A stretch of DNA of 64,000 bases. It comes from Candidatus Tumulicola scandinaviensis. GTDB lineage: Bacteria > Vulcanimicrobiota > Vulcanimicrobiia > Vulcanimicrobiales > Vulcanimicrobiaceae. The stretch lies in assembly GCA_003140835.1 (NCBI GenBank), contig PLLA01000121.1:178735-242734 (forward strand). The letters are read 5' to 3'. Positions 1 to 64,000 of this stretch are shown one piece after another. Each line of letters begins with the position of its first letter. The first letter of the stretch is position 1. Made by a program: the position numbers and the translations under genes. A model generated the notes under the pieces. It ran no database searches, was not told where the DNA came from, and was given only the letters and a program-made list of their open reading frames with translations.

Positions 1-11
1 GACGTACACGC

Positions 12-317
12 TCACGTGCTCTGCTCCAGCAACTCGCGAGCATAGCGATCGGCGGCTCGCTCGCGCGCCGCTCGATTGCCGATAACGGGGATTTCGCCGA
101 TGCGTTCGCGGTGGTGATACAGCTCGTGCCCGATCGCCATGGTGACGAACGTTCCCAAGTCTCCCAGCGCCATGCCTTCGGCCACGCGAGCGTTGAGCCG
201 AATGAACGGCCCGTTTGGATCGTACTCTGCGCACAGCTCCGCCGCACCCCAGTCGCCCAAATCGGCGAAGCCGACGGCGACGCCGTACGAGCGCGCCAGC
301 GCGAGGGCTGCGTTCAC
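12..317 (-). CDS. small HExxH-motif protein
   Basis: A 101-residue protein that I do not recognise by family. It contains a zinc-metallopeptidase-like HExxH motif (HELYH, residues 64-68) inside a predicted helix and a charged C-terminal helix rich in Arg and Ala. The layout recalls the short ImmA/IrrE-type peptidase core, but the protein is shorter than that family and no third zinc ligand can be assigned with confidence. Its start overlaps the stop of the upstream FAD oxidoreductase by four bases (ATGA), so the two are probably co-translated. A soluble protein with metal-dependent or merely structural use of the motif is an inference. Confidence 0.6.
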   Translation of the reverse strand: MNAALALARSYGVAVGFADLGDWGAAELCAEYDPNGPFIRLNARVAEGMALGDLGTFVTMAIGHELYHHRERIGEIPVIGNRAARERAADRYARELLEQST

Positions 318-1666
318 GGAGAGCCTCCGCTGCGCCGCAGGTCGACGCCGTCGGCAATCAGCTGCCGGCGAAGGTCGTTCGTGTCGACGTCGCCGGCGTT
401 CGCATTACGCGAACACGCTAACGCGGCTGCCGTTCCGGCGCCCTGGCCTAACGTCATGACGGTCGGCGTCAGACGGGTCGACGCGAGCGCTTCGTGCGTG
501 GTCGAAATGCAACGCCCGGCGACCAACAACTGCTCCCGATTGATCGGTACCAAGCAACGGTACGGAATCTCGTAACTTTCGCCGGGTGCTAAGCGCCGCG
601 TCGTCGTTCCGGAACCCGAGGGGTTGTGAATGTCGATCGGATAGGCGCTGCGAGCTATTGCGTCGTCAAATCGCCGCGCCTGCAGCACGTCCTGCGCGGT
701 CAGCGTGTAACGACCGACGATACGCCGCGATTCGCGAATTCCAACCTGCGCTCCGGTGGCGGCCAGCCGGGCGCGTTCGAAACCCGGAACCCGCGCACGA
801 AAAAAGTCCAGCAGCTGCATGACTTGCAGGCGAGCCTCGACCTCGGCGCGCGTCAGGTCTTCGGGATCGAGCGGATCGATATCGACGACGCGCGTCATGT
901 TGACGGTGACTTCGTCGGGATACGGCGAGATAAAAAACGACACCAACTCGCGCGGAATGTCGACTTCGCCATTTTCGCCCGCGCGCTCCCATAGCTCCCG
1001 CAGCCCGGCCACTGCAGTCAAGGCCGGCGCCGTTCGTTCGTGCACCTTCAACGACGTGCGCATCTGATCCGGATGCTCGCGCAGATACGCCGCGAGTTCG
1101 TCCAGATTCACGTGGCTCAAGCGAAACATCAAGCTGGCGGGCTGAACGCGACCGCGCTCGTCGCCCTGCTGCGTCTGGACACCGGCCGACGCAGCGACGA
1201 CCGCATCCGCAGTCGTATCGATGACGACGCGGCCGCGGTAGGTGCGCGTTCCGCCAACCGTCGCGAAGACAGCGCCCCGAACGCAGTCGCCGTCAACCTC
1301 GGCCGACAGCACGTACGCGTGGAGCAAGAGCTCGACGCCGGCTTCGCGCATCATCTCGAAAAGCAGCGCCTTGTGCACTTCCGGGTCGAACGGCGTAATC
1401 GTCGAAACGTAGTCGGAGGAGTCGGCAACGTGCCCCGGCGACGCGCCTCTTTGCACCAGGCGCTCGACCATTTCTTGCGCGATCCCGCCGACGATTCGGT
1501 CGGCGCCGGAATGGAAGGTCATCCACGGGCCGACCATCGACGCAGTGGCCGTTCCGCCAAGAAATCCATACCGCTCGACCAGCATCGTCCGCGCCCCGTG
1601 CCTGGCCGCCGCAATCGCGGCCGCGCAGCCGGCATTCCCACCGCCGATCACCAGCACGTCGTGCAT
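314..1666 (-). CDS. FAD-dependent oxidoreductase
   Basis: A 450-residue flavoprotein of the FAD-dependent oxidoreductase family related to PF12831. The N-terminus has the dinucleotide-binding motif GGGNAG (residues 8-13) and the FLGG motif (about 35-38) typical of this family. The C-terminal part carries a conserved GR(C)IS segment and a final GQGAGTAAALA stretch that closes the FAD site. The substrate cannot be read from the sequence; relatives oxidise varied small molecules. It starts at the ATG ending at 1666 and is followed by the small HExxH protein with a four-base overlap. The neighbour at 1725 is divergent, so the promoters must lie in the 58 bases between them. Confidence 0.85.
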   Translation of the reverse strand: MHDVLVIGGGNAGCAAAIAAARHGARTMLVERYGFLGGTATASMVGPWMTFHSGADRIVGGIAQEMVERLVQRGASPGHVADSSDYVSTITPFDPEVHKALLFEMMREAGVELLLHAYVLSAEVDGDCVRGAVFATVGGTRTYRGRVVIDTTADAVVAASAGVQTQQGDERGRVQPASLMFRLSHVNLDELAAYLREHPDQMRTSLKVHERTAPALTAVAGLRELWERAGENGEVDIPRELVSFFISPYPDEVTVNMTRVVDIDPLDPEDLTRAEVEARLQVMQLLDFFRARVPGFERARLAATGAQVGIRESRRIVGRYTLTAQDVLQARRFDDAIARSAYPIDIHNPSGSGTTTRRLAPGESYEIPYRCLVPINREQLLVAGRCISTTHEALASTRLTPTVMTLGQGAGTAAALACSRNANAGDVDTNDLRRQLIADGVDLRRSGGSP

Positions 1667-1724
1667 CGCCCGCGAGTTCGCCGCAGGGAAGCACCCGCCT
1701 GGGCGGCCGTGCTAAGATCGGGTC

Positions 1725-2168
1725 ATGACGACCGAAATCGCGACCACCCAACACACTCCAGAGGAGCGCAACTGGGCGATGGCCGCGCACTTATCGGCGC
1801 TGGTAGCGATCGTGGGCATCCCGTTCGGCCACGTGATCGGGCCGCTCGTCGTGTATCTGATTCAGCGCGACAAATCGCCGTTTGCCGCGGCCCACGCTCG
1901 GGATTCGCTGAACTTCCAAATCACGCTGTCGCTGGCAGCGGTGCTCCTTTTTATCCTGGTCTTTGCCGGTTGGGCCGCGCTGCTCGTCCAGCTGCCCGAG
2001 GGCGCGCAGTCGCCGCTGCCTTTTTGGATATTCGGAGGCTGGATGGTCGTGGCGTGCGTGGCGTTGGCCGCCGCAATCGGCGCCATCGCCTTGATCGTCG
2101 CCGGTGCCGTCGCGGCGAGCAAAGACCAGCCGTACCGGTATCCGTTCGCGATTTCTTTCGTCCATTAG
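1725..2168 (+). CDS. DUF4870 family membrane protein
   Basis: A 147-residue small membrane protein matching the DUF4870 (Tic20-like fold) pattern. A short N-terminal helix with ERNWAMAAHLSAL is followed by a first membrane segment with GIPFGHVIGPL, the family-typical KSPFAAAHARDSLNFQ stretch, and then two or three further hydrophobic segments. The function of the family is unknown; it sits in the cytoplasmic membrane. It is divergent from the FAD oxidoreductase and is followed 61 bases later by the amino acid permease. Confidence 0.85.
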   Translation: MTTEIATTQHTPEERNWAMAAHLSALVAIVGIPFGHVIGPLVVYLIQRDKSPFAAAHARDSLNFQITLSLAAVLLFILVFAGWAALLVQLPEGAQSPLPFWIFGGWMVVACVALAAAIGAIALIVAGAVAASKDQPYRYPFAISFVH

Positions 2169-2229
2169 GGCCGGCAAAAAGCAGCAAAAACCAGGGAGTC
2201 GCGCGCCGAGGGTGTATTTCGAGGCGCAA

Positions 2230-3888
2230 ATGCTGCTAGAACGTGTAAAGCCTCTTGCGCGAATCCTCGCCGAGGGCAGTGACGAAAAGCACGGCTTGAA
2301 GCGGTCGCTCGGGCCCTGGGCGCTAACTGCGATGGGCATCGGTGCGATCATCGGGACCGGCATCTTTGTGCTTACGGGTGTTGCCTCGGCGACCCGCGCG
2401 GGTCCGGCACTAACCGTTTCATTTATCGTTGCTGGTATCGTGAGCGCGCTTGCCGCCCTTTGTTACGCCGAAGTCGCTAGCAAGGTGCCAATCTCCGGCA
2501 GCGCATACACGTACACATACGCGACTCTGGGCGAGTTCATGGCTTGGATCGTCGGTTGGGGCCTTGTGCTGGAGTACGCCCTGGGTGCATCGACCGTGAG
2601 CGTCGGATGGTCGGGTTACTTCACCTATATCCTTCACACGCTACACATCTGGGACGTTCCACAGTTGTGGCAGCATAGTCATTGGGACCCGACACCGGGG
2701 ATCGCCAATCTCCCAGCGGCCGCCATTATACTGCTGATTACTGCGTTGCTCGTCCGAGGGACGAAGGAGTCGGGGAGCGTCAATGCGGTGATCGTCGCGA
2801 TCAAGGTCGCGATCGTCCTCTTCTTTATCGCCATCGGCGTCGGTCATATCGACACTGCAAACTACCACCTCCCACCAGGTCCGATGACCGGTGCCGGCGG
2901 ATATTTTCCGTTCGGGTTGGGTGGCATGCTTGGGGGCGCGGCGTTCATATTTTTTGCGTACATCGGCTTCGATGCGGTATCGACAACAGCCGAAGAGGCG
3001 AAGAATCCCGGTAAGGATCTACCGTTTGGCATCATCGTGAGCCTTGCGGTATGCACGATCCTCTATATTATCGTCGTGGCGATTCTTAACGGCATGGTTC
3101 CTTTCAACGAGCTTAACGTGGCGTACCCCGTCGCGTTTGCGGTCGACAAGGTCGGCATGGCTTGGGCCGGAGTTGTCATTTCGTTCGGCGCCATAGCAGG
3201 CTTGACGACTGTTCTGCTCGTCATGATGTTCGGACAAACGCGCGTCTTCTATGCGATGTCGCGCGATAAGCTGATCCCCCCGAGTTTTACGACCCTTCAC
3301 CCGACCTGGCGCACGCCGGTATTCTCGCAGATCTTTTTTGGGATATTGATCGCCGCGGCGGGTGCGTTTTTCCCGATCGGCATCCTGGGCTCTCTTACAA
3401 ATATGGGAACGCTGATCGCGTTCGTCCTCGTTTCGATTGCTGTTCCCATCTTGCGTAAGCGCCACCCTGATTTTACCGGAACATTTAAGATTCCGTTCGG
3501 GCCGTATCTCATTCCGGCGCTGTCGGCGGTTACGGCTCTCGGCCTGATCTATTATCTACGTGTAGGTAATCCGGTCGTCCCGATTGCGATGCCGATCGTG
3601 CTGGGCATCCTCGCCATCATTTGGTTTGCCGCCCGCGTCCTTCGAGGGTTGCTAAATTTGGAGGGGTTCTTCGGGGTAATCGCCGACGGTGCCGTGGCAC
3701 TCTTTGCCGGTGGGGTTGTCTACTGGCTAACCGGCCATCAGATCCTCGACTTCCCGCTTGTGTGGCTAGCATTCTTGATCTGGCTCACGGTCGGCCTAAC
3801 GATATACTTCAGTTACGGGCGGCGCAAGAGCACCGTCGCGCTCGAGGAAGCGGAAGGTTTAGCAATCAGGCAGCCGCCGGTGAATTAG
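2230..3888 (+). CDS. APC-family amino acid permease
   Basis: A 552-residue transporter of the amino acid-polyamine-organocation family, closest in style to the YfnA/cationic amino acid transporter group. The first membrane segment carries the GIGAIIGTGIF substrate-site motif, followed by about twelve to fourteen hydrophobic helices and an FAYIGFDAVSTTAEEAKNP stretch that is diagnostic of this group. I chose the ATG at 2230 because the open frame upstream overlaps the DUF4870 gene and has no conserved residues. It probably imports amino acids by proton symport. Compared with its neighbours the gene is somewhat AT-richer at third positions, which hints at a different history. Confidence 0.92.
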   Translation: MLLERVKPLARILAEGSDEKHGLKRSLGPWALTAMGIGAIIGTGIFVLTGVASATRAGPALTVSFIVAGIVSALAALCYAEVASKVPISGSAYTYTYATLGEFMAWIVGWGLVLEYALGASTVSVGWSGYFTYILHTLHIWDVPQLWQHSHWDPTPGIANLPAAAIILLITALLVRGTKESGSVNAVIVAIKVAIVLFFIAIGVGHIDTANYHLPPGPMTGAGGYFPFGLGGMLGGAAFIFFAYIGFDAVSTTAEEAKNPGKDLPFGIIVSLAVCTILYIIVVAILNGMVPFNELNVAYPVAFAVDKVGMAWAGVVISFGAIAGLTTVLLVMMFGQTRVFYAMSRDKLIPPSFTTLHPTWRTPVFSQIFFGILIAAAGAFFPIGILGSLTNMGTLIAFVLVSIAVPILRKRHPDFTGTFKIPFGPYLIPALSAVTALGLIYYLRVGNPVVPIAMPIVLGILAIIWFAARVLRGLLNLEGFFGVIADGAVALFAGGVVYWLTGHQILDFPLVWLAFLIWLTVGLTIYFSYGRRKSTVALEEAEGLAIRQPPVN

Positions 3889-4060
3889 CCGCTCCAACCA
3901 GACGGGCGCCCGTCCAATCTGCGCGGTCGTACGCCGCAGATTTGGTATAGTTTCGGCGTTTGACGTGTCGCTTGCGTGGTATAGACTCTCCGCGGGATGT
4001 ATGTTCGTTCCGCAGGCGGAGTGTCCGACACCACCGCGTCTTCGTCTAAGGGAGAATCTC

Positions 4061-4579
4061 ATGGCCGTCGCCAGAACTACGTCAAAACAATCAACCAGCA
4101 ACGGGCAACGCGCCGAAGCGCTCGACGTCTTGTCGTTGCTTCACCAGGACCACGAAGCGGTCGGCGCGATGATCGAAGAGGTCAACGACTGCGAACCCGG
4201 AGATCGGCGCTTGAAAGAACTCTCCGAGTCTATCGCTCAAGCGCTGACCGTTCACGCAAAGATCGAGGAAGACGTCTTCTACCCGGCGTTGCGAAAGCGT
4301 GCCGAGGAAAGCGAACAGTTGACCGACGTGTTCGAAGCGTATACCGAGCACGACGTCATCAAGCATTTAATCGCGCTGGTCGAATCCGACAGAACCCGGG
4401 ACGAAAAATTCAAGGCCGAACTGCAAGTCCTCGGCGAAGCGGTCACGCATCACGTCAAGGAGGAAGAGTCGACCATCTTCGCAATGGCGCGCGAACTGAT
4501 GAGCCGCGAAGAGCTGGTCGACTTCGGAGCCAAAATGGCGAAGAAAAAAGAACGGCTCATGAAGGACGTCGCCGCATAA
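4061..4579 (+). CDS. hemerythrin HHE domain protein
   Basis: A 172-residue soluble protein with one hemerythrin-like HHE cation-binding domain. The expected iron ligands are visible in order: LHQDHE (H28, H31), HAKIEEDVFYP, YTEHDVIKH and HHVKEEESTIF. The family binds a di-iron centre and senses or stores oxygen or nitric oxide. The ATG at 4061 is preferred over the more upstream in-frame ATG because it follows a strong AGGGAGA ribosome binding site and the upstream residues look non-coding. The gene ends at a strong bidirectional terminator. Confidence 0.92.
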   Translation: MAVARTTSKQSTSNGQRAEALDVLSLLHQDHEAVGAMIEEVNDCEPGDRRLKELSESIAQALTVHAKIEEDVFYPALRKRAEESEQLTDVFEAYTEHDVIKHLIALVESDRTRDEKFKAELQVLGEAVTHHVKEEESTIFAMARELMSREELVDFGAKMAKKKERLMKDVAA

Positions 4580-4606
4580 AACCCTAGTTCACGCCGCAAA
4601 CGGTTC

Positions 4607-4634
4607 GCGGGTCCTCGCAGTCGCGAGGACCCGC
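4607..4634. terminator. bidirectional hairpin terminator
   Basis: A perfect 12-base-pair inverted repeat with a four-base AGTC loop lies between the convergent hemerythrin and DUF6496 genes. It is followed on the plus strand by a pyrimidine-rich TTCTTCTC tract. It probably terminates transcription from both sides. Confidence 0.8.
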
Positions 4635-4640
4635 TTCTTC

Positions 4641-4904
4641 TCAGTGTTGATTATTCGGAACCTTGTCGCCTTCGCGCCGAGCCTCACTCAGCCCAATCGC
4701 GATCGCTTGTTTGCGGCTGCGAACTTTCCGACCCGAACGGCCCGATTTGAGTTCTCCGTGCTTCATCTCATGCATCGCGCGCTCGACCTTTCGGCCGGCT
4801 TTGCGCGAATACTTACGCGTGGTTTTCTTGCGGCCTGTCGTTTTCTTGCGGCCTGCCGATTTCTTTCGGCTGCCCGCGCTCGAGGTTTTGCGAATCGTTG
4901 CCAC
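4641..4904 (-). CDS. DUF6496 lysine/arginine-rich protein
   Basis: An 87-residue very basic protein. The N-terminal half is a histone-H1-like tail of repeated GRKKTT units; the C-terminal half matches DUF6496 (KYSRKAGRKVERAMHEMKHG, then SRKQAIAIGLSEAR). It is probably a nucleic-acid-binding protein, as the composition suggests; the family function is unknown. The repeats GRKKTTGRKKTT are near-identical at the DNA level, so repeat length may vary between strains. Confidence 0.85.
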   Translation of the reverse strand: MATIRKTSSAGSRKKSAGRKKTTGRKKTTRKYSRKAGRKVERAMHEMKHGELKSGRSGRKVRSRKQAIAIGLSEARREGDKVPNNQH

Positions 4905-4981
4905 CGTGTCTTCACCTTTTCTGGAGGAGCGTTGCTCGGCTTGTACCGCAACGAAACGTGCGCCAAACGCTCGACCGCCGG

Positions 4982-7117
4982 CTACGCCGAGCGAACCGTC
5001 GTAAGAATAGCCACCGGCTCGTCCGCGTCGCTGCCTTCGAGTTCCTCGAAGACCAGTGCAACGGCTTGATCGCTGCTTACCAAACCGTCAAAGGCGGCGA
5101 TTCGCGCGCGCCGCACCAGGTAGAGGGCGGGAAGCGCACGGCCCACGTCCCCGAACCGCGTTGCGCCGTCGATCGCACGCCGCACGCGTTCTTCGATCCC
5201 GCCCGCCGGCGTACGTACGACCTCGGCATCGCGCAGCGCCAGGCGGATGACGCCGCGTTCGTCGACGATTCGCGCGTCGACGGTTTCGCGCGGCCTTCCA
5301 AAAGCGCGGGGGATTTGAAAACGATACCGATAAGCCACCAGCGCCGGCGTCAGTTCGACGCGCTCCAGCTCTGTCGGCTCGCAGCGCAGCGATCGCGCGG
5401 CCGCGACCCGGCGCGTTGGCTCATCGCAGACGTCGCCGGCCAGCGCATCGGCCAATGCGGTCGCTCCCGAGGCGATCGCGCGCACTCGATTGCGTTGGGC
5501 GTCGATCTCGACGGCCACCTCGACGCGGTCGGGCGCCGCTCCCGCCGCCACCACCCGGTCGGCGGCTTCGCGCCGAATGCGCGCGATGTCCCCGGGCGTC
5601 GGCGCCACGATCGTGCGTTCGACGACGTCGCGAACCAGCGCGAGCGCTACCCCGATGGGGGCGATCACCTCGGCATCGCGCGCAATCCGACACGGCAGCC
5701 GCATCGCCCGGGCGGTGAACGGTACGATCGCGCCGGCGCCGCCGCCCCCTCCCACGATGACGACGTGACTCGGGTCTAGTTCGTAGTCGGCGATCAGTTC
5801 CTCGATCGCGACGCGAAGCTTGGCCGCCGCGATCTCGAGCACCGCACGGGCGAGCAGGTCCGGATCCGAACCGGTGCGTTGCGCCAGCAGAGCGAATGCA
5901 CGCCGGGCCGATTCGGTATTTCCACGCGCGTACGCGCCGTCGGGAATAACCCCAAGGGCGTTGGCCGCGCAACTCGGAGTGATCGCCATGCGCGTTCCGT
6001 CGGGTGCCAGCAGCACGGCGTAATCGGCTGGATCGCGACTCGACGGCGCCATCGTTTCGACATGCGCGCCGGCGAGCTGCGACTGATCGGCATAACACGC
6101 ATACGCGCAACCGGCGATGTGCGCGCTGCGCGGTCCGACGCCGACGATGCCCTCGCTGCCGATGCGGACCATGCTTCCGCCGGCAATGCCGAGCGTCCGC
6201 ACGTCGAGGGTTTGCAGCATCGTCCGGTGGCCGCCGATACGAGCCGCTTTCATCTGCGGCCGGCCCCCGCGAATCGCCGAGCAGTCCGAACTGGTTCCAC
6301 CGACCTCAACGAAAATGCCGTCGGTCAGGTTTTCGTGCAGCAACGCCCCGGCAACGCCGGCCGCCGGACCCGACAACAGGGTGAGAATCGGCCGCCGTTC
6401 GATTTCGCGAACGTCCATGACGCCGCCATCGCTGCGCATGATCATCAGCGGCGCTGGTATCTCCGCACGCAAAACCGCTGCGGCCGTCATCCGCGACGTG
6501 CGAACCATCCGTGGAAGCATCGCCGCGTTGAGCGCCGCCGTCCGCGTGCGCGCGCGCAGCCCATACATGGAACTGACGTCGTGCCCGCTCGTCGCGTCCA
6601 CACCTCGTTCGCGAGCGTACGCCGCGGCGAACGCCTCCGCGGCGGGACGATCGACCCCGAAGGCTTCGGTCGCGGCAATGGCTTGCGCGCCCTCGGCAAT
6701 CGCACCGTCCACGGCTCGCCGAACGTCGCCCTCGTCACCGGCTCGTGCAAAGTGAAAACTGGCAGCGAGCGAAGACCCCGGCGCGAGCGACACGTTTCCG
6801 AAGCGGATGTGTCGGCGCGCCAACCATCCCGCCGCGCGTATCAGGCCGATCACGCCGACGCGCGCGACGTCGCCTTCCAAGAGGGCGTTGGTCGCTTGCG
6901 TCGTGGAATGCGCGATGAACGCGACGTCGTTGCCGTCGAGCCCGGAACCGCGTAACAGCCGTTCGATACCGGCGACGATTCCGGCCGCAACGCCTTCCTC
7001 CGCGGCGTGCGTCGTCGGCACTTTTACACGTGCTCGCAGCTCGCGCGTCGACGCATCGATTGCGACCACGTCGGTAAACGTACCGCCGACGTCGATACCG
7101 AGCCGTAGAGCCATCAA
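4982..7117 (-). CDS. hydantoinase/oxoprolinase subunit A-type protein
   Basis: A 711-residue ATP-dependent ring-opening enzyme of the HyuA/oxoprolinase A family. The N-terminal nucleotide-binding motif DVGGTFTDV (about residues 9-17), a central GPAAGV segment with FVEVGGTSSDCS, and a late GGGGGAG nucleotide-binding loop are all present. The family hydrolyses hydantoins, 5-oxoproline or similar lactams using ATP, usually together with a B subunit. No B subunit is adjacent here, which is unusual. It is the last gene of a five-gene operon; its ATGATG start overlaps the stop of the methyltransferase. Confidence 0.9.
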   Translation of the reverse strand: MMALRLGIDVGGTFTDVVAIDASTRELRARVKVPTTHAAEEGVAAGIVAGIERLLRGSGLDGNDVAFIAHSTTQATNALLEGDVARVGVIGLIRAAGWLARRHIRFGNVSLAPGSSLAASFHFARAGDEGDVRRAVDGAIAEGAQAIAATEAFGVDRPAAEAFAAAYARERGVDATSGHDVSSMYGLRARTRTAALNAAMLPRMVRTSRMTAAAVLRAEIPAPLMIMRSDGGVMDVREIERRPILTLLSGPAAGVAGALLHENLTDGIFVEVGGTSSDCSAIRGGRPQMKAARIGGHRTMLQTLDVRTLGIAGGSMVRIGSEGIVGVGPRSAHIAGCAYACYADQSQLAGAHVETMAPSSRDPADYAVLLAPDGTRMAITPSCAANALGVIPDGAYARGNTESARRAFALLAQRTGSDPDLLARAVLEIAAAKLRVAIEELIADYELDPSHVVIVGGGGGAGAIVPFTARAMRLPCRIARDAEVIAPIGVALALVRDVVERTIVAPTPGDIARIRREAADRVVAAGAAPDRVEVAVEIDAQRNRVRAIASGATALADALAGDVCDEPTRRVAAARSLRCEPTELERVELTPALVAYRYRFQIPRAFGRPRETVDARIVDERGVIRLALRDAEVVRTPAGGIEERVRRAIDGATRFGDVGRALPALYLVRRARIAAFDGLVSSDQAVALVFEELEGSDADEPVAILTTVRSA

Positions 7118-7854
7118 ACGAACTCTGCGATCATCACGTGCGTTACCATCGCCAAATCGATCGTCCCGCCACGCTCGAAGCGGGCGAAGGCGGCTCGCAG
7201 GTCACGCTGCATCGCGTCGCGTTCCGAGCCGGCGTCCGGCAAGTACGACGACGACGCGGCCCGTCCGAGTACCCCGTCCAACGTCAGGTTCTGCGCCGAT
7301 GGAAACTCGGCACGGCGAACGCGAGCGTTCGGAAATCTTTCGAACTCCGCCAGTGCCGCCAGCCGGCGCGCTTCGGTGTCGTCGCGGGCGTAGGCACGCA
7401 CGATTTTGCCGTACTCATCGGTGAATGGGTCGCGTTCGTTACGCTCGTATTGCAATATCGCGGCGCGGTGACGCGCGACGCGCGCGAACTCACGCATCGT
7501 TGCCGACGTTGCGAACCAATGGAATGCCTGGCACGCGACCGCGACGTCGACGCTTCGGTCGGCCAAACCCGTTTGCTCTGCGGTGCCGTCGTGCCACCGC
7601 ACGCCCGGATGCTCGCGAGCGGCTTCCCGCATGGCCGCATTCGGCTCGATCGCAATGACGGCCGCGCCACGGTCGGCAAACGGTCGCGACGAGATTCCCG
7701 TCCCGGCGCCGACGTCGGCCACCACGAGGCCGCGCGCATCGCCGAGCCCGGCGAGCACCCATTCGATCGCGCCGGCGGGGTACGAAGGGCGATGCGAGGC
7801 GTATGCTGGTGCCCGGCTGCCGAAGCGTTCGGTGGGCCGTGAAAGGTCAGCCAC
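7114..7854 (-). CDS. class I SAM-dependent methyltransferase
   Basis: A methyltransferase of about 246 residues with the class I Rossmann motif DVGAGTGI and the acidic ribose-binding residue in IAIEPNAAM. The substrate is unknown. I prefer a GTG start at 7854, which overlaps the end of the peptidase gene by only eight bases; a longer in-frame ATG at 7881 is possible. Gene order places it between an M20 dipeptidase and HyuA in an operon with overlaps, so it may modify an intermediate of the same scavenging route; this is inference. Confidence 0.82.
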   Translation of the reverse strand: MADLSRPTERFGSRAPAYASHRPSYPAGAIEWVLAGLGDARGLVVADVGAGTGISSRPFADRGAAVIAIEPNAAMREAAREHPGVRWHDGTAEQTGLADRSVDVAVACQAFHWFATSATMREFARVARHRAAILQYERNERDPFTDEYGKIVRAYARDDTEARRLAALAEFERFPNARVRRAEFPSAQNLTLDGVLGRAASSSYLPDAGSERDAMQRDLRAAFARFERGGTIDLAMVTHVMIAEFV

Positions 7855-9244
7855 TGCCGCCGCCAGGCCGCAACCCCGCAAGCTCGTCGTAGAAGTACGC
7901 GATCGTCTTTATACCATCAAAAAATTGCCGGAGACTAAATTTTTCGTTGGGTGCGTGAATGGCGTCGTCGGGCAGGCCGACGCCGATCAGAACTTGCGGT
8001 AGCCCCAAGAGACGGTCGAAAGTCGCCACCGGACCGATCGAACCGCCCGTTCCTATGAACACGGGCGCGCGCCCAAAACCCGCCTCCATTGCGCGCGCGG
8101 CCGCGGCGACTGCCGGATGATCGCGCGGGACGACGATCGGCCGCACCGCACCGTCGTCGGTGATGCTGACGCGAACGCCGGCAGGCGCGAGCCGCTCGAC
8201 GTAGCGCGCGACCAGATCGCGAACGCGCACCGGATCTTGTTCGCCGACCAGACGCGCCGATATCTTCGCCGTCGCGAAACTCGGAACGATCGTCTTGCTG
8301 CCCGGCCCGCTGTATCCGCCCCAAATGCCATTGCACTCCAGCGTCGGCCGAAACCACATGCGCTCGAGCGGGTGGCGGCCGCGTTCGCCCCACAACTGGG
8401 GCACGCCGAGCGCTTCGGCTTCGACGGTTTCGTCAAACGCCAGCGCCGCCAATTCCGCGGCCTGACTTTCGTCCAACTCCGGAACGCCGTCGTAAAACCC
8501 GGGGACCGGTACGCGCCCATCGTCGTCCTTAAGGGCCGCCACGATGGTGGCCAGTGCTTCGATCGGATTGCGCACGATGCCGCCAAAATACCCGGAGTGC
8601 GTATCTTGGGCGGGGCCGTCCACCCGAATTTCCCAATGCACCAAGCCACGCAGCGACGTCGTCAGCGAGGGAACGTCTTGCGCATACATGGCGGTATCGG
8701 AGATCGCAGCGACGTCGGCCGCAAAGGCGTCGCGATAGCGCTCGACGGCCGCGTCGAAATTCGGCGACCCGATCTCTTCCTCGCCTTCGACGACGACTTT
8801 GAGGTTGATCGGCAGCCGGCCGCGCACCGCCAGATGCGCAGCGATCGCCGCGAGATGCATGAGCACCTGTCCTTTATCGTCAACCGAGCCGCGGCCGAAA
8901 ATCTTTCCGTCGCGCACGGTCCCCTCGAAAGGCGGGCTGTGCCATAGCTCGATCGGATCGACAGGCTGAACGTCGTAGTGGCCGTACACGAGCAGCGTGG
9001 CTTTCCCGGGTGCGTGCATCCATTCGCCGTAGGCCAGCGGGTTGCCGCCGGTTTCGAGAACGCGCGCGCTCAGCCCGATCTCGTTCATGCGAGCGACGAC
9101 GTGCTCGCAACAGCGCCGAACGTCGTCGCGATGCTCCGGATCGGCGCTGATCGACGGGATCGCAATCAAACGTTTGAGTTCTTCGAGATTCCTCGCCTCG
9201 TGCCGGTCGCACGCCTGGGCGAGTTCTGGGTCGATCCCGGCCAT
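7847..9244 (-). CDS. M20 family metallo-dipeptidase
   Basis: A 465-residue cytoplasmic zinc peptidase of family M20. Metal ligands and catalytic residues are visible: GHYDVQP (H89, D91), GSVDDKG (D122) and EGEEEIGS, with a lid domain between. Members cleave dipeptides or remove N-acyl groups. The ATG at 9244 is preferred because the longer frame overlaps the permease gene. Its start shares one base with the stop of the upstream permease, consistent with translational coupling. Confidence 0.92.
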   Translation of the reverse strand: MAGIDPELAQACDRHEARNLEELKRLIAIPSISADPEHRDDVRRCCEHVVARMNEIGLSARVLETGGNPLAYGEWMHAPGKATLLVYGHYDVQPVDPIELWHSPPFEGTVRDGKIFGRGSVDDKGQVLMHLAAIAAHLAVRGRLPINLKVVVEGEEEIGSPNFDAAVERYRDAFAADVAAISDTAMYAQDVPSLTTSLRGLVHWEIRVDGPAQDTHSGYFGGIVRNPIEALATIVAALKDDDGRVPVPGFYDGVPELDESQAAELAALAFDETVEAEALGVPQLWGERGRHPLERMWFRPTLECNGIWGGYSGPGSKTIVPSFATAKISARLVGEQDPVRVRDLVARYVERLAPAGVRVSITDDGAVRPIVVPRDHPAVAAAARAMEAGFGRAPVFIGTGGSIGPVATFDRLLGLPQVLIGVGLPDDAIHAPNEKFSLRQFFDGIKTIAYFYDELAGLRPGGGSG

Positions 9245-11256
9245 CACGACTGCCCTTCCACAAATGGTTCGCCCAAACGAACGTCGATCGTCTTGCCCGA
9301 TCGTTCGATTTCGAACTCGTGAGGCTTTCCGTCGTACGCACGCTGTTGGGTTTGATACGTGCCGTATTCCCACCAGTACTTCCCGTCGACCTTGTCGATC
9401 ACGTCGCCGGAGCGCAGACCGGCCGCGTAGGCCGGACCGCCGGCGCGTACGTACGCTCGCATGTTTCCGTCAACGGTTTTAAACATCGAATAGAAGTAGG
9501 TCGGTTTGTCGGCCGGCGTGGCCGCCACGCCGCGATCGAAGAGATTGGTGCTGCGCGTTCGTTCGCTTTGAGCCCAAGCGCGCAAGCGCGCGACGCCGGC
9601 AAGCGCGAGCTCGCGCGCATTCGCCTCCGTCGGCGGCAGTGCCGAAACCGCATGGTCGTGCCACTCGTCGACGATCCACCCGCCGCAATCTTCCAGCCGC
9701 AAACCGACGTCGAAGTCGATCCCCTCGATCAGCGCAAAGGTTGAGGTCGTGACGTAGAGGTAGGCTGCGTAGGGCTTGCGCGAGCAGTCGGCGGAATTCG
9801 GATCCACATCCGTAGCAAACGCGCGCCACGGAACGTCGAGAGCGGCCATGGCCGCACCGGCTGCGGCCCGTCCCAGCGGCGTCGCGTCGTCGCCGACCCC
9901 AATGCGATCGCGCGCCTCGGACGGCGCATACAGTCCGACGGGCGCAGCAGATTCCGCGCGCGCCGGCGGCACGACGGCGGCGAATGCCCGGACTCCGAAC
10001 AAAGCCGGGCACGCCAGCACGACCGCCATCGTCGCCGCAATCGCGACGGCGGTTTGAAACGGCAACGTGCGTTTCGTGATCGTATCGATTGCAACTCCGG
10101 TGAAGTTCGCCACCCATACGTTGGCAGTGTTCGTGGGATCGCAGACGTTCTGAACTTGAACCACCGCCATGATCGCGGCAACCAAAATCACCGGCGGGAG
10201 CGCATGGGTAGTGAGCAGCACCGTAAACACCGCGATGCCTACGCCGAACGGATTGAGCGGACCGCGGTATAGCACCAGCGGGCTTGCCAGCCCGAACACC
10301 GCAACGAATGCGAGGGGATTTCTGGCCCATCCGCCGGCGGCCAGCGGCGCAAGCGCGGCCGCAAACTGCGGCTCCTTCGTCGCAACCAAGAGCATGCCGA
10401 TGCCCATGAATAAGAGTACGGCGGGAGCGACGTCTTCGACGCCGCGGATGGCCGCTGCCAGCAGCGTTTGGACGCCGTCGCGCGGACGCGTCACCAGCAC
10501 CCCGAAGACGGCCGATAGGATAAACGCCGGCGCCGCTTCGACGTGCAACGCATAGTACAGGATCAACGGGAGCACCGGGGTGAGAAGTGCGATCGCCGGT
10601 ACGCCGCGCGCGACCGCGGGGTCGGGTTCCGCGTTGACGGCCCAGGCGGCGTAGCCGCGCTCGCTGCGAAAGGCGACGATCGCGTAGGCGAGCAGGGCGA
10701 TGCCGTCTACGATCGCCAGCACGATGGCATAGCGAACGAGCTGCTGCGGTTCGACGCCAAAATACTTCGTGTAGAAAGTCCAGTTGGCAATATTGAAAAT
10801 GAAGCCCAGCGCGAACGCCATCAGAAACAGCGTCGCCGCGATCGTGCGCGGCACGCCGGTCGTCATCATGATTGGCAAAACGATCGACCCAACCATGATG
10901 ATCGCGCCGAGTCCAGAGAGCGACGTAAACAGCAGCGCGACGACGACGCACAACCCGAGCGCCAGAACGGACGACCGTTCGCCGCCGTATTCGGCGGCCA
11001 GATTGACCATCGCACGCGCGATTCCGGTGTCGAGCGTAACGCGTCCGAGCAGCGCACCGAACACAACCGCGACGTACACCGGCGCGAGGGCAACCGCACC
11101 GCCCGCGACGATCGGGCCAAGGTGGCCGAATCCGACGCCGGCCGCCAGCGACATGGTCACCGCCATCAGCGGCACCGCCAGTAAAGCCGGCAGCCAGCGA
11201 ACGTACATCAGCGCCGCAAAGACCGTGAAGACGATCAGAATGAGGACGGCGCTCAT
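9244..11256 (-). CDS. IT-superfamily-like permease with C-terminal PDZ domain
   Basis: A 670-residue protein joining two modules. Residues 1 to about 430 form roughly twelve hydrophobic segments typical of GntP/CitMHS-like ion transporters, with a re-entrant-like FTSLSGLGAIIM stretch. Residues about 450-590 form a soluble region with an ACA-like composition that I cannot assign. Residues about 595-665 form a PDZ domain (AYVRAGGPAYAAGLRSGDVI, then a strand-rich end). PDZ domains bind C-terminal peptides and are common in periplasmic proteases but unusual on a permease. Gene overlaps on both sides link it to the GH20 enzyme and the dipeptidase, so an organic anion, sugar acid or peptide substrate is likely. 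Confidence 0.8.
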   Translation of the reverse strand: MSAVLILIVFTVFAALMYVRWLPALLAVPLMAVTMSLAAGVGFGHLGPIVAGGAVALAPVYVAVVFGALLGRVTLDTGIARAMVNLAAEYGGERSSVLALGLCVVVALLFTSLSGLGAIIMVGSIVLPIMMTTGVPRTIAATLFLMAFALGFIFNIANWTFYTKYFGVEPQQLVRYAIVLAIVDGIALLAYAIVAFRSERGYAAWAVNAEPDPAVARGVPAIALLTPVLPLILYYALHVEAAPAFILSAVFGVLVTRPRDGVQTLLAAAIRGVEDVAPAVLLFMGIGMLLVATKEPQFAAALAPLAAGGWARNPLAFVAVFGLASPLVLYRGPLNPFGVGIAVFTVLLTTHALPPVILVAAIMAVVQVQNVCDPTNTANVWVANFTGVAIDTITKRTLPFQTAVAIAATMAVVLACPALFGVRAFAAVVPPARAESAAPVGLYAPSEARDRIGVGDDATPLGRAAAGAAMAALDVPWRAFATDVDPNSADCSRKPYAAYLYVTTSTFALIEGIDFDVGLRLEDCGGWIVDEWHDHAVSALPPTEANARELALAGVARLRAWAQSERTRSTNLFDRGVAATPADKPTYFYSMFKTVDGNMRAYVRAGGPAYAAGLRSGDVIDKVDGKYWWEYGTYQTQQRAYDGKPHEFEIERSGKTIDVRLGEPFVEGQS

Positions 11257-13247
11257 GGAGCGATGACCGCGTCGAACGCCGGCAAGGTTTTCGAGCGGAC
11301 GTACCCATCGTAAGTAGCCCGGTAGAATGCGTCGGCATATCGAATGGCGCGCTGCGCTGCGAGATGGTAGCGCTCGAGGTTGGCGGCCAGATGATCGTCG
11401 CGGTTTTCATAGCGCCAGGCTGCGGCGTAGAGCGGGGCCAGTTCTTCGTAGGCGTCCCGCAGCTCCCACATCCAATACCGGCACCAGAACAAATCGCGCA
11501 GCGTCGGCCCGTTCGGATCGTTCGCATGCGCCTGCGCGTCGGCATACATGGCGCGCACCTCGACGGCTATTTGAAATTTTCGAGCCAGCGCGTCGTACCG
11601 GCGCGCCGCCAAGAACATGACGCCGGCCGCGTTGGCATGTAGCGGAGGCCGCGCGAAGTAGAGGGCGGTCTCCACGGCTTCGGCGTCGAGCCGTACCTGC
11701 CGAAGATCCACGTTCGCCATACGAGCGCCGGCCGCTGGATCGAAGGCGTCGGTCCAAAAGAGCGCGTCGGTTCGATCGTATGGCGCCGCCTCGAGCGTTC
11801 GGAGGATCTTCGCGAGCTCCGCGACGTCGCGACTGTAGCGCGAATCGTCGACGCCGAAAAAAGCACTCGGAAAGTCTGCCGAAAACTGCGCCGGCTCGAC
11901 GTCGCCGCTTTGCCACGCCGAGGCGGCCGCATACAACACCGGATACCAGGTGGACTCGAACAGCGTTTCGCCGTCGTCGTGCCACACCGTCTGGAATAAT
12001 CCGAGAACGCGCGCCCGTTTTCCGTCACCGATAAACCGGCGCTCGTTGGCGATCGCCGTATCGATTGCGGGGAAGATCTCGTCCCAGTTACTGGCGCCCG
12101 GAGCGACCATTTGATCGAACCCGCCGCTTGCGATCTTCGCGATGTACGGTTCGAACGTTGCCTCATCGCCATAGTGATAGTTGACGAAGACCGCAGCCGG
12201 GGGAATCAGCTTCATGATGCCGGGATCTTTTTCCACGGCGTCGTCCCACAGCATGATTCGCGCGCCCGACGGCGCGATCAAACGGTTCATCGCCAGAACG
12301 TGATCGGCGAAGGCTTGCGTGAGCCCGCGTCGATCGACGTAGGCGCTGGTTTGCCCCAAGCCCAGGGTCGCCGTCTCGTCGGAGCCTATATGGAAGAACG
12401 GCGGCCGCGGCACCGCCGCGAGTTCTTGCGACACGATGCGGCTGAGATAGTCGGTCGAGAGCGCAGCGTTCGGCGCCAGTAAGAATCCATGCGGCAACTC
12501 GGCGGCCGCCGCGTAGGTCTCCACGCGCAGCGTCCCGTGCATGTGCGCGAACGTCTGTTGCTCGGGTATCAGCGTTACGTGGAACCGGGCGGCATAGGCG
12601 GCGAGTTCCCGTAACTGCTGCGGCGTGATGCCGTCGAGCGGAGCCGGAAGCGGATCGGTCGGACTCACGAAGACGTGCTCCATATACGGCGAGTAGCCGT
12701 TCATTTTCCATGCAGCGATCGTACGGATGCGCTCCTCGAAATAGCGCATGGTCGGCAACGGGCCTCGGGAAACGTCGTCGGAGAGCACTCGCCAGCGTAA
12801 CGCCGGCTGGTCTTCGATTGAAACGCAGGGTACCAGCCATTGCCCGGCCGCCCGCGACGGAAGTTGAGCCAGCGTCATCGCGCCGTAAAACGCGCCGGCG
12901 GCATCGGCGCTTTCGATCAAAGCACGGCCGCTGCGAACCGTCAGGCGATACGCTTGGGACCCTAGCGATGGGTCCCGGCGGACCACCAGAGTTGCCCCGG
13001 CGGCCGTATTCGCGACCCGCACAGCACCGATTCCCAGCGCGCTCCAGCGCTCGTCGAGCTCGATGCGCGCGGCCGGGTCGAACCCGGGCTCGACCGAGCG
13101 CAGCGTACTCGCCGCGATACTACAAGGAAAGCGGCTGACCTGGGCTGGACGCGGGATGAGATGCAGCGGCAACGATTGCGCCGAGACGGGGCCCGCAGGG
13201 GCGACCGCCGCAACCGCGAGGATGCACGCTCGTCCCAAAAGCTTCAC
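11253..13247 (-). CDS. secreted GH20 beta-N-acetylhexosaminidase-like enzyme
   Basis: A 664-residue glycoside hydrolase family 20 protein. After a signal peptide ending at VSA-QS comes a GH20 N-terminal domain (LHLIPRPAQV) and a TIM barrel with PEQQTFAHMH and the catalytic Asp-Glu pair in HIGSDET. The usual GGDE is GSDE here. The family removes terminal N-acetylglucosamine or N-acetylgalactosamine. The GTG at 13247 is chosen because it opens directly onto the signal peptide; the open frame upstream overlaps the divergent FecR gene's promoter. It is the first gene of a five-gene operon. Confidence 0.85.
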   Translation of the reverse strand: MKLLGRACILAVAAVAPAGPVSAQSLPLHLIPRPAQVSRFPCSIAASTLRSVEPGFDPAARIELDERWSALGIGAVRVANTAAGATLVVRRDPSLGSQAYRLTVRSGRALIESADAAGAFYGAMTLAQLPSRAAGQWLVPCVSIEDQPALRWRVLSDDVSRGPLPTMRYFEERIRTIAAWKMNGYSPYMEHVFVSPTDPLPAPLDGITPQQLRELAAYAARFHVTLIPEQQTFAHMHGTLRVETYAAAAELPHGFLLAPNAALSTDYLSRIVSQELAAVPRPPFFHIGSDETATLGLGQTSAYVDRRGLTQAFADHVLAMNRLIAPSGARIMLWDDAVEKDPGIMKLIPPAAVFVNYHYGDEATFEPYIAKIASGGFDQMVAPGASNWDEIFPAIDTAIANERRFIGDGKRARVLGLFQTVWHDDGETLFESTWYPVLYAAASAWQSGDVEPAQFSADFPSAFFGVDDSRYSRDVAELAKILRTLEAAPYDRTDALFWTDAFDPAAGARMANVDLRQVRLDAEAVETALYFARPPLHANAAGVMFLAARRYDALARKFQIAVEVRAMYADAQAHANDPNGPTLRDLFWCRYWMWELRDAYEELAPLYAAAWRYENRDDHLAANLERYHLAAQRAIRYADAFYRATYDGYVRSKTLPAFDAVIAP

Positions 13248-13332
13248 GGTGCTGCGCGTTAGTCGTGCCGGAATCACCTTCCCGCCGGTGCTCGGGGAGG
13301 CTCCGAGCGTGCGAGCGCTAAAAAGGCGGATT

Positions 13333-14139
13333 ATGAACGTCCGTCGCGTCCTCGTACCCGTCGGGATTGCCGTTTTGGTATTGGCCGCGGGCGCACCCTC
13401 GTACGCCGTCGACGATAAGCAGTTGCAAAGCCAGAAGGGCAACGTTTCGTACCAAGTGCCCGACGGCAAGCCCGTCACGCTGAGCGTCAACGCAACCATC
13501 GGCATCGCCGATAAAGACTACGCGATCACCGGCGGCTCGTCGCTCGCGCAAGTGCTCCTCCCCGACAGCTCGCGCGTGCTGGTCGGCTCGGACACGAAAG
13601 TGCAGCTGGCATTTTTTAACCAGGCTCAGATCGCCACCGCCAAGTTCGTGGTTTACGAAGGGCGGGTCCGTTTTGCCGTTCGCCACCCGCAAGGCGCGCA
13701 AGCGAACTATACGTTTGCAACGCCGACGGGCAGCGTGGGCGTTCGGGGAACCCAAGGCGATATCGAATACGATGCGGACGGCAATCTTCGCGTCAACGTT
13801 TACGAGCTCTGCGACCCAAACTCGCCAGTCCTCGTCACGACCAGGGGCGGCAAAATATTCAAGATTGCGGCCGGTCAATCGCTGCTCGCGCACATCGTCA
13901 ACGGCATCGTGCAAGCACAACTTCAGCAACTCACGCAGCAGCTGATCGGACAGTTTTCAGGCGATTTCGGTATTCCGACAAGTTGGGACGCCGCCAAGGG
14001 CGAGGTTGTAGGCTACGCGGGCAGCGCCGTCAACAACGTCACCGGCGGTTACGGCAACGAAGTCGTCTCCAGCATTGGCTCGATGTTCAAGAAGAAAGCG
14101 ACGCCGAGTCCGGCGCCGACCAAATCCACCTGTAACTAG
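13333..14139 (+). CDS. FecR-domain secreted protein
   Basis: A 268-residue exported protein with a signal peptide (cleavage after SYA) and a FecR domain: a GSSLAQVLLPDSSRVLVGSDTK core and a second conserved segment TPTGSVGVRGTQGD. Such proteins bind or sense at the cell surface; in this single-domain form without an N-terminal anti-sigma part they are probably structural or regulatory extracellular proteins. The start at 13333 follows an AGGCGG ribosome binding site. It is divergent from the GH20 operon and overlaps the next gene's end by four bases. Confidence 0.85.
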   Translation: MNVRRVLVPVGIAVLVLAAGAPSYAVDDKQLQSQKGNVSYQVPDGKPVTLSVNATIGIADKDYAITGGSSLAQVLLPDSSRVLVGSDTKVQLAFFNQAQIATAKFVVYEGRVRFAVRHPQGAQANYTFATPTGSVGVRGTQGDIEYDADGNLRVNVYELCDPNSPVLVTTRGGKIFKIAAGQSLLAHIVNGIVQAQLQQLTQQLIGQFSGDFGIPTSWDAAKGEVVGYAGSAVNNVTGGYGNEVVSSIGSMFKKKATPSPAPTKSTCN

Positions 14140-14549
14140 GGAACCTCGGCGGCCGGCGTCCCGCCGGTCACCGCATCCCGCCCGTCGAGCGCGGCGCTGA
14201 CGTCATCGAGATAGCCCGGCAACGCGGCGACGTCGATTGACTGCGCGCGCTCGGCAACCTCGACGGCCCGCACATCGGCCGCAGCCATCGCACTGGCATC
14301 CAACTTCGCACGCGCTCCATCTTCAAAGACCTTATAGACCGCCGGATTCGCGAATCCAGCGCGAATCAACATGTCGCCGATCCGCGCGCCGACTGCCGCG
14401 TCGAGCGGTTGCAGGCGTTGCTGCAGTCCAGCGACGGCCTCGCCGACGTACGAGCGGACGAACTCATCCGAGCGCCAGCGGGACACGTCGTCCGCGTAAC
14501 CAGGGAAATCCTGAATCTTGCCCTTCAAGAACTCCAGCGGTTGCTCCAT
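14136..14549 (-). CDS. hypothetical helical protein
   Basis: A 137-residue soluble, mostly helical and acidic protein that I do not recognise. The core is EFLKGKIQDFPGYADD, then SYVGEAVAGLQQRL, and a second DVAALPGYLDDV that echoes the first FPGYADDV, suggesting an internal duplication. The ATG at 14549 is preferred; the longer frame reads through a repetitive intergenic stretch. It converges with the FecR gene. Confidence 0.6.
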   Translation of the reverse strand: MEQPLEFLKGKIQDFPGYADDVSRWRSDEFVRSYVGEAVAGLQQRLQPLDAAVGARIGDMLIRAGFANPAVYKVFEDGARAKLDASAMAAADVRAVEVAERAQSIDVAALPGYLDDVSAALDGRDAVTGGTPAAEVP

Positions 14550-14599
14550 GCGATTTGTGCTACGACGCCCGCGCCGGCAGTGCCTGGGCTCTCGCCCCA

Positions 14600-14783
14600 T
14601 GTCATCTGAGCGCAGCGAGCGCAGCTCGCGCAGTCGAAGGACCCGCTTTAACACAAACCGCATCCGGCCTCCGCTCCGCGTCCATAGCCCCTCCGGTTAG
14701 CACGTCGTTCGAGTCAAGCATCCTTCGACTACGCGCCTTCGGCGCTCCGCTGAGGATGACAAGAGCGCTCCGCTCAGGATGAC
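14600..14783. repeat. REP-like palindromic intergenic repeats
   Basis: Two related palindromic units flank a short spacer. The left unit (about 14600-14643) reads GTCATCTGAGCGCAGCGAGC and ends CAGTCGAAGGACC. The right unit (about 14718-14783) contains CATCCTTCGACTACGCGCCT followed by two copies of GCTCCGCTcAGGATGACAA. Such units are typical of dispersed bacterial REP elements between genes. The last bases overlap the end of the sirtuin gene. Confidence 0.6.
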
Positions 14784-15493
14784 AACGCGTTTACGATGCG
14801 CGGCAACTCGCGCGCGGCCGGTCCGCGCAGCACGAAATCGACGCCGGCGCTGATCGGGGTTTCCTCGAGGTTGATTTCGGCAACGTAGGCGCTTGCGTTG
14901 TATCGGGTTGCGAGCGCGGCAGCCGGGTACACGACCGCGCTGGTACCGACGACGAGAATCACGTCGGCGCGCGACGCCGCTCGCTCGGCTTGCAGCCACG
15001 CTCCGCGAGGAAGCGGTTCGCCGAACCACACGATGTCGGGGCGCATTCGGCCGCCACATTCGTGTTCGATCTCGTCGAGTGGAAGGCCCGACGCGTCGAG
15101 CGGGCGGCGCGCGTCGCAACTCGAGCAACGAGCCTCGCGAAGGTTTCCGTGGAGTTCCAGGAGGTTGCGCGATCCCGCTCGCTTGTGGAGTGAATCGACG
15201 TTTTGTGTCGCCAGCGTGAAGTCGGCACAGAGCGTCTCCAGGTGTGCCAAAGCGTAGTGACCGGCGTTCGGACTCGCGCGGCGGTGCGCCGCAAGACGCT
15301 GGTTGTACCAGCTCCAAACGAGCACCGGATCGCGAGCGAATCCGGCGGGCGACGCAAGCTCCTCGACGCGATGGTCGTGCCACAAGCCGCCGGTGCCGCG
15401 AAAAGTCGGTAATCCGCTTTCCGCCGAGATGCCCGAGCCCGTTAACGCCAAAATGCAGCGCGCGCGCCGCAACCTCGTCACCAGTTCCTCCAT
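14774..15493 (-). CDS. class III sirtuin, NAD-dependent protein deacylase
   Basis: A 239-residue Sir2-family deacylase. The NAD-binding motifs GSGISAESGLPTFRG (19-33) and TQNVDSLHKRAG, the catalytic His in ELHGN (H115) and a zinc-site CSSC (C123, C126) are present. A YxxR signature (Y63, R66) marks the desuccinylase/demalonylase subgroup. The second zinc pair appears incomplete: only C146 is seen in EHECGG where two Cys are expected. It acts in the cytoplasm on acylated lysines. It is divergent from the ECF sigma gene. Confidence 0.9.
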   Translation of the reverse strand: MEELVTRLRRARCILALTGSGISAESGLPTFRGTGGLWHDHRVEELASPAGFARDPVLVWSWYNQRLAAHRRASPNAGHYALAHLETLCADFTLATQNVDSLHKRAGSRNLLELHGNLREARCSSCDARRPLDASGLPLDEIEHECGGRMRPDIVWFGEPLPRGAWLQAERAASRADVILVVGTSAVVYPAAALATRYNASAYVAEINLEETPISAGVDFVLRGPAARELPRIVNALSS

Positions 15494-15559
15494 ACGGACC
15501 TACGTTCGCGACCCAAGGCGGAAGAATCCGCCGAAGCCCGGCGGCCGTTAGGGGAGCGT

Positions 15560-16141
15560 ATGGCCGGCCGAGGGCACGGCCTCCGCAACGCGAAACGTAG
15601 GGAGGTGACCGACGACGCGGACGTGTTGATGGCGCTAGTCCGGGAGCAGGACGCCGATGCATTTGAATTGCTCTACGACACCCATCACCGGCTCGTCTAT
15701 GGCGTCGCGCTGAGAATCCTGGGCGACGCCGGTGCAGCCGAGGACGTAACGCAAGCGGTCTTTCTCAAAGTGTGGAACTCACCCAATCTCTTTCGTGGCG
15801 GCAACTTTGCGGCGTGGATCGTTCGTGTGACCCGAAATCGCGCATTGGACGTGCTGCGAGGTCGCGCCGTGCGTAACGAGACCGAGCTTCCCGAAGCCCT
15901 GCCCGAAAACGAAGACATGGAGGAGGCCGCCTTTGCGCGGCTCGACGCCGAGCGGGTGCGGAGGGCGCTCGCGTCGCTGCCGTCGGAGCAGCGCGAGCCG
16001 ATCGAACTCGGCTTTTTCGGCGGCATCACCCACGAGGAAATCGCGCGCCGCTCGAATACGCCTCTAGGAACGATTAAAACGCGGATACGTTCGGGCTTGC
16101 GAAAGCTCCGCGCCGCGCTCGACGAGGCGGTGACCGCATGA
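15560..16141 (+). CDS. ECF sigma-70 family RNA polymerase sigma factor
   Basis: A 193-residue ECF sigma factor. Region 2 (about residues 35-105, FELLYDTHHRLVYGVALRIL through AAWIVRVTRNRALDVLR) and region 4 (about 130-188, with THEEIARRSNTPLGTIKTRI as the helix-turn-helix) are both clear. The start follows an AGGGGAG ribosome binding site. Its stop overlaps the start of the anti-sigma gene by four bases (ATGA), a standard arrangement that couples the pair. Confidence 0.93.
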   Translation: MAGRGHGLRNAKRREVTDDADVLMALVREQDADAFELLYDTHHRLVYGVALRILGDAGAAEDVTQAVFLKVWNSPNLFRGGNFAAWIVRVTRNRALDVLRGRAVRNETELPEALPENEDMEEAAFARLDAERVRRALASLPSEQREPIELGFFGGITHEEIARRSNTPLGTIKTRIRSGLRKLRAALDEAVTA

Positions 16142-16935
16142 GCCGGCGCTTTGAGCCTCCCCACGACGTGCTCGACGACGTCGCGGTGTACGCTTTGGGT
16201 GCGTTACCGCCGGCCGATGCGCGGCGCGTGCGCGAGCATTTGAGCTCGTGCGAGGCATGCGCGCAGGAATACGCTCGTTTACGGCCGGCCGCGGCGCTGA
16301 TCGGGCTCTCGGCCGAAACGCCCGGCGACGATGCGCGCAACTGTCCGAGCACGCTTCTCAAACCGCGGATCATGGCGCAAGTGCGTTCTGGAAAACCTCG
16401 CAGCGACGGACGCTCGGCCGCCGCGTCGCCCGCCAAACGCGTCCCTACGTGGCCGGCGTATCTCGTGGCGGCGGCCTGCGTGGCCATAGCGATCATTTCG
16501 TCGATGTGGAACGTCGCGCTTACCGGCCAGCTCAAACAAACGCAAAGCGAACTTGCCCGAGCGTCGCAACGCTCGAGTTCGTTGGCGGGTGCCCTTGCCG
16601 ACGAGCGTAGCACTATCTCGGACCTTCTCGGAAGCGACGCCAAGCGTTACGTGCAGAACAACGGTGAAGTGGTGACGCGCGGAAGCCGCGCATACATCGC
16701 CATGCACGACCTCCCTCAACCGCCTCGCGGCAGAGTCTACCAAGCGTGGACTTTGCCCAAGGGTACGACGAAGATGGTCCCGTCTTTGACCTTCGTGCCG
16801 GACGCACACGGCGTTGCAGTGATCGCGCTTCCACCCGACGCGCGCACGACCGCCGCGGTCGCCGTCAGCGTCGAGCCCGAAGGCGGCAGCAAACAACCGA
16901 CTACGAAACCGATTCTCGTCGTTCCCTTAACGTAA
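16138..16935 (+). CDS. RskA-type anti-sigma factor
   Basis: A 265-residue single-pass membrane protein. The N-terminus has the zinc-binding anti-sigma motif (H-x3-C-x2-C in HLSSCEACAQEY), then one membrane segment (about residues 103-122, LVAAACVAIAIIS), a short coiled coil, and an RskA-like C-terminal domain (YIAMHDLPQPPRGRVYQAWT) outside the membrane. It should hold the sigma factor encoded just upstream inactive until an envelope signal arrives. Confidence 0.9.
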   Translation: MSRRFEPPHDVLDDVAVYALGALPPADARRVREHLSSCEACAQEYARLRPAAALIGLSAETPGDDARNCPSTLLKPRIMAQVRSGKPRSDGRSAAASPAKRVPTWPAYLVAAACVAIAIISSMWNVALTGQLKQTQSELARASQRSSSLAGALADERSTISDLLGSDAKRYVQNNGEVVTRGSRAYIAMHDLPQPPRGRVYQAWTLPKGTTKMVPSLTFVPDAHGVAVIALPPDARTTAAVAVSVEPEGGSKQPTTKPILVVPLT

Positions 16936-16939
16936 GAGG

Positions 16940-17767
16940 TTGCTCAGCCGGATACGCATCGAACGGATCTCGCCGGCGACGGAACCGGCCGCGCTCGAAT
17001 ACCTCTCGCAAGCTCCCTACGACAACGTTTTTCTCAACTATCTGGTGCGTTTCGATCGCGCGCCGGCGGCGCGTCAGAATCTCGTCGTTGCCGTCGAAGA
17101 CAGCCGCATCGCCGGCGTTGCGTACTTTGGCCGGCAACTCGTGCTGGCTTGCGAACCGCACGCGTTGGCGGCGTTCGCCGACCACGCCAAGCGGCATTGC
17201 GGCGATCGCATGATTGTCGGGCCCCGATCGACGGTCCGCGCCTTCTGGGATTTGGTGCGCGCGTGGCATTCTCGGCCGCGCCTGGTGCGCGATCGCCAAC
17301 TGGTCATGGCGATCGATCGCAACCGCCTGCGGCCGTATCCATGCAACGTTACGGTACGCCGCGCACGCAACGACGAATGGGGAGCGGTCGTCGAAAGCTC
17401 GGCGCAGATGATCGAACACGAACTGGCGTACGATCCGCGCCGGACGTCGCCCGATTTCGTTCCGACGGTGCGCGAAATGATCGAACGCGATCGGTGGTGG
17501 GTCGGCGAATCGGATGGACAACTGTGTTTCTTCTGCAGCGTGGGCCCGTGGTGCGATCGCACCGCTCAGTTGCAAGGCGTGTGGACGCCGCCCGAGTTGC
17601 GCGGGCGGGGACTGGCTACCGCTTCGCTCGCCGCCATCTGTGACCGGCTCCTGGAGACTTCGCCGACGCTGTCGCTGCACGTCAACGATTTTAACGCTCC
17701 CGCAATTGCGCTTTACCGGCGGGTCGGCTTCGAGCACGCATCCGACTATCAGACGATGTTGTTCTAG
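16940..17767 (+). CDS. GNAT acetyltransferase with DUF4081-like N-terminal domain
   Basis: A 275-residue protein with an N-terminal GNAT-like domain of the DUF4081 type (about 1-130) and a C-terminal catalytic GNAT domain (about 140-275). The acetyl-CoA motif is WTPPELRGRGLATASLAAIC, followed by the family's late LHVNDFNAPAIALYRRVGF. The substrate is unknown. The best start is a TTG at 16940, four bases after the anti-sigma stop, so it probably belongs to the same transcript; a later start cannot be excluded. Confidence 0.82.
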   Translation: MLSRIRIERISPATEPAALEYLSQAPYDNVFLNYLVRFDRAPAARQNLVVAVEDSRIAGVAYFGRQLVLACEPHALAAFADHAKRHCGDRMIVGPRSTVRAFWDLVRAWHSRPRLVRDRQLVMAIDRNRLRPYPCNVTVRRARNDEWGAVVESSAQMIEHELAYDPRRTSPDFVPTVREMIERDRWWVGESDGQLCFFCSVGPWCDRTAQLQGVWTPPELRGRGLATASLAAICDRLLETSPTLSLHVNDFNAPAIALYRRVGFEHASDYQTMLF

Positions 17768-17782
17768 CCGCCGCCGAACTGC

Positions 17783-17953
17783 TTACAGCTTTCGGTGTAT
17801 GGATTCCACGCCGGATTCGACTTTGGCCGCTCCCCTGCGAAACAGACCGGCGATCCACGAACAGGTCGCATAGATGCCGATCATTGCGAATACCAGAAGG
17901 ACGACGAAGATCCATGCGGCAGTTGCCGCCAGGTGAACGAGTTCGTTTCCCAT
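17783..17953 (-). CDS. small single-pass membrane protein
   Basis: A 56-residue protein starting MGNELVHLAATAAWIF, with one strongly hydrophobic segment (about residues 12-37) and a basic, amphipathic C-terminal tail. It lies 26 bases downstream of the GMC oxidoreductase on the same strand. No family is recognised and no clear ribosome binding site is visible, so it may be translationally coupled. The composition is clearly that of a membrane protein, which supports it being real. Confidence 0.5.
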   Translation of the reverse strand: MGNELVHLAATAAWIFVVLLVFAMIGIYATCSWIAGLFRRGAAKVESGVESIHRKL

Positions 17954-17979
17954 GCACGACGTGTTGGCCGCTTTCGGTC

Positions 17980-19632
17980 TTACACCTTGGGAGGGCGCGT
18001 CGTTCGGCCCAGCGTTTGCGCCAGCCGAGTGGCCATCCGCGCGGCGATGGCATAAATCGAAAGTTGTGGATTGGTTCCCAAGCTCGTCGGAAAAACCGAT
18101 CCATCGAATACGTACAAATTATCGACGAGGTGATGTCGCCCGTTGCCGTCAACGACCGAGTCGCGACCTGCGGCACCCATCGCGCAGCCTCCCATGACGT
18201 GAGCGCTCACTACGCGAGCGAGCAGAATCTCCATCGGAAGGGCGGCGATCTGCGCTCGCGCCTGCTTCCACGACGTGTACGGCCACGCCGATTCGTGCAC
18301 CGGCAGAACGCTTTTTGCGCCCGCAGCGAACTGAATCTCGGCCATCGTCAGAAACGCGCGCCGCATGCCTTCCCACAGGTAATCCGTGATGGGATAGTCC
18401 AAGACCGGTGCGGAGTCGCGTTTCAACTCAACCGTTCCGCCTTGGCTGTCGTCGTGAAACCCGTCGCGCATCAGCGCGAGAATGACTTGCAGGCGCCGCA
18501 GTTCGCCGATGAGCTGGGCGCCACCAACTCCAAATCCCGGCATCGTCACCGCCATCAACAACGGATGAACCGGTGGAACCTCGAGCTTGTAACCCGCCGG
18601 ACCGTCGATCCGGTTTGCGTAGAGAAAGTGATCTGAGTAGATCGACTGCGGTGCGCCGGCAAACGCGTCGACGGCCTTCGGCATTGCAGCCGCCGACAGA
18701 ACGACGGGGTGCAGGAAGGTGCGCGCTCCCAGGCGCCGCTGCGGATCGGGGAGCCGGCTGCGCAGCAGGAGCGCAGGCGTTCCAATCGCCCCGGCTGCCG
18801 CCACGTACGCTTTAGCGCTTACGGTAATGGCGTACGGTAAGGTGGTTTGATCGCGGGCGTCGAGCGCGCTGCAGACCAATCCGGAGATTTCATCCCGCTG
18901 CAAGCTGAAACGCTCGGCTCGCGCGTGATGCACCAGAACCGCGCCCCGGTCGAGCGCCGCTGGAATGGTGGTCACCAGCATCGACTGCTTGGCGTTGATC
19001 GGGCAACCCATTCCACAGTATCCGAGGTTCGCGCAGCCCTTGACGTTACGCGAGACGACCGCGGTGGGAATCCCGAGTCCGCTTGCGCCGCGTTGGAGAA
19101 TCGCGTTGTTTTCGTTGGGCACCACCTGCCAAGGAGTAATGTCGAGGCGGCGTTCCATGCGCTCGAACCAAGGTGCGAGCAGCTCCGGCGAATACTCCGT
19201 AAGACCGTAGCGATCGCGCCAGAACGCGAGCGTCGCCGGCGGCGTGCGAAAACTGCTGGTCCAATTCACGGTCGTCGAGCCGCCGACCGTGCGCCCTTGC
19301 AGAATCGTGATCGCTTTGTCTTTGGTTTTGCGCGCGGCCGACTCCTGATAGAGGTTGGGATACGCTTCGCGCTCGAGCATATGAAAGTCAGTCGAGCTTT
19401 GCAGCGGACCTTCCTCAATCATCACGATGCGCAAGCCGGCCATGCTGAGGATCTCGGCAGCCACACCTCCGCCCGCACCCGTTCCGACGATCGCGACGTC
19501 GGCTTCCACGTGGAGGTCCCGGTCCAACTTCGAGGCGTCGTGCACGATCCAACCCCGCTCGATGCCTGCGACGATCGGGTCGGAAATCGTCACGAAACGA
19601 TCGGCGGACCGGGATATCCGATCCGCGTCCAT
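17980..19632 (-). CDS. GMC-family FAD oxidoreductase
   Basis: A 550-residue flavoprotein of the glucose-methanol-choline family. The FAD motif GTGAGGGVAAEIL lies near residue 50, followed by GGSTTVNWTSSFRTP, a CGMGC segment and the C-terminal catalytic region HVMGGCAMG with TNPQLSIYAIAARMA. Relatives oxidise alcohols or sterols. The ATG at 19632 is selected; it overlaps the end of the upstream gene by 43 bases. Pairing with the small upstream protein resembles gluconate-dehydrogenase-type catalytic and small subunits. Confidence 0.9.
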   Translation of the reverse strand: MDADRISRSADRFVTISDPIVAGIERGWIVHDASKLDRDLHVEADVAIVGTGAGGGVAAEILSMAGLRIVMIEEGPLQSSTDFHMLEREAYPNLYQESAARKTKDKAITILQGRTVGGSTTVNWTSSFRTPPATLAFWRDRYGLTEYSPELLAPWFERMERRLDITPWQVVPNENNAILQRGASGLGIPTAVVSRNVKGCANLGYCGMGCPINAKQSMLVTTIPAALDRGAVLVHHARAERFSLQRDEISGLVCSALDARDQTTLPYAITVSAKAYVAAAGAIGTPALLLRSRLPDPQRRLGARTFLHPVVLSAAAMPKAVDAFAGAPQSIYSDHFLYANRIDGPAGYKLEVPPVHPLLMAVTMPGFGVGGAQLIGELRRLQVILALMRDGFHDDSQGGTVELKRDSAPVLDYPITDYLWEGMRRAFLTMAEIQFAAGAKSVLPVHESAWPYTSWKQARAQIAALPMEILLARVVSAHVMGGCAMGAAGRDSVVDGNGRHHLVDNLYVFDGSVFPTSLGTNPQLSIYAIAARMATRLAQTLGRTTRPPKV

Positions 19633-20129
19633 GAGGCCGGGCCGCCGTACCAGGCTGCCATGACGAGCTGATGGAGTGCTTGATAGCCGCTCCGGAAGAG
19701 CGTGACGCCGCTGAACCGCCAGCGCAAAAGAAAGCTCGCAACTTGGGACCCGCTCGCGTTCGTCCACGAACTCCAAACGCCGGCGGCGAAGCCGCGCGTC
19801 GGCGGAAATTCCAATAACCCAAAGAGCTGGCGCACTTCGTCAACGACGCCGGGCGGCAGCCCGGAAACCGCAACGTCGACGCCGCGTACCGCTTGCACGA
19901 GCGCGGCTCGATAGGCGATCGGCTCGGACGGCAGCACGCCCGCCAGCATCGCGCCGGCGACCGCCGCGATCAATTCTCGATCGCCGCCGCTCAGCACGCG
20001 ATAGCGATAGCCGTTATCGTCGAACGGTGATCCGGCATAGGTATTCGATCGCATGCAGCCCGCCAGCGCGAGCAGCGTGATGCCGGCCAAGCCGGTCTGG
20101 ATGAATTCCCCGCGCGTAAACGGCCGCAT
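19590..20129 (-). CDS. small exported subunit paired with GMC oxidoreductase
   Basis: A 179-residue protein with an N-terminal export signal and lipobox (FIQTGLAGITLLALAGC), so it is likely a lipoprotein. The body is helical and resembles the gluconate 2-dehydrogenase subunit 3 type: about 140 residues ahead of a GMC partner. A single Arg precedes the hydrophobic stretch, so a twin-arginine signal is not convincing. It is translated just before, and overlapping, the GMC gene. Role as chaperone or anchor for the oxidoreductase is inference. Confidence 0.65.
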   Translation of the reverse strand: MRPFTRGEFIQTGLAGITLLALAGCMRSNTYAGSPFDDNGYRYRVLSGGDRELIAAVAGAMLAGVLPSEPIAYRAALVQAVRGVDVAVSGLPPGVVDEVRQLFGLLEFPPTRGFAAGVWSSWTNASGSQVASFLLRWRFSGVTLFRSGYQALHQLVMAAWYGGPASWTRIGYPGPPIVS

Positions 20130-20197
20130 GCGCGGACGTTCGTCGTGCGGCAGGGTTTCACTAGCGGGGTGGAAGTCTTCGTAGCGAAGCGAGTCGC

Positions 20198-21709
20198 ATG
20201 AAACGTCAATCCGCGCCGGAGAGTGCATCCGGGAACTGGATTATCGCGGCGACCGTTCTCGGCTCCGCTCTCGTGTTCATCGACGGTACGATCGTTTCGA
20301 TCGCGCTGCCGATCATTCAAACCGGCTTCGGCGCGAGCACGTTCGACGCGCAGTGGGTCATCGAAGCCTACACGCTGGTTCTGGGCGCGCTCATGCTGCT
20401 TTCCGGAGCGCTTGGCGACCGCTACGGACGCAAGCGCCTTTTCATTAGCGGCGTCGTCGTCTTTGCGATCGGGTCGGCGCTATGCGGACTCGCCCCCACG
20501 ATGCCCGCGCTCATCGCGGCCCGTATTCTGCAAGGGGCCGGCGGAACGATGCTCGCGCCAGCGAGTCTCGCCATCATCGGAGCTTCCTTCGAAGGCGCGG
20601 CGCGCGGGCGCGCCATCGGAACGTGGTCGGGTCTTACCGCCGTAGCCGGCGCCATCGGACCGGTCGCCGGCGGAACCATCGTCGATCACCTCGGCTGGCG
20701 GTGGGTATTCTACATCAATATTCCGCTGGCGGCGGCTGTCGTAGCGATCGCGGTGCGCCGCATGCGCGAGAGTCGCGACGAAACGGCAAGCGGGCCGCTC
20801 GACCTGCTCGGATCGTTGCTCATCACGGTCGGTTTGGGCGCCGTCGTGTACGCCTTCGTGGTCAGCGGACTAGACGGCTGGAATCTCCGCACCGCCGGAG
20901 CGTTGGCGGGCGGCGCGCTGACGCTGGCCATTTTCGTCCTTGTCGAACGGCGGGTCGTCAATCCGATCCTGCCGCTTCAGTTATTCGCCAATCGCGCCTT
21001 CACCGGCATCAACGTCATGACGTTCTTGCTGTACGGCGCGTTGGGCGGCCTCTTCTTCTTTCTTCCATTCGTGATGATCTTGGCCGACGGTTACAGTGCG
21101 ACGTTTACGGGTCTTGCCATGCTGCCGTTTCTGGCATTGATCGTCGGTCTCTCGCGCTACGCCGGAGCGCTCGTCTATCGCGTTGGACGGCGTGCGCTGC
21201 TGGTCACGGGACCGTTCCTGACGGCAGTCGGATTCGTCGCGTTTGCGGCGTTACCGGATCTGCACTACTGGCAAGGCGTGCTTCCAAGCATCGTTTTAAT
21301 CGGCACGGGCATGGGACTCACCGTGGCGCCGCTGGTGGCGACGCTGATCGATTCGGTTCCCGAGCACAACATCGGACTTGCGTCGGGAATCAACAACGCG
21401 ATATCGCGCATCGCCGGCTTGCTCGCGATCGCCATTCTCGGCGCCATGCTCGCGGCGGCCTTTAACGCCCGATTAGACGTCCGCATGAGCGCTGCCGGCC
21501 TCGCGGCGCGACAGCGCAGCGACATCGACGCTCAACGCAGTGCGATGGCCGGGGCACGGCTGCACGATCCGCGCGAGACCAGCGTCGTACGCGCGGCGTA
21601 CGTCGACGGCTTTCGAGTAGCGGCGGCCGCGTGCGCGCTCTTGGCCGCAGGCTCGGCCCTGACGGCGGCAGGAACGCTCGGCGGCGAGCAGCGCCGCGCG
21701 AGTAGTTAG
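20198..21709 (+). CDS. MFS transporter, DHA2/EmrB-like
   Basis: A 503-residue major facilitator protein with about fourteen membrane segments. The first helix carries the DHA2-type motif FIDGTIVSIALPII, and motif A is GDRYGRKRLF. Motif C-like GGTIVDHLGWRWVFYINIP follows, typical of drug/H+ antiporters. It is divergent from the GMC pair with 68 bases between starts. It converges with ettA, with only four bases between the two stops. Confidence 0.92.
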   Translation: MKRQSAPESASGNWIIAATVLGSALVFIDGTIVSIALPIIQTGFGASTFDAQWVIEAYTLVLGALMLLSGALGDRYGRKRLFISGVVVFAIGSALCGLAPTMPALIAARILQGAGGTMLAPASLAIIGASFEGAARGRAIGTWSGLTAVAGAIGPVAGGTIVDHLGWRWVFYINIPLAAAVVAIAVRRMRESRDETASGPLDLLGSLLITVGLGAVVYAFVVSGLDGWNLRTAGALAGGALTLAIFVLVERRVVNPILPLQLFANRAFTGINVMTFLLYGALGGLFFFLPFVMILADGYSATFTGLAMLPFLALIVGLSRYAGALVYRVGRRALLVTGPFLTAVGFVAFAALPDLHYWQGVLPSIVLIGTGMGLTVAPLVATLIDSVPEHNIGLASGINNAISRIAGLLAIAILGAMLAAAFNARLDVRMSAAGLAARQRSDIDAQRSAMAGARLHDPRETSVVRAAYVDGFRVAAAACALLAAGSALTAAGTLGGEQRRASS

Positions 21710-21713
21710 TGCT

Positions 21714-23381
21714 TCACTTGACGGTTAACGGGCGATACCGGATGCGATGCGGACCGGCCGCCGCGTCGCCGAGTCGCGCTCGCTTGTCGGCCTCGTATTC
21801 CTGATAGTTTCCCTCGAAGAAATGCACGCGCGAGTCGCCCTCGAACGCGAGTATATGGGTCGCGATGCGATCCAGGAACCAGCGGTCGTGGCTGACCACC
21901 AGCACCGTGCCGGCAAACTCGCTCAACGCGTCTTCCAGCGCGCGCATCGTCTCGACGTCGAGATCATTCGAGGGTTCATCGAGCAGCAGGACGTTCGCCC
22001 CGCTCAACAACGTCTTCGCGAGATGCAAGCGACCTCGCTCCCCGCCCGAAAGCGTTCCAACGATTTTCTGCTGGTCGCCTCCCTTGAAATTGAACCGTCC
22101 CAAATAAGCCCGGGACGGCATTTGATACTTCCCGACGGTCACGAGATCCAGGCCGCCGCTAACGTCGTCGAACACCGTTTTTTCGTTGTCGAGCGACTCG
22201 CGGCTCTGTTCGACGACGCCGAGCTTGACCGTGGGCCCGATCGCGATCGTGCCGGCGTCGGGCTTTTCACTGCCGGCGATCATGCGAAAAAGCGTCGTCT
22301 TGCCCGCGCCGTTCGGACCGATGATGCCAACGATCGCCCCTGCCGGAATCGTGAAGCTGACGTCGTCCATTAAGAGGCGGTCGCCATAGGCTTTGCTCAC
22401 GTTGGAAAATTCGATCACGCGATCGCCGAGGCGGTCGGCGACGGGAATGAAGATTTCCTGCGTTTCGTTACGCCGCTGATATTCGTAACTGGCGAGTTCC
22501 TCGAAACGCGCGATGCGGCTCTTGTTCTTCGACCGGCGCCCTTGAACGCCCGAACGCACCCATTCCAGTTCGCGTTTGAGGGCTTTTTGACGCGCCGTTT
22601 CGGCGCTATCCTCGCCGGCTAGGCGCTCCTGTTTTTGCTCGAGCCATGAGCTGTAGTTGCCTTTCCATGGAATGCCGCGGCCTCGATCCAGTTCCAGTAT
22701 CCACTCTGCGGCGTTGTCGAGGAAGTAGCGGTCGTGCGTCACGGCGACGACCGTCCCGGGAAAGCGCGCGAGAAACTGTTCCAGCCACTCCACGCTCTCG
22801 GCGTCGAGATGATTGGTCGGCTCGTCGAGCAACAGCATGTCCGGCTTCGAGAGCAGGAGACGGCACAGCGCGACGCGGCGCTTCTCGCCGCCCGACAGCG
22901 GCCCAATCTTCGCGTCCCACGGCGGTAAGCGAAGTGCGTCGGCCGCGATCTCGAGCTGTTGCTCGACGTCGTCGGCGCCTTGCGCGAACAACACCGCCTC
23001 GAGCTTGGCCTGTTCGTCGGCCAACGCTTCGAAGTCCGCGTCGGGTTGTCCGTAGGCCTCGAAAACCTGGTCCAGGCGCTTGCGTGCGGACAACAGTTCT
23101 GAGAGGCCCTCTTCGACGGTTTCGCGGACGGTTTTTTCCGGATCGAGCTTTGGTTCTTGCTCCAGATATCCGACGCTGATATTCGGCATGGCTTTGGCCT
23201 CGCCGTCGATGTCGGTATCGACCCCCGCCATGATGCGAAGCACGGTAGACTTTCCCGCTCCGTTGAGACCGAGGATGCCGATCTTGGCACCCGGCAGGAA
23301 GCTGAGCGAGATATCCTTGAGGATCTGGCGCTTCGGCGGCACGGTCTTGCCGACGCGATACATGGTGTAGACAAACGACAT
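21714..23381 (-). CDS. ettA: energy-dependent translational throttle protein EttA (ABC-F)
   Basis: A 555-residue ABC-F ATPase that binds the ribosomal E site and gates the first elongation cycle according to the ADP/ATP ratio. Two ABC domains are visible: Walker A GLNGAGKST with signature LSGGEKRRVALC, and Walker A GPNGAGKTT with signature LSGGERGRLHLA. The N-terminus (FVYTMYRVGKTVPPKRQI) is the EttA-specific pattern, distinguishing it from Uup and YheS. The ATG at 23381 fits the family start; an upstream open frame has no conservation. Confidence 0.95.
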   Translation of the reverse strand: MSFVYTMYRVGKTVPPKRQILKDISLSFLPGAKIGILGLNGAGKSTVLRIMAGVDTDIDGEAKAMPNISVGYLEQEPKLDPEKTVRETVEEGLSELLSARKRLDQVFEAYGQPDADFEALADEQAKLEAVLFAQGADDVEQQLEIAADALRLPPWDAKIGPLSGGEKRRVALCRLLLSKPDMLLLDEPTNHLDAESVEWLEQFLARFPGTVVAVTHDRYFLDNAAEWILELDRGRGIPWKGNYSSWLEQKQERLAGEDSAETARQKALKRELEWVRSGVQGRRSKNKSRIARFEELASYEYQRRNETQEIFIPVADRLGDRVIEFSNVSKAYGDRLLMDDVSFTIPAGAIVGIIGPNGAGKTTLFRMIAGSEKPDAGTIAIGPTVKLGVVEQSRESLDNEKTVFDDVSGGLDLVTVGKYQMPSRAYLGRFNFKGGDQQKIVGTLSGGERGRLHLAKTLLSGANVLLLDEPSNDLDVETMRALEDALSEFAGTVLVVSHDRWFLDRIATHILAFEGDSRVHFFEGNYQEYEADKRARLGDAAAGPHRIRYRPLTVK

Positions 23382-23427
23382 GGCGGCCTGACGCTTCGAG
23401 GCCGAGGTCCTGTTATACTCGGTGGTA

Positions 23428-23580
23428 ATGCGAACAGAGCCGGGAGCCCATCCGGTCAACCAGGACGAAGCCGACCGCCGGCAACCAGGCCGGCGCGTCC
23501 CGGCTTTGGTCGCCTTGGCGGTGGCCGCGGCGGTCGTCGCCGCGCTCGCCTACCTGCACGCCCGCGGCATAAACTTGTAA
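23428..23580 (+). CDS. small single-pass membrane protein
   Basis: A 50-residue protein with a charged N-terminus (about residues 1-27, rich in Arg, Asp, Pro) and one Ala/Val-rich hydrophobic segment (about 28-43). A TATACT sequence lies about seven bases before the ATG, which would make the message nearly leaderless. No family is recognised. It is divergent from ettA. Support is the membrane-like composition and tidy promoter position only. Confidence 0.4.
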   Translation: MRTEPGAHPVNQDEADRRQPGRRVPALVALAVAAAVVAALAYLHARGINL

Positions 23581-23673
23581 ACGGAAGCTGGCGGCCGCCC
23601 GGCGAAAAGAGGCTTGGTTGGGGAGCGCCGTTCACAGGCTCCCGTACCTCTCTGAAAGGACTCCTTCGTAGCA

Positions 23674-24075
23674 ATGAAGATTCTCGGACGTCTTTCTCTC
23701 GGAGCCGCCCTCTGTACCGCCTTCGCGGTGGCATCGGTTACGCCCGCGCTCGCCACGGCACCGATTCTCGTCAAGCAGTGCTTTGTGACGTCGCCCAAGC
23801 CACTCAGCAAGAACGCCAGCGGCACTCAAATCGACTACATCATCTACGGCAAGAAAGCAGCTGCGAGCATCACGTTTGCGGTCGGCTATCGCAACGCGGC
23901 CCAGCACTTTCTTCGCACCGTCACTGACTACGGTTCGTTCTCACCCGGGACCGAGATCCAGCACCACTTCGATCTCTATAACGACGTGACGTATGCCGGC
24001 AAACAAGTGTCGTCGTGCATTCCGACGCGCGTAAAGTGGGCCGACTCGACGATGTGGGTCGCTCCTTCGCATTAG
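23674..24075 (+). CDS. secreted hypothetical protein
   Basis: A 133-residue exported protein with a clear signal peptide (MKILGRLSLGAALC, cleavage after ALA). The mature part is about 105 residues with two Cys (near the start, CFVTS, and near the end, CIPTR) that could form a disulfide, and is predicted to be beta-rich. No known domain is recognised. A GAAAGGA ribosome binding site precedes the ATG. It is closed by a terminator shared with the convergent permease. Confidence 0.7.
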   Translation: MKILGRLSLGAALCTAFAVASVTPALATAPILVKQCFVTSPKPLSKNASGTQIDYIIYGKKAAASITFAVGYRNAAQHFLRTVTDYGSFSPGTEIQHHFDLYNDVTYAGKQVSSCIPTRVKWADSTMWVAPSH

Positions 24076-24100
24076 GGAAATCTCACGATCGCCGGATCGA

Positions 24101-24126
24101 GAGCTTCGGAGGCAACTCCGGAGCTC
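24101..24126. terminator. hairpin terminator between convergent genes
   Basis: An inverted repeat with 11-base arms (one G-T pair) and a GCAA tetraloop lies between the secreted protein and the APC permease, followed by TTTGGTT. It probably serves the plus-strand gene and may act in both directions. Confidence 0.7.
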
Positions 24127-24131
24127 TTTGG

Positions 24132-25520
24132 TTATTCGGTGACGGTTTGACGCCGGCGCCCAGCGAGATAGACAGCCGCGCCGCTGCCGACCACGAGCGC
24201 GGTCAAGCCGAAGATTTTCAGGACGGATAACACCTTGTCCGGATCGTCATCGGCGGGAAAAACGGCCAGCACCGCAGCCACGACGGTGGTCGCCAATCCG
24301 ACCAAGGCGAAGACGGCGATCGTCCAACGGCCGCCGGGAATGCGCACCGCGCCCGGAGGCGGCGGCTCGGCGTCGAGTTTAATTGCGGATGCGAACAGCA
24401 ACATAAACGGCAGCATGGTAATGAGCACCGTCGAGCTGACGAGAATATCGTACGCGCCCTTCACCGAACTGCCGCCCTGCCCGAGAAAAATAAACACCGC
24501 CGCAATTCCGGCTTGCGTCAACAACGCGGCAACCGGCGAGCCCCAGCGCGGATGCATGCGACCGAAAACCGGCGGTAGATACCGGTCGATGCCGGCCACG
24601 AACGGAATGCGCGCCACCGCGCCGAGCCACGCACCGCAACTGCCCAAACAACTTACCGCAACGAGGACGGCCGCGACCGGTGTGACGACGCTCCAACCGA
24701 TGCGCGCGGCGATCGCCGCAATCGCCTGCATTACGCCCGACGACGCGTTGACGTCGTGCGACGGGAGCGCCGCCATCACCGCGGCGGTTCCTAAAACGTA
24801 GATGACGGCGATCGCCGGAGCGGCCATGGCTAAACCGTACGGAATCGAACGGCGCGGATTGCGGATTTCCCCACCCATAAACGAGATCGCTTCGGGACCC
24901 GTCCATGCAAACGCGATCACCGACCAAAAAATAACGTCTTTGATCGCAAAGCCCGGACGTATCGTCTGCGCCGTCACCGGAGTTGCCGGCCCGAACTTCC
25001 ACCACGCAAGAATTCCGATTCCGATCAGCAGCAGCGTCACGATCCAGCGGCTCGCCGCGCCGACGTTGTTCAACCATTTACCGACATCCAGACCAAGGAC
25101 GTTGACGACGGTGGCCAGCGTCAGTCCAAAGAGCGACACGCCGATGAAGTACCAGGGTGAAAGTCCCAGCGCACCTCCGCTGCCGCCGCCGACGAACAGG
25201 GCGTTTCCGGCGGCAAAGTAGAGCAACGCCGGAAAATACGGAAGGTTGGACGCCCAATACGTCCAGCCCGTAAAGAAGCCGGCGAAGGGTCCGAAAGCGC
25301 GTTTGCTCCACACGTACATGCCGCCTTCGTCGGGGTGACGCGACGTCAAATACACGACGCAGACGGACAGCGGAACGAACATCGCCAGGCAGCCGAGGAC
25401 CCAAACGACCAGCGAGGATGGACCGGCGGCAGCCGCGGTCGCCACCCATTGTAAGTTCGAACCTGCGACCACGAAGAAGAGGGTGACGTCGGCGAGACCC
25501 AGCGTGCGACGCAGTTCCAT
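24132..25520 (-). CDS. APC-family amino acid permease
   Basis: A 462-residue transporter with about twelve membrane segments. The usual GIGAIIG of helix 1 is replaced by VVAGSNLQWVATAAAAG, so it belongs to a different branch of the family from the permease at 2230. The FAWTGPEAISFMGGEIRNPRR stretch (helix 6 to loop) is typical of amino acid permeases. Likely role is proton-coupled amino acid uptake or exchange in the cytoplasmic membrane. Confidence 0.9.
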   Translation of the reverse strand: MELRRTLGLADVTLFFVVAGSNLQWVATAAAAGPSSLVVWVLGCLAMFVPLSVCVVYLTSRHPDEGGMYVWSKRAFGPFAGFFTGWTYWASNLPYFPALLYFAAGNALFVGGGSGGALGLSPWYFIGVSLFGLTLATVVNVLGLDVGKWLNNVGAASRWIVTLLLIGIGILAWWKFGPATPVTAQTIRPGFAIKDVIFWSVIAFAWTGPEAISFMGGEIRNPRRSIPYGLAMAAPAIAVIYVLGTAAVMAALPSHDVNASSGVMQAIAAIAARIGWSVVTPVAAVLVAVSCLGSCGAWLGAVARIPFVAGIDRYLPPVFGRMHPRWGSPVAALLTQAGIAAVFIFLGQGGSSVKGAYDILVSSTVLITMLPFMLLFASAIKLDAEPPPPGAVRIPGGRWTIAVFALVGLATTVVAAVLAVFPADDDPDKVLSVLKIFGLTALVVGSGAAVYLAGRRRQTVTE

Positions 25521-25593
25521 TCGCGAAGGGTGCGGGAGTGCAGCAGCCGCTCCCTTTTCAGCTCGAAGAAGGCGAGCGCGCGGCTATTCCCTC

Positions 25594-25779
25594 GTGCCGG
25601 TTCTCGGCTTAATCGCCAGTCTCGAACGCGAGCGCGACGCCCTCCACGACCAAATCGTCGCTTCCATCGTCGCGCGCGCCACAAAGATCGCTGCCGCCCA
25701 ACGCCTCGGGCGCCTTTACACTAGCGGCGCGCCGACTAACGCCCGCGACATGACCGACGACGTGTTACGCAGCTATTGA
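25594..25779 (+). CDS. possible small helical protein
   Basis: A possible 61-residue protein from a GTG with a helical, charged middle (LIASLERERDALHDQIVASI) and a polar tail. It has no clear ribosome binding site, and its end overlaps the phosphoesterase stop region by seven bases. The frame is open further upstream but with shadow-like Arg-rich composition. Listed because the helical segment looks coding; it may not be a gene. Confidence 0.2.
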   Translation: MPVLGLIASLERERDALHDQIVASIVARATKIAAAQRLGRLYTSGAPTNARDMTDDVLRSY

Positions 25780-27146
25780 GTATCGACCGGCTCGTAGGAT
25801 GGGGCCCGGTGCATGAAGTATCGGCGCGACCGATCCGACGGAATTGGATTGAAGGGCAGCGGCGAAAGCCGCAAGTTGATGGCGTTTCCGATCGACGTCG
25901 CGCGCACGTCGGTGGTCCCCAGCGACCCGAGACCAAACGTTTCTTCGACGTACTTCAAGATGCTGCCGAACTCGTACTGCGTGTGGTCGACGCGCCCCGG
26001 CACGACGTAGGGTGACACGACGATCATCGGAACGCGGAAACCCAAACCGCCGGCGCCGTCCAGGAACGCCGGCGGAACGTGATCGTAGAAGCCGCCCCAG
26101 TCGTCCCAGAGTACGACGATGGTCGTCGAATCCCAATAGTTACTCGAACCAATCGCATTGACGACCGAAGCGACCCATGCGGGTCCCTCGTCCTTAGCGC
26201 GCAAACCGTTCGGATGATCCGAATCCGCGTGATCGGGGATTACCCACGAGAGGGCCGGAAGCGTCCCGTTAGAAATATCGTTGAAGACGTTCGTTTCGGG
26301 TATCGAAATCTTGGTGATCCACTCCGACCCGTAGCGCACGGCGAAGATGGCGTCGAAAGCGTTCCAGAGTGCGCCGTCGGTATTCCCTTTGTGCGGCGGC
26401 GTGTAATATTTCCACGACACGCGGTTCTTATCGAGCAGATCGCGCAGCGTGCCGGTGGGATAGGTAAAACACGGAAACGGCCCCTGGTCGAAAAGGTATT
26501 GACCGCCGGTCGTTATCAGCGACGTCATCGTTCCCGTTGGGGCGTCGCATCCCCAGCTCCACGTGCTCGATGGGTCGTCGACGATGCTCTCGGTGCCGTT
26601 GATGGCCGTGCCGCCGGCGATAAGGTCTTGGTGAGCCGTGAAACTCCCGCTGCCCTGCGTTTGATACATCCGATCGGCCAACACGTAGTTGCGTGCGAGC
26701 GTCCAGTACGGAGCGATCTTTACCGGATCGACGTATTGGTAGGGATATTTGCCCGCGCGCTGGCCGGTTCCCATTTTCGACAGGTCGAACCCGTCCATGT
26801 TCCCGCTGTCGTAGTCCTGCATGTAGGTCGGATAGGTATGGTTGATGTCGAGCGCCGCGAGGTCGACCTTCTTGAGAGGGATGACGGTCCCGTTGTGCAT
26901 CTTCCCGCTGGTCGCTCCGTCGGCACCGGGAAAGGTCGCGAAGAGATTATCGAAGCTTCGATTCTCTTGGATCATGATGACGATGTGTTGGATTTGGGCG
27001 GTGGCGGGGCGCCGACCTAGGCCCGACGACGCCGTTGGAGCGTGCCCAGGCGCGAGGCCCGGCGACAACGGCGAGTTGCCGCCCGAACAGGCGGATAGGA
27101 GGAAGGCGGCTGCGATCGCCGCCGAGACTTTGCACGGACCTGACAT
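25773..27146 (-). CDS. secreted phosphoesterase/phospholipase C-family lipoprotein
   Basis: A 457-residue lipoprotein with a lipobox (FLLSAC-S) and a phosphoesterase domain of the phospholipase C/AcpA type (PF04185). The diagnostic metal-site motif ENRSFDNLF is at about residue 60, with later metal ligands in PDHADSDHP and LWDDWGGFYDHV. It probably hydrolyses phosphate esters or phospholipid head groups outside the cell. The ATG at 27146 follows a GGGGAGA ribosome binding site; an open frame continues far upstream but is antisense to the methyltransferase. Confidence 0.92.
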   Translation of the reverse strand: MSGPCKVSAAIAAAFLLSACSGGNSPLSPGLAPGHAPTASSGLGRRPATAQIQHIVIMIQENRSFDNLFATFPGADGATSGKMHNGTVIPLKKVDLAALDINHTYPTYMQDYDSGNMDGFDLSKMGTGQRAGKYPYQYVDPVKIAPYWTLARNYVLADRMYQTQGSGSFTAHQDLIAGGTAINGTESIVDDPSSTWSWGCDAPTGTMTSLITTGGQYLFDQGPFPCFTYPTGTLRDLLDKNRVSWKYYTPPHKGNTDGALWNAFDAIFAVRYGSEWITKISIPETNVFNDISNGTLPALSWVIPDHADSDHPNGLRAKDEGPAWVASVVNAIGSSNYWDSTTIVVLWDDWGGFYDHVPPAFLDGAGGLGFRVPMIVVSPYVVPGRVDHTQYEFGSILKYVEETFGLGSLGTTDVRATSIGNAINLRLSPLPFNPIPSDRSRRYFMHRAPSYEPVDTQ

Positions 27147-27196
27147 GGAATGGTCTCCCCAACCTGGTTCAGAGTACCCCCAAAGGCGCGAAATTG

Positions 27197-28018
27197 CTAG
27201 GGCACGCTGGCGCTCACGATCGGCACCATCCAGGCAGCGTACGCGCCGGGGTCGCGGATACTTTCGATCATCGCCTCGAAATACGCAGATGCCTCGTCGC
27301 GAGAGAACTCGGTTAACTCGCCGATCGACTCGACGTACCCGTCGCGCCACGCTTCGAGAATCGCGGCGAACGTCTCGCGCGGCGTGCGAACCGAATCGAC
27401 GATAGCATAATCGACCGCAATCGCCTCGAGACCGAGTCCGGTAAAGATGGTGAACGCGTTGCGCCCGACGAACAGATCCGTCCCGGTCGCCGACCCGAAC
27501 TGCGGCGCTACTGCGTGCCAGAAATCGCTCGGGTCGAGTTCGCCGCGACGCTGGAAGTGCAACATCCGATAATCCTCGGCGAGGACGTGCAGGTAGCCTC
27601 CGGACCGCGTGACGCGAACGAGCTCGCGGACGACCCTTTCGGCGTGGGGAACGGCGTGAAGCACGTGACGGCAAACCGTGAGGTCGAAAGCGCCGTCGGG
27701 TTCCTGCAGATCGAAAACGCTTTGATGCGCGAACGTGAGCCGGGACGCCAAGCTCGAGTAACGCGCTCGCCCACGTTCTAAGTGAGAGTCGATTATGTCG
27801 ACGCCCATGACACGCGCGTGCGGAAACAGAACGGCTAACCGCGAAGAGATTTCGCCCGTGCCGCACCCCGCGTCGAGAATGCGCGCATCCGGTCGAACCG
27901 CGTAGCGCTGGAACAGTGGTTCTTCTTGCGGCCATATCGCTCGAGCCTGTGCGTCCAAGTTGCGCACCATGGATTCGTCGGCCATCTGCGCCGCTTGCGG
28001 ATTGAGATCGCCAGTCAT
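27197..28018 (-). CDS. class I SAM-dependent methyltransferase
   Basis: A 273-residue methyltransferase with motif I DAGCGTGEIS, an acidic residue at the end of strand 2 (MGVDIIDSH) and the post-core HVLHAVPHAERVVREL typical of small-molecule methyltransferases. The C-terminal 100 residues form a helical substrate cap. The substrate is unknown. It lies 50 bases upstream of the phosphoesterase on the same strand. Confidence 0.85.
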   Translation of the reverse strand: MTGDLNPQAAQMADESMVRNLDAQARAIWPQEEPLFQRYAVRPDARILDAGCGTGEISSRLAVLFPHARVMGVDIIDSHLERGRARYSSLASRLTFAHQSVFDLQEPDGAFDLTVCRHVLHAVPHAERVVRELVRVTRSGGYLHVLAEDYRMLHFQRRGELDPSDFWHAVAPQFGSATGTDLFVGRNAFTIFTGLGLEAIAVDYAIVDSVRTPRETFAAILEAWRDGYVESIGELTEFSRDEASAYFEAMIESIRDPGAYAAWMVPIVSASVP

Positions 28019-28164
28019 GTCGCTATCGATTTGCCGAATTCCGGCCGGTTGCCTTTCGGCGACCCGTGCGATTTGCTATGAGAGCACGATTAGGAAGCGC
28101 GACCCGCGTCACGACGCCGCGCGACGCCCCGCTCTGTCTATAACTCGCATCGGAGGTACGTCGC

Positions 28165-29598
28165 ATGAACCGCATCTGCTCGACATTCCTGATGTTTAGT
28201 CTCGTCGCAACGCCCGCCGGAGCGTTCGCCGATCCGGCAGAGCGCACGAGCACCGTTGCCGATCGTCAGTCCATCAATCTAACGGTGTATAACGGCGGTA
28301 CGGCACTCGTTCACGACCGGCGCGTGGTTCGCTTAAACGATGGACTCAACAGGGTGGCCTGGCGCGACGTCAGTGCGGGCATGGACCCGACCACCACGCT
28401 GCTCGAAGCAAGCGGGTCACCCGGCAAGGTCACCGTCGTCGAGCAGAATTTCGATTTCGATCTTCTCGACCCGTCGACACTGCTGCAAAAATACGTCGGC
28501 CGCGACGTAACGGTCGTGCACGAGGCTCGGTTCACCGGCGAGCGCGACACGCGCGAGACCGCGCGCATCCTCAGCACCAACGGCGGGATCGTGCTCCAAT
28601 ACGCCGACCGCATCGAGACGCAACTGCGGGGCTACATCGTCTATCCGACCGCGTCGAAGAACTTCCGCGACACCCCAACGCTCGCCTTAGACCTCGAAAG
28701 CGCCGAAAACGGCGCGCAGACGCTGGATTTGAGCTACCTGACCAGCGGATTGGCGTGGCGCGCCGACTACGTCGGGATGGTCTCCGCCGACGAGTCGCAC
28801 GTATCGCTCACCGGCCTCGTGACCCTGTCGAACACGAGCGGCGAGTCGTACGACGATGCGCACCTTCAACTGGTCGCCGGAAACGTCAACGTCGTCGAGC
28901 CGCAGTCTAGCGTGTACGGCGCGCTCAAGTCGAGCGCGGCCGAAACTGCCGCCGGCTCGCCTGTCCGGCAAGAGAACTATTTCGAATACCATCTCTACAC
29001 GCTCGAAAGGCCGACGACCATTCTAGATAAACAAACCAAACAGCTCACGCTGTTGACGGCGCGCAACGTTCCGATACGAAAGACGCTGGAGCTGCGCGGC
29101 TCGCCCGACTACTATCGCAGCGCCGACGCGGACATCGGCGACCGGCTCCCGGTGGGCGCATACGTCACGTTCCAGAATCGCGGTGGAGAGCTGGGCATTC
29201 CGCTGCCTGCGGGCATCGTGCGGCTCTACCAGAACGACGCACATAACCTTTCGCAGTTCCTGGGATCGGATTCGATCGATCATACGCCGAAGAACGAATC
29301 GGTGCGTCTCCATCTGGGCGATTCATTCGACGTTACCGCTCGCAAACGGCAGACGGATTTCCACGAGACGAAGTCGTGTACGAGCGATAGCTCGTATCAG
29401 ATCGTTCTTTCAAACGCCAAGACGACGGCAGCGACGGTGCTCGTCGTCGAGCCCATTCCCGGCGATTGGCAAATCGTCCAGGAAAGTTTGCCGCACGTGA
29501 AATCGTCGGCTTCCACCGCGAGCTGGAGCGTTCGCGTTCCGCCGGGCGAGCGGTCCACGCTAACGTATACGGCGCGGGTCAACTGGTGCGCCGAATAG
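28165..29598 (+). CDS. secreted DUF4139 protein
   Basis: A 477-residue exported protein with a signal peptide cleaved after AFA. It matches the DUF4139 pattern: an N-terminal strand region (LTVYNGGTALVHDRR), a middle DLSYLTSGLAWRADYVG segment and a beta-sandwich C-terminal half ending in PPGERSTLTYTARV. The family's function is unknown; members are periplasmic or surface-exposed. A GGAGG ribosome binding site precedes the ATG. Confidence 0.88.
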   Translation: MNRICSTFLMFSLVATPAGAFADPAERTSTVADRQSINLTVYNGGTALVHDRRVVRLNDGLNRVAWRDVSAGMDPTTTLLEASGSPGKVTVVEQNFDFDLLDPSTLLQKYVGRDVTVVHEARFTGERDTRETARILSTNGGIVLQYADRIETQLRGYIVYPTASKNFRDTPTLALDLESAENGAQTLDLSYLTSGLAWRADYVGMVSADESHVSLTGLVTLSNTSGESYDDAHLQLVAGNVNVVEPQSSVYGALKSSAAETAAGSPVRQENYFEYHLYTLERPTTILDKQTKQLTLLTARNVPIRKTLELRGSPDYYRSADADIGDRLPVGAYVTFQNRGGELGIPLPAGIVRLYQNDAHNLSQFLGSDSIDHTPKNESVRLHLGDSFDVTARKRQTDFHETKSCTSDSSYQIVLSNAKTTAATVLVVEPIPGDWQIVQESLPHVKSSASTASWSVRVPPGERSTLTYTARVNWCAE

Positions 29599-29644
29599 GT
29601 CGAGTCGGACACTCTGCTTCCAATGCGGTTTGTGGAAGCCATAA

Positions 29645-30559
29645 GTGTGGGATAACCGTCGAGTGGATCCGCGCCAGGCGATCGTCATCGTTCGAGGGCA
29701 CTCTCGCCATGGGCGTGAGGCATACGAAACCGTGCCCAGTTTGCTTCGAGCGCGAGGCGTTGAGGTTCTCGAAACCAGACTCGTTGAAGAGCGCGACCAG
29801 GTCTGTAAGGCCGTACGACGCGCGATAAAGCAGAAAGTTCGTTTGATCGTCGTTTGCGGCGGCGATGGAACGCAAACGTCGGTGGTGCCGTTTTTGCCAA
29901 TCGCCGGTACACCTTGGGCGTCGTACCGCGGCACCGGAAATAGTTTTGCGTTGGGCCTCGGGATCGACTCGTTCGAATCGGCCGCCGATGCGATCGCCTA
30001 CGGCCACGAGCGCAGGGTCGATCTGGGCGTGGCCAACGGCACCTATTTTGCCAACTTCCTGACCGTCGGCCTGCCGGCCCAGGTTGCCGCAGAAACTCCG
30101 CGGGAGCTCAAGTCGGCGATTGGACCTGCGGCCTATGCAGTCGCCGCGGTGGTGCCGCTGCTGACGCATCGCCCGTTCCGCGTCGACATTCGCTGGAAAC
30201 GGCATCGCGTACGGGCGCGAACGCACCAGGTTATTGCCGCCAACGGCCGTTTTTACGGGCACCAGGCACTTTCTCCGGAAGCTACCGTCACCGACGGCAA
30301 AATGACGGTGTTCGTACGAAATCGAGCCAGTAAGCTGGACATGATACAAACCTATCTTGCGCTCGTGCGAGGCGAGCAACAGTCCCTCTCGGACGTTAGC
30401 CTTTGGTCGACATCGAAGGCACTGGAGATCCGGACGAAGCCGAAGGTCGCGGTCTCGATCGACGGCTGCGATTTCGGAACGACGCCAATTCGCTTACGCG
30501 TTGCGGGTCATGCGTTGCGCGTCATGACCCCCGGGAACGTCGTGGATAAAACGCCGTGA
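29645..30559 (+). CDS. diacylglycerol/lipid kinase-like protein
   Basis: A 304-residue protein of the DagK/YegS lipid kinase family. The nucleotide motif GGDGT is at residues 72-76 and the second motif is RGTGNSFALGLGI. The C-terminal half is the beta-sandwich lipid-binding domain ending with IDGCDFG. The family phosphorylates lipids such as diacylglycerol. A GTG start at 29645 follows GGAAG; the next possible start is another GTG at 29663. The downstream PAP2 gene overlaps by four bases, so the pair probably controls opposite steps of lipid phosphorylation. Confidence 0.87.
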   Translation: MWDNRRVDPRQAIVIVRGHSRHGREAYETVPSLLRARGVEVLETRLVEERDQVCKAVRRAIKQKVRLIVVCGGDGTQTSVVPFLPIAGTPWASYRGTGNSFALGLGIDSFESAADAIAYGHERRVDLGVANGTYFANFLTVGLPAQVAAETPRELKSAIGPAAYAVAAVVPLLTHRPFRVDIRWKRHRVRARTHQVIAANGRFYGHQALSPEATVTDGKMTVFVRNRASKLDMIQTYLALVRGEQQSLSDVSLWSTSKALEIRTKPKVAVSIDGCDFGTTPIRLRVAGHALRVMTPGNVVDKTP

Positions 30560-31180
30560 CTTTAGAACTGCGACTTTGGATCCTCGCCGGACTGTGCTTC
30601 GCCGCCTTCTGGGCGCTAGGCATTGCACTCAATCACGCTCCCAGTCTCTGGCGAATCGACATGGAAGCGGCCGCCGCCGTGCGAGGACAAGCCACTTCGC
30701 TTGCGATCGTCTTCACGACCAGTGGGCGCGCGCTTCCGCTCCTCGGCATCGCAGTAGCGGCCATCGCGATAGGCGGCCGCCACGCGCATGAACCTTCTCG
30801 TTGCGAGTGCTATATTCGTCGCGCAACTCCTTTCGCAGGGCGTCGTGGAACTCGTGAAGCACGCGTTCCAGCGCGTACGTCCTGACGCGTGGCTCGTCCA
30901 TAGGGAGCTTGGATACTCTTATCCGAGCGGCCATGCGACCACGGCGATCGTGTTCTTCGGGTCGTGGCTCGTCTTTGCGCTGCTTTCACCGCTTGCGACC
31001 GGGCAGAAAATCGCGGCCGCATCGATCTTGGCAATCTGGATGGCGGGCATCGATTGGTCCCGCCTCGCCTTGGGTGCCCACTATCCTAGCGACGTCGTTG
31101 GCGGCACCCTTTTGGGAGGGGCGTGCGCATCTGCGCTGTGGGCTACTCTCTTACACTTTCGTCTGAATCCATTGGGGTAA
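30556..31180 (+). pseudogene. PAP2 family phosphatase split by a frameshift
   Basis: One PAP2 lipid phosphatase is spread over two frames. The first frame (GTG at 30556) encodes the N-terminal membrane helices up to LGIAVAAIAIGG. The second (from about 30780) carries the remaining helices and all three catalytic motifs: KHAFQRVRP, YPSGHAT and SRLALGAHYPSD. The switch lies at about 30775-30790 and needs one base. Either the gene is broken, or the assembly has an indel there. If real, a protein initiated at the ATG at 30788 would keep the active site but lose its first two helices. Confidence 0.8.
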
Positions 31181-31265
31181 AAAGACAGCCAAGATTCCGC
31201 CTTCGAGGCGACCTTAGCTTAGGCGTAGAAAATGCCGACCCTCAAGCATCGCTTAGGGGAGCTCT

Positions 31266-32999
31266 ATGGATCGACGCCGCTTCATCATTACGGGTCTTTC
31301 GGCGGCTGCGATCGGCGCAGCGTTTGCCACCGACGCGTGCTCCTCGGGAAGCGTCGGCACCGGCAACGGTGCGCTTCCGCAACCGCCCTTTACGCCGGTT
31401 CACGAGCTGACCACGCAATACGCAATCGCGGACGTTAAGGGCTACAAGCTCCGCACGCGTACGTATAACGGGCGCACGATCGGTCCGGCGATCGAAACGC
31501 ATCCCGGCGACACGTTGGCGATGCGGATCGTCAATCGGTTGCCGCCGAATCCGCCGGCGAAACCTCCTACGGGGAGCGTTCCGATTCCCGACATCAAGGA
31601 CTCGATGCAAGCGATGGCCGCATCGTTTCACGCGCCGATGAAGGGGTCGCAGAAAATCGATCCTATGAATAATCCGCACGGTTTCAATACGACGAATCTG
31701 CACATGCACGGCCTTCAGACGATTCCGCACATCTTCACGCCACTCGGAACGAGCGATCCGCGCGCTATGATGCTCCAGATCGATCCGGGCGAGAGTTTTC
31801 TCTATAATTTCCCAATTCCGGCCGATCATCCCAGCGGGTTGCACTGGTACCATCCGCATAAACACGGTTCGACCGACGTACAAGTCAGCGGCGGCATGGC
31901 CGGCTTGATCGTTGTGCGCGGACCGATCGACGACGTGCCGGAAATCGCGGCCGCACGCGAGATATTCCTCGTCGTGCAAACGCTCGGCGTGAATCCCAGC
32001 AAGACGCATCCCGGCACGTACGACCGCGAATACCTCGCGTACAAGACCCCGGACGCCGGCGGATACTCCTTCGGTACGCAGTTCACGATGCTGACCGTCA
32101 ACGGTGAAGGCGCGTACTGGATTCGCAACCAGACCGCCGACTCGCCGGCCGTTTTCACACCGCTCGGCGTCCCGCAATATCATCTGCGGCCCGGAGAGGT
32201 CGTTCGCCTGCGGATCCTCAACGGAGCAAACCGCGCGCCGTTGCTGATGGCATTGCCGGAATTCGAAGCGTGGCAAATCGGATTCGACGGGATCAACACG
32301 CTGACGCCGATCGCGGTCGATATGAGCGGAAGCGGCACGACCGAGATTACTCCAGAAAACCTCTTCAGTGCGCCGATTCAACTGGCAGCCCAAGCCAACC
32401 GTATCGAGTTGCTCGTCAGGGCGCCAAACAAAGAAGGATCGTATACGCTTTCGTCGCTTGCCACTCGCGACATCTTTCCGTCAGCCGGCGGAAAGTTCGA
32501 CATCGCGCAGTTCGTCGTCAGCGGCAGTCCGGTAAAGATGGGAATCCCGGCGACGTTGCCCAAGCCCACGCGCGAGTACCCCGTCGTCGAAGAGAAAGAC
32601 GTCGTTGCCTATCGACGTTTCGCGTTCGGCCAGGGTCCGCGGCGGGATCTCCTGACGGGTTTCGGCTTTACCGTTAATGGCGATCTTTACCAAGAGATGG
32701 AATGTCCGAGCCGGCCGAAGGTCGGGACCTGCGAACAGTGGCGAATTGTAAACGAGACCGACGACCTGCATCCGTTTCACCTTCACGAGAACTCGTTCCA
32801 GCTCGTTGCCATCAACGACAAGCCCGTTCACCCGGTATCGATCTGGGACACGTTTGCCATTCCACCGAAGCGCAATGGCGTCAACGGCAGCCTAACGATT
32901 CGCGTCCGATTCGTTCAATGGACGGGGAAAACGGTATTCCATTGCCACGTTCTGCCGCATGAAGACACCGGCATGATGCAGAACATCTTAATGACGTAA
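31266..32999 (+). CDS. multicopper oxidase
   Basis: A 577-residue three-cupredoxin-domain copper oxidase. All copper motifs are present: NLHMHGLQ, HWYHPHKHG, HPFHLHENSF and HCHVLPHEDTGMM, the last carrying the type 1 Cys-His ligands and an axial Met. The N-terminus MDRRRFIITGLSAAAIG is a twin-arginine export signal followed by a possible lipobox-like DACSSG. It probably oxidises metals or phenolics in the periplasm or at the surface. Start follows AGGGGAG. The next gene begins 22 bases later. Confidence 0.93.
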   Translation: MDRRRFIITGLSAAAIGAAFATDACSSGSVGTGNGALPQPPFTPVHELTTQYAIADVKGYKLRTRTYNGRTIGPAIETHPGDTLAMRIVNRLPPNPPAKPPTGSVPIPDIKDSMQAMAASFHAPMKGSQKIDPMNNPHGFNTTNLHMHGLQTIPHIFTPLGTSDPRAMMLQIDPGESFLYNFPIPADHPSGLHWYHPHKHGSTDVQVSGGMAGLIVVRGPIDDVPEIAAAREIFLVVQTLGVNPSKTHPGTYDREYLAYKTPDAGGYSFGTQFTMLTVNGEGAYWIRNQTADSPAVFTPLGVPQYHLRPGEVVRLRILNGANRAPLLMALPEFEAWQIGFDGINTLTPIAVDMSGSGTTEITPENLFSAPIQLAAQANRIELLVRAPNKEGSYTLSSLATRDIFPSAGGKFDIAQFVVSGSPVKMGIPATLPKPTREYPVVEEKDVVAYRRFAFGQGPRRDLLTGFGFTVNGDLYQEMECPSRPKVGTCEQWRIVNETDDLHPFHLHENSFQLVAINDKPVHPVSIWDTFAIPPKRNGVNGSLTIRVRFVQWTGKTVFHCHVLPHEDTGMMQNILMT

Positions 33000-33021
33000 G
33001 CAGCGGATATAGGAGGGCGGA

Positions 33022-33432
33022 ATGGCTGAGCGCACGGCTTTTCTCAGCAAGCTCATCGGCATCTATTGCATTTTCGTCGCCGTTCCGATGGCGATCCAAA
33101 AGCAAGCCACGCTTGCGATGGTGGCCGCGCTGGTGCACGATGCGCCGGTACTCTACCTTTTTGGCCTGACCGCCGTTGCCGCCGGGCTGGCGATCGTGTT
33201 GAGCCACAACGTGTGGTCGGGCGGTGCCGTCCCGGTCGTCGTGACGCTCGTCGGTTGGCTGACGATGCTAAAGGGTCTGCTTTTTTTGTTTCTGCCTCCG
33301 CCGGCGGCGGCGGGAGTTGCCGTTTGGGGGAACGCCTACCAGCAGTACTACTACGTTGACGTCGGCCTTGCGTTCGTTCTCGGCGCTTTTCTAACGTACG
33401 GGGGCTTCAAGCATCGGAGTTCTTCCGGTTGA
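33022..33432 (+). CDS. four-helix membrane protein
   Basis: A 136-residue integral membrane protein with four hydrophobic segments (about 10-26, 44-60, 68-92 and 108-126). No family is recognised with confidence. An AGGAGGG ribosome binding site precedes the ATG. It lies 22 bases after the multicopper oxidase and is probably co-transcribed with it; its 3' end overlaps the convergent next gene by 26 bases. Confidence 0.7.
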   Translation: MAERTAFLSKLIGIYCIFVAVPMAIQKQATLAMVAALVHDAPVLYLFGLTAVAAGLAIVLSHNVWSGGAVPVVVTLVGWLTMLKGLLFLFLPPPAAAGVAVWGNAYQQYYYVDVGLAFVLGAFLTYGGFKHRSSSG

Positions 33433-33697
33433 GGCCTTGATTGCGAACCGCGATGACGAACTGAATCGGCGATAGAAAGCCGGCCGAAGCCTCCAAGGCA
33501 TCGAGCGCCCTCCAATCGTCGCCGGCGCACTCCTCTTCCACGAGCGTAACGAATTTCGCTAGCCTCAACCGAGCCTCGCTTGCAATCTGTTCGTTGTGCT
33601 GGAGCACTTCGAAGGTTGGGCCGCGCCAGCCACACGAGCAAATGAACTCGTCGCTTTCCTTAGATCCATAGACCGGCCGATGCTCCACGTCCGCCAT
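33407..33697 (-). CDS. hypothetical protein with CxCGW motif
   Basis: A 96-residue soluble protein with an N-terminal CSCGWRGP segment, the sort of half zinc knuckle found in small unannotated proteins, followed by a helical remainder. The ATG at 33697 is preferred because it sits ten bases after GAGGGGG. No function is proposed. It converges with the membrane protein gene. Confidence 0.6.
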   Translation of the reverse strand: MADVEHRPVYGSKESDEFICSCGWRGPTFEVLQHNEQIASEARLRLAKFVTLVEEECAGDDWRALDALEASAGFLSPIQFVIAVRNQGLNRKNSDA

Positions 33698-33917
33698 GCC
33701 CATTCCCCCTCTCATTACTGCGTTACGTTACCTTAGGGCCCCGGCTTCTCGCCGGCCTCGTCGTTCAAAATCGCTAGCCGATTGAAACCACGGCTGTGAG
33801 TGCATTTTTCCTCCGTTTCCCGTGGGGAGACAGCGCGACAAGCTGCGTTTCTCCTTCAAACGAAGATCTGGAAGATGTTACGATCGATGAGACATTCTTG
33901 AACGGAGGAGTGGTGTC

Positions 33918-34970
33918 ATGCGGCCATGCAATTTCGTCCTCGGGATTTCAGTCACGATCGCCCTTCTTGCCGGATGCGCCGGCGTGTCGCCGCCCGAGCC
34001 TCCCTCCGGCGCGCAGCAGAATGTCGCCGTGGGAGCTGGTAGGCCTGCTGACGCAGTTCCTCAATGGGCCGCCGCGCGTTCTTGGGTGGCTCCTGAAGCC
34101 AAGGGCGAGGACCTGATCTACATTTCCGACTTGCTCGGACAAGTCGTCGACATCTACACGTACGGGCACGGGAATAAACTTGTCGGAACGCTGACGGGTT
34201 TTTTTAACCCCGAAGGGCTCTGCGTAGATAACGCGGGCAACGTGTGGGTCACGAACGACACCAGCCAAGGTGTCCATCAGATCACCGAATACGCGCACGG
34301 TGGCACGAGCCCGATGCAGAACCTGATCAATCCCAACGGCAACGTCAACGGCTGTTCGGTCGATCAGAAGACTGGCGACCTTGCGGTCACGAATTTCTGG
34401 GGGCCGACCGAAGGTGCGGGCGGCGTCTCGATCTACCATCACGGCTCGGGCAACCCGACGTCGTATACCGATGCAAACATTCACTATTACTACTATTGCG
34501 GCTACGACGCGAAGGGAAATCTCTTTGTCGACGGCCTCGACTCCGGGAGCAACTTCGGTTTCGCGGAGATTCCAAGAGGCGGTAAAGCGTTCAAGGATAT
34601 CGCGCTGAATCAGACGATCTACTTGCCGGGCGGCGTTCAATGGGACGGCAAGTATATGGCCGTCGGCGATCAGGTTGCGGTGAAGCACAACTTTACCAGC
34701 ACGATTTATCAGTTTTCGATAAGCGGCAACGTCGCTACCGAAGTCGGCTTGACGGTGCTTACGGGTTCGAAGCAAGTGGCCCAATTCTGGATCCCGAAAT
34801 TCGGCCGCAACCAGAAAAACCCTGAGGGCACGACGCTCATCGGACCGAACCAGAACGGTGCGAATACGCTGTTTTGGAGCTATCCCGCCGGCGGTTCGCC
34901 GACAAAAACCATCTCCGGAGAAACCTACCCCATGGGCGCGACGATTAGCCTAGCCACGAAGCAGCCCTGA
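33918..34970 (+). CDS. NHL-like repeat surface lipoprotein
   Basis: A 350-residue lipoprotein with lipobox LLAGC-A. The mature part is a run of roughly 45-residue beta-propeller-like units with DNAGNVWVTN, QKTGDLAVTN and AKGNLFVDG at equivalent places. It ends in a YPAGGSPTKTISG strand that recurs in its relatives at 35052, 36485 and 50392. Function is unknown; a surface-exposed binding or structural role is inferred. A GGAGGAG ribosome binding site precedes the ATG. Confidence 0.8.
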   Translation: MRPCNFVLGISVTIALLAGCAGVSPPEPPSGAQQNVAVGAGRPADAVPQWAAARSWVAPEAKGEDLIYISDLLGQVVDIYTYGHGNKLVGTLTGFFNPEGLCVDNAGNVWVTNDTSQGVHQITEYAHGGTSPMQNLINPNGNVNGCSVDQKTGDLAVTNFWGPTEGAGGVSIYHHGSGNPTSYTDANIHYYYYCGYDAKGNLFVDGLDSGSNFGFAEIPRGGKAFKDIALNQTIYLPGGVQWDGKYMAVGDQVAVKHNFTSTIYQFSISGNVATEVGLTVLTGSKQVAQFWIPKFGRNQKNPEGTTLIGPNQNGANTLFWSYPAGGSPTKTISGETYPMGATISLATKQP

Positions 34971-35051
34971 ACCACGCTGCCGCGTCGCATTGATTTCGCC
35001 CGAGCGGAGGCGCTATAGTTGACGTAGGTCGAACGTCGAGGGGTTCAGCTA

Positions 35052-36018
35052 ATGCGTTTAAGACTATTCTGCGCTCCCGGGTTCGCGATTTTGCTTGCGG
35101 TTCAGGCCCTGGCCGGATGCGGCGGTGGCGCGTCTAAGATGACTCCGGCGGTTGGATCTCAGCCGGCGAACGCGGCTACCAAATCCTGGATGATTCCTAG
35201 CGCAGGGCGGCGTGCGTTGCTCTACGTCTCCGACGAAGATACCGGCAAGGTCTTCGTCTACTCCTATCCCGATCTGACGCTGACCGGAACGCTGACCGGA
35301 ACGCTGACCGGATTTAGCGCGCCGGCCGGCCTCTGCGTCAACCCGAAGACGGGTGCCGTTTGGATCACCGACATTTTACAATACAAAGTTACGGAATTCG
35401 AGCAAGGCGGCACGACACCGATCCGATCGCTCGACACTAACCTAGGCTTCGACGATGCATGCGCCGTGGATCCAGTCAGCGGGGATCTCGCGGTGGCGAA
35501 CAATTCGGTTCAAGGTTCGGACCCGGGCAACCTTATGATATTCAAAGAGGGTCGCGGGCAACCCCAGGTCTATTCCGACAAAAAGATCTTTTTTGATGGA
35601 TTTCGTCACGTTTGACGGCAGCGGGAACCTCTTTATAGACGGATTTGCTTATAAACGAGGATCGCATTTTCGACTAGACGAGCTTCCGCAGGGAGCGCCG
35701 CAGTTGATAAACGTTGCGTGGACGGGGCCTAAGATTAGATATGCCGGCGGCGTTCAATACCAGGGAACGACGCTAGCCGTTGGCGACGCGCGAAAGCCGG
35801 TTATTTACCAAACATCCAACGGAACGGTTACTGGAACCACTTCGCTAAAACACGGGTGCGCTGTCGGGCAATTTTTCATTGACGGCGGCCAGCTCATCGC
35901 CCCGAGCTATTGCGGCTCGAAGAGCGGCGTCTTAATTTATAACTATCCGGCCGGCGGCGCGCCACGCAAAATGCTGACCGGCTTCACCTTCGCGTTCGGA
36001 GCTGCCGTCAGTCGTTAA
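35052..36018 (+). pseudogene. NHL-like lipoprotein interrupted at a T6 run
   Basis: A relative of the gene at 33918, with lipobox LAGC-G. The first frame stops at 35615; the homologous remainder continues one base over and ends at 36018 with YPAGGAPRKMLTG. The switch falls on a run of six T (35589-35594); with five T the whole protein reads through as KIFLMDFVTFDG. The protein also contains a 12-base tandem repeat (35280-35311) that expands LTGT to LTGTLTGTLTG. The change could be an assembly error, a true mutation, or slippage-driven phase variation. Confidence 0.8.
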
Positions 36019-36044
36019 CGCCTAGACGGAAAGTAGGAAACGTC

Positions 36045-36434
36045 ATGAGCCCGTCTCAGAAAGCAAAGTCTCCATCTCGGCTGATCGACGAAAGGATTGA
36101 AGAACTCGGCGACTGGCGGGGCAAGACACTCTCAAAGATCCGCGCGTTGATCAAGAGTGTCGATCCCGACGTGGTCGAGGAATGGAAATGGCGAGGCGTA
36201 CCGGTGTGGTATCACAACGGAAAAATCGTGTGCACCGGTGAGACCTACAAAAGCGTCGTGAAGATGACGTTTGCGAAGGGGGCAGCACTCGAGGATCCGT
36301 CAAGTCTCTTCAACTCCAGCCTCGACGGAAACGTCAGGCGTGCCATCGACATCCACGAGGGCGAAAAGATCGACGAAAAGGCATTGGAAGCACTTATTCG
36401 CGAGGCGGTGGCACTGACGGGCCGCCAATCCTGA
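36045..36434 (+). CDS. DUF1801 domain protein
   Basis: A 129-residue protein of the DUF1801/YdhG-like family: WRGKTLSKIRALIKSVDPDV, then EEWKWRGVPVWYHNG and a TYKSVVKMTFAKGA strand. The family has a small alpha/beta fold of unknown biochemical role. Ribosome binding site AGGA upstream. It sits 26 bases after the frameshifted lipoprotein. Confidence 0.85.
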   Translation: MSPSQKAKSPSRLIDERIEELGDWRGKTLSKIRALIKSVDPDVVEEWKWRGVPVWYHNGKIVCTGETYKSVVKMTFAKGAALEDPSSLFNSSLDGNVRRAIDIHEGEKIDEKALEALIREAVALTGRQS

Positions 36435-36484
36435 AGACCAACCGCGGATTGCTGCGCCGGTTGACGGCTGGCGATGGATTTTCT

Positions 36485-36743
36485 TCACTGGCTCAGCACC
36501 ACGCCACTTGGGTGCGTCAGGCCCCCAGTGATCGACTTGAGCGCAGCCCCACCTGCCGGGTAGGCGTACGTATCGAGGTCGACGCTGCAGGCATCTGGAG
36601 CGATGATTTTTCTCTTCGACGTGACGACGTAGAATTGTCCTAAGCACGTCGTCGACAGCGTCGTCGTGCCGATGATGTTGGAACCCTGAGTCCGGGTAGA
36701 CGGTCGAGCCTTGATCGCCGACCGCCATGTACTTGCCGTTGGC
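36485..36743 (-). pseudogene. remnant of an NHL-like lipoprotein gene
   Basis: The last ~90 residues of a relative of the genes at 33918 and 35052 survive on the opposite strand. One frame gives NGKYMAVGDQGSTVY (matching GKYMAVGDQ in the 33918 protein). Another frame, after a shift, gives CLGQFYVVTSKRKIIAPD and the conserved end YAYPAGGAALKSITGG. No signal peptide or start survives upstream. It is a decayed copy. Confidence 0.7.
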
Positions 36744-36911
36744 GGTTGGCGTTTATCGTAGCGCCCGCGCCGTACGGAAACGCACGAGCCGGATGATGCC
36801 ACCATTCCCAAGGACACTTAGGACGAATTTAGCGCGGGCGGGAGCCCGGTTCGGCCTTTTTCTGGATTATCGACGCCGCTTGGGTCACCACCCGGTTTAC
36901 GTCTTAACCGT

Positions 36912-37412
36912 TCAAAAGTTCCCCGACTTCAGATCGCGCAGGAACTGGTGGCCGGCCTCATAGACTCCGACGATCTCGGTGACGACGCCGACGGCCGGGC
37001 GCGTATCGAAGTAGCCCACCCGCGCGATCGGCAGCCGAAAGCTCTGGATCTCGGGATAGCCGCTGGACTCCATATGCGCGGCGGCGGCGTCGTACGCCGA
37101 ATCCTCAAGAAAGTACGCCACGTGCTGAACGGCGTCGCCGTGCCGATCTAAAGACTCCTGGTACATGCTCTCGCCGGAGACCGGCTGGATCAACTCGATC
37201 TGCGTGTCGCCCGCATAGGCGAGATACAGGTGGCAGACCCAGTTCCCAGGCTTTCCCAGGTAGGTGCCCTCTGTGTCCTTCGCCGCCAGGTTTTCCATGT
37301 GCATGAAGCGGTCGATGCCCATGGTTTCGACGAAAAACTTCTCGGCCGCCGCGATGTCTTTGACGACCCAAGCTACTTGGCAGAATCCTGGAGCGATAAC
37401 CGGTTTTGTCAC
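36912..37412 (-). CDS. VOC-superfamily glyoxalase-like protein
   Basis: A 166-residue protein of the vicinal oxygen chelate fold. Two beta-alpha-beta modules are visible: an N-terminal GFCQVAWVVKDIAAAEKFF, with a QIELIQPV strand, and a second HVAYFLEDSAYDAAAAHM. Likely metal-binding positions are near Gln/His of the first strand and Glu of the later TEIVGVYE. It could be a lactoylglutathione-lyase-like or dioxygenase-like enzyme. It is the last chromosomal gene before the first att copy. Confidence 0.85.
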   Translation of the reverse strand: MTKPVIAPGFCQVAWVVKDIAAAEKFFVETMGIDRFMHMENLAAKDTEGTYLGKPGNWVCHLYLAYAGDTQIELIQPVSGESMYQESLDRHGDAVQHVAYFLEDSAYDAAAAHMESSGYPEIQSFRLPIARVGYFDTRPAVGVVTEIVGVYEAGHQFLRDLKSGNF

Positions 37413-37545
37413 GTCCGAACTCCCGTCGTTTTAACGCGCAGCTCGGCTGGCTGCCTCGCTTCCATTCGCGCTATCGGCCTCGCACTCTTATAACCAACCT
37501 ACTCGTCGCAAGACAGGCGACTGCAGCGCGCCTATGGCCGGTTGT

Positions 37546-37594
37546 TCCGAGTCGAATACCGATTCTGGCGGGAGCGTGTAGGAATCGAATCTCT
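37546..37594. repeat. left att site (tRNA-Sec 3'-end copy 1)
   Basis: A 49-base sequence identical to 48117-48165. Its central 30 bases (37560-37589) are identical to the 3' end of the tRNA-Sec gene (58116-58145), covering CCA, the acceptor strand and part of the T arm. It marks the left boundary of the tandem insertion. Beyond the core it diverges from the tRNA (TCTCT instead of CCTAC), as expected for an attL formed by recombination in the core. Confidence 0.88.
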
Positions 37595-38179
37595 AAGACG
37601 TGGTGTCACCTCGTCGAGACTCGATGCGCCTCACCTCAGTTCGTGCGTGAATGCCCCTCGCGACATTGCGACTCATTGTGACTCGGGGCAGCTCGTAGCG
37701 GTTGATTTGTCCGAGTTAGTCCGAATCAGTCCGAGTACGATTCGGGTTCGCCCAGGTGCGTCGGTGTCCGGAGCCACGTGCACAACCCATCGAGATTCGC
37801 CAACGGGAATCGAATCGGTCGCATAGGGGCCGCATAGAGTCGTTGCGGGTCGTTAGGAGCAACGTTTCGTGCGGGTATGAGGCCGCATTGGGGCGTCTCA
37901 GGTCGGGTTGGGACGCTGCCGATGGCCACCGTTTGGCCACCGAAGAGGCCCCGAACGTTTTTGATGTGGACTCGGGCGCAAACCGAAAGCGGTCTACCGT
38001 CAACTCTTAAAGCAGGCAACTAATGGTAACAAGCGACACCTCGCTTGCTAGTGCAGCCGCGCCGTGCTAAAATCCGAACAGCCAACCAGGTGCCAGTCAG
38101 GTTCGTGGGAAGGCAATCGTGTTTTTTCCACGCTGGACCCTTTATGGGCTCGGTGTCGTTGTGCTTAAACGGAGAAACT

Positions 38180-39547
38180 ATGCACTCACGAATAGGCGCA
38201 GCGATTGTCGCCTTTACCGTTATTATTTTTGCCGGGTGTTCCGGTACGTCACAATCGAATCTCACGCCGGCTCCGGGCGGCGGCGCTGGCATGCCACCAT
38301 CTGCCGTATCGTGGGCATCCGCAAACAAGCCATCGCTGACGCAAGAGAGCGTCATCTATACCTTCCAAGGCGGTAGCGACGGCGGGAATCCGTTTGCAGG
38401 CTTGCTCGCGCGGTCCCGCGAGCTCTACGGTACGACGTTCAGCGGCGGCACGGGGCCGAGCGGCGGCAACGGCACGGTGTTCAAGCTGTCGCCGTCGGGC
38501 ACCAAGAGCATCCTCTACACCTTCCAAGGCGGCACTGACGCTGCAAATCCCCAGGCGGGCTTAATCCGCAAGAACGGCGTGCTGTACGGCGACACCGACT
38601 ACGGCGGAGGCGCGACTCAATGCACCGGCGGCTGCGGGGCAGTGTTCGCGTTGACTCCTTCAGGCAGTGCTTATACCGAGCGTGTCATCTACGCGTTTCA
38701 GGGCGGCAGCGACGGCGCATCTCCGGTGGGAGGTCTTCTCAGCGACGCAAGCGGCGCGCTCTACGGCACGACAGTTGACGGCGGTGGGGCTACAGCATGC
38801 ACCGGCCTCACACCTGGCTGTGGGACGGTGTTCAAGTTGACTCCTTCGGGCTCCAACTACACGGAAACCGTCCTCCACAGTTTTCAAGGCGGAAGCGACG
38901 GCGCAGGTCCGCGTGGAACCTTGATAGCCGACAACACGGGCGCGCTCTACGGCACGACATATTATGGCGGTAGCGGGACTTGCTCGGATCCTTCCGGGTT
39001 TACTGGTTGCGGGACGGCGTTCAAACTGACGCCCTCGGGCTCCGGCTACATAGAGAGCGTCATCTACAACTTCCAAGGCGGAACGAATGACGGCGCGAAT
39101 CCGCGGTCCGCTCTACTGCGCAAAAACGGCGCGCTCTACGGCGCGACCACACACGGCGGAGCACATGGCGCGGGCACCGTGTTCGAGCTTACAGGTTCGA
39201 GCTATACCGAACGCGTGCTCTACTCTTTCCTAGGTGGCCGGGACGGCCGGTCTCCATCGGACGAGGACGGCCTCCGTGCCGACAGTAATGGCGCTCTCTA
39301 CGGCACGACCACCTTTGGCGGTGTGGCTGTCTGCGTCGCCGGCTGTGGAACGGTGTTCAAGTTGACTCCTTCGGGCTCCAACTACACCGAAACCGTCCTT
39401 CACCGTTTTCAAGGCCCGGGTGACGGCAAAAACCCACGCGGAAGCGTTACCGCCGGTGTGGCTGGCGCGCTGTATGGTACGACCAGTGGCGGCGCTAACC
39501 ACGCATGCAGCGGCGGCTGTGGGACTGTTTTTAAAGTGGCGCCTTGA
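38180..39547 (+). CDS. GloVer-type repeat lipoprotein (7 repeats)
   Basis: A 455-residue lipoprotein with lipobox IFAGC-S. It contains seven repeats of about 55 residues, each with the pattern (Y/H)xFQGGxDG, LYGTTxxGG and GTVFKLTPSG; this is the choice-of-anchor tandem repeat named GloVer after its motif. The repeats probably form a beta-propeller. The ATG at 38180 follows CGGAGAAA. Function unknown; surface location inferred from the lipobox. It is the first gene of element 1. Confidence 0.88.
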   Translation: MHSRIGAAIVAFTVIIFAGCSGTSQSNLTPAPGGGAGMPPSAVSWASANKPSLTQESVIYTFQGGSDGGNPFAGLLARSRELYGTTFSGGTGPSGGNGTVFKLSPSGTKSILYTFQGGTDAANPQAGLIRKNGVLYGDTDYGGGATQCTGGCGAVFALTPSGSAYTERVIYAFQGGSDGASPVGGLLSDASGALYGTTVDGGGATACTGLTPGCGTVFKLTPSGSNYTETVLHSFQGGSDGAGPRGTLIADNTGALYGTTYYGGSGTCSDPSGFTGCGTAFKLTPSGSGYIESVIYNFQGGTNDGANPRSALLRKNGALYGATTHGGAHGAGTVFELTGSSYTERVLYSFLGGRDGRSPSDEDGLRADSNGALYGTTTFGGVAVCVAGCGTVFKLTPSGSNYTETVLHRFQGPGDGKNPRGSVTAGVAGALYGTTSGGANHACSGGCGTVFKVAP

Positions 39548-39938
39548 TGGTCGGCGAGCGTCGTGGTGTGTCCACCATGATGACGGCCTAATCGCATTAG
39601 TGTCGGAAGAGAGTGGTACGAGCCATTGAGCAAGTGCCTCTCTCTTCGCGCACCGTTTTGACGGATTGCCGTAAACGCCGTAAGTCCAGCGCGCGTAGTT
39701 CACGTGCGCTCTGTCAGGATGCGTCAAACGAGCAAACGGTTATCTTAGGGTTGCCATTGAAAGCGGCGGTCTTGAAATGCCACAATCGACGGTCACTCGC
39801 ACTCATGGGTGGTCATCGCTGGCAGCGGCGTGAGGGCCAGCGGTCATGGAAAGACACCGATGGTGCTGTATGGTCACTGCTGACTGCAACCAAACTGCAA
39901 CCAAAACGCAATGGTACAGGCAGCGATAGTGCAAATGA
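39548..39938. other. region without a recognisable gene
   Basis: About 390 bases between the GloVer gene and a convergent membrane-protein gene. The only open frames are short and lack ribosome binding sites. A short direct repeat, CTGCAACCAAA-CTGCAACCAAAA (about 39887-39908), is the only visible structure. Confidence 0.5.
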
Positions 39939-40304
39939 TTACCATGTCGGTTGAGTTGAGGCTCGCATCGCAGAAACTCCGGGGCCTATGCCATGAACAA
40001 CGCCGGTAAGGGCGGTGAGCAGAGTAGGAAAGGGCGAGAAGGCGAGCCCAATCCACAAGCCGGGCATGAACCGACGCTCGCTGTTCCTCGTGCGAAGGTT
40101 TGCCACAGTGAGTGAAATCAGGCCGATGGCGGCATATAGCGCAAAGCAAAGAAGATAGACCGGGCGTCCGCTCGTCGTATTCCAACTCTGGTTTGCTGTA
40201 ATCGGATTCAGGACAAGTGGGAAGACCACGAGCACAATGAAAGCGCATCCGGACGCTACTCCGAGCAGCAGGTCCGCTAAGAACAAGACGGTTTGGCGAT
40301 TCAC
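39939..40304 (-). CDS. small integral membrane protein
   Basis: A 121-residue protein with three to four hydrophobic segments (about 8-32, 48-68, 80-104). No family is recognised. The third-position base use resembles the AT-richer genes around it. It may belong to the element's cargo. Confidence 0.55.
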   Translation of the reverse strand: MNRQTVLFLADLLLGVASGCAFIVLVVFPLVLNPITANQSWNTTSGRPVYLLCFALYAAIGLISLTVANLRTRNSERRFMPGLWIGLAFSPFPTLLTALTGVVHGIGPGVSAMRASTQPTW

Positions 40305-40406
40305 GATACGAGCGCGGCGCCTAACTCCGAGCCAGCGCCTGGCCTAGCTCGGCCCTCAACGCCACGAGATATTCGCGGAGGGTAACCTGTTCGCATCTCC
40401 GACAGT

Positions 40407-41435
40407 TTAGTATTCAATAGCGAGCGCCACTGGGTGGGTTATCCCATCCGAAATCGTTTGTAGAGGCGATGTGCTTTCTGGGGCATACGCCGTGACCGTG
40501 CTGTTATTGTAGTTAGCAACGTATAGATTACCCGATTTGTCGAAGCCTAGAGACTCTGGACCGTTTATGCCATCGGCAATAGTTCGCAGTGGAGTGTTGC
40601 TGCCGGGCGCGTAGACCTGTACGGTGCCGGGAAACGTATCCTCGCCGCTTGCTACGTACAAGTTTCCGGTACCGTCGAGAGCCAATCGCAAGGGGTTACA
40701 TGAATCTTTTGGAGGCACAATCGTATAGAGAGCCGACACGCTTCCTGCGGCATACACCGTTACGTCTCCACAGTTATTGGTACCGCCTGCGCCGTTAGCG
40801 ACGTAGAGATTCCCGACGCTGTCAATGACAAGCGAGTCGGGATGGAGTATGCCATCGGAAATCGTGAGCGAGGGCGTTTTACTGCCGGGAGGATAGACAT
40901 TTACTGTCGTTAGCGTGCCAACATAGAGGTTGTTCGATGCATCGGTGGCTATCGTGTAGCCACGGACTTTTATTGTATGCATAATGCGCGACTTACCGTT
41001 TACATACATGTTTATATGCGTCGCATCGAGCACGTAAAGATTCCCAGTCGAATCGAACGTAAGCTGAAAAGGACTATGCAAGTTGCGAGAAATCGTTTGC
41101 ACGAGCGTGCGACCCTCGTCACCGTATTCGGTTACGTTCCTGTAGTTAGCTACGTAGAGATGACCGGAGCCGTCGATTGCCAGCGAAAAGGGATAGGATA
41201 TGCCGTCTGTAATCGACCGCAAGAGCTTCTTGGGACGGTCTCCGTAGACGGTTACGGATTGCGTCGGTGCAGTTTCGCTATTTGCAACATAGAGAACATC
41301 TTTAGTTTGAGCGGCGGCGAGACGCGTTGCGCCAGGGGCTCTCGGCGTTATTTGTGACGGACCACTTGGCGCGTTGCATCCTGTGAATAGCGAGAACACA
41401 ACGGTTGCCATCGCCAGGGCGCGTAACTGCGTCAC
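40407..41435 (-). CDS. NHL-repeat surface lipoprotein
   Basis: A 342-residue lipoprotein with lipobox SLFTGC-N. It has about seven NHL-like units with the signature DGSGHLYVAN / DSTGNLYVLD / DKSGNLYVAN, each followed by a YxxGS...L.TI element, predicting a beta-propeller. The GTG at 41435 is chosen because GGAGG lies eight bases upstream of it; a GTG at 41447 is also in frame. Function unknown. It is divergent from the next GloVer gene. Confidence 0.85.
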   Translation of the reverse strand: MTQLRALAMATVVFSLFTGCNAPSGPSQITPRAPGATRLAAAQTKDVLYVANSETAPTQSVTVYGDRPKKLLRSITDGISYPFSLAIDGSGHLYVANYRNVTEYGDEGRTLVQTISRNLHSPFQLTFDSTGNLYVLDATHINMYVNGKSRIMHTIKVRGYTIATDASNNLYVGTLTTVNVYPPGSKTPSLTISDGILHPDSLVIDSVGNLYVANGAGGTNNCGDVTVYAAGSVSALYTIVPPKDSCNPLRLALDGTGNLYVASGEDTFPGTVQVYAPGSNTPLRTIADGINGPESLGFDKSGNLYVANYNNSTVTAYAPESTSPLQTISDGITHPVALAIEY

Positions 41436-41673
41436 GGAAACCTCCACTATTTAATACTTTGCCGTGCCCGGAGTAGACTCGGCAGGCTAGATGGGAGTAG
41501 AGCCGTCAGGGTGGCACAGGAGTCTTGCGCTTTGAGCGCCCTTCTCCCTTCGGTTCCGAAGACGTAAGGACCGCCCCGCCAAGACTTACACCTCCGTAGC
41601 TTAGGCTTTGGGACAGGCGCGTAAGCCATCTCGTTGAACCAAAGTAGAGCGTTTGTTGCTTTGAGGAGTACGC
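41436..41673. other. intergenic region with hairpins between divergent lipoprotein genes
   Basis: The 238 bases between two divergent lipoprotein genes contain small palindromes, including CTTCGGTTCCGAAG and GCGCTTTGAGCGC. They could be a structured leader of the minus-strand gene. No known riboswitch consensus could be matched by eye. Confidence 0.3.
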
Positions 41674-42867
41674 ATGCTAAAATCTTGCAGTCTTTTCATT
41701 CTTATCGCCCTTGCGGCTTGTTCAAACGGCGTAAGTTCGCTGCCGACGGCTCTCAATGAAACCGCGTCGGCGGCCCACTTTGCACAACCGTCCGGCTATT
41801 CGCAACTCTATAGCTTCAAAGGAATGCCGGACGGTGCGCAGCCCTTGAAGCGACTACTGAACGTTAACGGCGTGCTTTACGGCACGGCGGACTGGGGCGG
41901 ACAACCCAACAGACAATCTGGCGGCGAAGAGACTGGAACGATTTTCAAATGGAGTCAGTCAGGCGGCGAAAGCACAGTGCACGTCTTTCAAGACTTTCCT
42001 GACGGTCGGAATCCGGTCGCGGGTCTCATTAATGTGAAAGGCGAGCTTTATGGGACAACCATTTACGGCGGCGGTCCTAAGCACCGAGGAACGGTGTTCA
42101 AGGTCAGTCCGACTGGAGTTGAGAGCGTTCTCTACCGCTTCAATGGTCCACGCGATGGGTTTGAACCCTACTCTGGGCTCATATATGTCAACGGCCTACT
42201 TTACGGAACCACCGTTTTCGGCGGTCTGACAGGCTGCCCGCAAGGTTGCGGAACGGTGTACTCTGTTTCGCTTTCGGGCGTTCACAAAGTCCTTTACCGC
42301 TTTAGGAGTGGAATCGACGGCGCTCAACCGGAGGGCGGTCTTATCTACAGGAATGGCTTGTTTTACGGCGCTGCTGGTGGCGGAGATTACCACAGCGACG
42401 GCGTTGTGTTCAAAATGACACCGACTGGGGTTGAACATGTCATCTACCGCTTCAAGGGCGAACCCGATGGTTCGCAGCCCTTCGCTGGGCTGACCGATGT
42501 AAACGGAGAGTTTTATGGGACAACCGGCTTCGGCGGTGCGAAGCTAGGTGGCGCAGTTTACAAGATAGACGGTTCAGGTCACGAGAGTGTCGTTTACAAT
42601 CTCCCGCGAAACAGCGTTCCTCAAGGTGGTCTTTTGTACGACAATGGCGCGCTCTATGGCACGACCACTAACGGTGGAACTGCTAATCATGGAACGGTAT
42701 TCAAAGTGACCCTGGACGGCAAAGGGACTATAATCTACAGTTTTCATGGTCCAACTGACGGCAGAAACCCGACAGGGGGTCTTATAAACGTAAACGGTAC
42801 ACTGTACGGAACGACGAGTCGAGGCGGCGCTACCAACAACGGTACGCTGTTTCGAGTATCGCCTTGA
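41674..42867 (+). CDS. GloVer-type repeat lipoprotein
   Basis: A 397-residue lipoprotein with lipobox ALAAC-S and about seven GloVer repeats (YSFKGMPDGAQP, LYGTTxxGG, GTVFKVSPTG). It is a divergent paralogue of the protein at 38180, with Lys-rich rather than Gln-rich repeat starts. The ATG follows GAGGAG. It is followed 23 bases later by a TonB-C-domain protein, so the two may share a transcript. Confidence 0.88.
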   Translation: MLKSCSLFILIALAACSNGVSSLPTALNETASAAHFAQPSGYSQLYSFKGMPDGAQPLKRLLNVNGVLYGTADWGGQPNRQSGGEETGTIFKWSQSGGESTVHVFQDFPDGRNPVAGLINVKGELYGTTIYGGGPKHRGTVFKVSPTGVESVLYRFNGPRDGFEPYSGLIYVNGLLYGTTVFGGLTGCPQGCGTVYSVSLSGVHKVLYRFRSGIDGAQPEGGLIYRNGLFYGAAGGGDYHSDGVVFKMTPTGVEHVIYRFKGEPDGSQPFAGLTDVNGEFYGTTGFGGAKLGGAVYKIDGSGHESVVYNLPRNSVPQGGLLYDNGALYGTTTNGGTANHGTVFKVTLDGKGTIIYSFHGPTDGRNPTGGLINVNGTLYGTTSRGGATNNGTLFRVSP

Positions 42868-42890
42868 CCGCTTAAGGTTAGACGCGACCG

Positions 42891-43748
42891 ATGCTGATAG
42901 CGCGCCAAACCGTTCTTTCGGCTTTTCTACTGTGTTTGGTAATCGTCGCGAGCAGGGAGAGTGCGCGAGCCGTATCGGAAGCCTGTCCCGCGACCCTCTA
43001 CGCCCCGCACACCGTGCAGAGCGGAAGCGCAGCGAGCGCGAAATATGATTACTCGTTATCGGCCTTTTCAGAGCGGTCGATTGACGCTGTAATGGTCGCC
43101 GATACTAATAAAGGGTGGTTCGCTTGGTCCGTTAGCGACGTGCCACTGATGCGGTCAGTATATCTCATAAAGGAACGGGGATTCCAATATAGGTACCGTC
43201 GCGCAGAGTCAGGGGACCTTTCCGTGCTCTTTCCAGCCGACGTGGTAATAACACATGCCTGGGTCGCTCGGGCCAAAACGACCGGGGAGACCATTCTTGG
43301 TTGGGATGCAAGAGGGATGGTCGACTGCGAAGTGCCGGACCTCACGAACCAAGGCGCGATACCGATTTCAGAAATAGTTAGCGAGACAAAACCGGTTCCG
43401 TCGAAAGTACCACAGCCTGAGCCGATAGCCTATTCGATTGCTCCTCCGTTTCCGGCGACGAACTGCAAAACACCCTTTGCACTGGCAACAGTGCCTGGGG
43501 TAGTTCAACCGAAGTTCCCGGATTCGCTGGTTGGTATAGTTGTTCAACCTGCAGTAGTCGTTGTTGTGGTTGCGATTGATGCAAGTGGGAACCTTGTTGA
43601 CAGTTGGATTCTGGCCGGTTCCGGCTATCCGGCGATGGACGCAGAAGCTACTAATGCAGTGAAACTTTCAAGATACGAGCCTTCAACCGCGTACTGCCAT
43701 CATATACCCGGAACCTATACAATCATCGAAGAATACACTCCGAGCTAA
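42891..43748 (+). CDS. secreted protein with TonB-like C-terminal domain
   Basis: A 285-residue protein with a signal peptide (FLLCLVIVASRESARA). The C-terminal ~95 residues match the TonB C-terminal fold: PNFP-type KFPDSL, then VVVVAIDASGNLVDSWIL, SGYPAMDAEATNAVKLSRY and a final strand. The N-terminal half is an unknown beta-rich domain (AWVARAKTTGETILGWDARG) shared with the protein at 44337. Unlike true TonB it has no Pro-rich periplasm-spanning arm, so it probably uses the fold for another purpose. Confidence 0.75.
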   Translation: MLIARQTVLSAFLLCLVIVASRESARAVSEACPATLYAPHTVQSGSAASAKYDYSLSAFSERSIDAVMVADTNKGWFAWSVSDVPLMRSVYLIKERGFQYRYRRAESGDLSVLFPADVVITHAWVARAKTTGETILGWDARGMVDCEVPDLTNQGAIPISEIVSETKPVPSKVPQPEPIAYSIAPPFPATNCKTPFALATVPGVVQPKFPDSLVGIVVQPAVVVVVVAIDASGNLVDSWILAGSGYPAMDAEATNAVKLSRYEPSTAYCHHIPGTYTIIEEYTPS

Positions 43749-44336
43749 TCGCGGCCGCAGGTACCCGGACGGACGAACGAGCGGTTTCCTCGTATTGTAT
43801 ACGCCGGGACAACTAGAGTGGCAAACATCGCGTTCGACTCGGATGGGTAAACACGACGGCTAACACGACGCCAGCGATAAGTAGCGTACGGAAGACGCGC
43901 GTTGCGACTTGCTGACTCAGTCGCATGAATCCAGCAACCACGAAGAGCGCCGTCTCCTCGGCAGAAGAAGTCTCCAGAACAGAATGGGAAGGACAAGCAG
44001 TCGTTATTGCGAGGCCGTCGCCACCACATCCGCGCTGGAAGAAGGAAACCGCGACGAGTTCGATGATGCAGAAGCCGTAAAATGGTCCAGACTAGACCGC
44101 TGCCAATGGAGAAGCGCTTCACAAGGTCACGCCTCGATAGTCTCCGGTTTCCGAATAGCGTCGTCCCACTGCCGAAGATTGGGGGTTATTGTCCAGCCCA
44201 GCCTTTTTGAGAGTCAGTCCGAGCCAAGGTGTGTGGGCGCCAGGGCCCGCTGCAACGGGGCTTCTGAAGGTGAAGTCAGCCTCAGCCAAGGGAACGTCGC
44301 GACGTAAGGCAGCCTGTTAGAAAGGCGGTTATAAAA
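43749..44336. other. region without a convincing gene
   Basis: About 590 bases between two paralogous TonB-C-domain genes. The open frames on both strands are Arg-rich, short, and lack ribosome binding sites. It may hold the eroded remains of a third paralogue, but no residue match was strong enough to state this. Confidence 0.4.
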
Positions 44337-45215
44337 GTGCGACGCTCAGTCGCGGCGATGTCTAACAAATGCCTCTTGCTGCTCTTAACATTAGCGGCGC
44401 TGCTGGCCGCATTGGTCGCGACAAACGGCAAAGGCATTGCTGCCACCGAGTTTTGCCCGGCGGAGGTTGACCTTGTCTCACCTGTGGGTGAACGGATGGG
44501 CAACCTCGCGCTGACCTACGTTTACGAACTCAGAGCATTAACTGCGCGGTCAGTCAGTGCCGCCATTATCGCTGACACTGACAAAGGGTGGTTCACGTGG
44601 AGTGTTTCAGGCGTGGAACTGAAACCGATAGCGCGAGTTCAAGGTGACGGGCTAGACGACTGGTCGTTTCTACCTACAGCCTCGTCCCCTCTCGGCGTCA
44701 CGTTTCCTCAGGCAGTAACCCTCCGCCGTGCTTGGGCATTTGCGGCGTCAACGACCGGTGACGAGACGATGGGTTGGGACAAACGACGCACAGTATCGTG
44801 CGAAGTTTCGCCGTTTGAATCGGCAAGCGTAACGCTCTCCACTCCTGGGCCGGTCGTTACTCCCTCGCCGCTGCCGTCCCCGAAAGCGCCGATGGCCATC
44901 GCTTTAGCGGATTCTCCTCCGTTTTCGATAGAGAAATGCAAAACGCCGTTTAAACAGGCAGACCCCACAGAAATCATCTGGCCAAACAGGAGTCGAGATT
45001 TTCCAGATATTGGCGACCAACAGATTGTCTGGGCTGTCGTACTTGTCGCGCTCGACAGCAACGGGCATCTGCTTGATTCGTGGCTGTTGGAGTCAACCGG
45101 TTATGCGCCTGTGGACCTAGCGCTTCTGCGGTCTGCGCGGAGGGCTGATTACTCTGGCGCAATCTCGTACTGTCGGCACGTGCCTGGAGTCCAAACCATT
45201 ATTTTGAACGTTTGA
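44337..45215 (+). CDS. secreted protein with TonB-like C-terminal domain
   Basis: A 292-residue paralogue of the protein at 42891. It shares the DTDKGWFTWSVSGVEL segment (DTNKGWFAWSVSDVPL in the other), the RAWAFAASTTGDETMGWD strand, a linker of Pro and Ser, and the TonB-like end with VVLVALDSNGHLLDSWLLES. An N-terminal hydrophobic stretch (LLLLTLAALLAALVAT) acts as signal peptide or anchor. Start is GTG after AAAGGCGG. Confidence 0.75.
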   Translation: MRRSVAAMSNKCLLLLLTLAALLAALVATNGKGIAATEFCPAEVDLVSPVGERMGNLALTYVYELRALTARSVSAAIIADTDKGWFTWSVSGVELKPIARVQGDGLDDWSFLPTASSPLGVTFPQAVTLRRAWAFAASTTGDETMGWDKRRTVSCEVSPFESASVTLSTPGPVVTPSPLPSPKAPMAIALADSPPFSIEKCKTPFKQADPTEIIWPNRSRDFPDIGDQQIVWAVVLVALDSNGHLLDSWLLESTGYAPVDLALLRSARRADYSGAISYCRHVPGVQTIILNV

Positions 45216-45565
45216 AGACCCAACTGTCTCGCATAAGGTGACATCGAACTTCGGGCTGCGGACGGGTCGTCGCGACCACGCGGCGTGGGGAGCGCGGCAG
45301 GCGTCCTATCGACAGGGTACCGAAGACACGGTCATGTTTCGGATGCTGGGCGTCACTGCGTTTATCGCTCAGATTGACCCTCAACCGTCACCGACCGTGA
45401 CGTACTCTACGGCTCAATCGCGCTATTTTTGATTTCGGTTATCGTGGCAAAGTCGCACTGGACGAGCTTACGCGGAAGCACCGACACTGGGGCATCGTCT
45501 GCGTGAACCGCGTAGTAGACGTTTTGTCGGAAAATGAGCCGTTTGCAACGGATTCGACAAGGCAG
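45216..45565. other. short region without a supported gene
   Basis: 350 bases with no open frame of convincing composition. The upstream part of the next gene's frame is open to 45503 but its best start is at 45566. Confidence 0.4.
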
Positions 45566-46690
45566 ATGGAAATGCCGATGCCTGACAGGTGCGACAAAAC
45601 TTCGCGCCTGAAAGCCCTCTTCGCGACCGTGGCCTTCGCATTGATTCCTTTGTCACCGACGATAGTGTGGGCGGATGCCCTAGGCGCGGACGCTGTAAGG
45701 GTTGAAGTTCAAGTGTTTCCTTGCGAGCAGGGCCTTGCGGTTACTCCAACCATTGGGGTCAGCAATCTTGAGCGGCAGTTTGCGAGGGTAGCCGTGTCGC
45801 CAACTTGGAGTCGAATGAAATCGACGTGGGTCGCTCGCTTCAGCGTTCCCGCAGGATATTACGCCGTTTACGCTCGCTCGGATTATTGCACGGGTGCATC
45901 GGAGCAGTGGGTCGCGATTCCGGGAGAGCTTCGCCATATCGCAATAACGCTCAACAAGCCGCCGCATATAATCGGTCTCGATGAAAACATGTTTGCGGAT
46001 ACAGTATACGGCAGATTACCAACGCCCGTGTCTCGAGTTGAGGTGATGCGCGTGGATAGCATTGTCGGCGAACAAGGGCGACGAGTTGCGACACTAGACG
46101 GCTCCTCGTATCAGTTAGGGTATCTCAGAGAGGGACCCTACATTGTGCGCGTTACGTTTGGAAATGTCGTGGTTAGCCGCGAAGTCGTATTTCCACCCCA
46201 TGCCTACGGATTTGCAATCGAAGCCGACTTGACGCCGCATGATGCGCAGGTGTTGGTTCAACAACAAGAGTCGGGGAGTGGCTTTGTAGACGTTCCGAAC
46301 TACGGGCACACAAAGGCTTCCACGTTTCGCTACGGGCGCGCAGCGGTCAGCGGATGGAGCACGGACCCGTTGCTTTTTCCGAGTGACTACAACACAGGAA
46401 CGCAAAGGCTTTCAATCGCCGTGTTGCGTGGCCTGGAGTCTGCTCGAAACTTTCTTGCTACGGACGCCCGAATACCAAAGAGTTTCGATAGCCTCTTGGC
46501 TTGGTCGGTAGGGGTTGGCGGGGACCCTGAGGAGGTGCGGATAGACTTAGTGCCGGTCGATATGGCGGCGTGGTTACGCGACGGACCAAAGACACCTCAA
46601 GGTTGTCTCATATTTGCAAGCCAACACTCAATCCGCTTGGTTGTAAATCCTAGCAACGGCCACGTTGACGACGTTATGATTTGTCCATGA
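45566..46690 (+). CDS. secreted beta-rich hypothetical protein
   Basis: A 374-residue exported protein with a signal peptide ending near VWA-DA. The middle resembles carboxypeptidase-regulatory-like folds (VPAGYYAVYARSDYC, then EGPYIVRVTFGNVVVSREV). The last 150 residues are unfamiliar and end in RLVVNPSNGHVDDVMICP. The ATG at 45566 follows AAGG; a GTG at 45503 is in frame. It is followed by another TonB-C protein 55 bases later, suggesting an export-linked group. Confidence 0.65.
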   Translation: MEMPMPDRCDKTSRLKALFATVAFALIPLSPTIVWADALGADAVRVEVQVFPCEQGLAVTPTIGVSNLERQFARVAVSPTWSRMKSTWVARFSVPAGYYAVYARSDYCTGASEQWVAIPGELRHIAITLNKPPHIIGLDENMFADTVYGRLPTPVSRVEVMRVDSIVGEQGRRVATLDGSSYQLGYLREGPYIVRVTFGNVVVSREVVFPPHAYGFAIEADLTPHDAQVLVQQQESGSGFVDVPNYGHTKASTFRYGRAAVSGWSTDPLLFPSDYNTGTQRLSIAVLRGLESARNFLATDARIPKSFDSLLAWSVGVGGDPEEVRIDLVPVDMAAWLRDGPKTPQGCLIFASQHSIRLVVNPSNGHVDDVMICP

Positions 46691-46745
46691 AGTTCTGGAA
46701 CGAGTTTGGAAACGCAGGTAAGTTCATTTTGGGAATCGGTGCTCT

Positions 46746-47104
46746 ATGATTTTCGGGTTGACCCTCTTTGGGATAATCGCATCGAACGCCATGGCCACCT
46801 CGACGCCATCACCGTCGCCGTTGCCTACGGCAACTATCTGTCCAACAACCAGGCTAATATCAAAGAACCGGCGTTCCCGGACTACCGAAATACGTCATTC
46901 GCCCCTTACACAAGTCGAGTGAAGGTCGTCGTTAACCCTGATGGTTCCGTAAAATCGGTTTCAATCTACCAGACCAGTGGCTATCCGGGCGCAGACGAGG
47001 CGACCATACAAGCCGCCCTGCACAGCACCTATACCCCCGGCTCGGTGAACTGTCAGCCCGTTGAAGGCTGGTACATCTTTAGGGCGGACTTCAATCCTGA
47101 CTAA
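46746..47104 (+). pseudogene. TonB-like domain protein with signal peptide in another frame
   Basis: The signal peptide (MIFGLTLFGIIASNAMATST, then a Pro/Ser linker) starts at an ATG at 46746. About 33 codons later the homologous TonB-like domain (SNNQANIKEPAFPDYR, RVKVVVNPDGSVKSVS, SGYPGADEATIQAAL) continues in a different frame to 47104. A one- or two-base change near 46840 separates them. This is a third member of the TonB-C group, either mutated or hit by an assembly indel. Relatives at 42891 and 44337 are intact. Confidence 0.65.
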
Positions 47105-47216
47105 AGACCGCTCAGACGAATCACGAACATCGCTTGCGGCGAGGGAGCGGTGGAAGTCGGAGTTTAGAGCAACACTTTGGAGTCTCCTCAATCCCGGCGT
47201 CACCATTGACCCTTCG

Positions 47217-47438
47217 ATGGAGAAGCCCGGACCTCAGGTTTTTGGCGGCATCGTTGTGCTAGTTAATGGCAAGAAGCACCGACGTGGAGACTTGTGCAGA
47301 GTTCGCGTGGCGAGAGGGACAAGCGCCAAGGAACGAGTTGACGTAGCCGTGATAGATGTGCGGATTGACTCCATAACGGCATCCTCTGTCGCCATGGAGG
47401 TCGCAGACAACGTTCGCCGTTTGAATAGCCGGGCCTAG
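47217..47438 (+). CDS. small hypothetical protein
   Basis: A 73-residue beta-rich protein from the ATG at 47217: KKHRRGDLCRVRVARG, then VDVAVIDVRIDSITASSVAMEV. The frame is open upstream to 47061, so the true start is uncertain. No family recognised. Its stop is one base before the next gene, so the two are probably co-translated. Confidence 0.45.
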   Translation: MEKPGPQVFGGIVVLVNGKKHRRGDLCRVRVARGTSAKERVDVAVIDVRIDSITASSVAMEVADNVRRLNSRA

Positions 47439-47439
47439 C

Positions 47440-48381
47440 ATGGGACGAGAAGGCTGGTATCGGCGGCGAACATGGACCAAGACGGACGAGGAAGAGTTCT
47501 TCTCACGATTGTCGCGGTCGCGCGGTGCGTTTAATAAGGTGCAATATCTTCGCATCCAAGCCCTACATCTCCAGGAAGCAGAGATGCCAAGTCAGGCCCT
47601 GACGCTCTTGGAGCGAGCGCAAATGGACTACCCAGAACAACCCGGCCAAATGGGCGGTATCCTGATGCAAGAAGCAGAGTGCCGTTGGTCAACTGGCGAC
47701 CGTGCCGGTTCATTTGAAGCGTATATGAGAGCACTTGCGGCGCAATACCGCTACCCGAACGTCATTCGTGCTATTGCTTTGTCATTCGCCCAAAGATTTT
47801 ACGACCATGATGGCGGCAGCTACGCGGGTATTCTACTTGACGCCATTGGTGAAGAACTGAAAAGCTGGTCCGGGCTGGAGCCTTATATGAAAGTCCGTTA
47901 TGCCGTCGTAATGGCGCGGTTGCACTCGCATTTGAACGAAAAAAGTGATGCGGGACAATGTGCGAAGATTGCACTGGAGAATCTCCGCCGATTTGTACGC
48001 GCACGTCTCACCTGCAATGCTCGAGGGCGCCGCGAACTTGCTCGACCGTATAATCGCGTCGGGGCGCAAGGTCAGCGGGGAGAAGTGAATTTAGAGCCCC
48101 GATTTGTCCGAGTTAGTCCGAGTCGAATACCGATTCTGGCGGGAGCGTGTAGGAATCGAATCTCTGAAATGCCGCCTGGCCTCGTGGTAGATCACATAAT
48201 CTCGTGGCGATTCGCGCGTAACGGACACCCCGCGAGCAGCGATTCGATGGGATTCGGAGCGACTCGGCGCGGCTCATTGTTCCGAGTTGTTCCGAGTCGT
48301 CGCGCAAGAGCGCAAGGCGGAGACGCGCAAATCGCGGGTAGGGCGCGGCGCTCCGGCGCGATCGGGAGGGTGACTAGTTAA
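47440..48381 (+). CDS. TPR-like protein truncated at the element junction
   Basis: An open frame of 313 codons, of which only about the first 180 look original. These are helical with TPR-like repeats (AFNKVQYLRIQALHLQEAE, PSQALTLLERAQMDY, MQEAECRWSTGDRAGSF). From about 47981 the frame runs out of phase over the remains of an integrase gene and then through the second att copy, giving Arg-rich nonsense. The original C-terminus was probably lost in a deletion that removed most of that integrase. Confidence 0.6.
   Translation: MGREGWYRRRTWTKTDEEEFFSRLSRSRGAFNKVQYLRIQALHLQEAEMPSQALTLLERAQMDYPEQPGQMGGILMQEAECRWSTGDRAGSFEAYMRALAAQYRYPNVIRAIALSFAQRFYDHDGGSYAGILLDAIGEELKSWSGLEPYMKVRYAVVMARLHSHLNEKSDAGQCAKIALENLRRFVRARLTCNARGRRELARPYNRVGAQGQRGEVNLEPRFVRVSPSRIPILAGACRNRISEMPPGLVVDHIISWRFARNGHPASSDSMGFGATRRGSLFRVVPSRRARAQGGDAQIAGRARRSGAIGRVTS
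47981..48088 (+). pseudogene. C-terminal remnant of a tyrosine integrase
   Basis: In frame from 47981 the sequence reads ISADLYAHVSPAMLEGAANL and then LDRIIASGRK, ending at the TGA at 48086-48088. The intact integrase at 56827 ends with VTADTYAHVSPAMLHGAANL and LDRIVESGRKTG. The catalytic Tyr and everything after it are kept; the rest of the gene is gone. It lies 28 bases before the second att copy, as the intact gene lies 50 bases before the third. It is therefore the relic of element 1's integrase. Confidence 0.85.
48117..48165. repeat. middle att site (tRNA-Sec 3'-end copy 2)
   Basis: 49 bases identical to 37546-37594; the 30-base core 48131-48160 is identical to the tRNA-Sec 3' end. It is the junction between the two tandem elements: right end of element 1 and left end of element 2. 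Confidence 0.88.
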
Positions 48382-48686
48382 CGCGATTGCAAAGCAGGTG
48401 ACGCGCTCGCGTCAGCGCGACGAGGTCCCAATCATCCGCCGTCGATGGCTTGCCTCCTAGGCCACGCAATGACCACGCGGGCCCATCACGGCATCGCAGT
48501 CGGCCCCCACAGGCGCCAAAAAGCCAGAGCCGGATTCGCTTGGGCAGAACGGAAAAAAATTCAGCATTTTCCATTATGCAATGCTCCATCGGATCGAAGT
48601 CAGAACTTGACTACCGCGGCGTACCTTATCTAGATTGCTCAGGAGTTGCATTCGAGAGGAACTCCCGCAAACGCACGAAGGTTAAA
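48166..48686. other. left end of element 2, no supported gene
   Basis: About 520 bases with only short, Arg-rich frames. Two tandem ten-base units (TTCCGAGTTG, TTCCGAGTCG at 48280-48299) match units beside the other att copies and could be arm-type integrase sites. Confidence 0.45.
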
Positions 48687-49862
48687 CTATAGCTGCGCGT
48701 CGGGAATTGGGCCTTCCACAGCGGAAATAAGTTCGCGAGCGAAGTAGTAGTTGGTTCCCTTGTAGCTGAAGGGATGTTCGCCGTCAAGAATCTTCAGTTC
48801 AATCAGTTTTTGTACGTGCGCTTTCGCCGCCGCATAGGTGATGCCGGTTAAGTCCACGGCACTTGGGACCGACGTGATTGGGATTCTAAAAAGGTCATCG
48901 ACCAGCTTATGTGTGTTGTGGGATCGCCCGTTCGCAATCTCGACTTCCTTATGATATCGCTTCCGAAGCTCATCTAAGTTCTTTGCTCGGATCACGGAGT
49001 CTCTCGCCTGAGTTTCGACGGCTTCTAAAAAGAATAGGATCCACGCCTCCCATTCTCCGTGCGTGCTAACTCTAAGAAGCCTATCATAATATTCTTCTTG
49101 TTGTTGCTGAAAGTACGCACTTATATATAGCATCGGCGCGGTAAGTATACGCTGACACTCGAGCCACGTTGAAATAAGAATGCGTCCAACGCGACCATTA
49201 CCGTCCAAGAACGGGTGAATAGTCTCGAACTGATAATGTGCAACTGCAAGCTTAATTAGCGGAGCTTCGTTCTCGTTCTGCAAGTAATCGGCTAGGTTCT
49301 CGACTAGTTCTCGCACAAAGGTCCAAGGTGGGGGTACGAACCGAGCCTGTCGGGGTGGTGGAGTCCCAATAACTACCGTCCGCTCACGTAGGCGGCCTGG
49401 TCCTGTCCGTTCAGGATCGTCATGCCGCACTAGGATGCCGTGGATTTCTGAAAGCAATGTAATGCCGATTGGGATTTCACGGCATCGTTGTCGGCTATAC
49501 TTGTAGGCTTCTAGATAGTCGGCCACGGCGAGCGAATCATTCTTGGGTTCGCGGACCAAGTCGAATAGGGCTAAGTCGGCAAGCGTCGTTCGCGTACCCT
49601 CGATCTTGCTCGATAGCAATGCCTCACGCCGGAGTGCGCTCAGGAACAGATTTTCGGGATCCGCAATGTTGCCTGCCACGCCGTCGAGCCTAGCTAGCTC
49701 GCTGTCCGCTCGGGATAGGGCGAGACGGATGGACTTACCACTAACCGCTGGTATATCTATCGGAAGGCGAAGCGGCAGGAAGGCTACCCCCTTGTTGCCA
49801 GCCTCGTCTGTAATATCTACTAGTTCGCCAGGAGCCTGAGGAGTGAAGTTCTCTCTAATCAT
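48687..49862 (-). CDS. Fic family protein (AMP-transferase type)
   Basis: A 391-residue Fic-domain protein. The catalytic loop HPFLDGNGRVGR (residues 216-227) is complete, with His for catalysis and the anion-hole Gly/Asn. An N-terminal inhibitory motif SSKIEG (84-89) places its Glu to block the active site, as in class II Fic proteins. The C-terminal 80 residues form a winged-helix-like domain (KAHVQKLIELKIL). These proteins AMPylate targets and are often self-regulated or part of toxin-antitoxin-like systems. The ATG at 49862 is preferred over a GTG at 49910, because palindromes and TATAAT boxes lie between the two. Confidence 0.9.
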   Translation of the reverse strand: MIRENFTPQAPGELVDITDEAGNKGVAFLPLRLPIDIPAVSGKSIRLALSRADSELARLDGVAGNIADPENLFLSALRREALLSSKIEGTRTTLADLALFDLVREPKNDSLAVADYLEAYKYSRQRCREIPIGITLLSEIHGILVRHDDPERTGPGRLRERTVVIGTPPPRQARFVPPPWTFVRELVENLADYLQNENEAPLIKLAVAHYQFETIHPFLDGNGRVGRILISTWLECQRILTAPMLYISAYFQQQQEEYYDRLLRVSTHGEWEAWILFFLEAVETQARDSVIRAKNLDELRKRYHKEVEIANGRSHNTHKLVDDLFRIPITSVPSAVDLTGITYAAAKAHVQKLIELKILDGEHPFSYKGTNYYFARELISAVEGPIPDAQL

Positions 49863-49872
49863 CGAGCAGCCA

Positions 49873-49941
49873 TTATAGTTTGTTGCCTCTAAACTATAAT
49901 CCTCGCCCACACCATTATAGGTTCGGTCGCCTAAACCATCA
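49873..49941. promoter_or_regulatory. two operator-like palindromes and TATAAT boxes upstream of fic
   Basis: The first dyad (49873-49899) has perfect nine-base arms TTATAGTTT and AAACTATAA around nine bases. The second (49915-49941) has the same length and spacing with imperfect arms (six of nine match). Their centres are 42 bases apart, about four helical turns. On the minus strand each holds a TATAATGG sequence. The nearer one would start transcription at or next to the ATG at 49862, giving a leaderless message. The layout suggests cooperative autorepression. Confidence 0.5.
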
Positions 49942-50391
49942 TGTCAATCCTCGACCCAGACAGGCGCGCCCGATCACGCCGGCACTATAACGCACCCGAG
50001 CGGAGGCGCCCACCCTAGCCCCCAGCCCCGCGAGACCAAGCAGTCAGGCGCCTAGTGAGGGCGGCATTTTCAAACTTCCTTCCCCTTCACGCTACACAAG
50101 TGGCAGTTCTCCAACTTTATTGCCACGTCCGCACCCGCTTGATTGCTCTCTGAATTATGAGCCGCTTGGGTCACCAAGCGCCATTGAAAAACTCGCGATA
50201 GGGAGGACTTCACAAGTCCGCGAGAACGTAAGGGGTTACGGGGATGAGGAGATTCCGGCCTCTTTCGCGAGGTTAAACGGTTTCTTGTGAGCGTGCTGAT
50301 TCAGCCTCGTGCACGCCGCCGTTTTTCGTAAGAGCTGCCCCACCTACAGCATTGTCATCCGGTCGATACAAGACCATAAAGGCGAGTTCCG
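49942..50391. other. intergenic region between fic and a lipoprotein gene
   Basis: About 450 bases without a supported gene. A perfect hairpin CGCTTGG-GTCA-CCAAGCG lies at 50163-50180. The rest is low in structure and should hold the promoter of the lipoprotein gene at 50392. Confidence 0.4.
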
Positions 50392-51414
50392 ATGCATCTT
50401 CTGAAGTCGCTGCGAGTTGCCTTAGGGCTCGTCATCTCCTCTGCGATCGTCGTGGGCTGCGGTAGCTCATCGCCACAACCAAGTCCAGTCGAGCCAGGAT
50501 TGCCCTTCGCTTTCCGCAGCAACGTGTCAGCAGTTCACCCGAGTCGCGAGAAATCGTGGATGCTGCCTGGAGCCCAGAAACAGTCCAACTTGCTCTACAT
50601 CTCGAACCCAGGCTCGTCGGACGTCACCGTTTACACGTATCTTAACGGCGGCGGCTTTACTTTAGTTGGAACGCTCACCGGGTTTTCATTTCCCGCCGGT
50701 ATGTGTACCGATAAAACCGGCAACGTGTGGATCCCCGATGGCGGTTCAGCGACGATCAACGAATACGCACATGGCGGCACGATGCCGATTGCTCAAATTC
50801 ACCTCCACGCAGGCCACCCTGACGATTGCGCCGTTGACACCAACACAGGTAATGTGGCCGTTGCCGTTTACATTCCAAACCAGAAAGATTCATATCCGTA
50901 TGGAATCGTCGATGTTTTCATCAATGGCCAGGGTAAAGGGATTAGGTACGGAACTGCGGAGGGCGCCTTCACCGAAGTTTATTTTGTTGCTTACGACAAC
51001 CAGGGCAATCTCTACGCTGACGGTGTGGATTACGACGGAATAACAGCACTATTCGAGCTTCCCAAGGGCGGAAACGTGTTCACGCGGCTGATCCTCAGCG
51101 GTGCCACGCTCTACTCGCCCAGCGCAATCAACTGGATCAAGCCGACGCTGCTACTGGGCGACCAGAACTTTCAGGGCCAAGGGACGAATGGGGCATATAA
51201 ATTGCTCGTGTCCGGCTCTACGGCGACCGTCGTGGGTACGCTGCCGTTCAACGGAACGCAGCAAGCCAACGGATTTTGGCGACGTGCTGGGAATGTGATC
51301 GTGCCCGACTACACCGGGAACATCGTGCGAGTTTACAACCTCTCGGACGGCTCGCTGGTTTCCACGCTCACCAACGGGATCTCGTCGCCGTTCGGCGCGG
51401 TGATCAGCCAGTAA
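50392..51414 (+). CDS. NHL-like repeat lipoprotein
   Basis: A 340-residue lipoprotein with signal peptide and lipobox (SAIVVGC-G). It is a close relative in architecture of the proteins at 33918 and 35052: LLYISNPGSSDVTVYTY, then VGTLTGFSFPAGMC, CAVDTNTGNVAVAV, DNQGNLYADGV and a C-terminal NGISSPFGAVISQ. A surface beta-propeller is likely. Unlike those two, it is carried inside element 2. It is followed by another lipoprotein gene after seven bases. Confidence 0.85.
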   Translation: MHLLKSLRVALGLVISSAIVVGCGSSSPQPSPVEPGLPFAFRSNVSAVHPSREKSWMLPGAQKQSNLLYISNPGSSDVTVYTYLNGGGFTLVGTLTGFSFPAGMCTDKTGNVWIPDGGSATINEYAHGGTMPIAQIHLHAGHPDDCAVDTNTGNVAVAVYIPNQKDSYPYGIVDVFINGQGKGIRYGTAEGAFTEVYFVAYDNQGNLYADGVDYDGITALFELPKGGNVFTRLILSGATLYSPSAINWIKPTLLLGDQNFQGQGTNGAYKLLVSGSTATVVGTLPFNGTQQANGFWRRAGNVIVPDYTGNIVRVYNLSDGSLVSTLTNGISSPFGAVISQ

Positions 51415-51421
51415 CCGGTTC

Positions 51422-52489
51422 ATGGGCAAACACGAAGTGCCGGTCATGCGGCTCCTTGTTATTGTGTTTCTTGCCGGCTGCTCAGTTGGCGGTTTCGGTG
51501 CTCAGGCTACGCCCCAGGCACTTGTGCCGCGTTCCGCGCGGCTGGCTGAAGGCACGTCGTATTTGTATGTGGCGAACGTCGGGAGCAACTCCGTGACGGT
51601 GTACGTGCCGGGGCAGAGCAAGCCGGTGCGCACTGTGACTAAGGGCTTGCGTTATCCGGTCGCTCTCGCATTCGATCAATCCAGCGACCTCTACGTGGCG
51701 AGCCTTGGGACTTACAAATACGGCCAATACCACAACGAGTCGGTGACTGAATATGCGGCAGGCACAACGTCGCTACTTCGTCGGATCACGGCTGGAATAT
51801 ATTCCCCCGCTTCGGTGGGATTGGATTCCTCTGACAATCTCTATGTCCTCAATAGCTTGCCTTTCAAGTCGAACCCGCCACGCGTTCTCGTTTTCGCCGG
51901 AGGTAAGTTGATCCGCAGCATCACTAACAGCATTGTAAACCCCGTAGTTATGGCGCTCGATTCATCTAACAACCTCTACGTCGCTAACGCGGCCAGCAAC
52001 GCGATCACCGTTTATGGCTTTGGACAAGGGACGCCATTTCGTACGATTACGACCGGAATCAACGAGCCCACGGCGCTGACGCTCGATGGCTCAAGCAACG
52101 TTTATGTCGGAAACCGCCTCGGCGGTCAGAATAATATGGGGACCGTGACCGAGTATGCGGCAGGATCCGATCCGACGCGCACGATCGTCAACGGCATCTT
52201 TGTCCCTGTCGCCCTCGCTGTCGACAATTCGGCGAATCTGTACGTTGCTAACGCAGGCGGTGGATCAGGTGTAGGGTCGATCACGGAATACCCGCCAGGC
52301 CGCACGACGGCGTCGCGCACGATCACCCAAGGGATATTTGATCCAGTTGCCCTCGCGACTGATGGCAAAGGGAACCTCTACGTCGCGAACGACGCATCGG
52401 TCACAGAATACGCACCGGGTAAGACATCTCCGCAATGGACCATCAGCAACCTCAATGGTCCCCGGGCGCTGGCGTTTGCCCCGCATTGA
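51422..52489 (+). CDS. NHL-repeat surface lipoprotein
   Basis: A 355-residue lipoprotein with lipobox VFLAGC-S and about seven NHL-like repeats (QSSDLYVAS, SSDNLYVLN, SSNNLYVAN, NSANLYVAN, GKGNLYVAN). It resembles the protein at 40407 in element 1. The second in-frame ATG at 51446 would give a shorter, more standard signal peptide. Its end overlaps the convergent gene by 38 bases. Confidence 0.83.
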   Translation: MGKHEVPVMRLLVIVFLAGCSVGGFGAQATPQALVPRSARLAEGTSYLYVANVGSNSVTVYVPGQSKPVRTVTKGLRYPVALAFDQSSDLYVASLGTYKYGQYHNESVTEYAAGTTSLLRRITAGIYSPASVGLDSSDNLYVLNSLPFKSNPPRVLVFAGGKLIRSITNSIVNPVVMALDSSNNLYVANAASNAITVYGFGQGTPFRTITTGINEPTALTLDGSSNVYVGNRLGGQNNMGTVTEYAAGSDPTRTIVNGIFVPVALAVDNSANLYVANAGGGSGVGSITEYPPGRTTASRTITQGIFDPVALATDGKGNLYVANDASVTEYAPGKTSPQWTISNLNGPRALAFAPH

Positions 52490-52932
52490 AAGGCCGACCA
52501 GCGCCGCGCCTCCCTTTTCCTCGCCGCGCTCGTGAAGGCGCTCCCACCTTCTTGACGGGTTGCGGCAACACCATGTCGAGATAGGCTTTCAGCGCCGGCC
52601 AGCTTCCGGGTTTCCGTAGTGTGACGAGCCTATCTTTCTCCGGTCCATCTTTGATGCGAACGTAGTAAGGCTGCCCTTTGATGTGCTCGACATGCTTGCT
52701 GATTGCATCTAGGACGGTAAAGTCCCCACGCTCGCCGTAGGCGCTTTCTACTAGCTCGCGGACTCCTGGATCGCGAAGCTTACGGTCAACGATAGCAACG
52801 GCGCGCTTTGGGCTTCGCGGCGGGTGCACCCATTCGCCTCAGGGCTTCGACCTTCGCGTTGTTGTCGAGTCTGCCAAATTCTGCCGCCACGGCGATCAGG
52901 TTTTCAGCGAGGATGCGGTCGCGTTTTCTCAT
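52452..52932 (-). pseudogene. small unknown protein, probably split by a one-base shift
   Basis: Frame one starts at the ATG at 52932 (MRKRDRILAENLIAVAAEFG, 48 residues, stop at 52786). The other frame, open from 52829, continues smoothly with AVAIVDRKLRDPGVRELVES and ends in a basic tail at 52452. Read together they make one coherent helical protein of about 155 residues, so a single-base shift near 52800-52820 is likely. Alternatively these are two overlapping genes. It is the last gene of the leftward operon of element 2. Confidence 0.45.
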
Positions 52933-52981
52933 GTCGGTTCGGCGCTTCAAAAAGGCGGCGCACGACGGCTGGCGCGGCTAA

Positions 52982-53191
52982 TCATGGATTGCGCTTTCCA
53001 CGACATAGCGGGAATCTAGTGCACGAGAAAAAGACGCCGTAGGGCCCTTTCTTTGCTTCCATGCGACCATAGCAAAGCGGACACTTCTTACCGGGTACGA
53101 TCGTCGCACGCGCTTTTGGAAGTGCCGGCGGAAACCCGGCACTTGTAAGTGTGCTCTTACTCCAGCGTTTGGCTGGATTACGCTGCCTCAT
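52982..53191 (-). CDS. small protein with topoisomerase-type zinc finger
   Basis: A 69-residue basic protein whose C-terminal half is a C4 zinc finger of the topoisomerase I type: CPLCYGRM, then FFSCTRFPLC. Such fingers bind single-stranded DNA and occur alone in mobile elements. The start at 53191 lies eight bases after the previous gene's stop, so the longer open frame is not needed. It fits the DNA-processing theme of the operon. Confidence 0.65.
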   Translation of the reverse strand: MRQRNPAKRWSKSTLTSAGFPPALPKARATIVPGKKCPLCYGRMEAKKGPYGVFFSCTRFPLCRGKRNP

Positions 53192-53199
53192 TCTTAGCC

Positions 53200-53517
53200 C
53201 TAGTAATGCTCTCCGACCGACGCGCCACAGCGCTTGCAATCCTCGCCGGAATAGCCGACACGGAAGGCGCAATCGTCGCGGCTGGTCTCCAGCCATCGGC
53301 ATTCGCGAAGCAGACGTTGTGCAGCCATCACGGCATCATTTACCGTCGTCGCGTTCTGTTCGAGCAGAACGCGGATCGCGTCTCGATGGAGCCGAATCGT
53401 CTCTACCATTTCTGTATTGACCCGGCTATAGTGGACAAGCTCAACTCCGGTCGGACCTCCCAACCGTAGGTCGGCGCCCGTCGCATGGACGCGCCGCAAA
53501 AGCTCAGCGGCGATCAT
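53200..53517 (-). CDS. small TubC-N-like protein with Cys pair
   Basis: A 105-residue protein. The first 55 residues resemble the short TubC N-terminal docking-domain type (LLRRVHATGADLRLGGPTGV, then HRDAIRVLL), which in phages and elements often occurs as a free small protein. The end has a CKRCG knuckle. It overlaps the upstream ATPase gene by four bases, so it is part of the operon. Function unknown. Confidence 0.6.
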   Translation of the reverse strand: MIAAELLRRVHATGADLRLGGPTGVELVHYSRVNTEMVETIRLHRDAIRVLLEQNATTVNDAVMAAQRLLRECRWLETSRDDCAFRVGYSGEDCKRCGASVGEHY

Positions 53518-54941
53518 ACAGGCAACACGTCGCTAGCTGCAACCCCTTCCTCCCGCGTGCGAACGTACGAAGAAAGACGAATAAAGAGATTGTCGTGCTC
53601 CTCCTTTCGTCTTTTTTCGTTCGTTCGTCGGGGGATAGCGAAGGAAAGGATACGGTCTCGCCCGCCAGTTGCTTCGCGCTGAGTCTCGATCAGCGCACGG
53701 CCTTCGAGGGATCGCCGCGCCGCCTCTAGACGTTCGGCGCCCACGTTGCGGCCAAACAGCGCGTGCTGAGCGGCGCCATCGAAGCCTTCAGGATGAGCGG
53801 CGCGTAGAGCCTGCAACAGCCGGTCTTGTACGCGATCACCGCGGAGGCTGCCAAAAAGGTGCTCGACCGAATCGGCGCAGTAACGCCAAACGGCCTCAGC
53901 CGCAAACACGTGCTCGGAGCGGATGACCGCGGACTTGTCTAACAGCGCATAGGCGACAGACAGCCGCAGTCGTTGCGCTGCCGCGCGCGCCGTCACCGCG
54001 CCGGCAATACCCTCTCGATCGGGCTCGCCGTGGTAAAACTCACTCCACACTGCTTCGGCGTCCGGCGTGCGCGAAAGTACGCGCCGCTCTCGCGCAAAAT
54101 CCATCGCTGCGCGGAGGCGCTTCGCGAAGCCGCCGATGAGCGCCGGATTCAGCGAAGTTGGGCTGGGAATCCGTCGCGCGCGCTTCACGCACGCCAGCAG
54201 AACCCTGTTCGCGAAACCGTTGGTGAAGTCGGTCTCAGACATCTTTGCGAGAAGCTCGTCGGGTGTCACGTGCCCGAGCAACGACAAGTGAGCGCCCTCA
54301 GCGAGGCGTTGCTCTTTAGCGCGTACACTTTGCAAACGCCCTTCGTCCCATGCGCCGCGGAGAACCATCGATGCCGTGCTCCCGTCGCGGGCGTTGACCA
54401 CGAGCAAACGCGCAAATTCGGGCTCTATCACAAATGCGCGTTTCTCGACCGGTTCGCTCTCGTCGCTCCGTAGGTACCCACCTAGCCTCGCGACGATCGC
54501 CTCACCGGAGACGAAGCCACCAATGCGCGCAGCCGAAAACCAAGCGTCGTCGGCGGCGCGCAGAATCGGTCGAATGGCTGCAAGCGACGTTCCTTTTGCG
54601 CCCGATGCGGTGGGGCCGACAAGCGCAACAAAAAGCCGGGGCGGATGCTCGTCGTCGCCGACCATTGCGCGCGATTCGGCACCGGCTGAATTTCCGAATG
54701 CTGCGAGGAGCGTCAAGAGCATTGCAACGGGCGCGGCTTCGGTGTTTGGCGCAATCGCTTCGACGATCTCCCCTGCGAGACCGTACATCGCAGCTCGGTC
54801 GAGGGTGGGCCATGGATAGACGTCGCCCCACTCAGGCTCGACTGCGCTTTCAGGCTTGGCAACAGCCTCTTTGATGTCGGCGAGCAGACGGGGATCAGGC
54901 AATTCGCGAAGCAGGCGCGCTAGCGGAACCTTGTCGCTCAT
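53514..54941 (-). CDS. DUF3987-type ATPase, element replication protein
   Basis: A 475-residue protein with the layout of DUF3987/RepA-like helicase-ATPases carried by phages and plasmids. An N-terminal FPLP-like entry region (YPWPTLDRAAMYGLAGEIVE) is followed by a P-loop-like GPTASGAKGTS (about 109-119), an acidic VIEPEFARLL segment that resembles Walker B, and a C-terminal winged-helix-like part. The Walker A is degenerate, lacking the standard GKT. It overlaps the primase-like gene upstream by four bases, suggesting both act in element replication. Confidence 0.75.
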   Translation of the reverse strand: MSDKVPLARLLRELPDPRLLADIKEAVAKPESAVEPEWGDVYPWPTLDRAAMYGLAGEIVEAIAPNTEAAPVAMLLTLLAAFGNSAGAESRAMVGDDEHPPRLFVALVGPTASGAKGTSLAAIRPILRAADDAWFSAARIGGFVSGEAIVARLGGYLRSDESEPVEKRAFVIEPEFARLLVVNARDGSTASMVLRGAWDEGRLQSVRAKEQRLAEGAHLSLLGHVTPDELLAKMSETDFTNGFANRVLLACVKRARRIPSPTSLNPALIGGFAKRLRAAMDFARERRVLSRTPDAEAVWSEFYHGEPDREGIAGAVTARAAAQRLRLSVAYALLDKSAVIRSEHVFAAEAVWRYCADSVEHLFGSLRGDRVQDRLLQALRAAHPEGFDGAAQHALFGRNVGAERLEAARRSLEGRALIETQREATGGRDRILSFAIPRRTNEKRRKEEHDNLFIRLSSYVRTREEGVAASDVLPV

Positions 54942-55579
54942 GGCGCGCCCTCAGTCAAGCACCGACGCGGCTCGTGCTCAAGTGAGTGCATCGCCGAAGC
55001 CGCGGTGTCCTCGGCCTCGAGAAGTATAGCCTTCGGTGGTGGAAGCGACTCATCAAATGCGAGTGGGGCACCCAGGAGTTGGATGCTGGCAATCATCATC
55101 GCCCACTCAAAAATTGCCGGCCATGCTGGGTCCCTGTCGCGTCCCCCATACGCGCCTTCCCACAAGGGCCGTTGAACTGGCTCAAGCTCCATGCCATGAT
55201 GGCTTCGCGCCACTGTTGCTCGAATGACGTTGATCTCGCTCGTGCGTAGCAACCCTTCGATGCCGTACTGCTCGCGGTATCGCTCCGCCGCGATCACGAG
55301 CGCACGGCGGGCGTCGGCGGCGCTCGGTCGCGCTTTTTGCCGCGTCGCCTTCGGAGCGCAGTCGTGCTCAACAAACAAGTCCTGCATCCCGATTCCGATC
55401 GCGCTTACAACGCTTTCGATCGGGCAGCCCGCGAAACAGCGCAAGAGCACGCGCCCATCGCGCCCCTCGGCGATCGCAAGCGACGGGCGGCGATCGTCGT
55501 GTGCCGGGCAGCGTGCCATCCATTTGCCTTTGCCGGACGGCTTGGCGTCGCACCGCGCGGCGATCTCAGGCGTCGTCAT
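54938..55579 (-). CDS. CHC2 zinc-finger primase-like protein
   Basis: A 213-residue protein with a primase-type zinc finger at its N-terminus: C24, H27, C48 and C52 in RCPAHDDRRPS and LLRCFAGCP. No Toprim catalytic domain follows, only a helical region of about 140 residues, so it is a partial primase, as often found in phages and integrative elements, where the ATPase partner is separate. The ATG at 55579 overlaps the previous gene by four bases, which rules out the longer open frame. Confidence 0.82.
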   Translation of the reverse strand: MTTPEIAARCDAKPSGKGKWMARCPAHDDRRPSLAIAEGRDGRVLLRCFAGCPIESVVSAIGIGMQDLFVEHDCAPKATRQKARPSAADARRALVIAAERYREQYGIEGLLRTSEINVIRATVARSHHGMELEPVQRPLWEGAYGGRDRDPAWPAIFEWAMMIASIQLLGAPLAFDESLPPPKAILLEAEDTAASAMHSLEHEPRRCLTEGAP

Positions 55580-55791
55580 TCTTGCGATTCCGATACGAAG
55601 CGCGCGATTTCCGAATCCGCGTCTACGCCAAGACGCGCGAGCGCGGGAAGCGTCAATATCCGAACGAGACCGCGCCGACCAGACAACACGTGCGGAATTT
55701 TGCCAGATTGTAAGTCTGCGCGAACGGCGTGCTCGCCCTCGCCGGTAAGGGCGCAGTACTCGCGAACCGACAGCGTGAGGGGGCGATTCAC
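55576..55791 (-). CDS. HTH/excisionase-like small protein
   Basis: A 71-residue winged-helix-type protein (LTLSVREYCALTGEGEHAVR, then GKIPHVLSGRRGLVRIL) resembling excisionase or MerR-like DNA-binding proteins. In its position after the repressor it may be the excision regulator. It overlaps genes on both sides by four bases. Confidence 0.7.
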   Translation of the reverse strand: MNRPLTLSVREYCALTGEGEHAVRADLQSGKIPHVLSGRRGLVRILTLPALARLGVDADSEIARFVSESQE

Positions 55792-56018
55792 GAGACCTCT
55801 GCGGATTCAACGATCTCAAAGAGATTGTCAAAGTCGAGGCCAAGCCGCTCGCACATACGGCGCCGAACAAGCGCACCCACAGTAGCGCCGTGCATAAGGC
55901 GGCTGAAGTATCGAAAGTCGATGCCGACGATGCGCGCGAGCTCGGCTTGGCTGAGGTTCCTACGCGCACGGAGCTCCGCGATGGCGTCGGAGCGCAGACG
56001 AACACGTTTTCTTCCCAT
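55788..56018 (-). CDS. XRE-family HTH regulator
   Basis: A 76-residue DNA-binding protein with a Cro/CI-type helix-turn-helix (LSQAELARIVGIDFRYFSRL). It heads the leftward operon. The ATG at 56018 fits the HTH length; a longer open frame begins at 56054 and would overlap the divergent gene. Only 29 bases separate it from the divergent regulator, so one operator may control both, like a lysogeny switch. Confidence 0.78.
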   Translation of the reverse strand: MGRKRVRLRSDAIAELRARRNLSQAELARIVGIDFRYFSRLMHGATVGALVRRRMCERLGLDFDNLFEIVESAEVS

Positions 56019-56047
56019 GCTTGCAAAGATGCCTGAAAGGCGATAAT

Positions 56048-56830
56048 ATGGCAAGAGAAATGCAACGAATGTTAGAACCTCTTGCTATTCTGGCCGAGAC
56101 AGCTCCCTCGCCCGTCATGCGAGAGCTGGCGCAGGTCGCCGTAGCTCGGTCCTTTCGGCAAGAGTCCCTTGCCAAAGCCTTCGCTGAGCGCTCCGGGCTC
56201 CGCGTACAAGGCGCGAATGTCGGTCGGTACTTCCGATCGCGAGCCCCTCACACCGACACGGTAACGGCTTTCGCCGACGTTTTAGGGGTGAGTCCTGAGC
56301 ATATCCGGCTCGCTCGCGGTGAAGTGCTTTCGTCGGAGGAGAGCGCTGACGAACTGGCGACCCGAATCGGCCCAGATATTCGGAGCCTTCTATACCCGCA
56401 CGTTCGCGACCGTACCGAGCTCGACGCTCTGCTTATGCGCAACCACGATTCGAGCGTACAGCGCGCCGTTAGCGCCTACGCCCTCGAACGCGAGCGGGAG
56501 CAACACGGCATAATGCGTATGCAGCAGGTCGGCAGCGTGTATCTGCCCCGCCGCGTAATCGCCTTCTTCGAGATGCTGCATCCCGACGTCTCGCTCGACG
56601 ACCTGCTTCGACGATCGCCCATAGTAGGGGCGTTGTCATCTCTGTTCTTCGCTGCGCTGGGATATTTCAGCGAGAGCGACTGCGGTGCGATCATCGGCGT
56701 CGCGCGCGCGTTGCTCGTTGCAAGAGGCATCGATTGTGACCCGCTCGATCGCGACCTGCAAGACCAGAAAACTCAAGCTGAAGCCGCATTTCGCGAGCGC
56801 GGCTTCACGTTACACGGAGGCAACATATGA
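56048..56830 (+). CDS. HTH regulator encoded with the integrase
   Basis: A 260-residue protein. The first 90 residues contain an XRE-like helix-turn-helix (SLAKAFAERSGLRVQGANVG, then TVTAFADVLGVSPEHIRLAR). The remaining 170 form a mostly helical domain of unknown type, perhaps a sensor. The ATG at 56048 follows AAGGCG. Its stop overlaps the integrase start by four bases, so integration and this regulator are expressed together. Confidence 0.75.
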   Translation: MAREMQRMLEPLAILAETAPSPVMRELAQVAVARSFRQESLAKAFAERSGLRVQGANVGRYFRSRAPHTDTVTAFADVLGVSPEHIRLARGEVLSSEESADELATRIGPDIRSLLYPHVRDRTELDALLMRNHDSSVQRAVSAYALEREREQHGIMRMQQVGSVYLPRRVIAFFEMLHPDVSLDDLLRRSPIVGALSSLFFAALGYFSESDCGAIIGVARALLVARGIDCDPLDRDLQDQKTQAEAAFRERGFTLHGGNI

Positions 56831-58065
56831 AACATCATCGCCTTGGCGCCTGGATTGGGCAAGAGTCCTATCTAGACAAGGCCGGCAAGCGAAAGACGTG
56901 CTCGACGTGGGCGGTCAAATACGATGCCTTCGATCAGAAGCCCGGCGAGCGGCGCCAAGATACCGAGCGAGGCTTCGCGAGTGAGGCCGATGCTATCGCG
57001 TGGTGGGTGTTGCAAAGGCAGAATCGGCATCGTCCCGTTACTAAAGCAGAGGCGGTCAAGGAGGCCCCGATAACGCTCGACGCTTTCTTAGATCGCTGGC
57101 TCCAGGGGTGCGCGACGACAATGAGCATCGGAGCACTCGCCACGTGCGAAAAGCATACTCGCCTTTGGATTCGTCCGTCGCTCGGGCATGTTTTACTTTG
57201 CGACCTAGAGCGGTCGCCGGCGCTTATAGAGCAGGCGCAAGCGGCGTGGTTGACGCAGCCGCGTAAAGACAAGCGCGCTGGCGTAGTCACGCCTGGCTTC
57301 GTGAAGAGCGTGCGAAGCACGTTGAATACCGCCTTGAACCGTGCAAAGAAGGTCCGCCTCATTACCGTCAATCCGTGCGAGTTTGTCGATCCTCCGCGTT
57401 GCGAACGGGAAGAGATGCGTTCGCTTAGCCCTGAGCAAGTGCAACAATACCTAGCCGTCTTCGACCGCTCAGTGCTCGGAGCCGCGATCGCGACGGCCAT
57501 CGGCAGTGGCTGCAGGCGAGGCGAGTTGCTTGCACTGCGCTGGAGCGACGTTGACTTAGACCAAGGCACTCTGAGGGTCGCCCGGTCGTTGGAGCGCGTC
57601 ACAATCCGCACTGCGAAGCGGGAGCACTGCGAGCTACGGTTCAAGGAACCTAAGACGAAGCGCTCACGCCGCACAATCGCGCTACCACCGTTCGTGCTCG
57701 AGCGTCTCCGCCGTCATCGCCTCGAACAGGCTGAGCGCTTCTTCTCGGCTGGGTCCCGCCCCGATGGCAGCACCCTGCTCTTTGAGCGCGGCGGCTTGCC
57801 TTGGAATCCCAACACGTTCGGCCTGACGTTCGCCCGCATCGCTCGCGACGCGAAGCTTCCGAAAGTGCGCTTGCACGATCTGCGCCATTCGTTCGCATCG
57901 CTGCTGCTCGCCGGCGGGGCCGACCTCAAGACGGTTTCGACGGCTCTCGGGCACTCAACCATCGCCGTAACCGCCGACACGTACGCGCACGTTTCGCCAG
58001 CCATGCTGCACGGCGCGGCAAACCTGCTCGATCGAATCGTCGAATCAGGGCGTAAGACGGGCTAG
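56827..58065 (+). CDS. tyrosine recombinase, integrase of element 2
   Basis: A 412-residue phage-type integrase. The N-terminal ~60 residues are an arm-binding domain, followed by a SAM-like core-binding domain (about 85-195) and the catalytic domain. Catalytic residues seen: Arg in GCRRGEL (R230), HDLR (H350, R353), GHS (H376) and the nucleophile Tyr in DTYAHVSP (Y386). It sits 50 bases from the tRNA-Sec att core, pointing toward the tRNA, so it almost certainly recombines that site. A related relic lies beside att copy 2. Confidence 0.95.
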   Translation: MKHHRLGAWIGQESYLDKAGKRKTCSTWAVKYDAFDQKPGERRQDTERGFASEADAIAWWVLQRQNRHRPVTKAEAVKEAPITLDAFLDRWLQGCATTMSIGALATCEKHTRLWIRPSLGHVLLCDLERSPALIEQAQAAWLTQPRKDKRAGVVTPGFVKSVRSTLNTALNRAKKVRLITVNPCEFVDPPRCEREEMRSLSPEQVQQYLAVFDRSVLGAAIATAIGSGCRRGELLALRWSDVDLDQGTLRVARSLERVTIRTAKREHCELRFKEPKTKRSRRTIALPPFVLERLRRHRLEQAERFFSAGSRPDGSTLLFERGGLPWNPNTFGLTFARIARDAKLPKVRLHDLRHSFASLLLAGGADLKTVSTALGHSTIAVTADTYAHVSPAMLHGAANLLDRIVESGRKTG

Positions 58066-58115
58066 TTACAGCAGGCGCTAAGGGCGATTGTTCCGAGTCG
58101 TTCCGAGTCGCAGCA

Positions 58116-58145
58116 CGATTCTGGCGGGAGCGTGTAGGAATCGAA
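58116..58145. repeat. right att site (core in the tRNA-Sec 3' end)
   Basis: A 30-base core identical in all three att copies (37560-37589, 48131-48160, 58116-58145). It covers CCA, the acceptor 3' strand and most of the T arm of tRNA-Sec. Two tandem TTCCGAGTCG units lie just before it (58091-58110). It is where element 2 meets the intact tRNA. Confidence 0.88.
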
Positions 58146-58215
58146 CCTACCAGCCGCCCTGCGACGGCCTCAGCGATTTTGAAGACCGTGCGGACCACCA
58201 GATCCGTACGCTCCC
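58122..58215 (-). tRNA. selC: tRNA-Sec (anticodon UCA)
   Basis: A 94-base selenocysteine tRNA with encoded CCA. Hallmarks: an 8-bp acceptor stem and 5-bp T stem (13 bp together), a 6-bp D stem with four-base loop, anticodon loop CUUCAAA with UCA, and a 6-bp long variable arm closed by GCAG. Anticodon-stem pairing is only four base pairs followed by an A-C mismatch, slightly weak but tolerable. The gene lies on the minus strand with its 3' end used as att core. It implies a SelA/SelB selenocysteine pathway elsewhere in the genome. Confidence 0.93.
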
Positions 58216-58274
58216 ACGACAGCTGGAAACCATTATTCTATTAAGTTTCTAAAAGCCTACGGCTTCCGAGCCGA

Positions 58275-58293
58275 CGGTCCCAAGAAGGGACCG
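58275..58293. other. perfect hairpin upstream of tRNA-Sec
   Basis: CGGTCCC-AAGAA-GGGACCG, a seven-base-pair stem (extendable by one A-T) with a five-base loop, about 60 bases upstream of the tRNA on its strand. No T tract follows it in either direction, so a terminator is uncertain. Confidence 0.35.
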
Positions 58294-58465
58294 TTGGGAT
58301 TGGCAGGAGCGCCAGGCTAAAGTTGCCCTCGGGATCATGGGAGCCACCCTGGCCCTACGATGACGCTACAAGGCGGTTGGATTCACTCCCCCGTGATAGG
58401 GCGTAGCATTCGTCTAGGCGTTGGCCGGCAGGAGAAGGCCGCCGGAGTCAGGGTACCATTTGCTG

Positions 58466-59330
58466 ATGGTCGTCGATACGCCGGTAGCGGTGGACGCCTG
58501 GTCCATCTTCGTTCACGCCCGGTCCGCGGTAACGGCAGCGCAGTACCCGGGACGAATCGATTATAATATTGCTATCACGGGCATTGACGGCAAGGCACCC
58601 GTCGCAGATCACTATCGAGCTAACTGCGGGTCAGCTGATGGCACGATTAGAATCTTTCCCATCAGCGACGAACAATTAGCGAAGCCTGCGCCAGTGCCCC
58701 ACGGTATCAACACGAACTTCAGCTTAGCGATTTGCTTCGCTATGTGCATAGGGGTGCGAATACCCGTGGGACACCCCGCACCGTACCAGGATTTAATAGG
58801 TGAGCCACTTATCTCACCGACGTACATGTTTGGGCTGCGATACATGAACGCGATAAAGCGCAACGCCCCTCCCGAAGAAAAGAGTCCGCTACCCACGATC
58901 GCGGTCGTATCCACACAGACCCGCGATTATCAGGTGACACTTCTAAACACGGAGGCGCTCGACAACACCCAAACTTATCACCTTCTCCTAAAACCGCTTA
59001 GAAAGCCTAAGGATAATCGGCTGCGGGAGCTGTGGGTGGGGGTTAACGACTATCTACCAAGAAGGGCGATAAATAGCGGGGAACTTTACGGCGGCGCCGC
59101 TGGTTGACGTCCCCTGGACTGTGGACTTTTCAGTCCAAGATGGTGCGCCTTTCATTAGCCATGAAAGTGCGGATGGCACACTGTACCTTCCCCACCATCG
59201 CGTCGTGCAGGACGCTGCAATCACATTCGAGGGCATCGGCGAGGCCAGCACCACCATCTATGACAGACCTTTGCTTGCGCCAGAAACAATCGAAACAACT
59301 CTAACCGAACCTGAACGCGGCAACTATTGA
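58466..59330 (+). pseudogene. hypothetical protein split by a frameshift
   Basis: Frame one (ATG at 58466, or an earlier one at 58421) encodes VDTPVAVDAWSIFVHARSAV and on to ELYGG, stopping at 59107. Frame two continues from about 59090 (VDVPWTVDFSVQDGAPFISH) to 59330. Read together they give one protein of about 285 residues. The switch lies in the GC-rich GGCGGCGCCGCTGG at about 59090-59102. No family is recognised; it is the first gene right of the tRNA. Confidence 0.55.
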
Positions 59331-60205
59331 CAGTTTCGGAGGGAGTGGAATTGCTACAGGTAGCGTGTTCACCCTGGGGGTCCGTTGCGGCTATCCCCGG
59401 TGCTCGAATCGGGGTCATCGTCGGCGGAACTGTTCTTTTTGTTATCGTCATTCAGATCGATCGGCAAGCCGAAGAACGTCCAGCCGACTAAGGTGCCGTC
59501 GGAGTTCTGAGCGGTACGATTGCGACCCCTATCGGACGGTACCGTTTGTTGCTTCCGGCCATACTTTGCCAAGTTCGTACTCCATGCTGACGCCGCTCAG
59601 CGTGTCTTTTGTACCGCAATGCGTTCGATTAGCCGGTGGCGTTTACTTCGAGGCCGTTCGGCTCACGCCATATTGTTGGACACGGCGAGAGAACGTTGCC
59701 CCTGGAGCCGGGCGTGTACTGAAATACAAGTTGTTCTGTCCACTCGTTACTTTGTACAAAACCGTGAATCAATTACAAGCAATTATGATTCATTGCGAGC
59801 AACTAAGAATAAGGTGCCTAGAAAGGTTCGGCGGCGGGTAGGCCTTAGCCTGAGCCAAATTAGGGAAAGCCCTCGGTATACGAGATGTTCCGGCGAACCC
59901 GCCCGAGCTGCCTCCGACCTATTTTTGGTCCCGGTTGCAAACTCTGCTGCACGTCCCGGTACAATCTAGGCTGCACGTCCCGGTGCAATTTAGGCTGCAC
60001 GTCCCGGTCCAACTCGCCGAGCCATCGAAGGTCGGAATCGAGTTATTCTTGCTGAGCGGAGTTCGGGGATGAGTGCCGTATACAACGGCAGCCCGTAAAG
60101 CTAAACGAAGACTCCGGGTTCCAAGCGCCTTTGAACGAGCTTAATGCGAAGCTCGATTTTGCGATAGCGCTAGACCCTAATGCGACTAGAAACCTCGAGG
60201 GAGCC
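59331..60205. other. largely non-coding region, with a possible decayed gene
   Basis: No intact gene is evident in about 875 bases. On the minus strand, fragments in several frames (NRTHCGTKDTLSGVSMEYEL, TAQNSDGTLVGWTFFGLPID, LNDDNKKNSSADDDPDSS) look coding and line up as one broken protein between about 59720 and 59369. Upstream of the next gene a 24-base tandem repeat is present (separate entry). Confidence 0.35.
59922..60017. repeat. 24-bp tandem repeat, four units
   Basis: Units begin at 59922 (diverged), 59946, 59970 and 59994. The consensus core is GCTGCACGTCCCGGTnCAAT followed by YTAG. Units are head to tail without spacers, so this is not a CRISPR array. It lies about 190 bases upstream of the lipoprotein gene at 60206. 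Confidence 0.75.
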
Positions 60206-61282
60206 GTGACTTTAAGGTCTGCTCGATTTTGCTCATTTCTGATGTTCCTGCAATTCCTTAGCGGGTGCAGTGGCGCGTCGCCTTCCGAAGGTTCGTCGCA
60301 GCGAGTATTGCCGTGGCTTCGAAGCGGCGACTCCGTGTCTCAAACCCTGCCGGTGATCCCCCTCCCAAGCACTCGACGGCTGCTCTACGTTACATCGGCC
60401 ACCCCATATTTCTTTAGCGCCTATCGTCTTCCACTCCACAGCGGACAGGGTCCCAAGATCAGGATGACGGGGGTAAACGAACCCGTTCCAATCGCAAATG
60501 ATAATAACGACTTGTACGTCGGAAGCTTTAATGACGGAACGATCTACACGTATGCCCTGCCGCTAGCGCCGACATTCGACCAGTCAGAGTCGGCGACGCG
60601 TTACGCCGAAGATTCGTACGCTGCCCCGTTCGCTCGTACGCGTCCTCGCGGGCCGAATGACACTCCGTCACCGGCCTCAAGTGGAGGCGTGCCGTCAGGC
60701 CTTGGAAATTTGTCCGGCCTAGCCGCGAACGGTGAGTATCTGTACGTTGCCGGGGCAAGTCCGAGGGACGAAAGAGTGCTCGAGTACCGGATTCCCTTCG
60801 TTACGGGTGAAAAGCCGTCGGGCTCGGTTACCGGCTTCTCGATGTTCGATTTCGTCGGAATTGCCGTAACCAATAAAACTCTGTACGCGGCGTCAACCGT
60901 GAATGGCACCGTCGGCGCGTATACGCTGCCGCTAAAGGCCGACGAGCGGCCCGCATACACGATAGGAACCAACCCGCAGAGTGATGGTGCTAGTGGCGTC
61001 GCGGTAAACGGCAATGGTACGCGTCTGTACGTTTCATTGTACTCGGTCGGCATTGTGGACGAATTTAAGCTGCCGTACCAACCTGGCGAGAAACCGAAGG
61101 TGCTCGACGTGGAATCGGAAACTGGTGGACGGCCGTACGGGATCTCAGTTGCCGGGGATCATCTTTTTGTGACGGCGGGTGACATCTACGCGTACCGGTT
61201 ACCGTTAATGTCGAATTCACAACCAGACGCCGTCGTGCCGTTTTCTGACGGATTTGCCGCCGGCGTGGCCGCAGGTCGATAA
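60206..61282 (+). CDS. propeller-like surface lipoprotein
   Basis: A 358-residue lipoprotein with lipobox FLSGC-S. It has repeated strands of a beta-propeller type with YRLPLHSG, YALPLAP, YRIPFVTGEKP, YTLPLKADERP, FKLPYQPGEKP and YRLPLMSNSQP at regular ~45-residue intervals. This PL-ending unit differs from the NHL-like genes elsewhere in the window. A GTG start at 60206 is selected because GAGGGAG lies just upstream. Function unknown. Confidence 0.8.
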   Translation: MTLRSARFCSFLMFLQFLSGCSGASPSEGSSQRVLPWLRSGDSVSQTLPVIPLPSTRRLLYVTSATPYFFSAYRLPLHSGQGPKIRMTGVNEPVPIANDNNDLYVGSFNDGTIYTYALPLAPTFDQSESATRYAEDSYAAPFARTRPRGPNDTPSPASSGGVPSGLGNLSGLAANGEYLYVAGASPRDERVLEYRIPFVTGEKPSGSVTGFSMFDFVGIAVTNKTLYAASTVNGTVGAYTLPLKADERPAYTIGTNPQSDGASGVAVNGNGTRLYVSLYSVGIVDEFKLPYQPGEKPKVLDVESETGGRPYGISVAGDHLFVTAGDIYAYRLPLMSNSQPDAVVPFSDGFAAGVAAGR

Positions 61283-61377
61283 CCGGCAGTTAGCCGCTAC
61301 GGCATATACTTGAAAACCGAACCGGTAAGACTCTCACCGAACCGGTAAGACTCTTGGCGAAAGGTTCTTAGAGGCGG

Positions 61378-61809
61378 TTAGGTATTCGTAAACGCCTCGG
61401 CGTCGTCTACAATCAACATGTCGAGTCGCGAGGTTTCGGGTGGAAGGCGTTTAGCCAACGGATAGCGTGCGATGAACGCGGGATCGTCCAATCGCTCGCC
61501 GATCGTTCGGCCCTCGATCTTTGCATTGATCTCGTCGTACCTCGGAGGATCGCTATGCTCGCGAATCCAGTCGGCTACCTCGGCGTCGGAGGCGGCGCGC
61601 GCGATCGCCGCTCGCAATAGCGCTTCAGGAATTTCGAGCGCGTTGAGCAGGCTCGAGCTGAAGCCCGTGATTTGGTATTCGCCGATGTTGCCGCCAGGCA
61701 GCGTCGCACGCAGCTTGTCGACCGTTCGCGCCGCCATGAGCAGGCTCAATCCGGGCAAAAGCTCGCGCGGGCTGCGAGGCGGCTGCTGCGTGAGGTCGAG
61801 TGGTTCCAT
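61378..61809 (-). CDS. DUF5069 protein
   Basis: A 143-residue soluble protein matching DUF5069: PRSPRELLPGLSLLMAARTVD, then LPGGNIGEYQI and a helical end with ADWIREHSD. Family function unknown. It lies 48 bases downstream of the NIPSNAP gene on the same strand and may be co-transcribed. Confidence 0.85.
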   Translation of the reverse strand: MEPLDLTQQPPRSPRELLPGLSLLMAARTVDKLRATLPGGNIGEYQITGFSSSLLNALEIPEALLRAAIARAASDAEVADWIREHSDPPRYDEINAKIEGRTIGERLDDPAFIARYPLAKRLPPETSRLDMLIVDDAEAFTNT

Positions 61810-61857
61810 GTCTCTACGTGGTCAGCGATGCGGCGGGCTTCTCCTGCATTGGAAGCC

Positions 61858-62205
61858 TCACGTGCCGCTTGGTCTTAGCCTCGAGGGAATACCGAACGTT
61901 CCGTCCACGACCTCGACGAAATTTCGCTCTTCGCGAAAGATCAGGTGTTTGGATTGAGCCCGATCGAAATTCTCGCGCGCCTCGGGGTCGTTCCTTAAGC
62001 GCGCTCGGTACGCTTCATACGAGGCGAGGCTGTCGAACGCGATCAGGCCCCACGCGACGTCGTTGGTCCCTTCGTACGGGAGAAAGTACCCGACGAGATG
62101 CCCACCGCACCGAGGGATGATGCGGCCCCATTCTTGGGCATACACCTTGAACTCGTCGCGCTGAAACGGATCGATCTGATAGCGAATGACGCAGACGATC
62201 GTCAT
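61858..62205 (-). CDS. NIPSNAP-family protein
   Basis: A 115-residue protein of the NIPSNAP family, an alpha-beta ferredoxin-like fold: [20 protein letters not shown], then [20 protein letters not shown] and [17 protein letters not shown]. The family role is unclear; bacterial members are small cytoplasmic proteins. The start follows GGAGG on the minus strand. Confidence 0.88.
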
Positions 62206-62280
62206 GCATGTCCTCCTGGATTTCGCCTCGGTGAGGTACCTAAGTTGCTGGGGATCATCTTTTTGTGCGGCAGTTTGCTG

Positions 62281-63500
62281 CTACGGCGTGTACTTGAAGA
62301 CCGTCCCGGTGAGATTCTTGCCGCCTTCGGCCGTCGTGCCGTAGAGCGTGCCGCTGACGAGCGTCATCCCCGCTGCCGGATGGCTTCCGCCGTACGGGAG
62401 GCCGGTAAAGCTAGAGAGGACTTGTTCGGAGCCCAACGTGCTCACCTTGAAGATCGTTCCGTTGCCGCTCGCACCGCCCGCATAGGTCGTGCCATACAGC
62501 GTTCCGTTGAGCAGAACTAACCGTCCGTAGGGCGTTGCACCATCCGGCGATCCTTTGAAATTATAGATGACGTGTTCAGCGCCCCCCGTGCTCACCTTGA
62601 ACACGGTTCCGTTTCCGCCGGAGCCACCGTACTGCGTCGTTCCATAAAGGGTTCCGTTGTCGTTGACCAGCCCTGCGTACGGGGTCGAGCCGTCCGGCGG
62701 AGCAGAGAAACTGTACACGACGCTTTCCGTCCCGGAGGGGCTTACCTTAAAGACCGTACCCAGGTTGCTCGAACCGCCGTTCGTCGTTGTGCCGTAAAGA
62801 ATGCCGTTTACGAGAATGAGATCCCCTACTGGGTATCTGCCGTCCAGAGGCGTTTGGTTGGCGTTGAAACTGTAGACGATTTTCTCGGAGCCCGACGTCG
62901 TAACCTTAAAGACCGACCCGATGCCACTCGCTCCACCGTACTCGGTCGTGCTATAGAACGCGCCGTTTACGAATATGAGGCCGGCTTGCGGAATTTGGCC
63001 ATCCGGCGACCGGTGAAACTGTAGAGAACGTGTTCGCTCCCGGTCGCGCCGATTTTGAAAACAGTTCCAAAGTCGTCTTTGCCGCCGTACCCCGTCGTCC
63101 CATAAAACTCACCGCTCTTTGCGGCGCGTCCCGCGATCGGGTATTTGCCGTCGGACGGGGCACCGGCGAAACTGTGCAAGACGCTCTCCTTGCCGGCCGC
63201 GCTCACTTTATAGACCGCGCCGATTCCGTTGGTACCACCGTTGAGCGCGTTGCTGTAAAACGTCCCGTTCGACGAGAGTAAGAGTCCAAATGGGCTACTG
63301 CCGTCGGGGACGGGCTTAAAGCTGTAGATGGATTTAAAACCGGCATCCGGTCGTTCTCGCGCCGTCTTCGGTTGTAGTGATGCGAAATTCGCCGCAACGG
63401 TTTGTGGCCCGGCGGGAAGCGGCGACGTGGCGTGTTGCGAACAGCCGATCGTCATGCCGAGAAAGCACGCTACGAGAGTAGGGGCGCTGCGCATGGTCAA
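62281..63500 (-). pseudogene. GloVer-type lipoprotein with a one-base deletion
   Basis: A GloVer-repeat lipoprotein with lipobox TIGC-S. The first frame (start 63500) covers the first two to three repeats and ends at 62967 with FTGRRMAKFR. The rest of the repeats continue one base over as SPDGQIPQAGLIFVNG down to 62281. The site is at about 63009. GGT-CGCCGG is read where the family motif FTGSPDG requires GGTTCGCCGG, so a single T is missing. If restored, it would be a protein of about 405 residues with about seven repeats. Confidence 0.85.
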
Positions 63501-63623
63501 AACCTCCAGTCGAGGACCTCCTCGATCCTCGTCAGCGCAATGCCCAACTTCTCCTCTATTCGCTGCTGCCGCCCGAACGCACCGGCAAGGCCTTTTGTGA
63601 ATCGGCGAGATAGTACTCTCGAC

Positions 63624-64000
63624 ATGGACGCAGCCGGCCAGTACGCACTCGCCTATGCGCTAACCACCACCGCTGGCGTGCGCGCGATGGTGGCGCTTGC
63701 AGCGGTAGCAATCGCCGCGCATTTCAATCTCATTCATCCACCCGGCGCGTTTGCATGGCTTGGCTCGCCGATCGCCATGTGGGTGCTCGGCGGGTTTGCG
63801 GTCGTTGAAATCCTGGCCGATAAGGTCCCGTTATTGGATCACGCGCTGCACGTTGCGCAAATCGCCGTGAAGCCTGCGGCGGCCGCGGTCCTCGTCGGCG
63901 GATCGCTGCACGCGCAGTCGCACGAAGCCCTCGTGACGCTGATGATTTTGGGCGCGCTCAACGCGTCGGCGTTCACGCCGCGATCGCCGCGGTGCGCGGA
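63624..64000 (+). CDS. DUF4126 membrane protein, runs off the window end
   Basis: The first ~125 residues of a DUF4126 protein: TTTAGVRAMVALAAVAIAAH, FAWLGSPIAMWVL, then EILADKVPLLDHALHVAQ, with at least three membrane segments. The family is of unknown function. Near 63970 the conserved GVHAAIAAVR appears in the next frame rather than in the current one, so a one-base indel may also be present here. The gene continues beyond 64000. Confidence 0.75.
   Translation, partial: MDAAGQYALAYALTTTAGVRAMVALAAVAIAAHFNLIHPPGAFAWLGSPIAMWVLGGFAVVEILADKVPLLDHALHVAQIAVKPAAAAVLVGGSLHAQSHEALVTLMILGALNASAFTPRSPRCA

What the first reader, a model, noticed from the sequence alone, without database searches (positions are those of the whole stretch)
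37546..58215. Tandem array of two ~10-kb elements integrated in the selenocysteine tRNA gene
Three copies of the tRNA-Sec 3' end (30-base identical core) lie at 37560, 48131 and 58116, spaced 10.57 and 9.99 kb. The integrase sits beside the intact tRNA, and an integrase relic sits beside the middle copy, as expected for two successive integrations at one site. selC is a known integration hotspot for enterobacterial islands and P4-like elements, but tandem elements of this type in this kind of lineage would be new as far as I can tell.
Basis: partly seen in the sequence, partly recalled or inferred. Interest (0 to 1): 0.85.

Follow-up and report, generated by a model that had tools for sequence, protein, structure and literature searches.

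The report
Three-layer mobile-element pile-up at selC
In a bacterium that likely belongs to the little-studied phylum Vulcanimicrobiota (Candidatus Eremiobacterota), two ~10-kb stretches bounded by copies of the end of the selenocysteine tRNA gene lie head to tail, likely left by mobile elements that inserted there one after another, and a short scar beside them suggests an even older third one.

Summary
Three identical 30-nt copies of the tRNA-Sec 3' end (37560, 48131, 58116) are the only ones found in the 4.0-Mb draft genome. They bound element 1 (10.57 kb) and element 2 (9.99 kb). Element 2 has an intact tyrosine integrase gene, an HTH ORF, a phage-type primase/helicase and a Fic (SoFic-like) gene. 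Element 1 keeps only about the last 33 codons of an integrase, fused by a deletion to a truncated ORF. I add three things. (1) Doubled 10-nt arm repeats sit at set offsets around the cores; sibling elements in tRNA-Met and tRNA-Leu genes have a similar layout with other repeats, so they are likely integrase arm sites. (2) The left flank (37503-37559) aligns with element 2's integrase end, the likely signature of a third, older, mostly deleted element. (3) Relatives have tRNA-Sec near the same conserved genes with less DNA between, and another genus carries a matching outer att site at this locus. This is textbook tandem accretion (a CIME-like decayed element beside an intact one) in a phylum for which my searches listed no such report. 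Excision, cis-mobilisation and satellite lifestyle are untested. Real and tidy, but a new member of a known kind.

The parts
58122..58215 (-). tRNA-Sec (selC), intact; its 3' end is the integration target
58116..58145 (.). tRNA-side att core (30 nt)
58092..58108 (+). doubled arm repeat TCCGAGT N3 TCCGAGT, starting 24 and 14 nt before the core (integrase side of element 2)
56827..58065 (+). intact tyrosine integrase gene, 412 aa (element 2)
   Evidence: PF00589 4e-22, weak Arm-DNA-bind_4 below cut-off; phrog_1 integrase 1.8e-67
56021..56830 (+). predicted regulator, overlaps the integrase start
   Evidence: weak phrog_8 transcriptional regulator, E 0.0027; no Pfam hit
55788..56054 (-). small HTH ORF
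   Evidence: phrog_8 1.3e-5, phrog_1468 repressor 3.7e-5
54938..55513 (-). primase zinc-domain ORF (191-aa part tested; start codon not determined)
   Evidence: phrog_6088 DNA primase 4e-11; 51% over 77 aa in the G092 element
53514..54941 (-). primase C-terminal/helicase-type protein, 475 aa
   Evidence: phrog_3022 DNA primase 2e-8; 57% over 428 aa to the C38 sibling
52982..53302 (-). zinc-ribbon ORF of element 2
   Evidence: PF01396 5.5e-7, below its cut-off
51422..52489 (+). beta-propeller (NHL/SBBP) protein, cargo of element 2
50392..51414 (+). predicted lipoprotein (by eye), cargo; 59% aa relative in the C38 sibling element
48687..49910 (-). Fic-domain protein, SoFic-like, candidate anti-phage defence cargo
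   Evidence: PF02661 and PF13784; PADLOC SoFic 1.1e-93
48281..48297 (+). doubled arm repeat, starting 150 and 160 nt after the start of the middle core (far end of element 2)
48131..48160 (.). middle att core (junction of elements 1 and 2)
48107..48123 (+). doubled arm repeat, integrase side of element 1
47987..48088 (+). integrase relic: about the last 33 codons and the stop
47440..47992 (+). truncated ORF of element 1; homologue on contig C116 is 220 aa; deletion joint to the integrase relic at 47985-47992
45503..47104 (+). cargo of element 1 (unknown protein and TonB_C protein); 45565-47992 is 84% identical to C116
38045..45215 (.). cargo of element 1: two GloVer-repeat proteins, NHL protein, two related proteins (one with TonB_C)
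37710..37736 (+). three arm repeats starting 150, 160 and 170 nt after the start of the left core (far end of element 1; the middle one is TCCGAAT)
37560..37589 (.). left att core
37503..37559 (.). probable scar: integrase 3' end plus one arm repeat of a third, older element
36912..37412 (-). VOC (glyoxalase-family) gene bordering the array; 92% DNA identity to G048 over 36909-37491
7370..23372 (.). conserved block that lies near tRNA-Sec in relatives

Best explanation
The 3' end of the tRNA-Sec gene is followed by two head-to-tail ~10-kb elements bounded by three identical 30-nt att cores, the inner one with an intact tyrosine integrase gene and the outer one with only about the last 33 codons of one, and they likely arose by successive site-specific integrations, each new element entering beside the tRNA and pushing the older one outward. 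Shown by sequence: cores, doubled arm repeats at set offsets, integrase gene next to the tRNA, the deletion joint in element 1. Inferred: the integrase binds the arm repeats and recombines within the core; element 1 lost its integrase by deletion and became a CIME-like passenger that element 2's integrase could still excise alone or together (10.6, 10.0 or 20.6-kb circles); an older related element stood left of 37560 and was deleted apart from about 57 nt. Element 2 is predicted to be a satellite-like integrative element that replicates after excision with its primase/helicase. How it moves between cells is unknown.
For: Cores unique in the draft. Arm pairs (TCCGAGT twice at 10-nt spacing, up to 1 mismatch per half): 5 places on the + strand of the window, all at att sites; 0 in 128,102 nt of other sequence from this genome; mean 0.12, maximum 1, in 50 shuffles of the + strand. 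A similar layout with different repeats in sibling elements at tRNA-Met (C38, attachment repeats 8.76 kb apart) and tRNA-Leu (G092, L113). Of 7 relatives of the integrase at 44% identity or more over the matched stretch, 6 lie on the 3' side of a tRNA gene and point towards it (Met: C38; Leu: G102, G092, G112, and L113 at 1.35 kb; Sec: G073); for the seventh, G070, the contig held shows no tRNA. Deletion joint: element 1 is 84% identical to C116 up to 47992 and matches the integrase from 47985. Scar: for 37499-37543 against 58045-58089, none of 1609 control windows reached the score under any of 5 scoring sets. The nearest matched block gene is 2.5 kb (G020) and 7.4 kb (G035) from tRNA-Sec but 34.8 kb here; 3.7 kb in G033 for a gene 38 kb away here. 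G086 carries the block and a matching outer att site on one contig.
Against: No exact empty site was seen. About 14 kb between the conserved block and the left core is not explained by the two elements. A first, stricter local test of scar homology was negative; the anchored test was designed after seeing the alignment. The last 6 nt of the core (GAATCG) occur nearly intact at this place in genus g36 without arms (G076, G082), so they are not element-specific. G086's outer att also has one arm repeat but no further similarity to element 2, so a native arm-like sequence cannot be excluded. On the minus strand of the window 2 further arm-like pairs occur, one at 16616 far from any att. One integrase relative (G070) has no tRNA in view. 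No excision data exist, and the genome is a 130-contig draft.
Confidence: 0.88

Rival explanations
1. The whole 20.6 kb arrived as one composite element: elements 1 and 2 were already joined elsewhere and integrated together in a single event.
For: All three att sites share one core and matching arm layout, so a joint circle would integrate identically. PMC5704250 (passages seen) says transfer of whole composites cannot be excluded and that conjugative transfer of CIME-ICE tandems has been observed.
Against: Element 1's integrase is largely deleted while element 2's is intact, and their arm repeats differ (GTCCGAGTTA-type against GTTCCGAGTCG-type), so they are not copies of one event; a joint arrival only moves the accretion to another cell.
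Confidence: 0.15
2. The left arm-like flank is native chromosomal sequence of attB, not a scar of a third element.
For: G086, of another genus, also has one arm repeat at the same offset with unrelated DNA beyond it. By eye, the chromosomal flank of the C38 sibling has a loosely arm-like CGACGGCAAG at the offset of its own arm.
Against: Of 29 tRNA-Sec flanks read (28 relatives and own), only the own one has GAATCG plus arm. Of four more, found by pattern and so not a random sample, two have doubled arms (G073, with integrase; G080, contig ends) and two have none. Similarity to element 2 runs past the arm into the integrase end.
Confidence: 0.25
3. The repeats are an assembly artefact or chance similarity.
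For: The genome is a draft in 130 contigs.
Against: Unique flanks on all sides within a 273-kb contig, different gene content in the two units, 0 control matches, and sibling elements of similar design at other tRNAs in other genomes.
Confidence: 0.03

Closest known systems
CIME / tandem accretion of ICEs and IMEs (ICESt1-related islands of Streptococcus thermophilus, cited there; tRNA-Lys composite of S. agalactiae), PMC5704250, passages seen
   Same: A decayed element that keeps both att sites, beside an intact element sharing the site, at the 3' end of a tRNA gene; order decayed-intact-tRNA; integration genes lost
   Different: No relaxase or conjugation gene among the ORFs tested; other phylum; tRNA-Sec; probable third layer
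PICI-type phage satellites (PMC10111431, passages seen); general description of phage satellites from the start of the abstract of PMC13376191 in a listing
   Same: About 10 kb, integrase plus regulator plus replication genes, no structural genes found in element 2, doubled attP motif in two positions, tandem pairs known, selenocysteine tRNA among PICI targets
   Different: No AlpA found in the ORFs scanned; no helper known; helper dependence untested
selC islands of Enterobacteria (LEE, SHI-2, PAI I-536; PMC7545054, passages seen)
   Same: Same target gene
   Different: Virulence islands, 17-111 kb in most of the selC rows seen; unrelated cargo and host

Membership tests
Tandem accretion with a CIME-like element | Decayed element flanked by both att sites | tested here: met
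   Cores at 37560 and 48131, with arm repeats
Tandem accretion with a CIME-like element | Integration genes lost | tested here: met
   Only about 33 codons of the integrase remain, at a deletion joint
Tandem accretion with a CIME-like element | Intact neighbour using the same att site | tested here: met
   Element 2 integrase gene intact, same core
Tandem accretion with a CIME-like element | Ancestor was an ICE or IME (transfer genes) | tested here: inconclusive
   No transfer gene among the nine element 1 ORFs scanned with Pfam (which also held VOC); element 1 is decayed
Tandem accretion with a CIME-like element | Excision or transfer in cis by the neighbour | not testable with these tools
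   Needs an experiment or reads
ICE/IME (element 2) | Relaxase or conjugation genes | tested here: not met
   None among the 10 ORFs scanned with Pfam and 9 with PHROGs
Phage satellite (element 2) | Integrase, regulator and replication genes, about 7-20 kb | tested here: met
   size 9.99 kb; the hit of the larger regulator is weak
Phage satellite (element 2) | No structural genes | tested here: met
   None among the 9 ORFs scanned with PHROGs
Phage satellite (element 2) | Packaged and spread by a helper phage | not testable with these tools
   No helper known; sibling elements G102 and G092 carry terminase
PICI | AlpA-type regulator | tested here: not met
   No AlpA hit among the ORFs

The most novel reading that the evidence does not exclude
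selC in Vulcanimicrobiota works as a layered landing strip: a previously undescribed family of ~9-14-kb satellite-like elements with doubled-arm attP sites and interchangeable primase modules keeps inserting at tRNA 3' ends, pushes older residents outward, and leaves decayed passengers and integrase-end scars that record the order of arrival; the newest integrase could mobilise the whole stack, defence and surface-protein cargo included.
Probability: 0.35. Interest if true: 0.6.

Novelty: new member of a known kind. Interest (0 to 1): 0.42.

Why it matters
It shows the accretion model, described in the review seen for Streptococcus and Proteobacteria, in a phylum known mostly from metagenome-assembled genomes, with what look like three decay stages at one site. 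It gives a recognisable signature (doubled arms at set offsets) for finding such elements in genomes without experimental genetics. It also shows tRNA-Sec used as an integration site well outside Enterobacteria, apparently without loss of the Sec machinery (a full-length SelB match lies on the same contig).

Tried and rejected
Empty site by the VOC gene: 3 of 38 genomes match, own included. The G048 match (92% DNA) is on a 3.8-kb contig with no tRNA and diverges about 50 nt before the left arm; the weak G019 match (32%) was not examined. Empty site in the same-genus genome G001: no tRNA-Sec and no SelB over the cut-offs. A fourth, degenerate core in the window: up to 10 mismatches allowed, only one further place, with 10 mismatches, at 56388. 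GAATCG as an element marker: dropped after searches found near-matches at plain tRNA-Sec genes in genus g36. Scar homology: local test negative, anchored test positive. The same anchored test for G086 against element 2, and for the scar against element 1 or G073: not above controls. Close relatives of the integrase in viral contigs: one weak 28% hit. Primase/helicase relatives in viral contigs: two at 38-39%, no tRNA in the stretches held, not pursued. A 24-nt core hit in IMG/VR (L128) is a different element with a different integrase in a tRNA-Sec gene, not a circular form of ours. Far att copy for G025: none in about 39 kb; for G112: none in the 19.7 kb held. Literature: 9 searches. Those requiring Eremiobacterota or Vulcanimicrobi with genomic island or integrase listed 5, 1 and 1 papers, none about such elements by title and start of abstract; none was opened. 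One search was uninformative (two of three terms sufficed; none of the 12 listed holds Eremiobacterota). Only the open PMC subset is held.
Full report
CHECK. tRNA-Sec lies at 58122-58215 on the minus strand. The 30-nt core at its 3' end is repeated exactly at 37560 and 48131. Within the 4.0-Mb draft, at up to 3 mismatches, these three are the only places, and the reversed control gives none. The left and middle copies are identical over 49 nt. The tRNA is intact, and a full-length SelB match lies on the same contig (C11:252891-254726), so integration has left the Sec system apparently complete.

LINEAGE. An integrase 85% identical is named from Candidatus Cybelea, which the taxonomy copy places in Vulcanimicrobiota. 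The phylum is therefore inferred, not printed for the window.

ELEMENT 2 (48131-58145). The integrase gene (412 aa) ends 50 nt before the core and faces the tRNA. It matches PF00589 (4e-22), with a weak, below-cut-off arm-binding domain. The residues I recall as catalytic for tyrosine recombinases are invariant in an alignment of six family members. Upstream are a predicted regulator (weak hit) and a small HTH ORF, then a primase zinc domain and a primase/helicase protein. The helicase part is 57% identical to that of a sibling element on contig C38, where it is fused to a Prim-Pol domain (PF09250, 3e-35). The zinc domain instead resembles a stretch of the G092 element (51% over 77 aa). The primase parts therefore look interchangeable. 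Cargo: a Fic protein scored as SoFic by PADLOC (1.1e-93) and two beta-propeller or lipoprotein-type proteins. No relaxase, terminase or capsid gene was found among the ORFs scanned (10 by Pfam; 9 by PHROGs).

ELEMENT 1 (37560-48160). It carries GloVer-repeat, NHL and TonB_C proteins. From 45565 to 47992 it is 84% identical to contig C116 of the same genome. There the last ORF is 220 aa; in element 1 it breaks off and continues directly into about the last 33 codons of an integrase. A deletion has thus removed the end of that ORF and nearly all of the integrase gene, while both att sites remain.

ARM REPEATS. TCCGAGT occurs in pairs 10 nt apart, starting at -24/-14 from the start of the middle and tRNA-side cores and at +150/+160 from the left and middle cores; the left core has -14 only, and a third copy at +170. 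Allowing one mismatch per half, such pairs occur at 5 places on the plus strand of the window, all in att sites; on the minus strand at 2 places, one beside the middle att and one at 16616, away from any att; in 128,102 nt of other sequence of this genome at 0; and in 50 single-base shuffles of the plus strand at a mean of 0.12, maximum 1. The C38 sibling at tRNA-Met (attachment repeats 8.76 kb apart, 1 mismatch in 25) has CCCGCAA pairs +15/+25 from the tRNA end and -127/-117 from the far copy. G092 and L113, at tRNA-Leu, have their own pairs at +35/+46 and -108/-96, and at +34/+45 and -98/-86. The offsets are not identical between clades, but one pair always lies close on the tRNA side and one about 85-140 nt inside the far end. 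The repeat changes with the integrase while the layout stays similar, as expected for arm-type binding sites. A doubled motif in two co-oriented copies around the attP centre has been described for helper-embedded PICIs, with integrase arm domains named as one possible binder (PMC10111431, passages seen).

THIRD LAYER. The left flank carries an arm repeat where plain chromosome is expected. Of 30 tRNA-Sec loci a pattern could read 29 flanks (28 relatives and own); only the own one has the arm. Of four further loci found by a pattern search, and so not a random sample, two have doubled arms by eye (G073, beside an integrase end 86% identical over 58 aa; G080, at a contig end) and two have none. 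The 45 nt left of the arm align with element 2's integrase 3' end and intergenic stretch with scores that none of 1609 control windows reached under each of five scoring sets. The similarity stops near 37503, 12 nt from where VOC-region similarity to G048 ends (37491). I read this as the integrase-side end of an older element, the rest deleted. Against it: a stricter local test was negative, the anchored test was designed after seeing the alignment, and a similar single arm in G086 lacks the extended similarity.

EMPTY-SITE COMPARISON. Parts of window 7.4-23.4 kb lie on the 3' side of tRNA-Sec in G009, G017, G020, G027, G030, G033 and G035. The nearest matched stretch is 2.5 kb (G020) and 7.4 kb (G035) from the tRNA, against 34.8 kb here; in G033 it is 3.7 kb, against 38 kb here; in the other four it is about 4-12 kb, against about 40 kb here. 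The two elements explain 20.6 kb of the excess; about 14 kb between the block and the left core remains unexplained. In G086 the block and a 55-nt match (91%) to the left att site lie on one contig. Its element has different repeats near that end (read by eye), so it looks like an independent insertion at the orthologous place.

OTHER USERS OF THE SITE. Among 31 relatives whose tRNA-Sec 3' side was fetched by search rank (flanks up to 20 kb, many cut short by contig ends), an integrase relative lies on the 3' side in G025 and G005, and the tRNA end is repeated in G010 (exact 24 nt, 5.8 kb away, around a C5-methylase, Vsr and UvrD-like genes, no relative of our integrase found) and G006 (degenerate, 5 of 24 mismatched, 2.3 kb). 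A viral-collection contig from an unknown host carries a ~9.7-kb element with another integrase in its tRNA-Sec gene.

FAMILY. At E <= 1e-80 the integrase has matches in 5 of 149 phylum genomes, own included; the primase/helicase in 7 of 149, own included, at E <= 1e-3. Of 7 integrase relatives at 44% or more over the matched stretch, 6 lie on the 3' side of a tRNA gene; for G070 no tRNA is in view. Siblings G102 and G092 carry terminase large subunit (phrog_38, 3e-105 and 4.7e-118), and G102 a tape-measure-like protein (3.5e-6), so the integrase lineage is shared with phage-like or satellite-like elements. That makes a satellite lifestyle for element 2 plausible, not shown.

COMPARISON. PMC5704250 (passages seen) describes this path: integration, decay to an element that keeps attL and attR (CIME), then a new integration beside the target gene. 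The mechanism is therefore known; host phylum, element family and the apparent three-step depth are what is new here. No result obtained here shows excision, replication or transfer.

Noticed in passing
L045:194-5977 (G010): 5.8-kb island between exact 24-nt tRNA-Sec ends, with C5-methylase, Vsr and UvrD-like helicase genes and no integrase found: a CIME-like, probable defence island.
   Followed up: partly
L128 (IMG/VR 3300012356_000129): ~9.7-kb element in a tRNA-Sec gene of an unknown host, 70-nt repeat at 98.6%, integrase only 25-30% similar; terminase- and prohead-protease-like ORFs by eye.
   Followed up: partly
G012:C9:228335-229459 and G038:C72:51664-52779: Fic genes (43-44% to ours) ~0.6 kb from the tRNA-Sec 3' end in two other genomes; 13 of 60 genomes, own included, match at E<=1e-40, so Fic genes may gather at this site.
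   Followed up: partly
window 36909-37491: VOC gene plus upstream region 92% identical in DNA to a 3.8-kb contig of G048, another family: recent transfer or bin contamination.
   Followed up: partly
G001: The only same-genus genome held has neither tRNA-Sec nor SelB over the cut-offs: probable loss of the Sec trait within the genus.
   Followed up: partly
L088 (C116:1554-3993): A 2.4-kb module shared with element 1 at 84% DNA, near a different integrase gene: cargo may move between elements of one genome.
   Followed up: partly
L046 and L037 (G041, G040): Integrase or integrase piece next to the 5' side of tRNA-Sec rather than the 3' side.
   Followed up: no
L076 (C38), integrase beside tRNA-Met: The sibling integrase reads in two frames near its N-terminus (frame break or assembly error).
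   Followed up: no
window 23.5-37.5 kb: About 14 kb between the conserved block and the array shows few matches in the tRNA-Sec stretches fetched from relatives; origin unexplained.
   Followed up: partly
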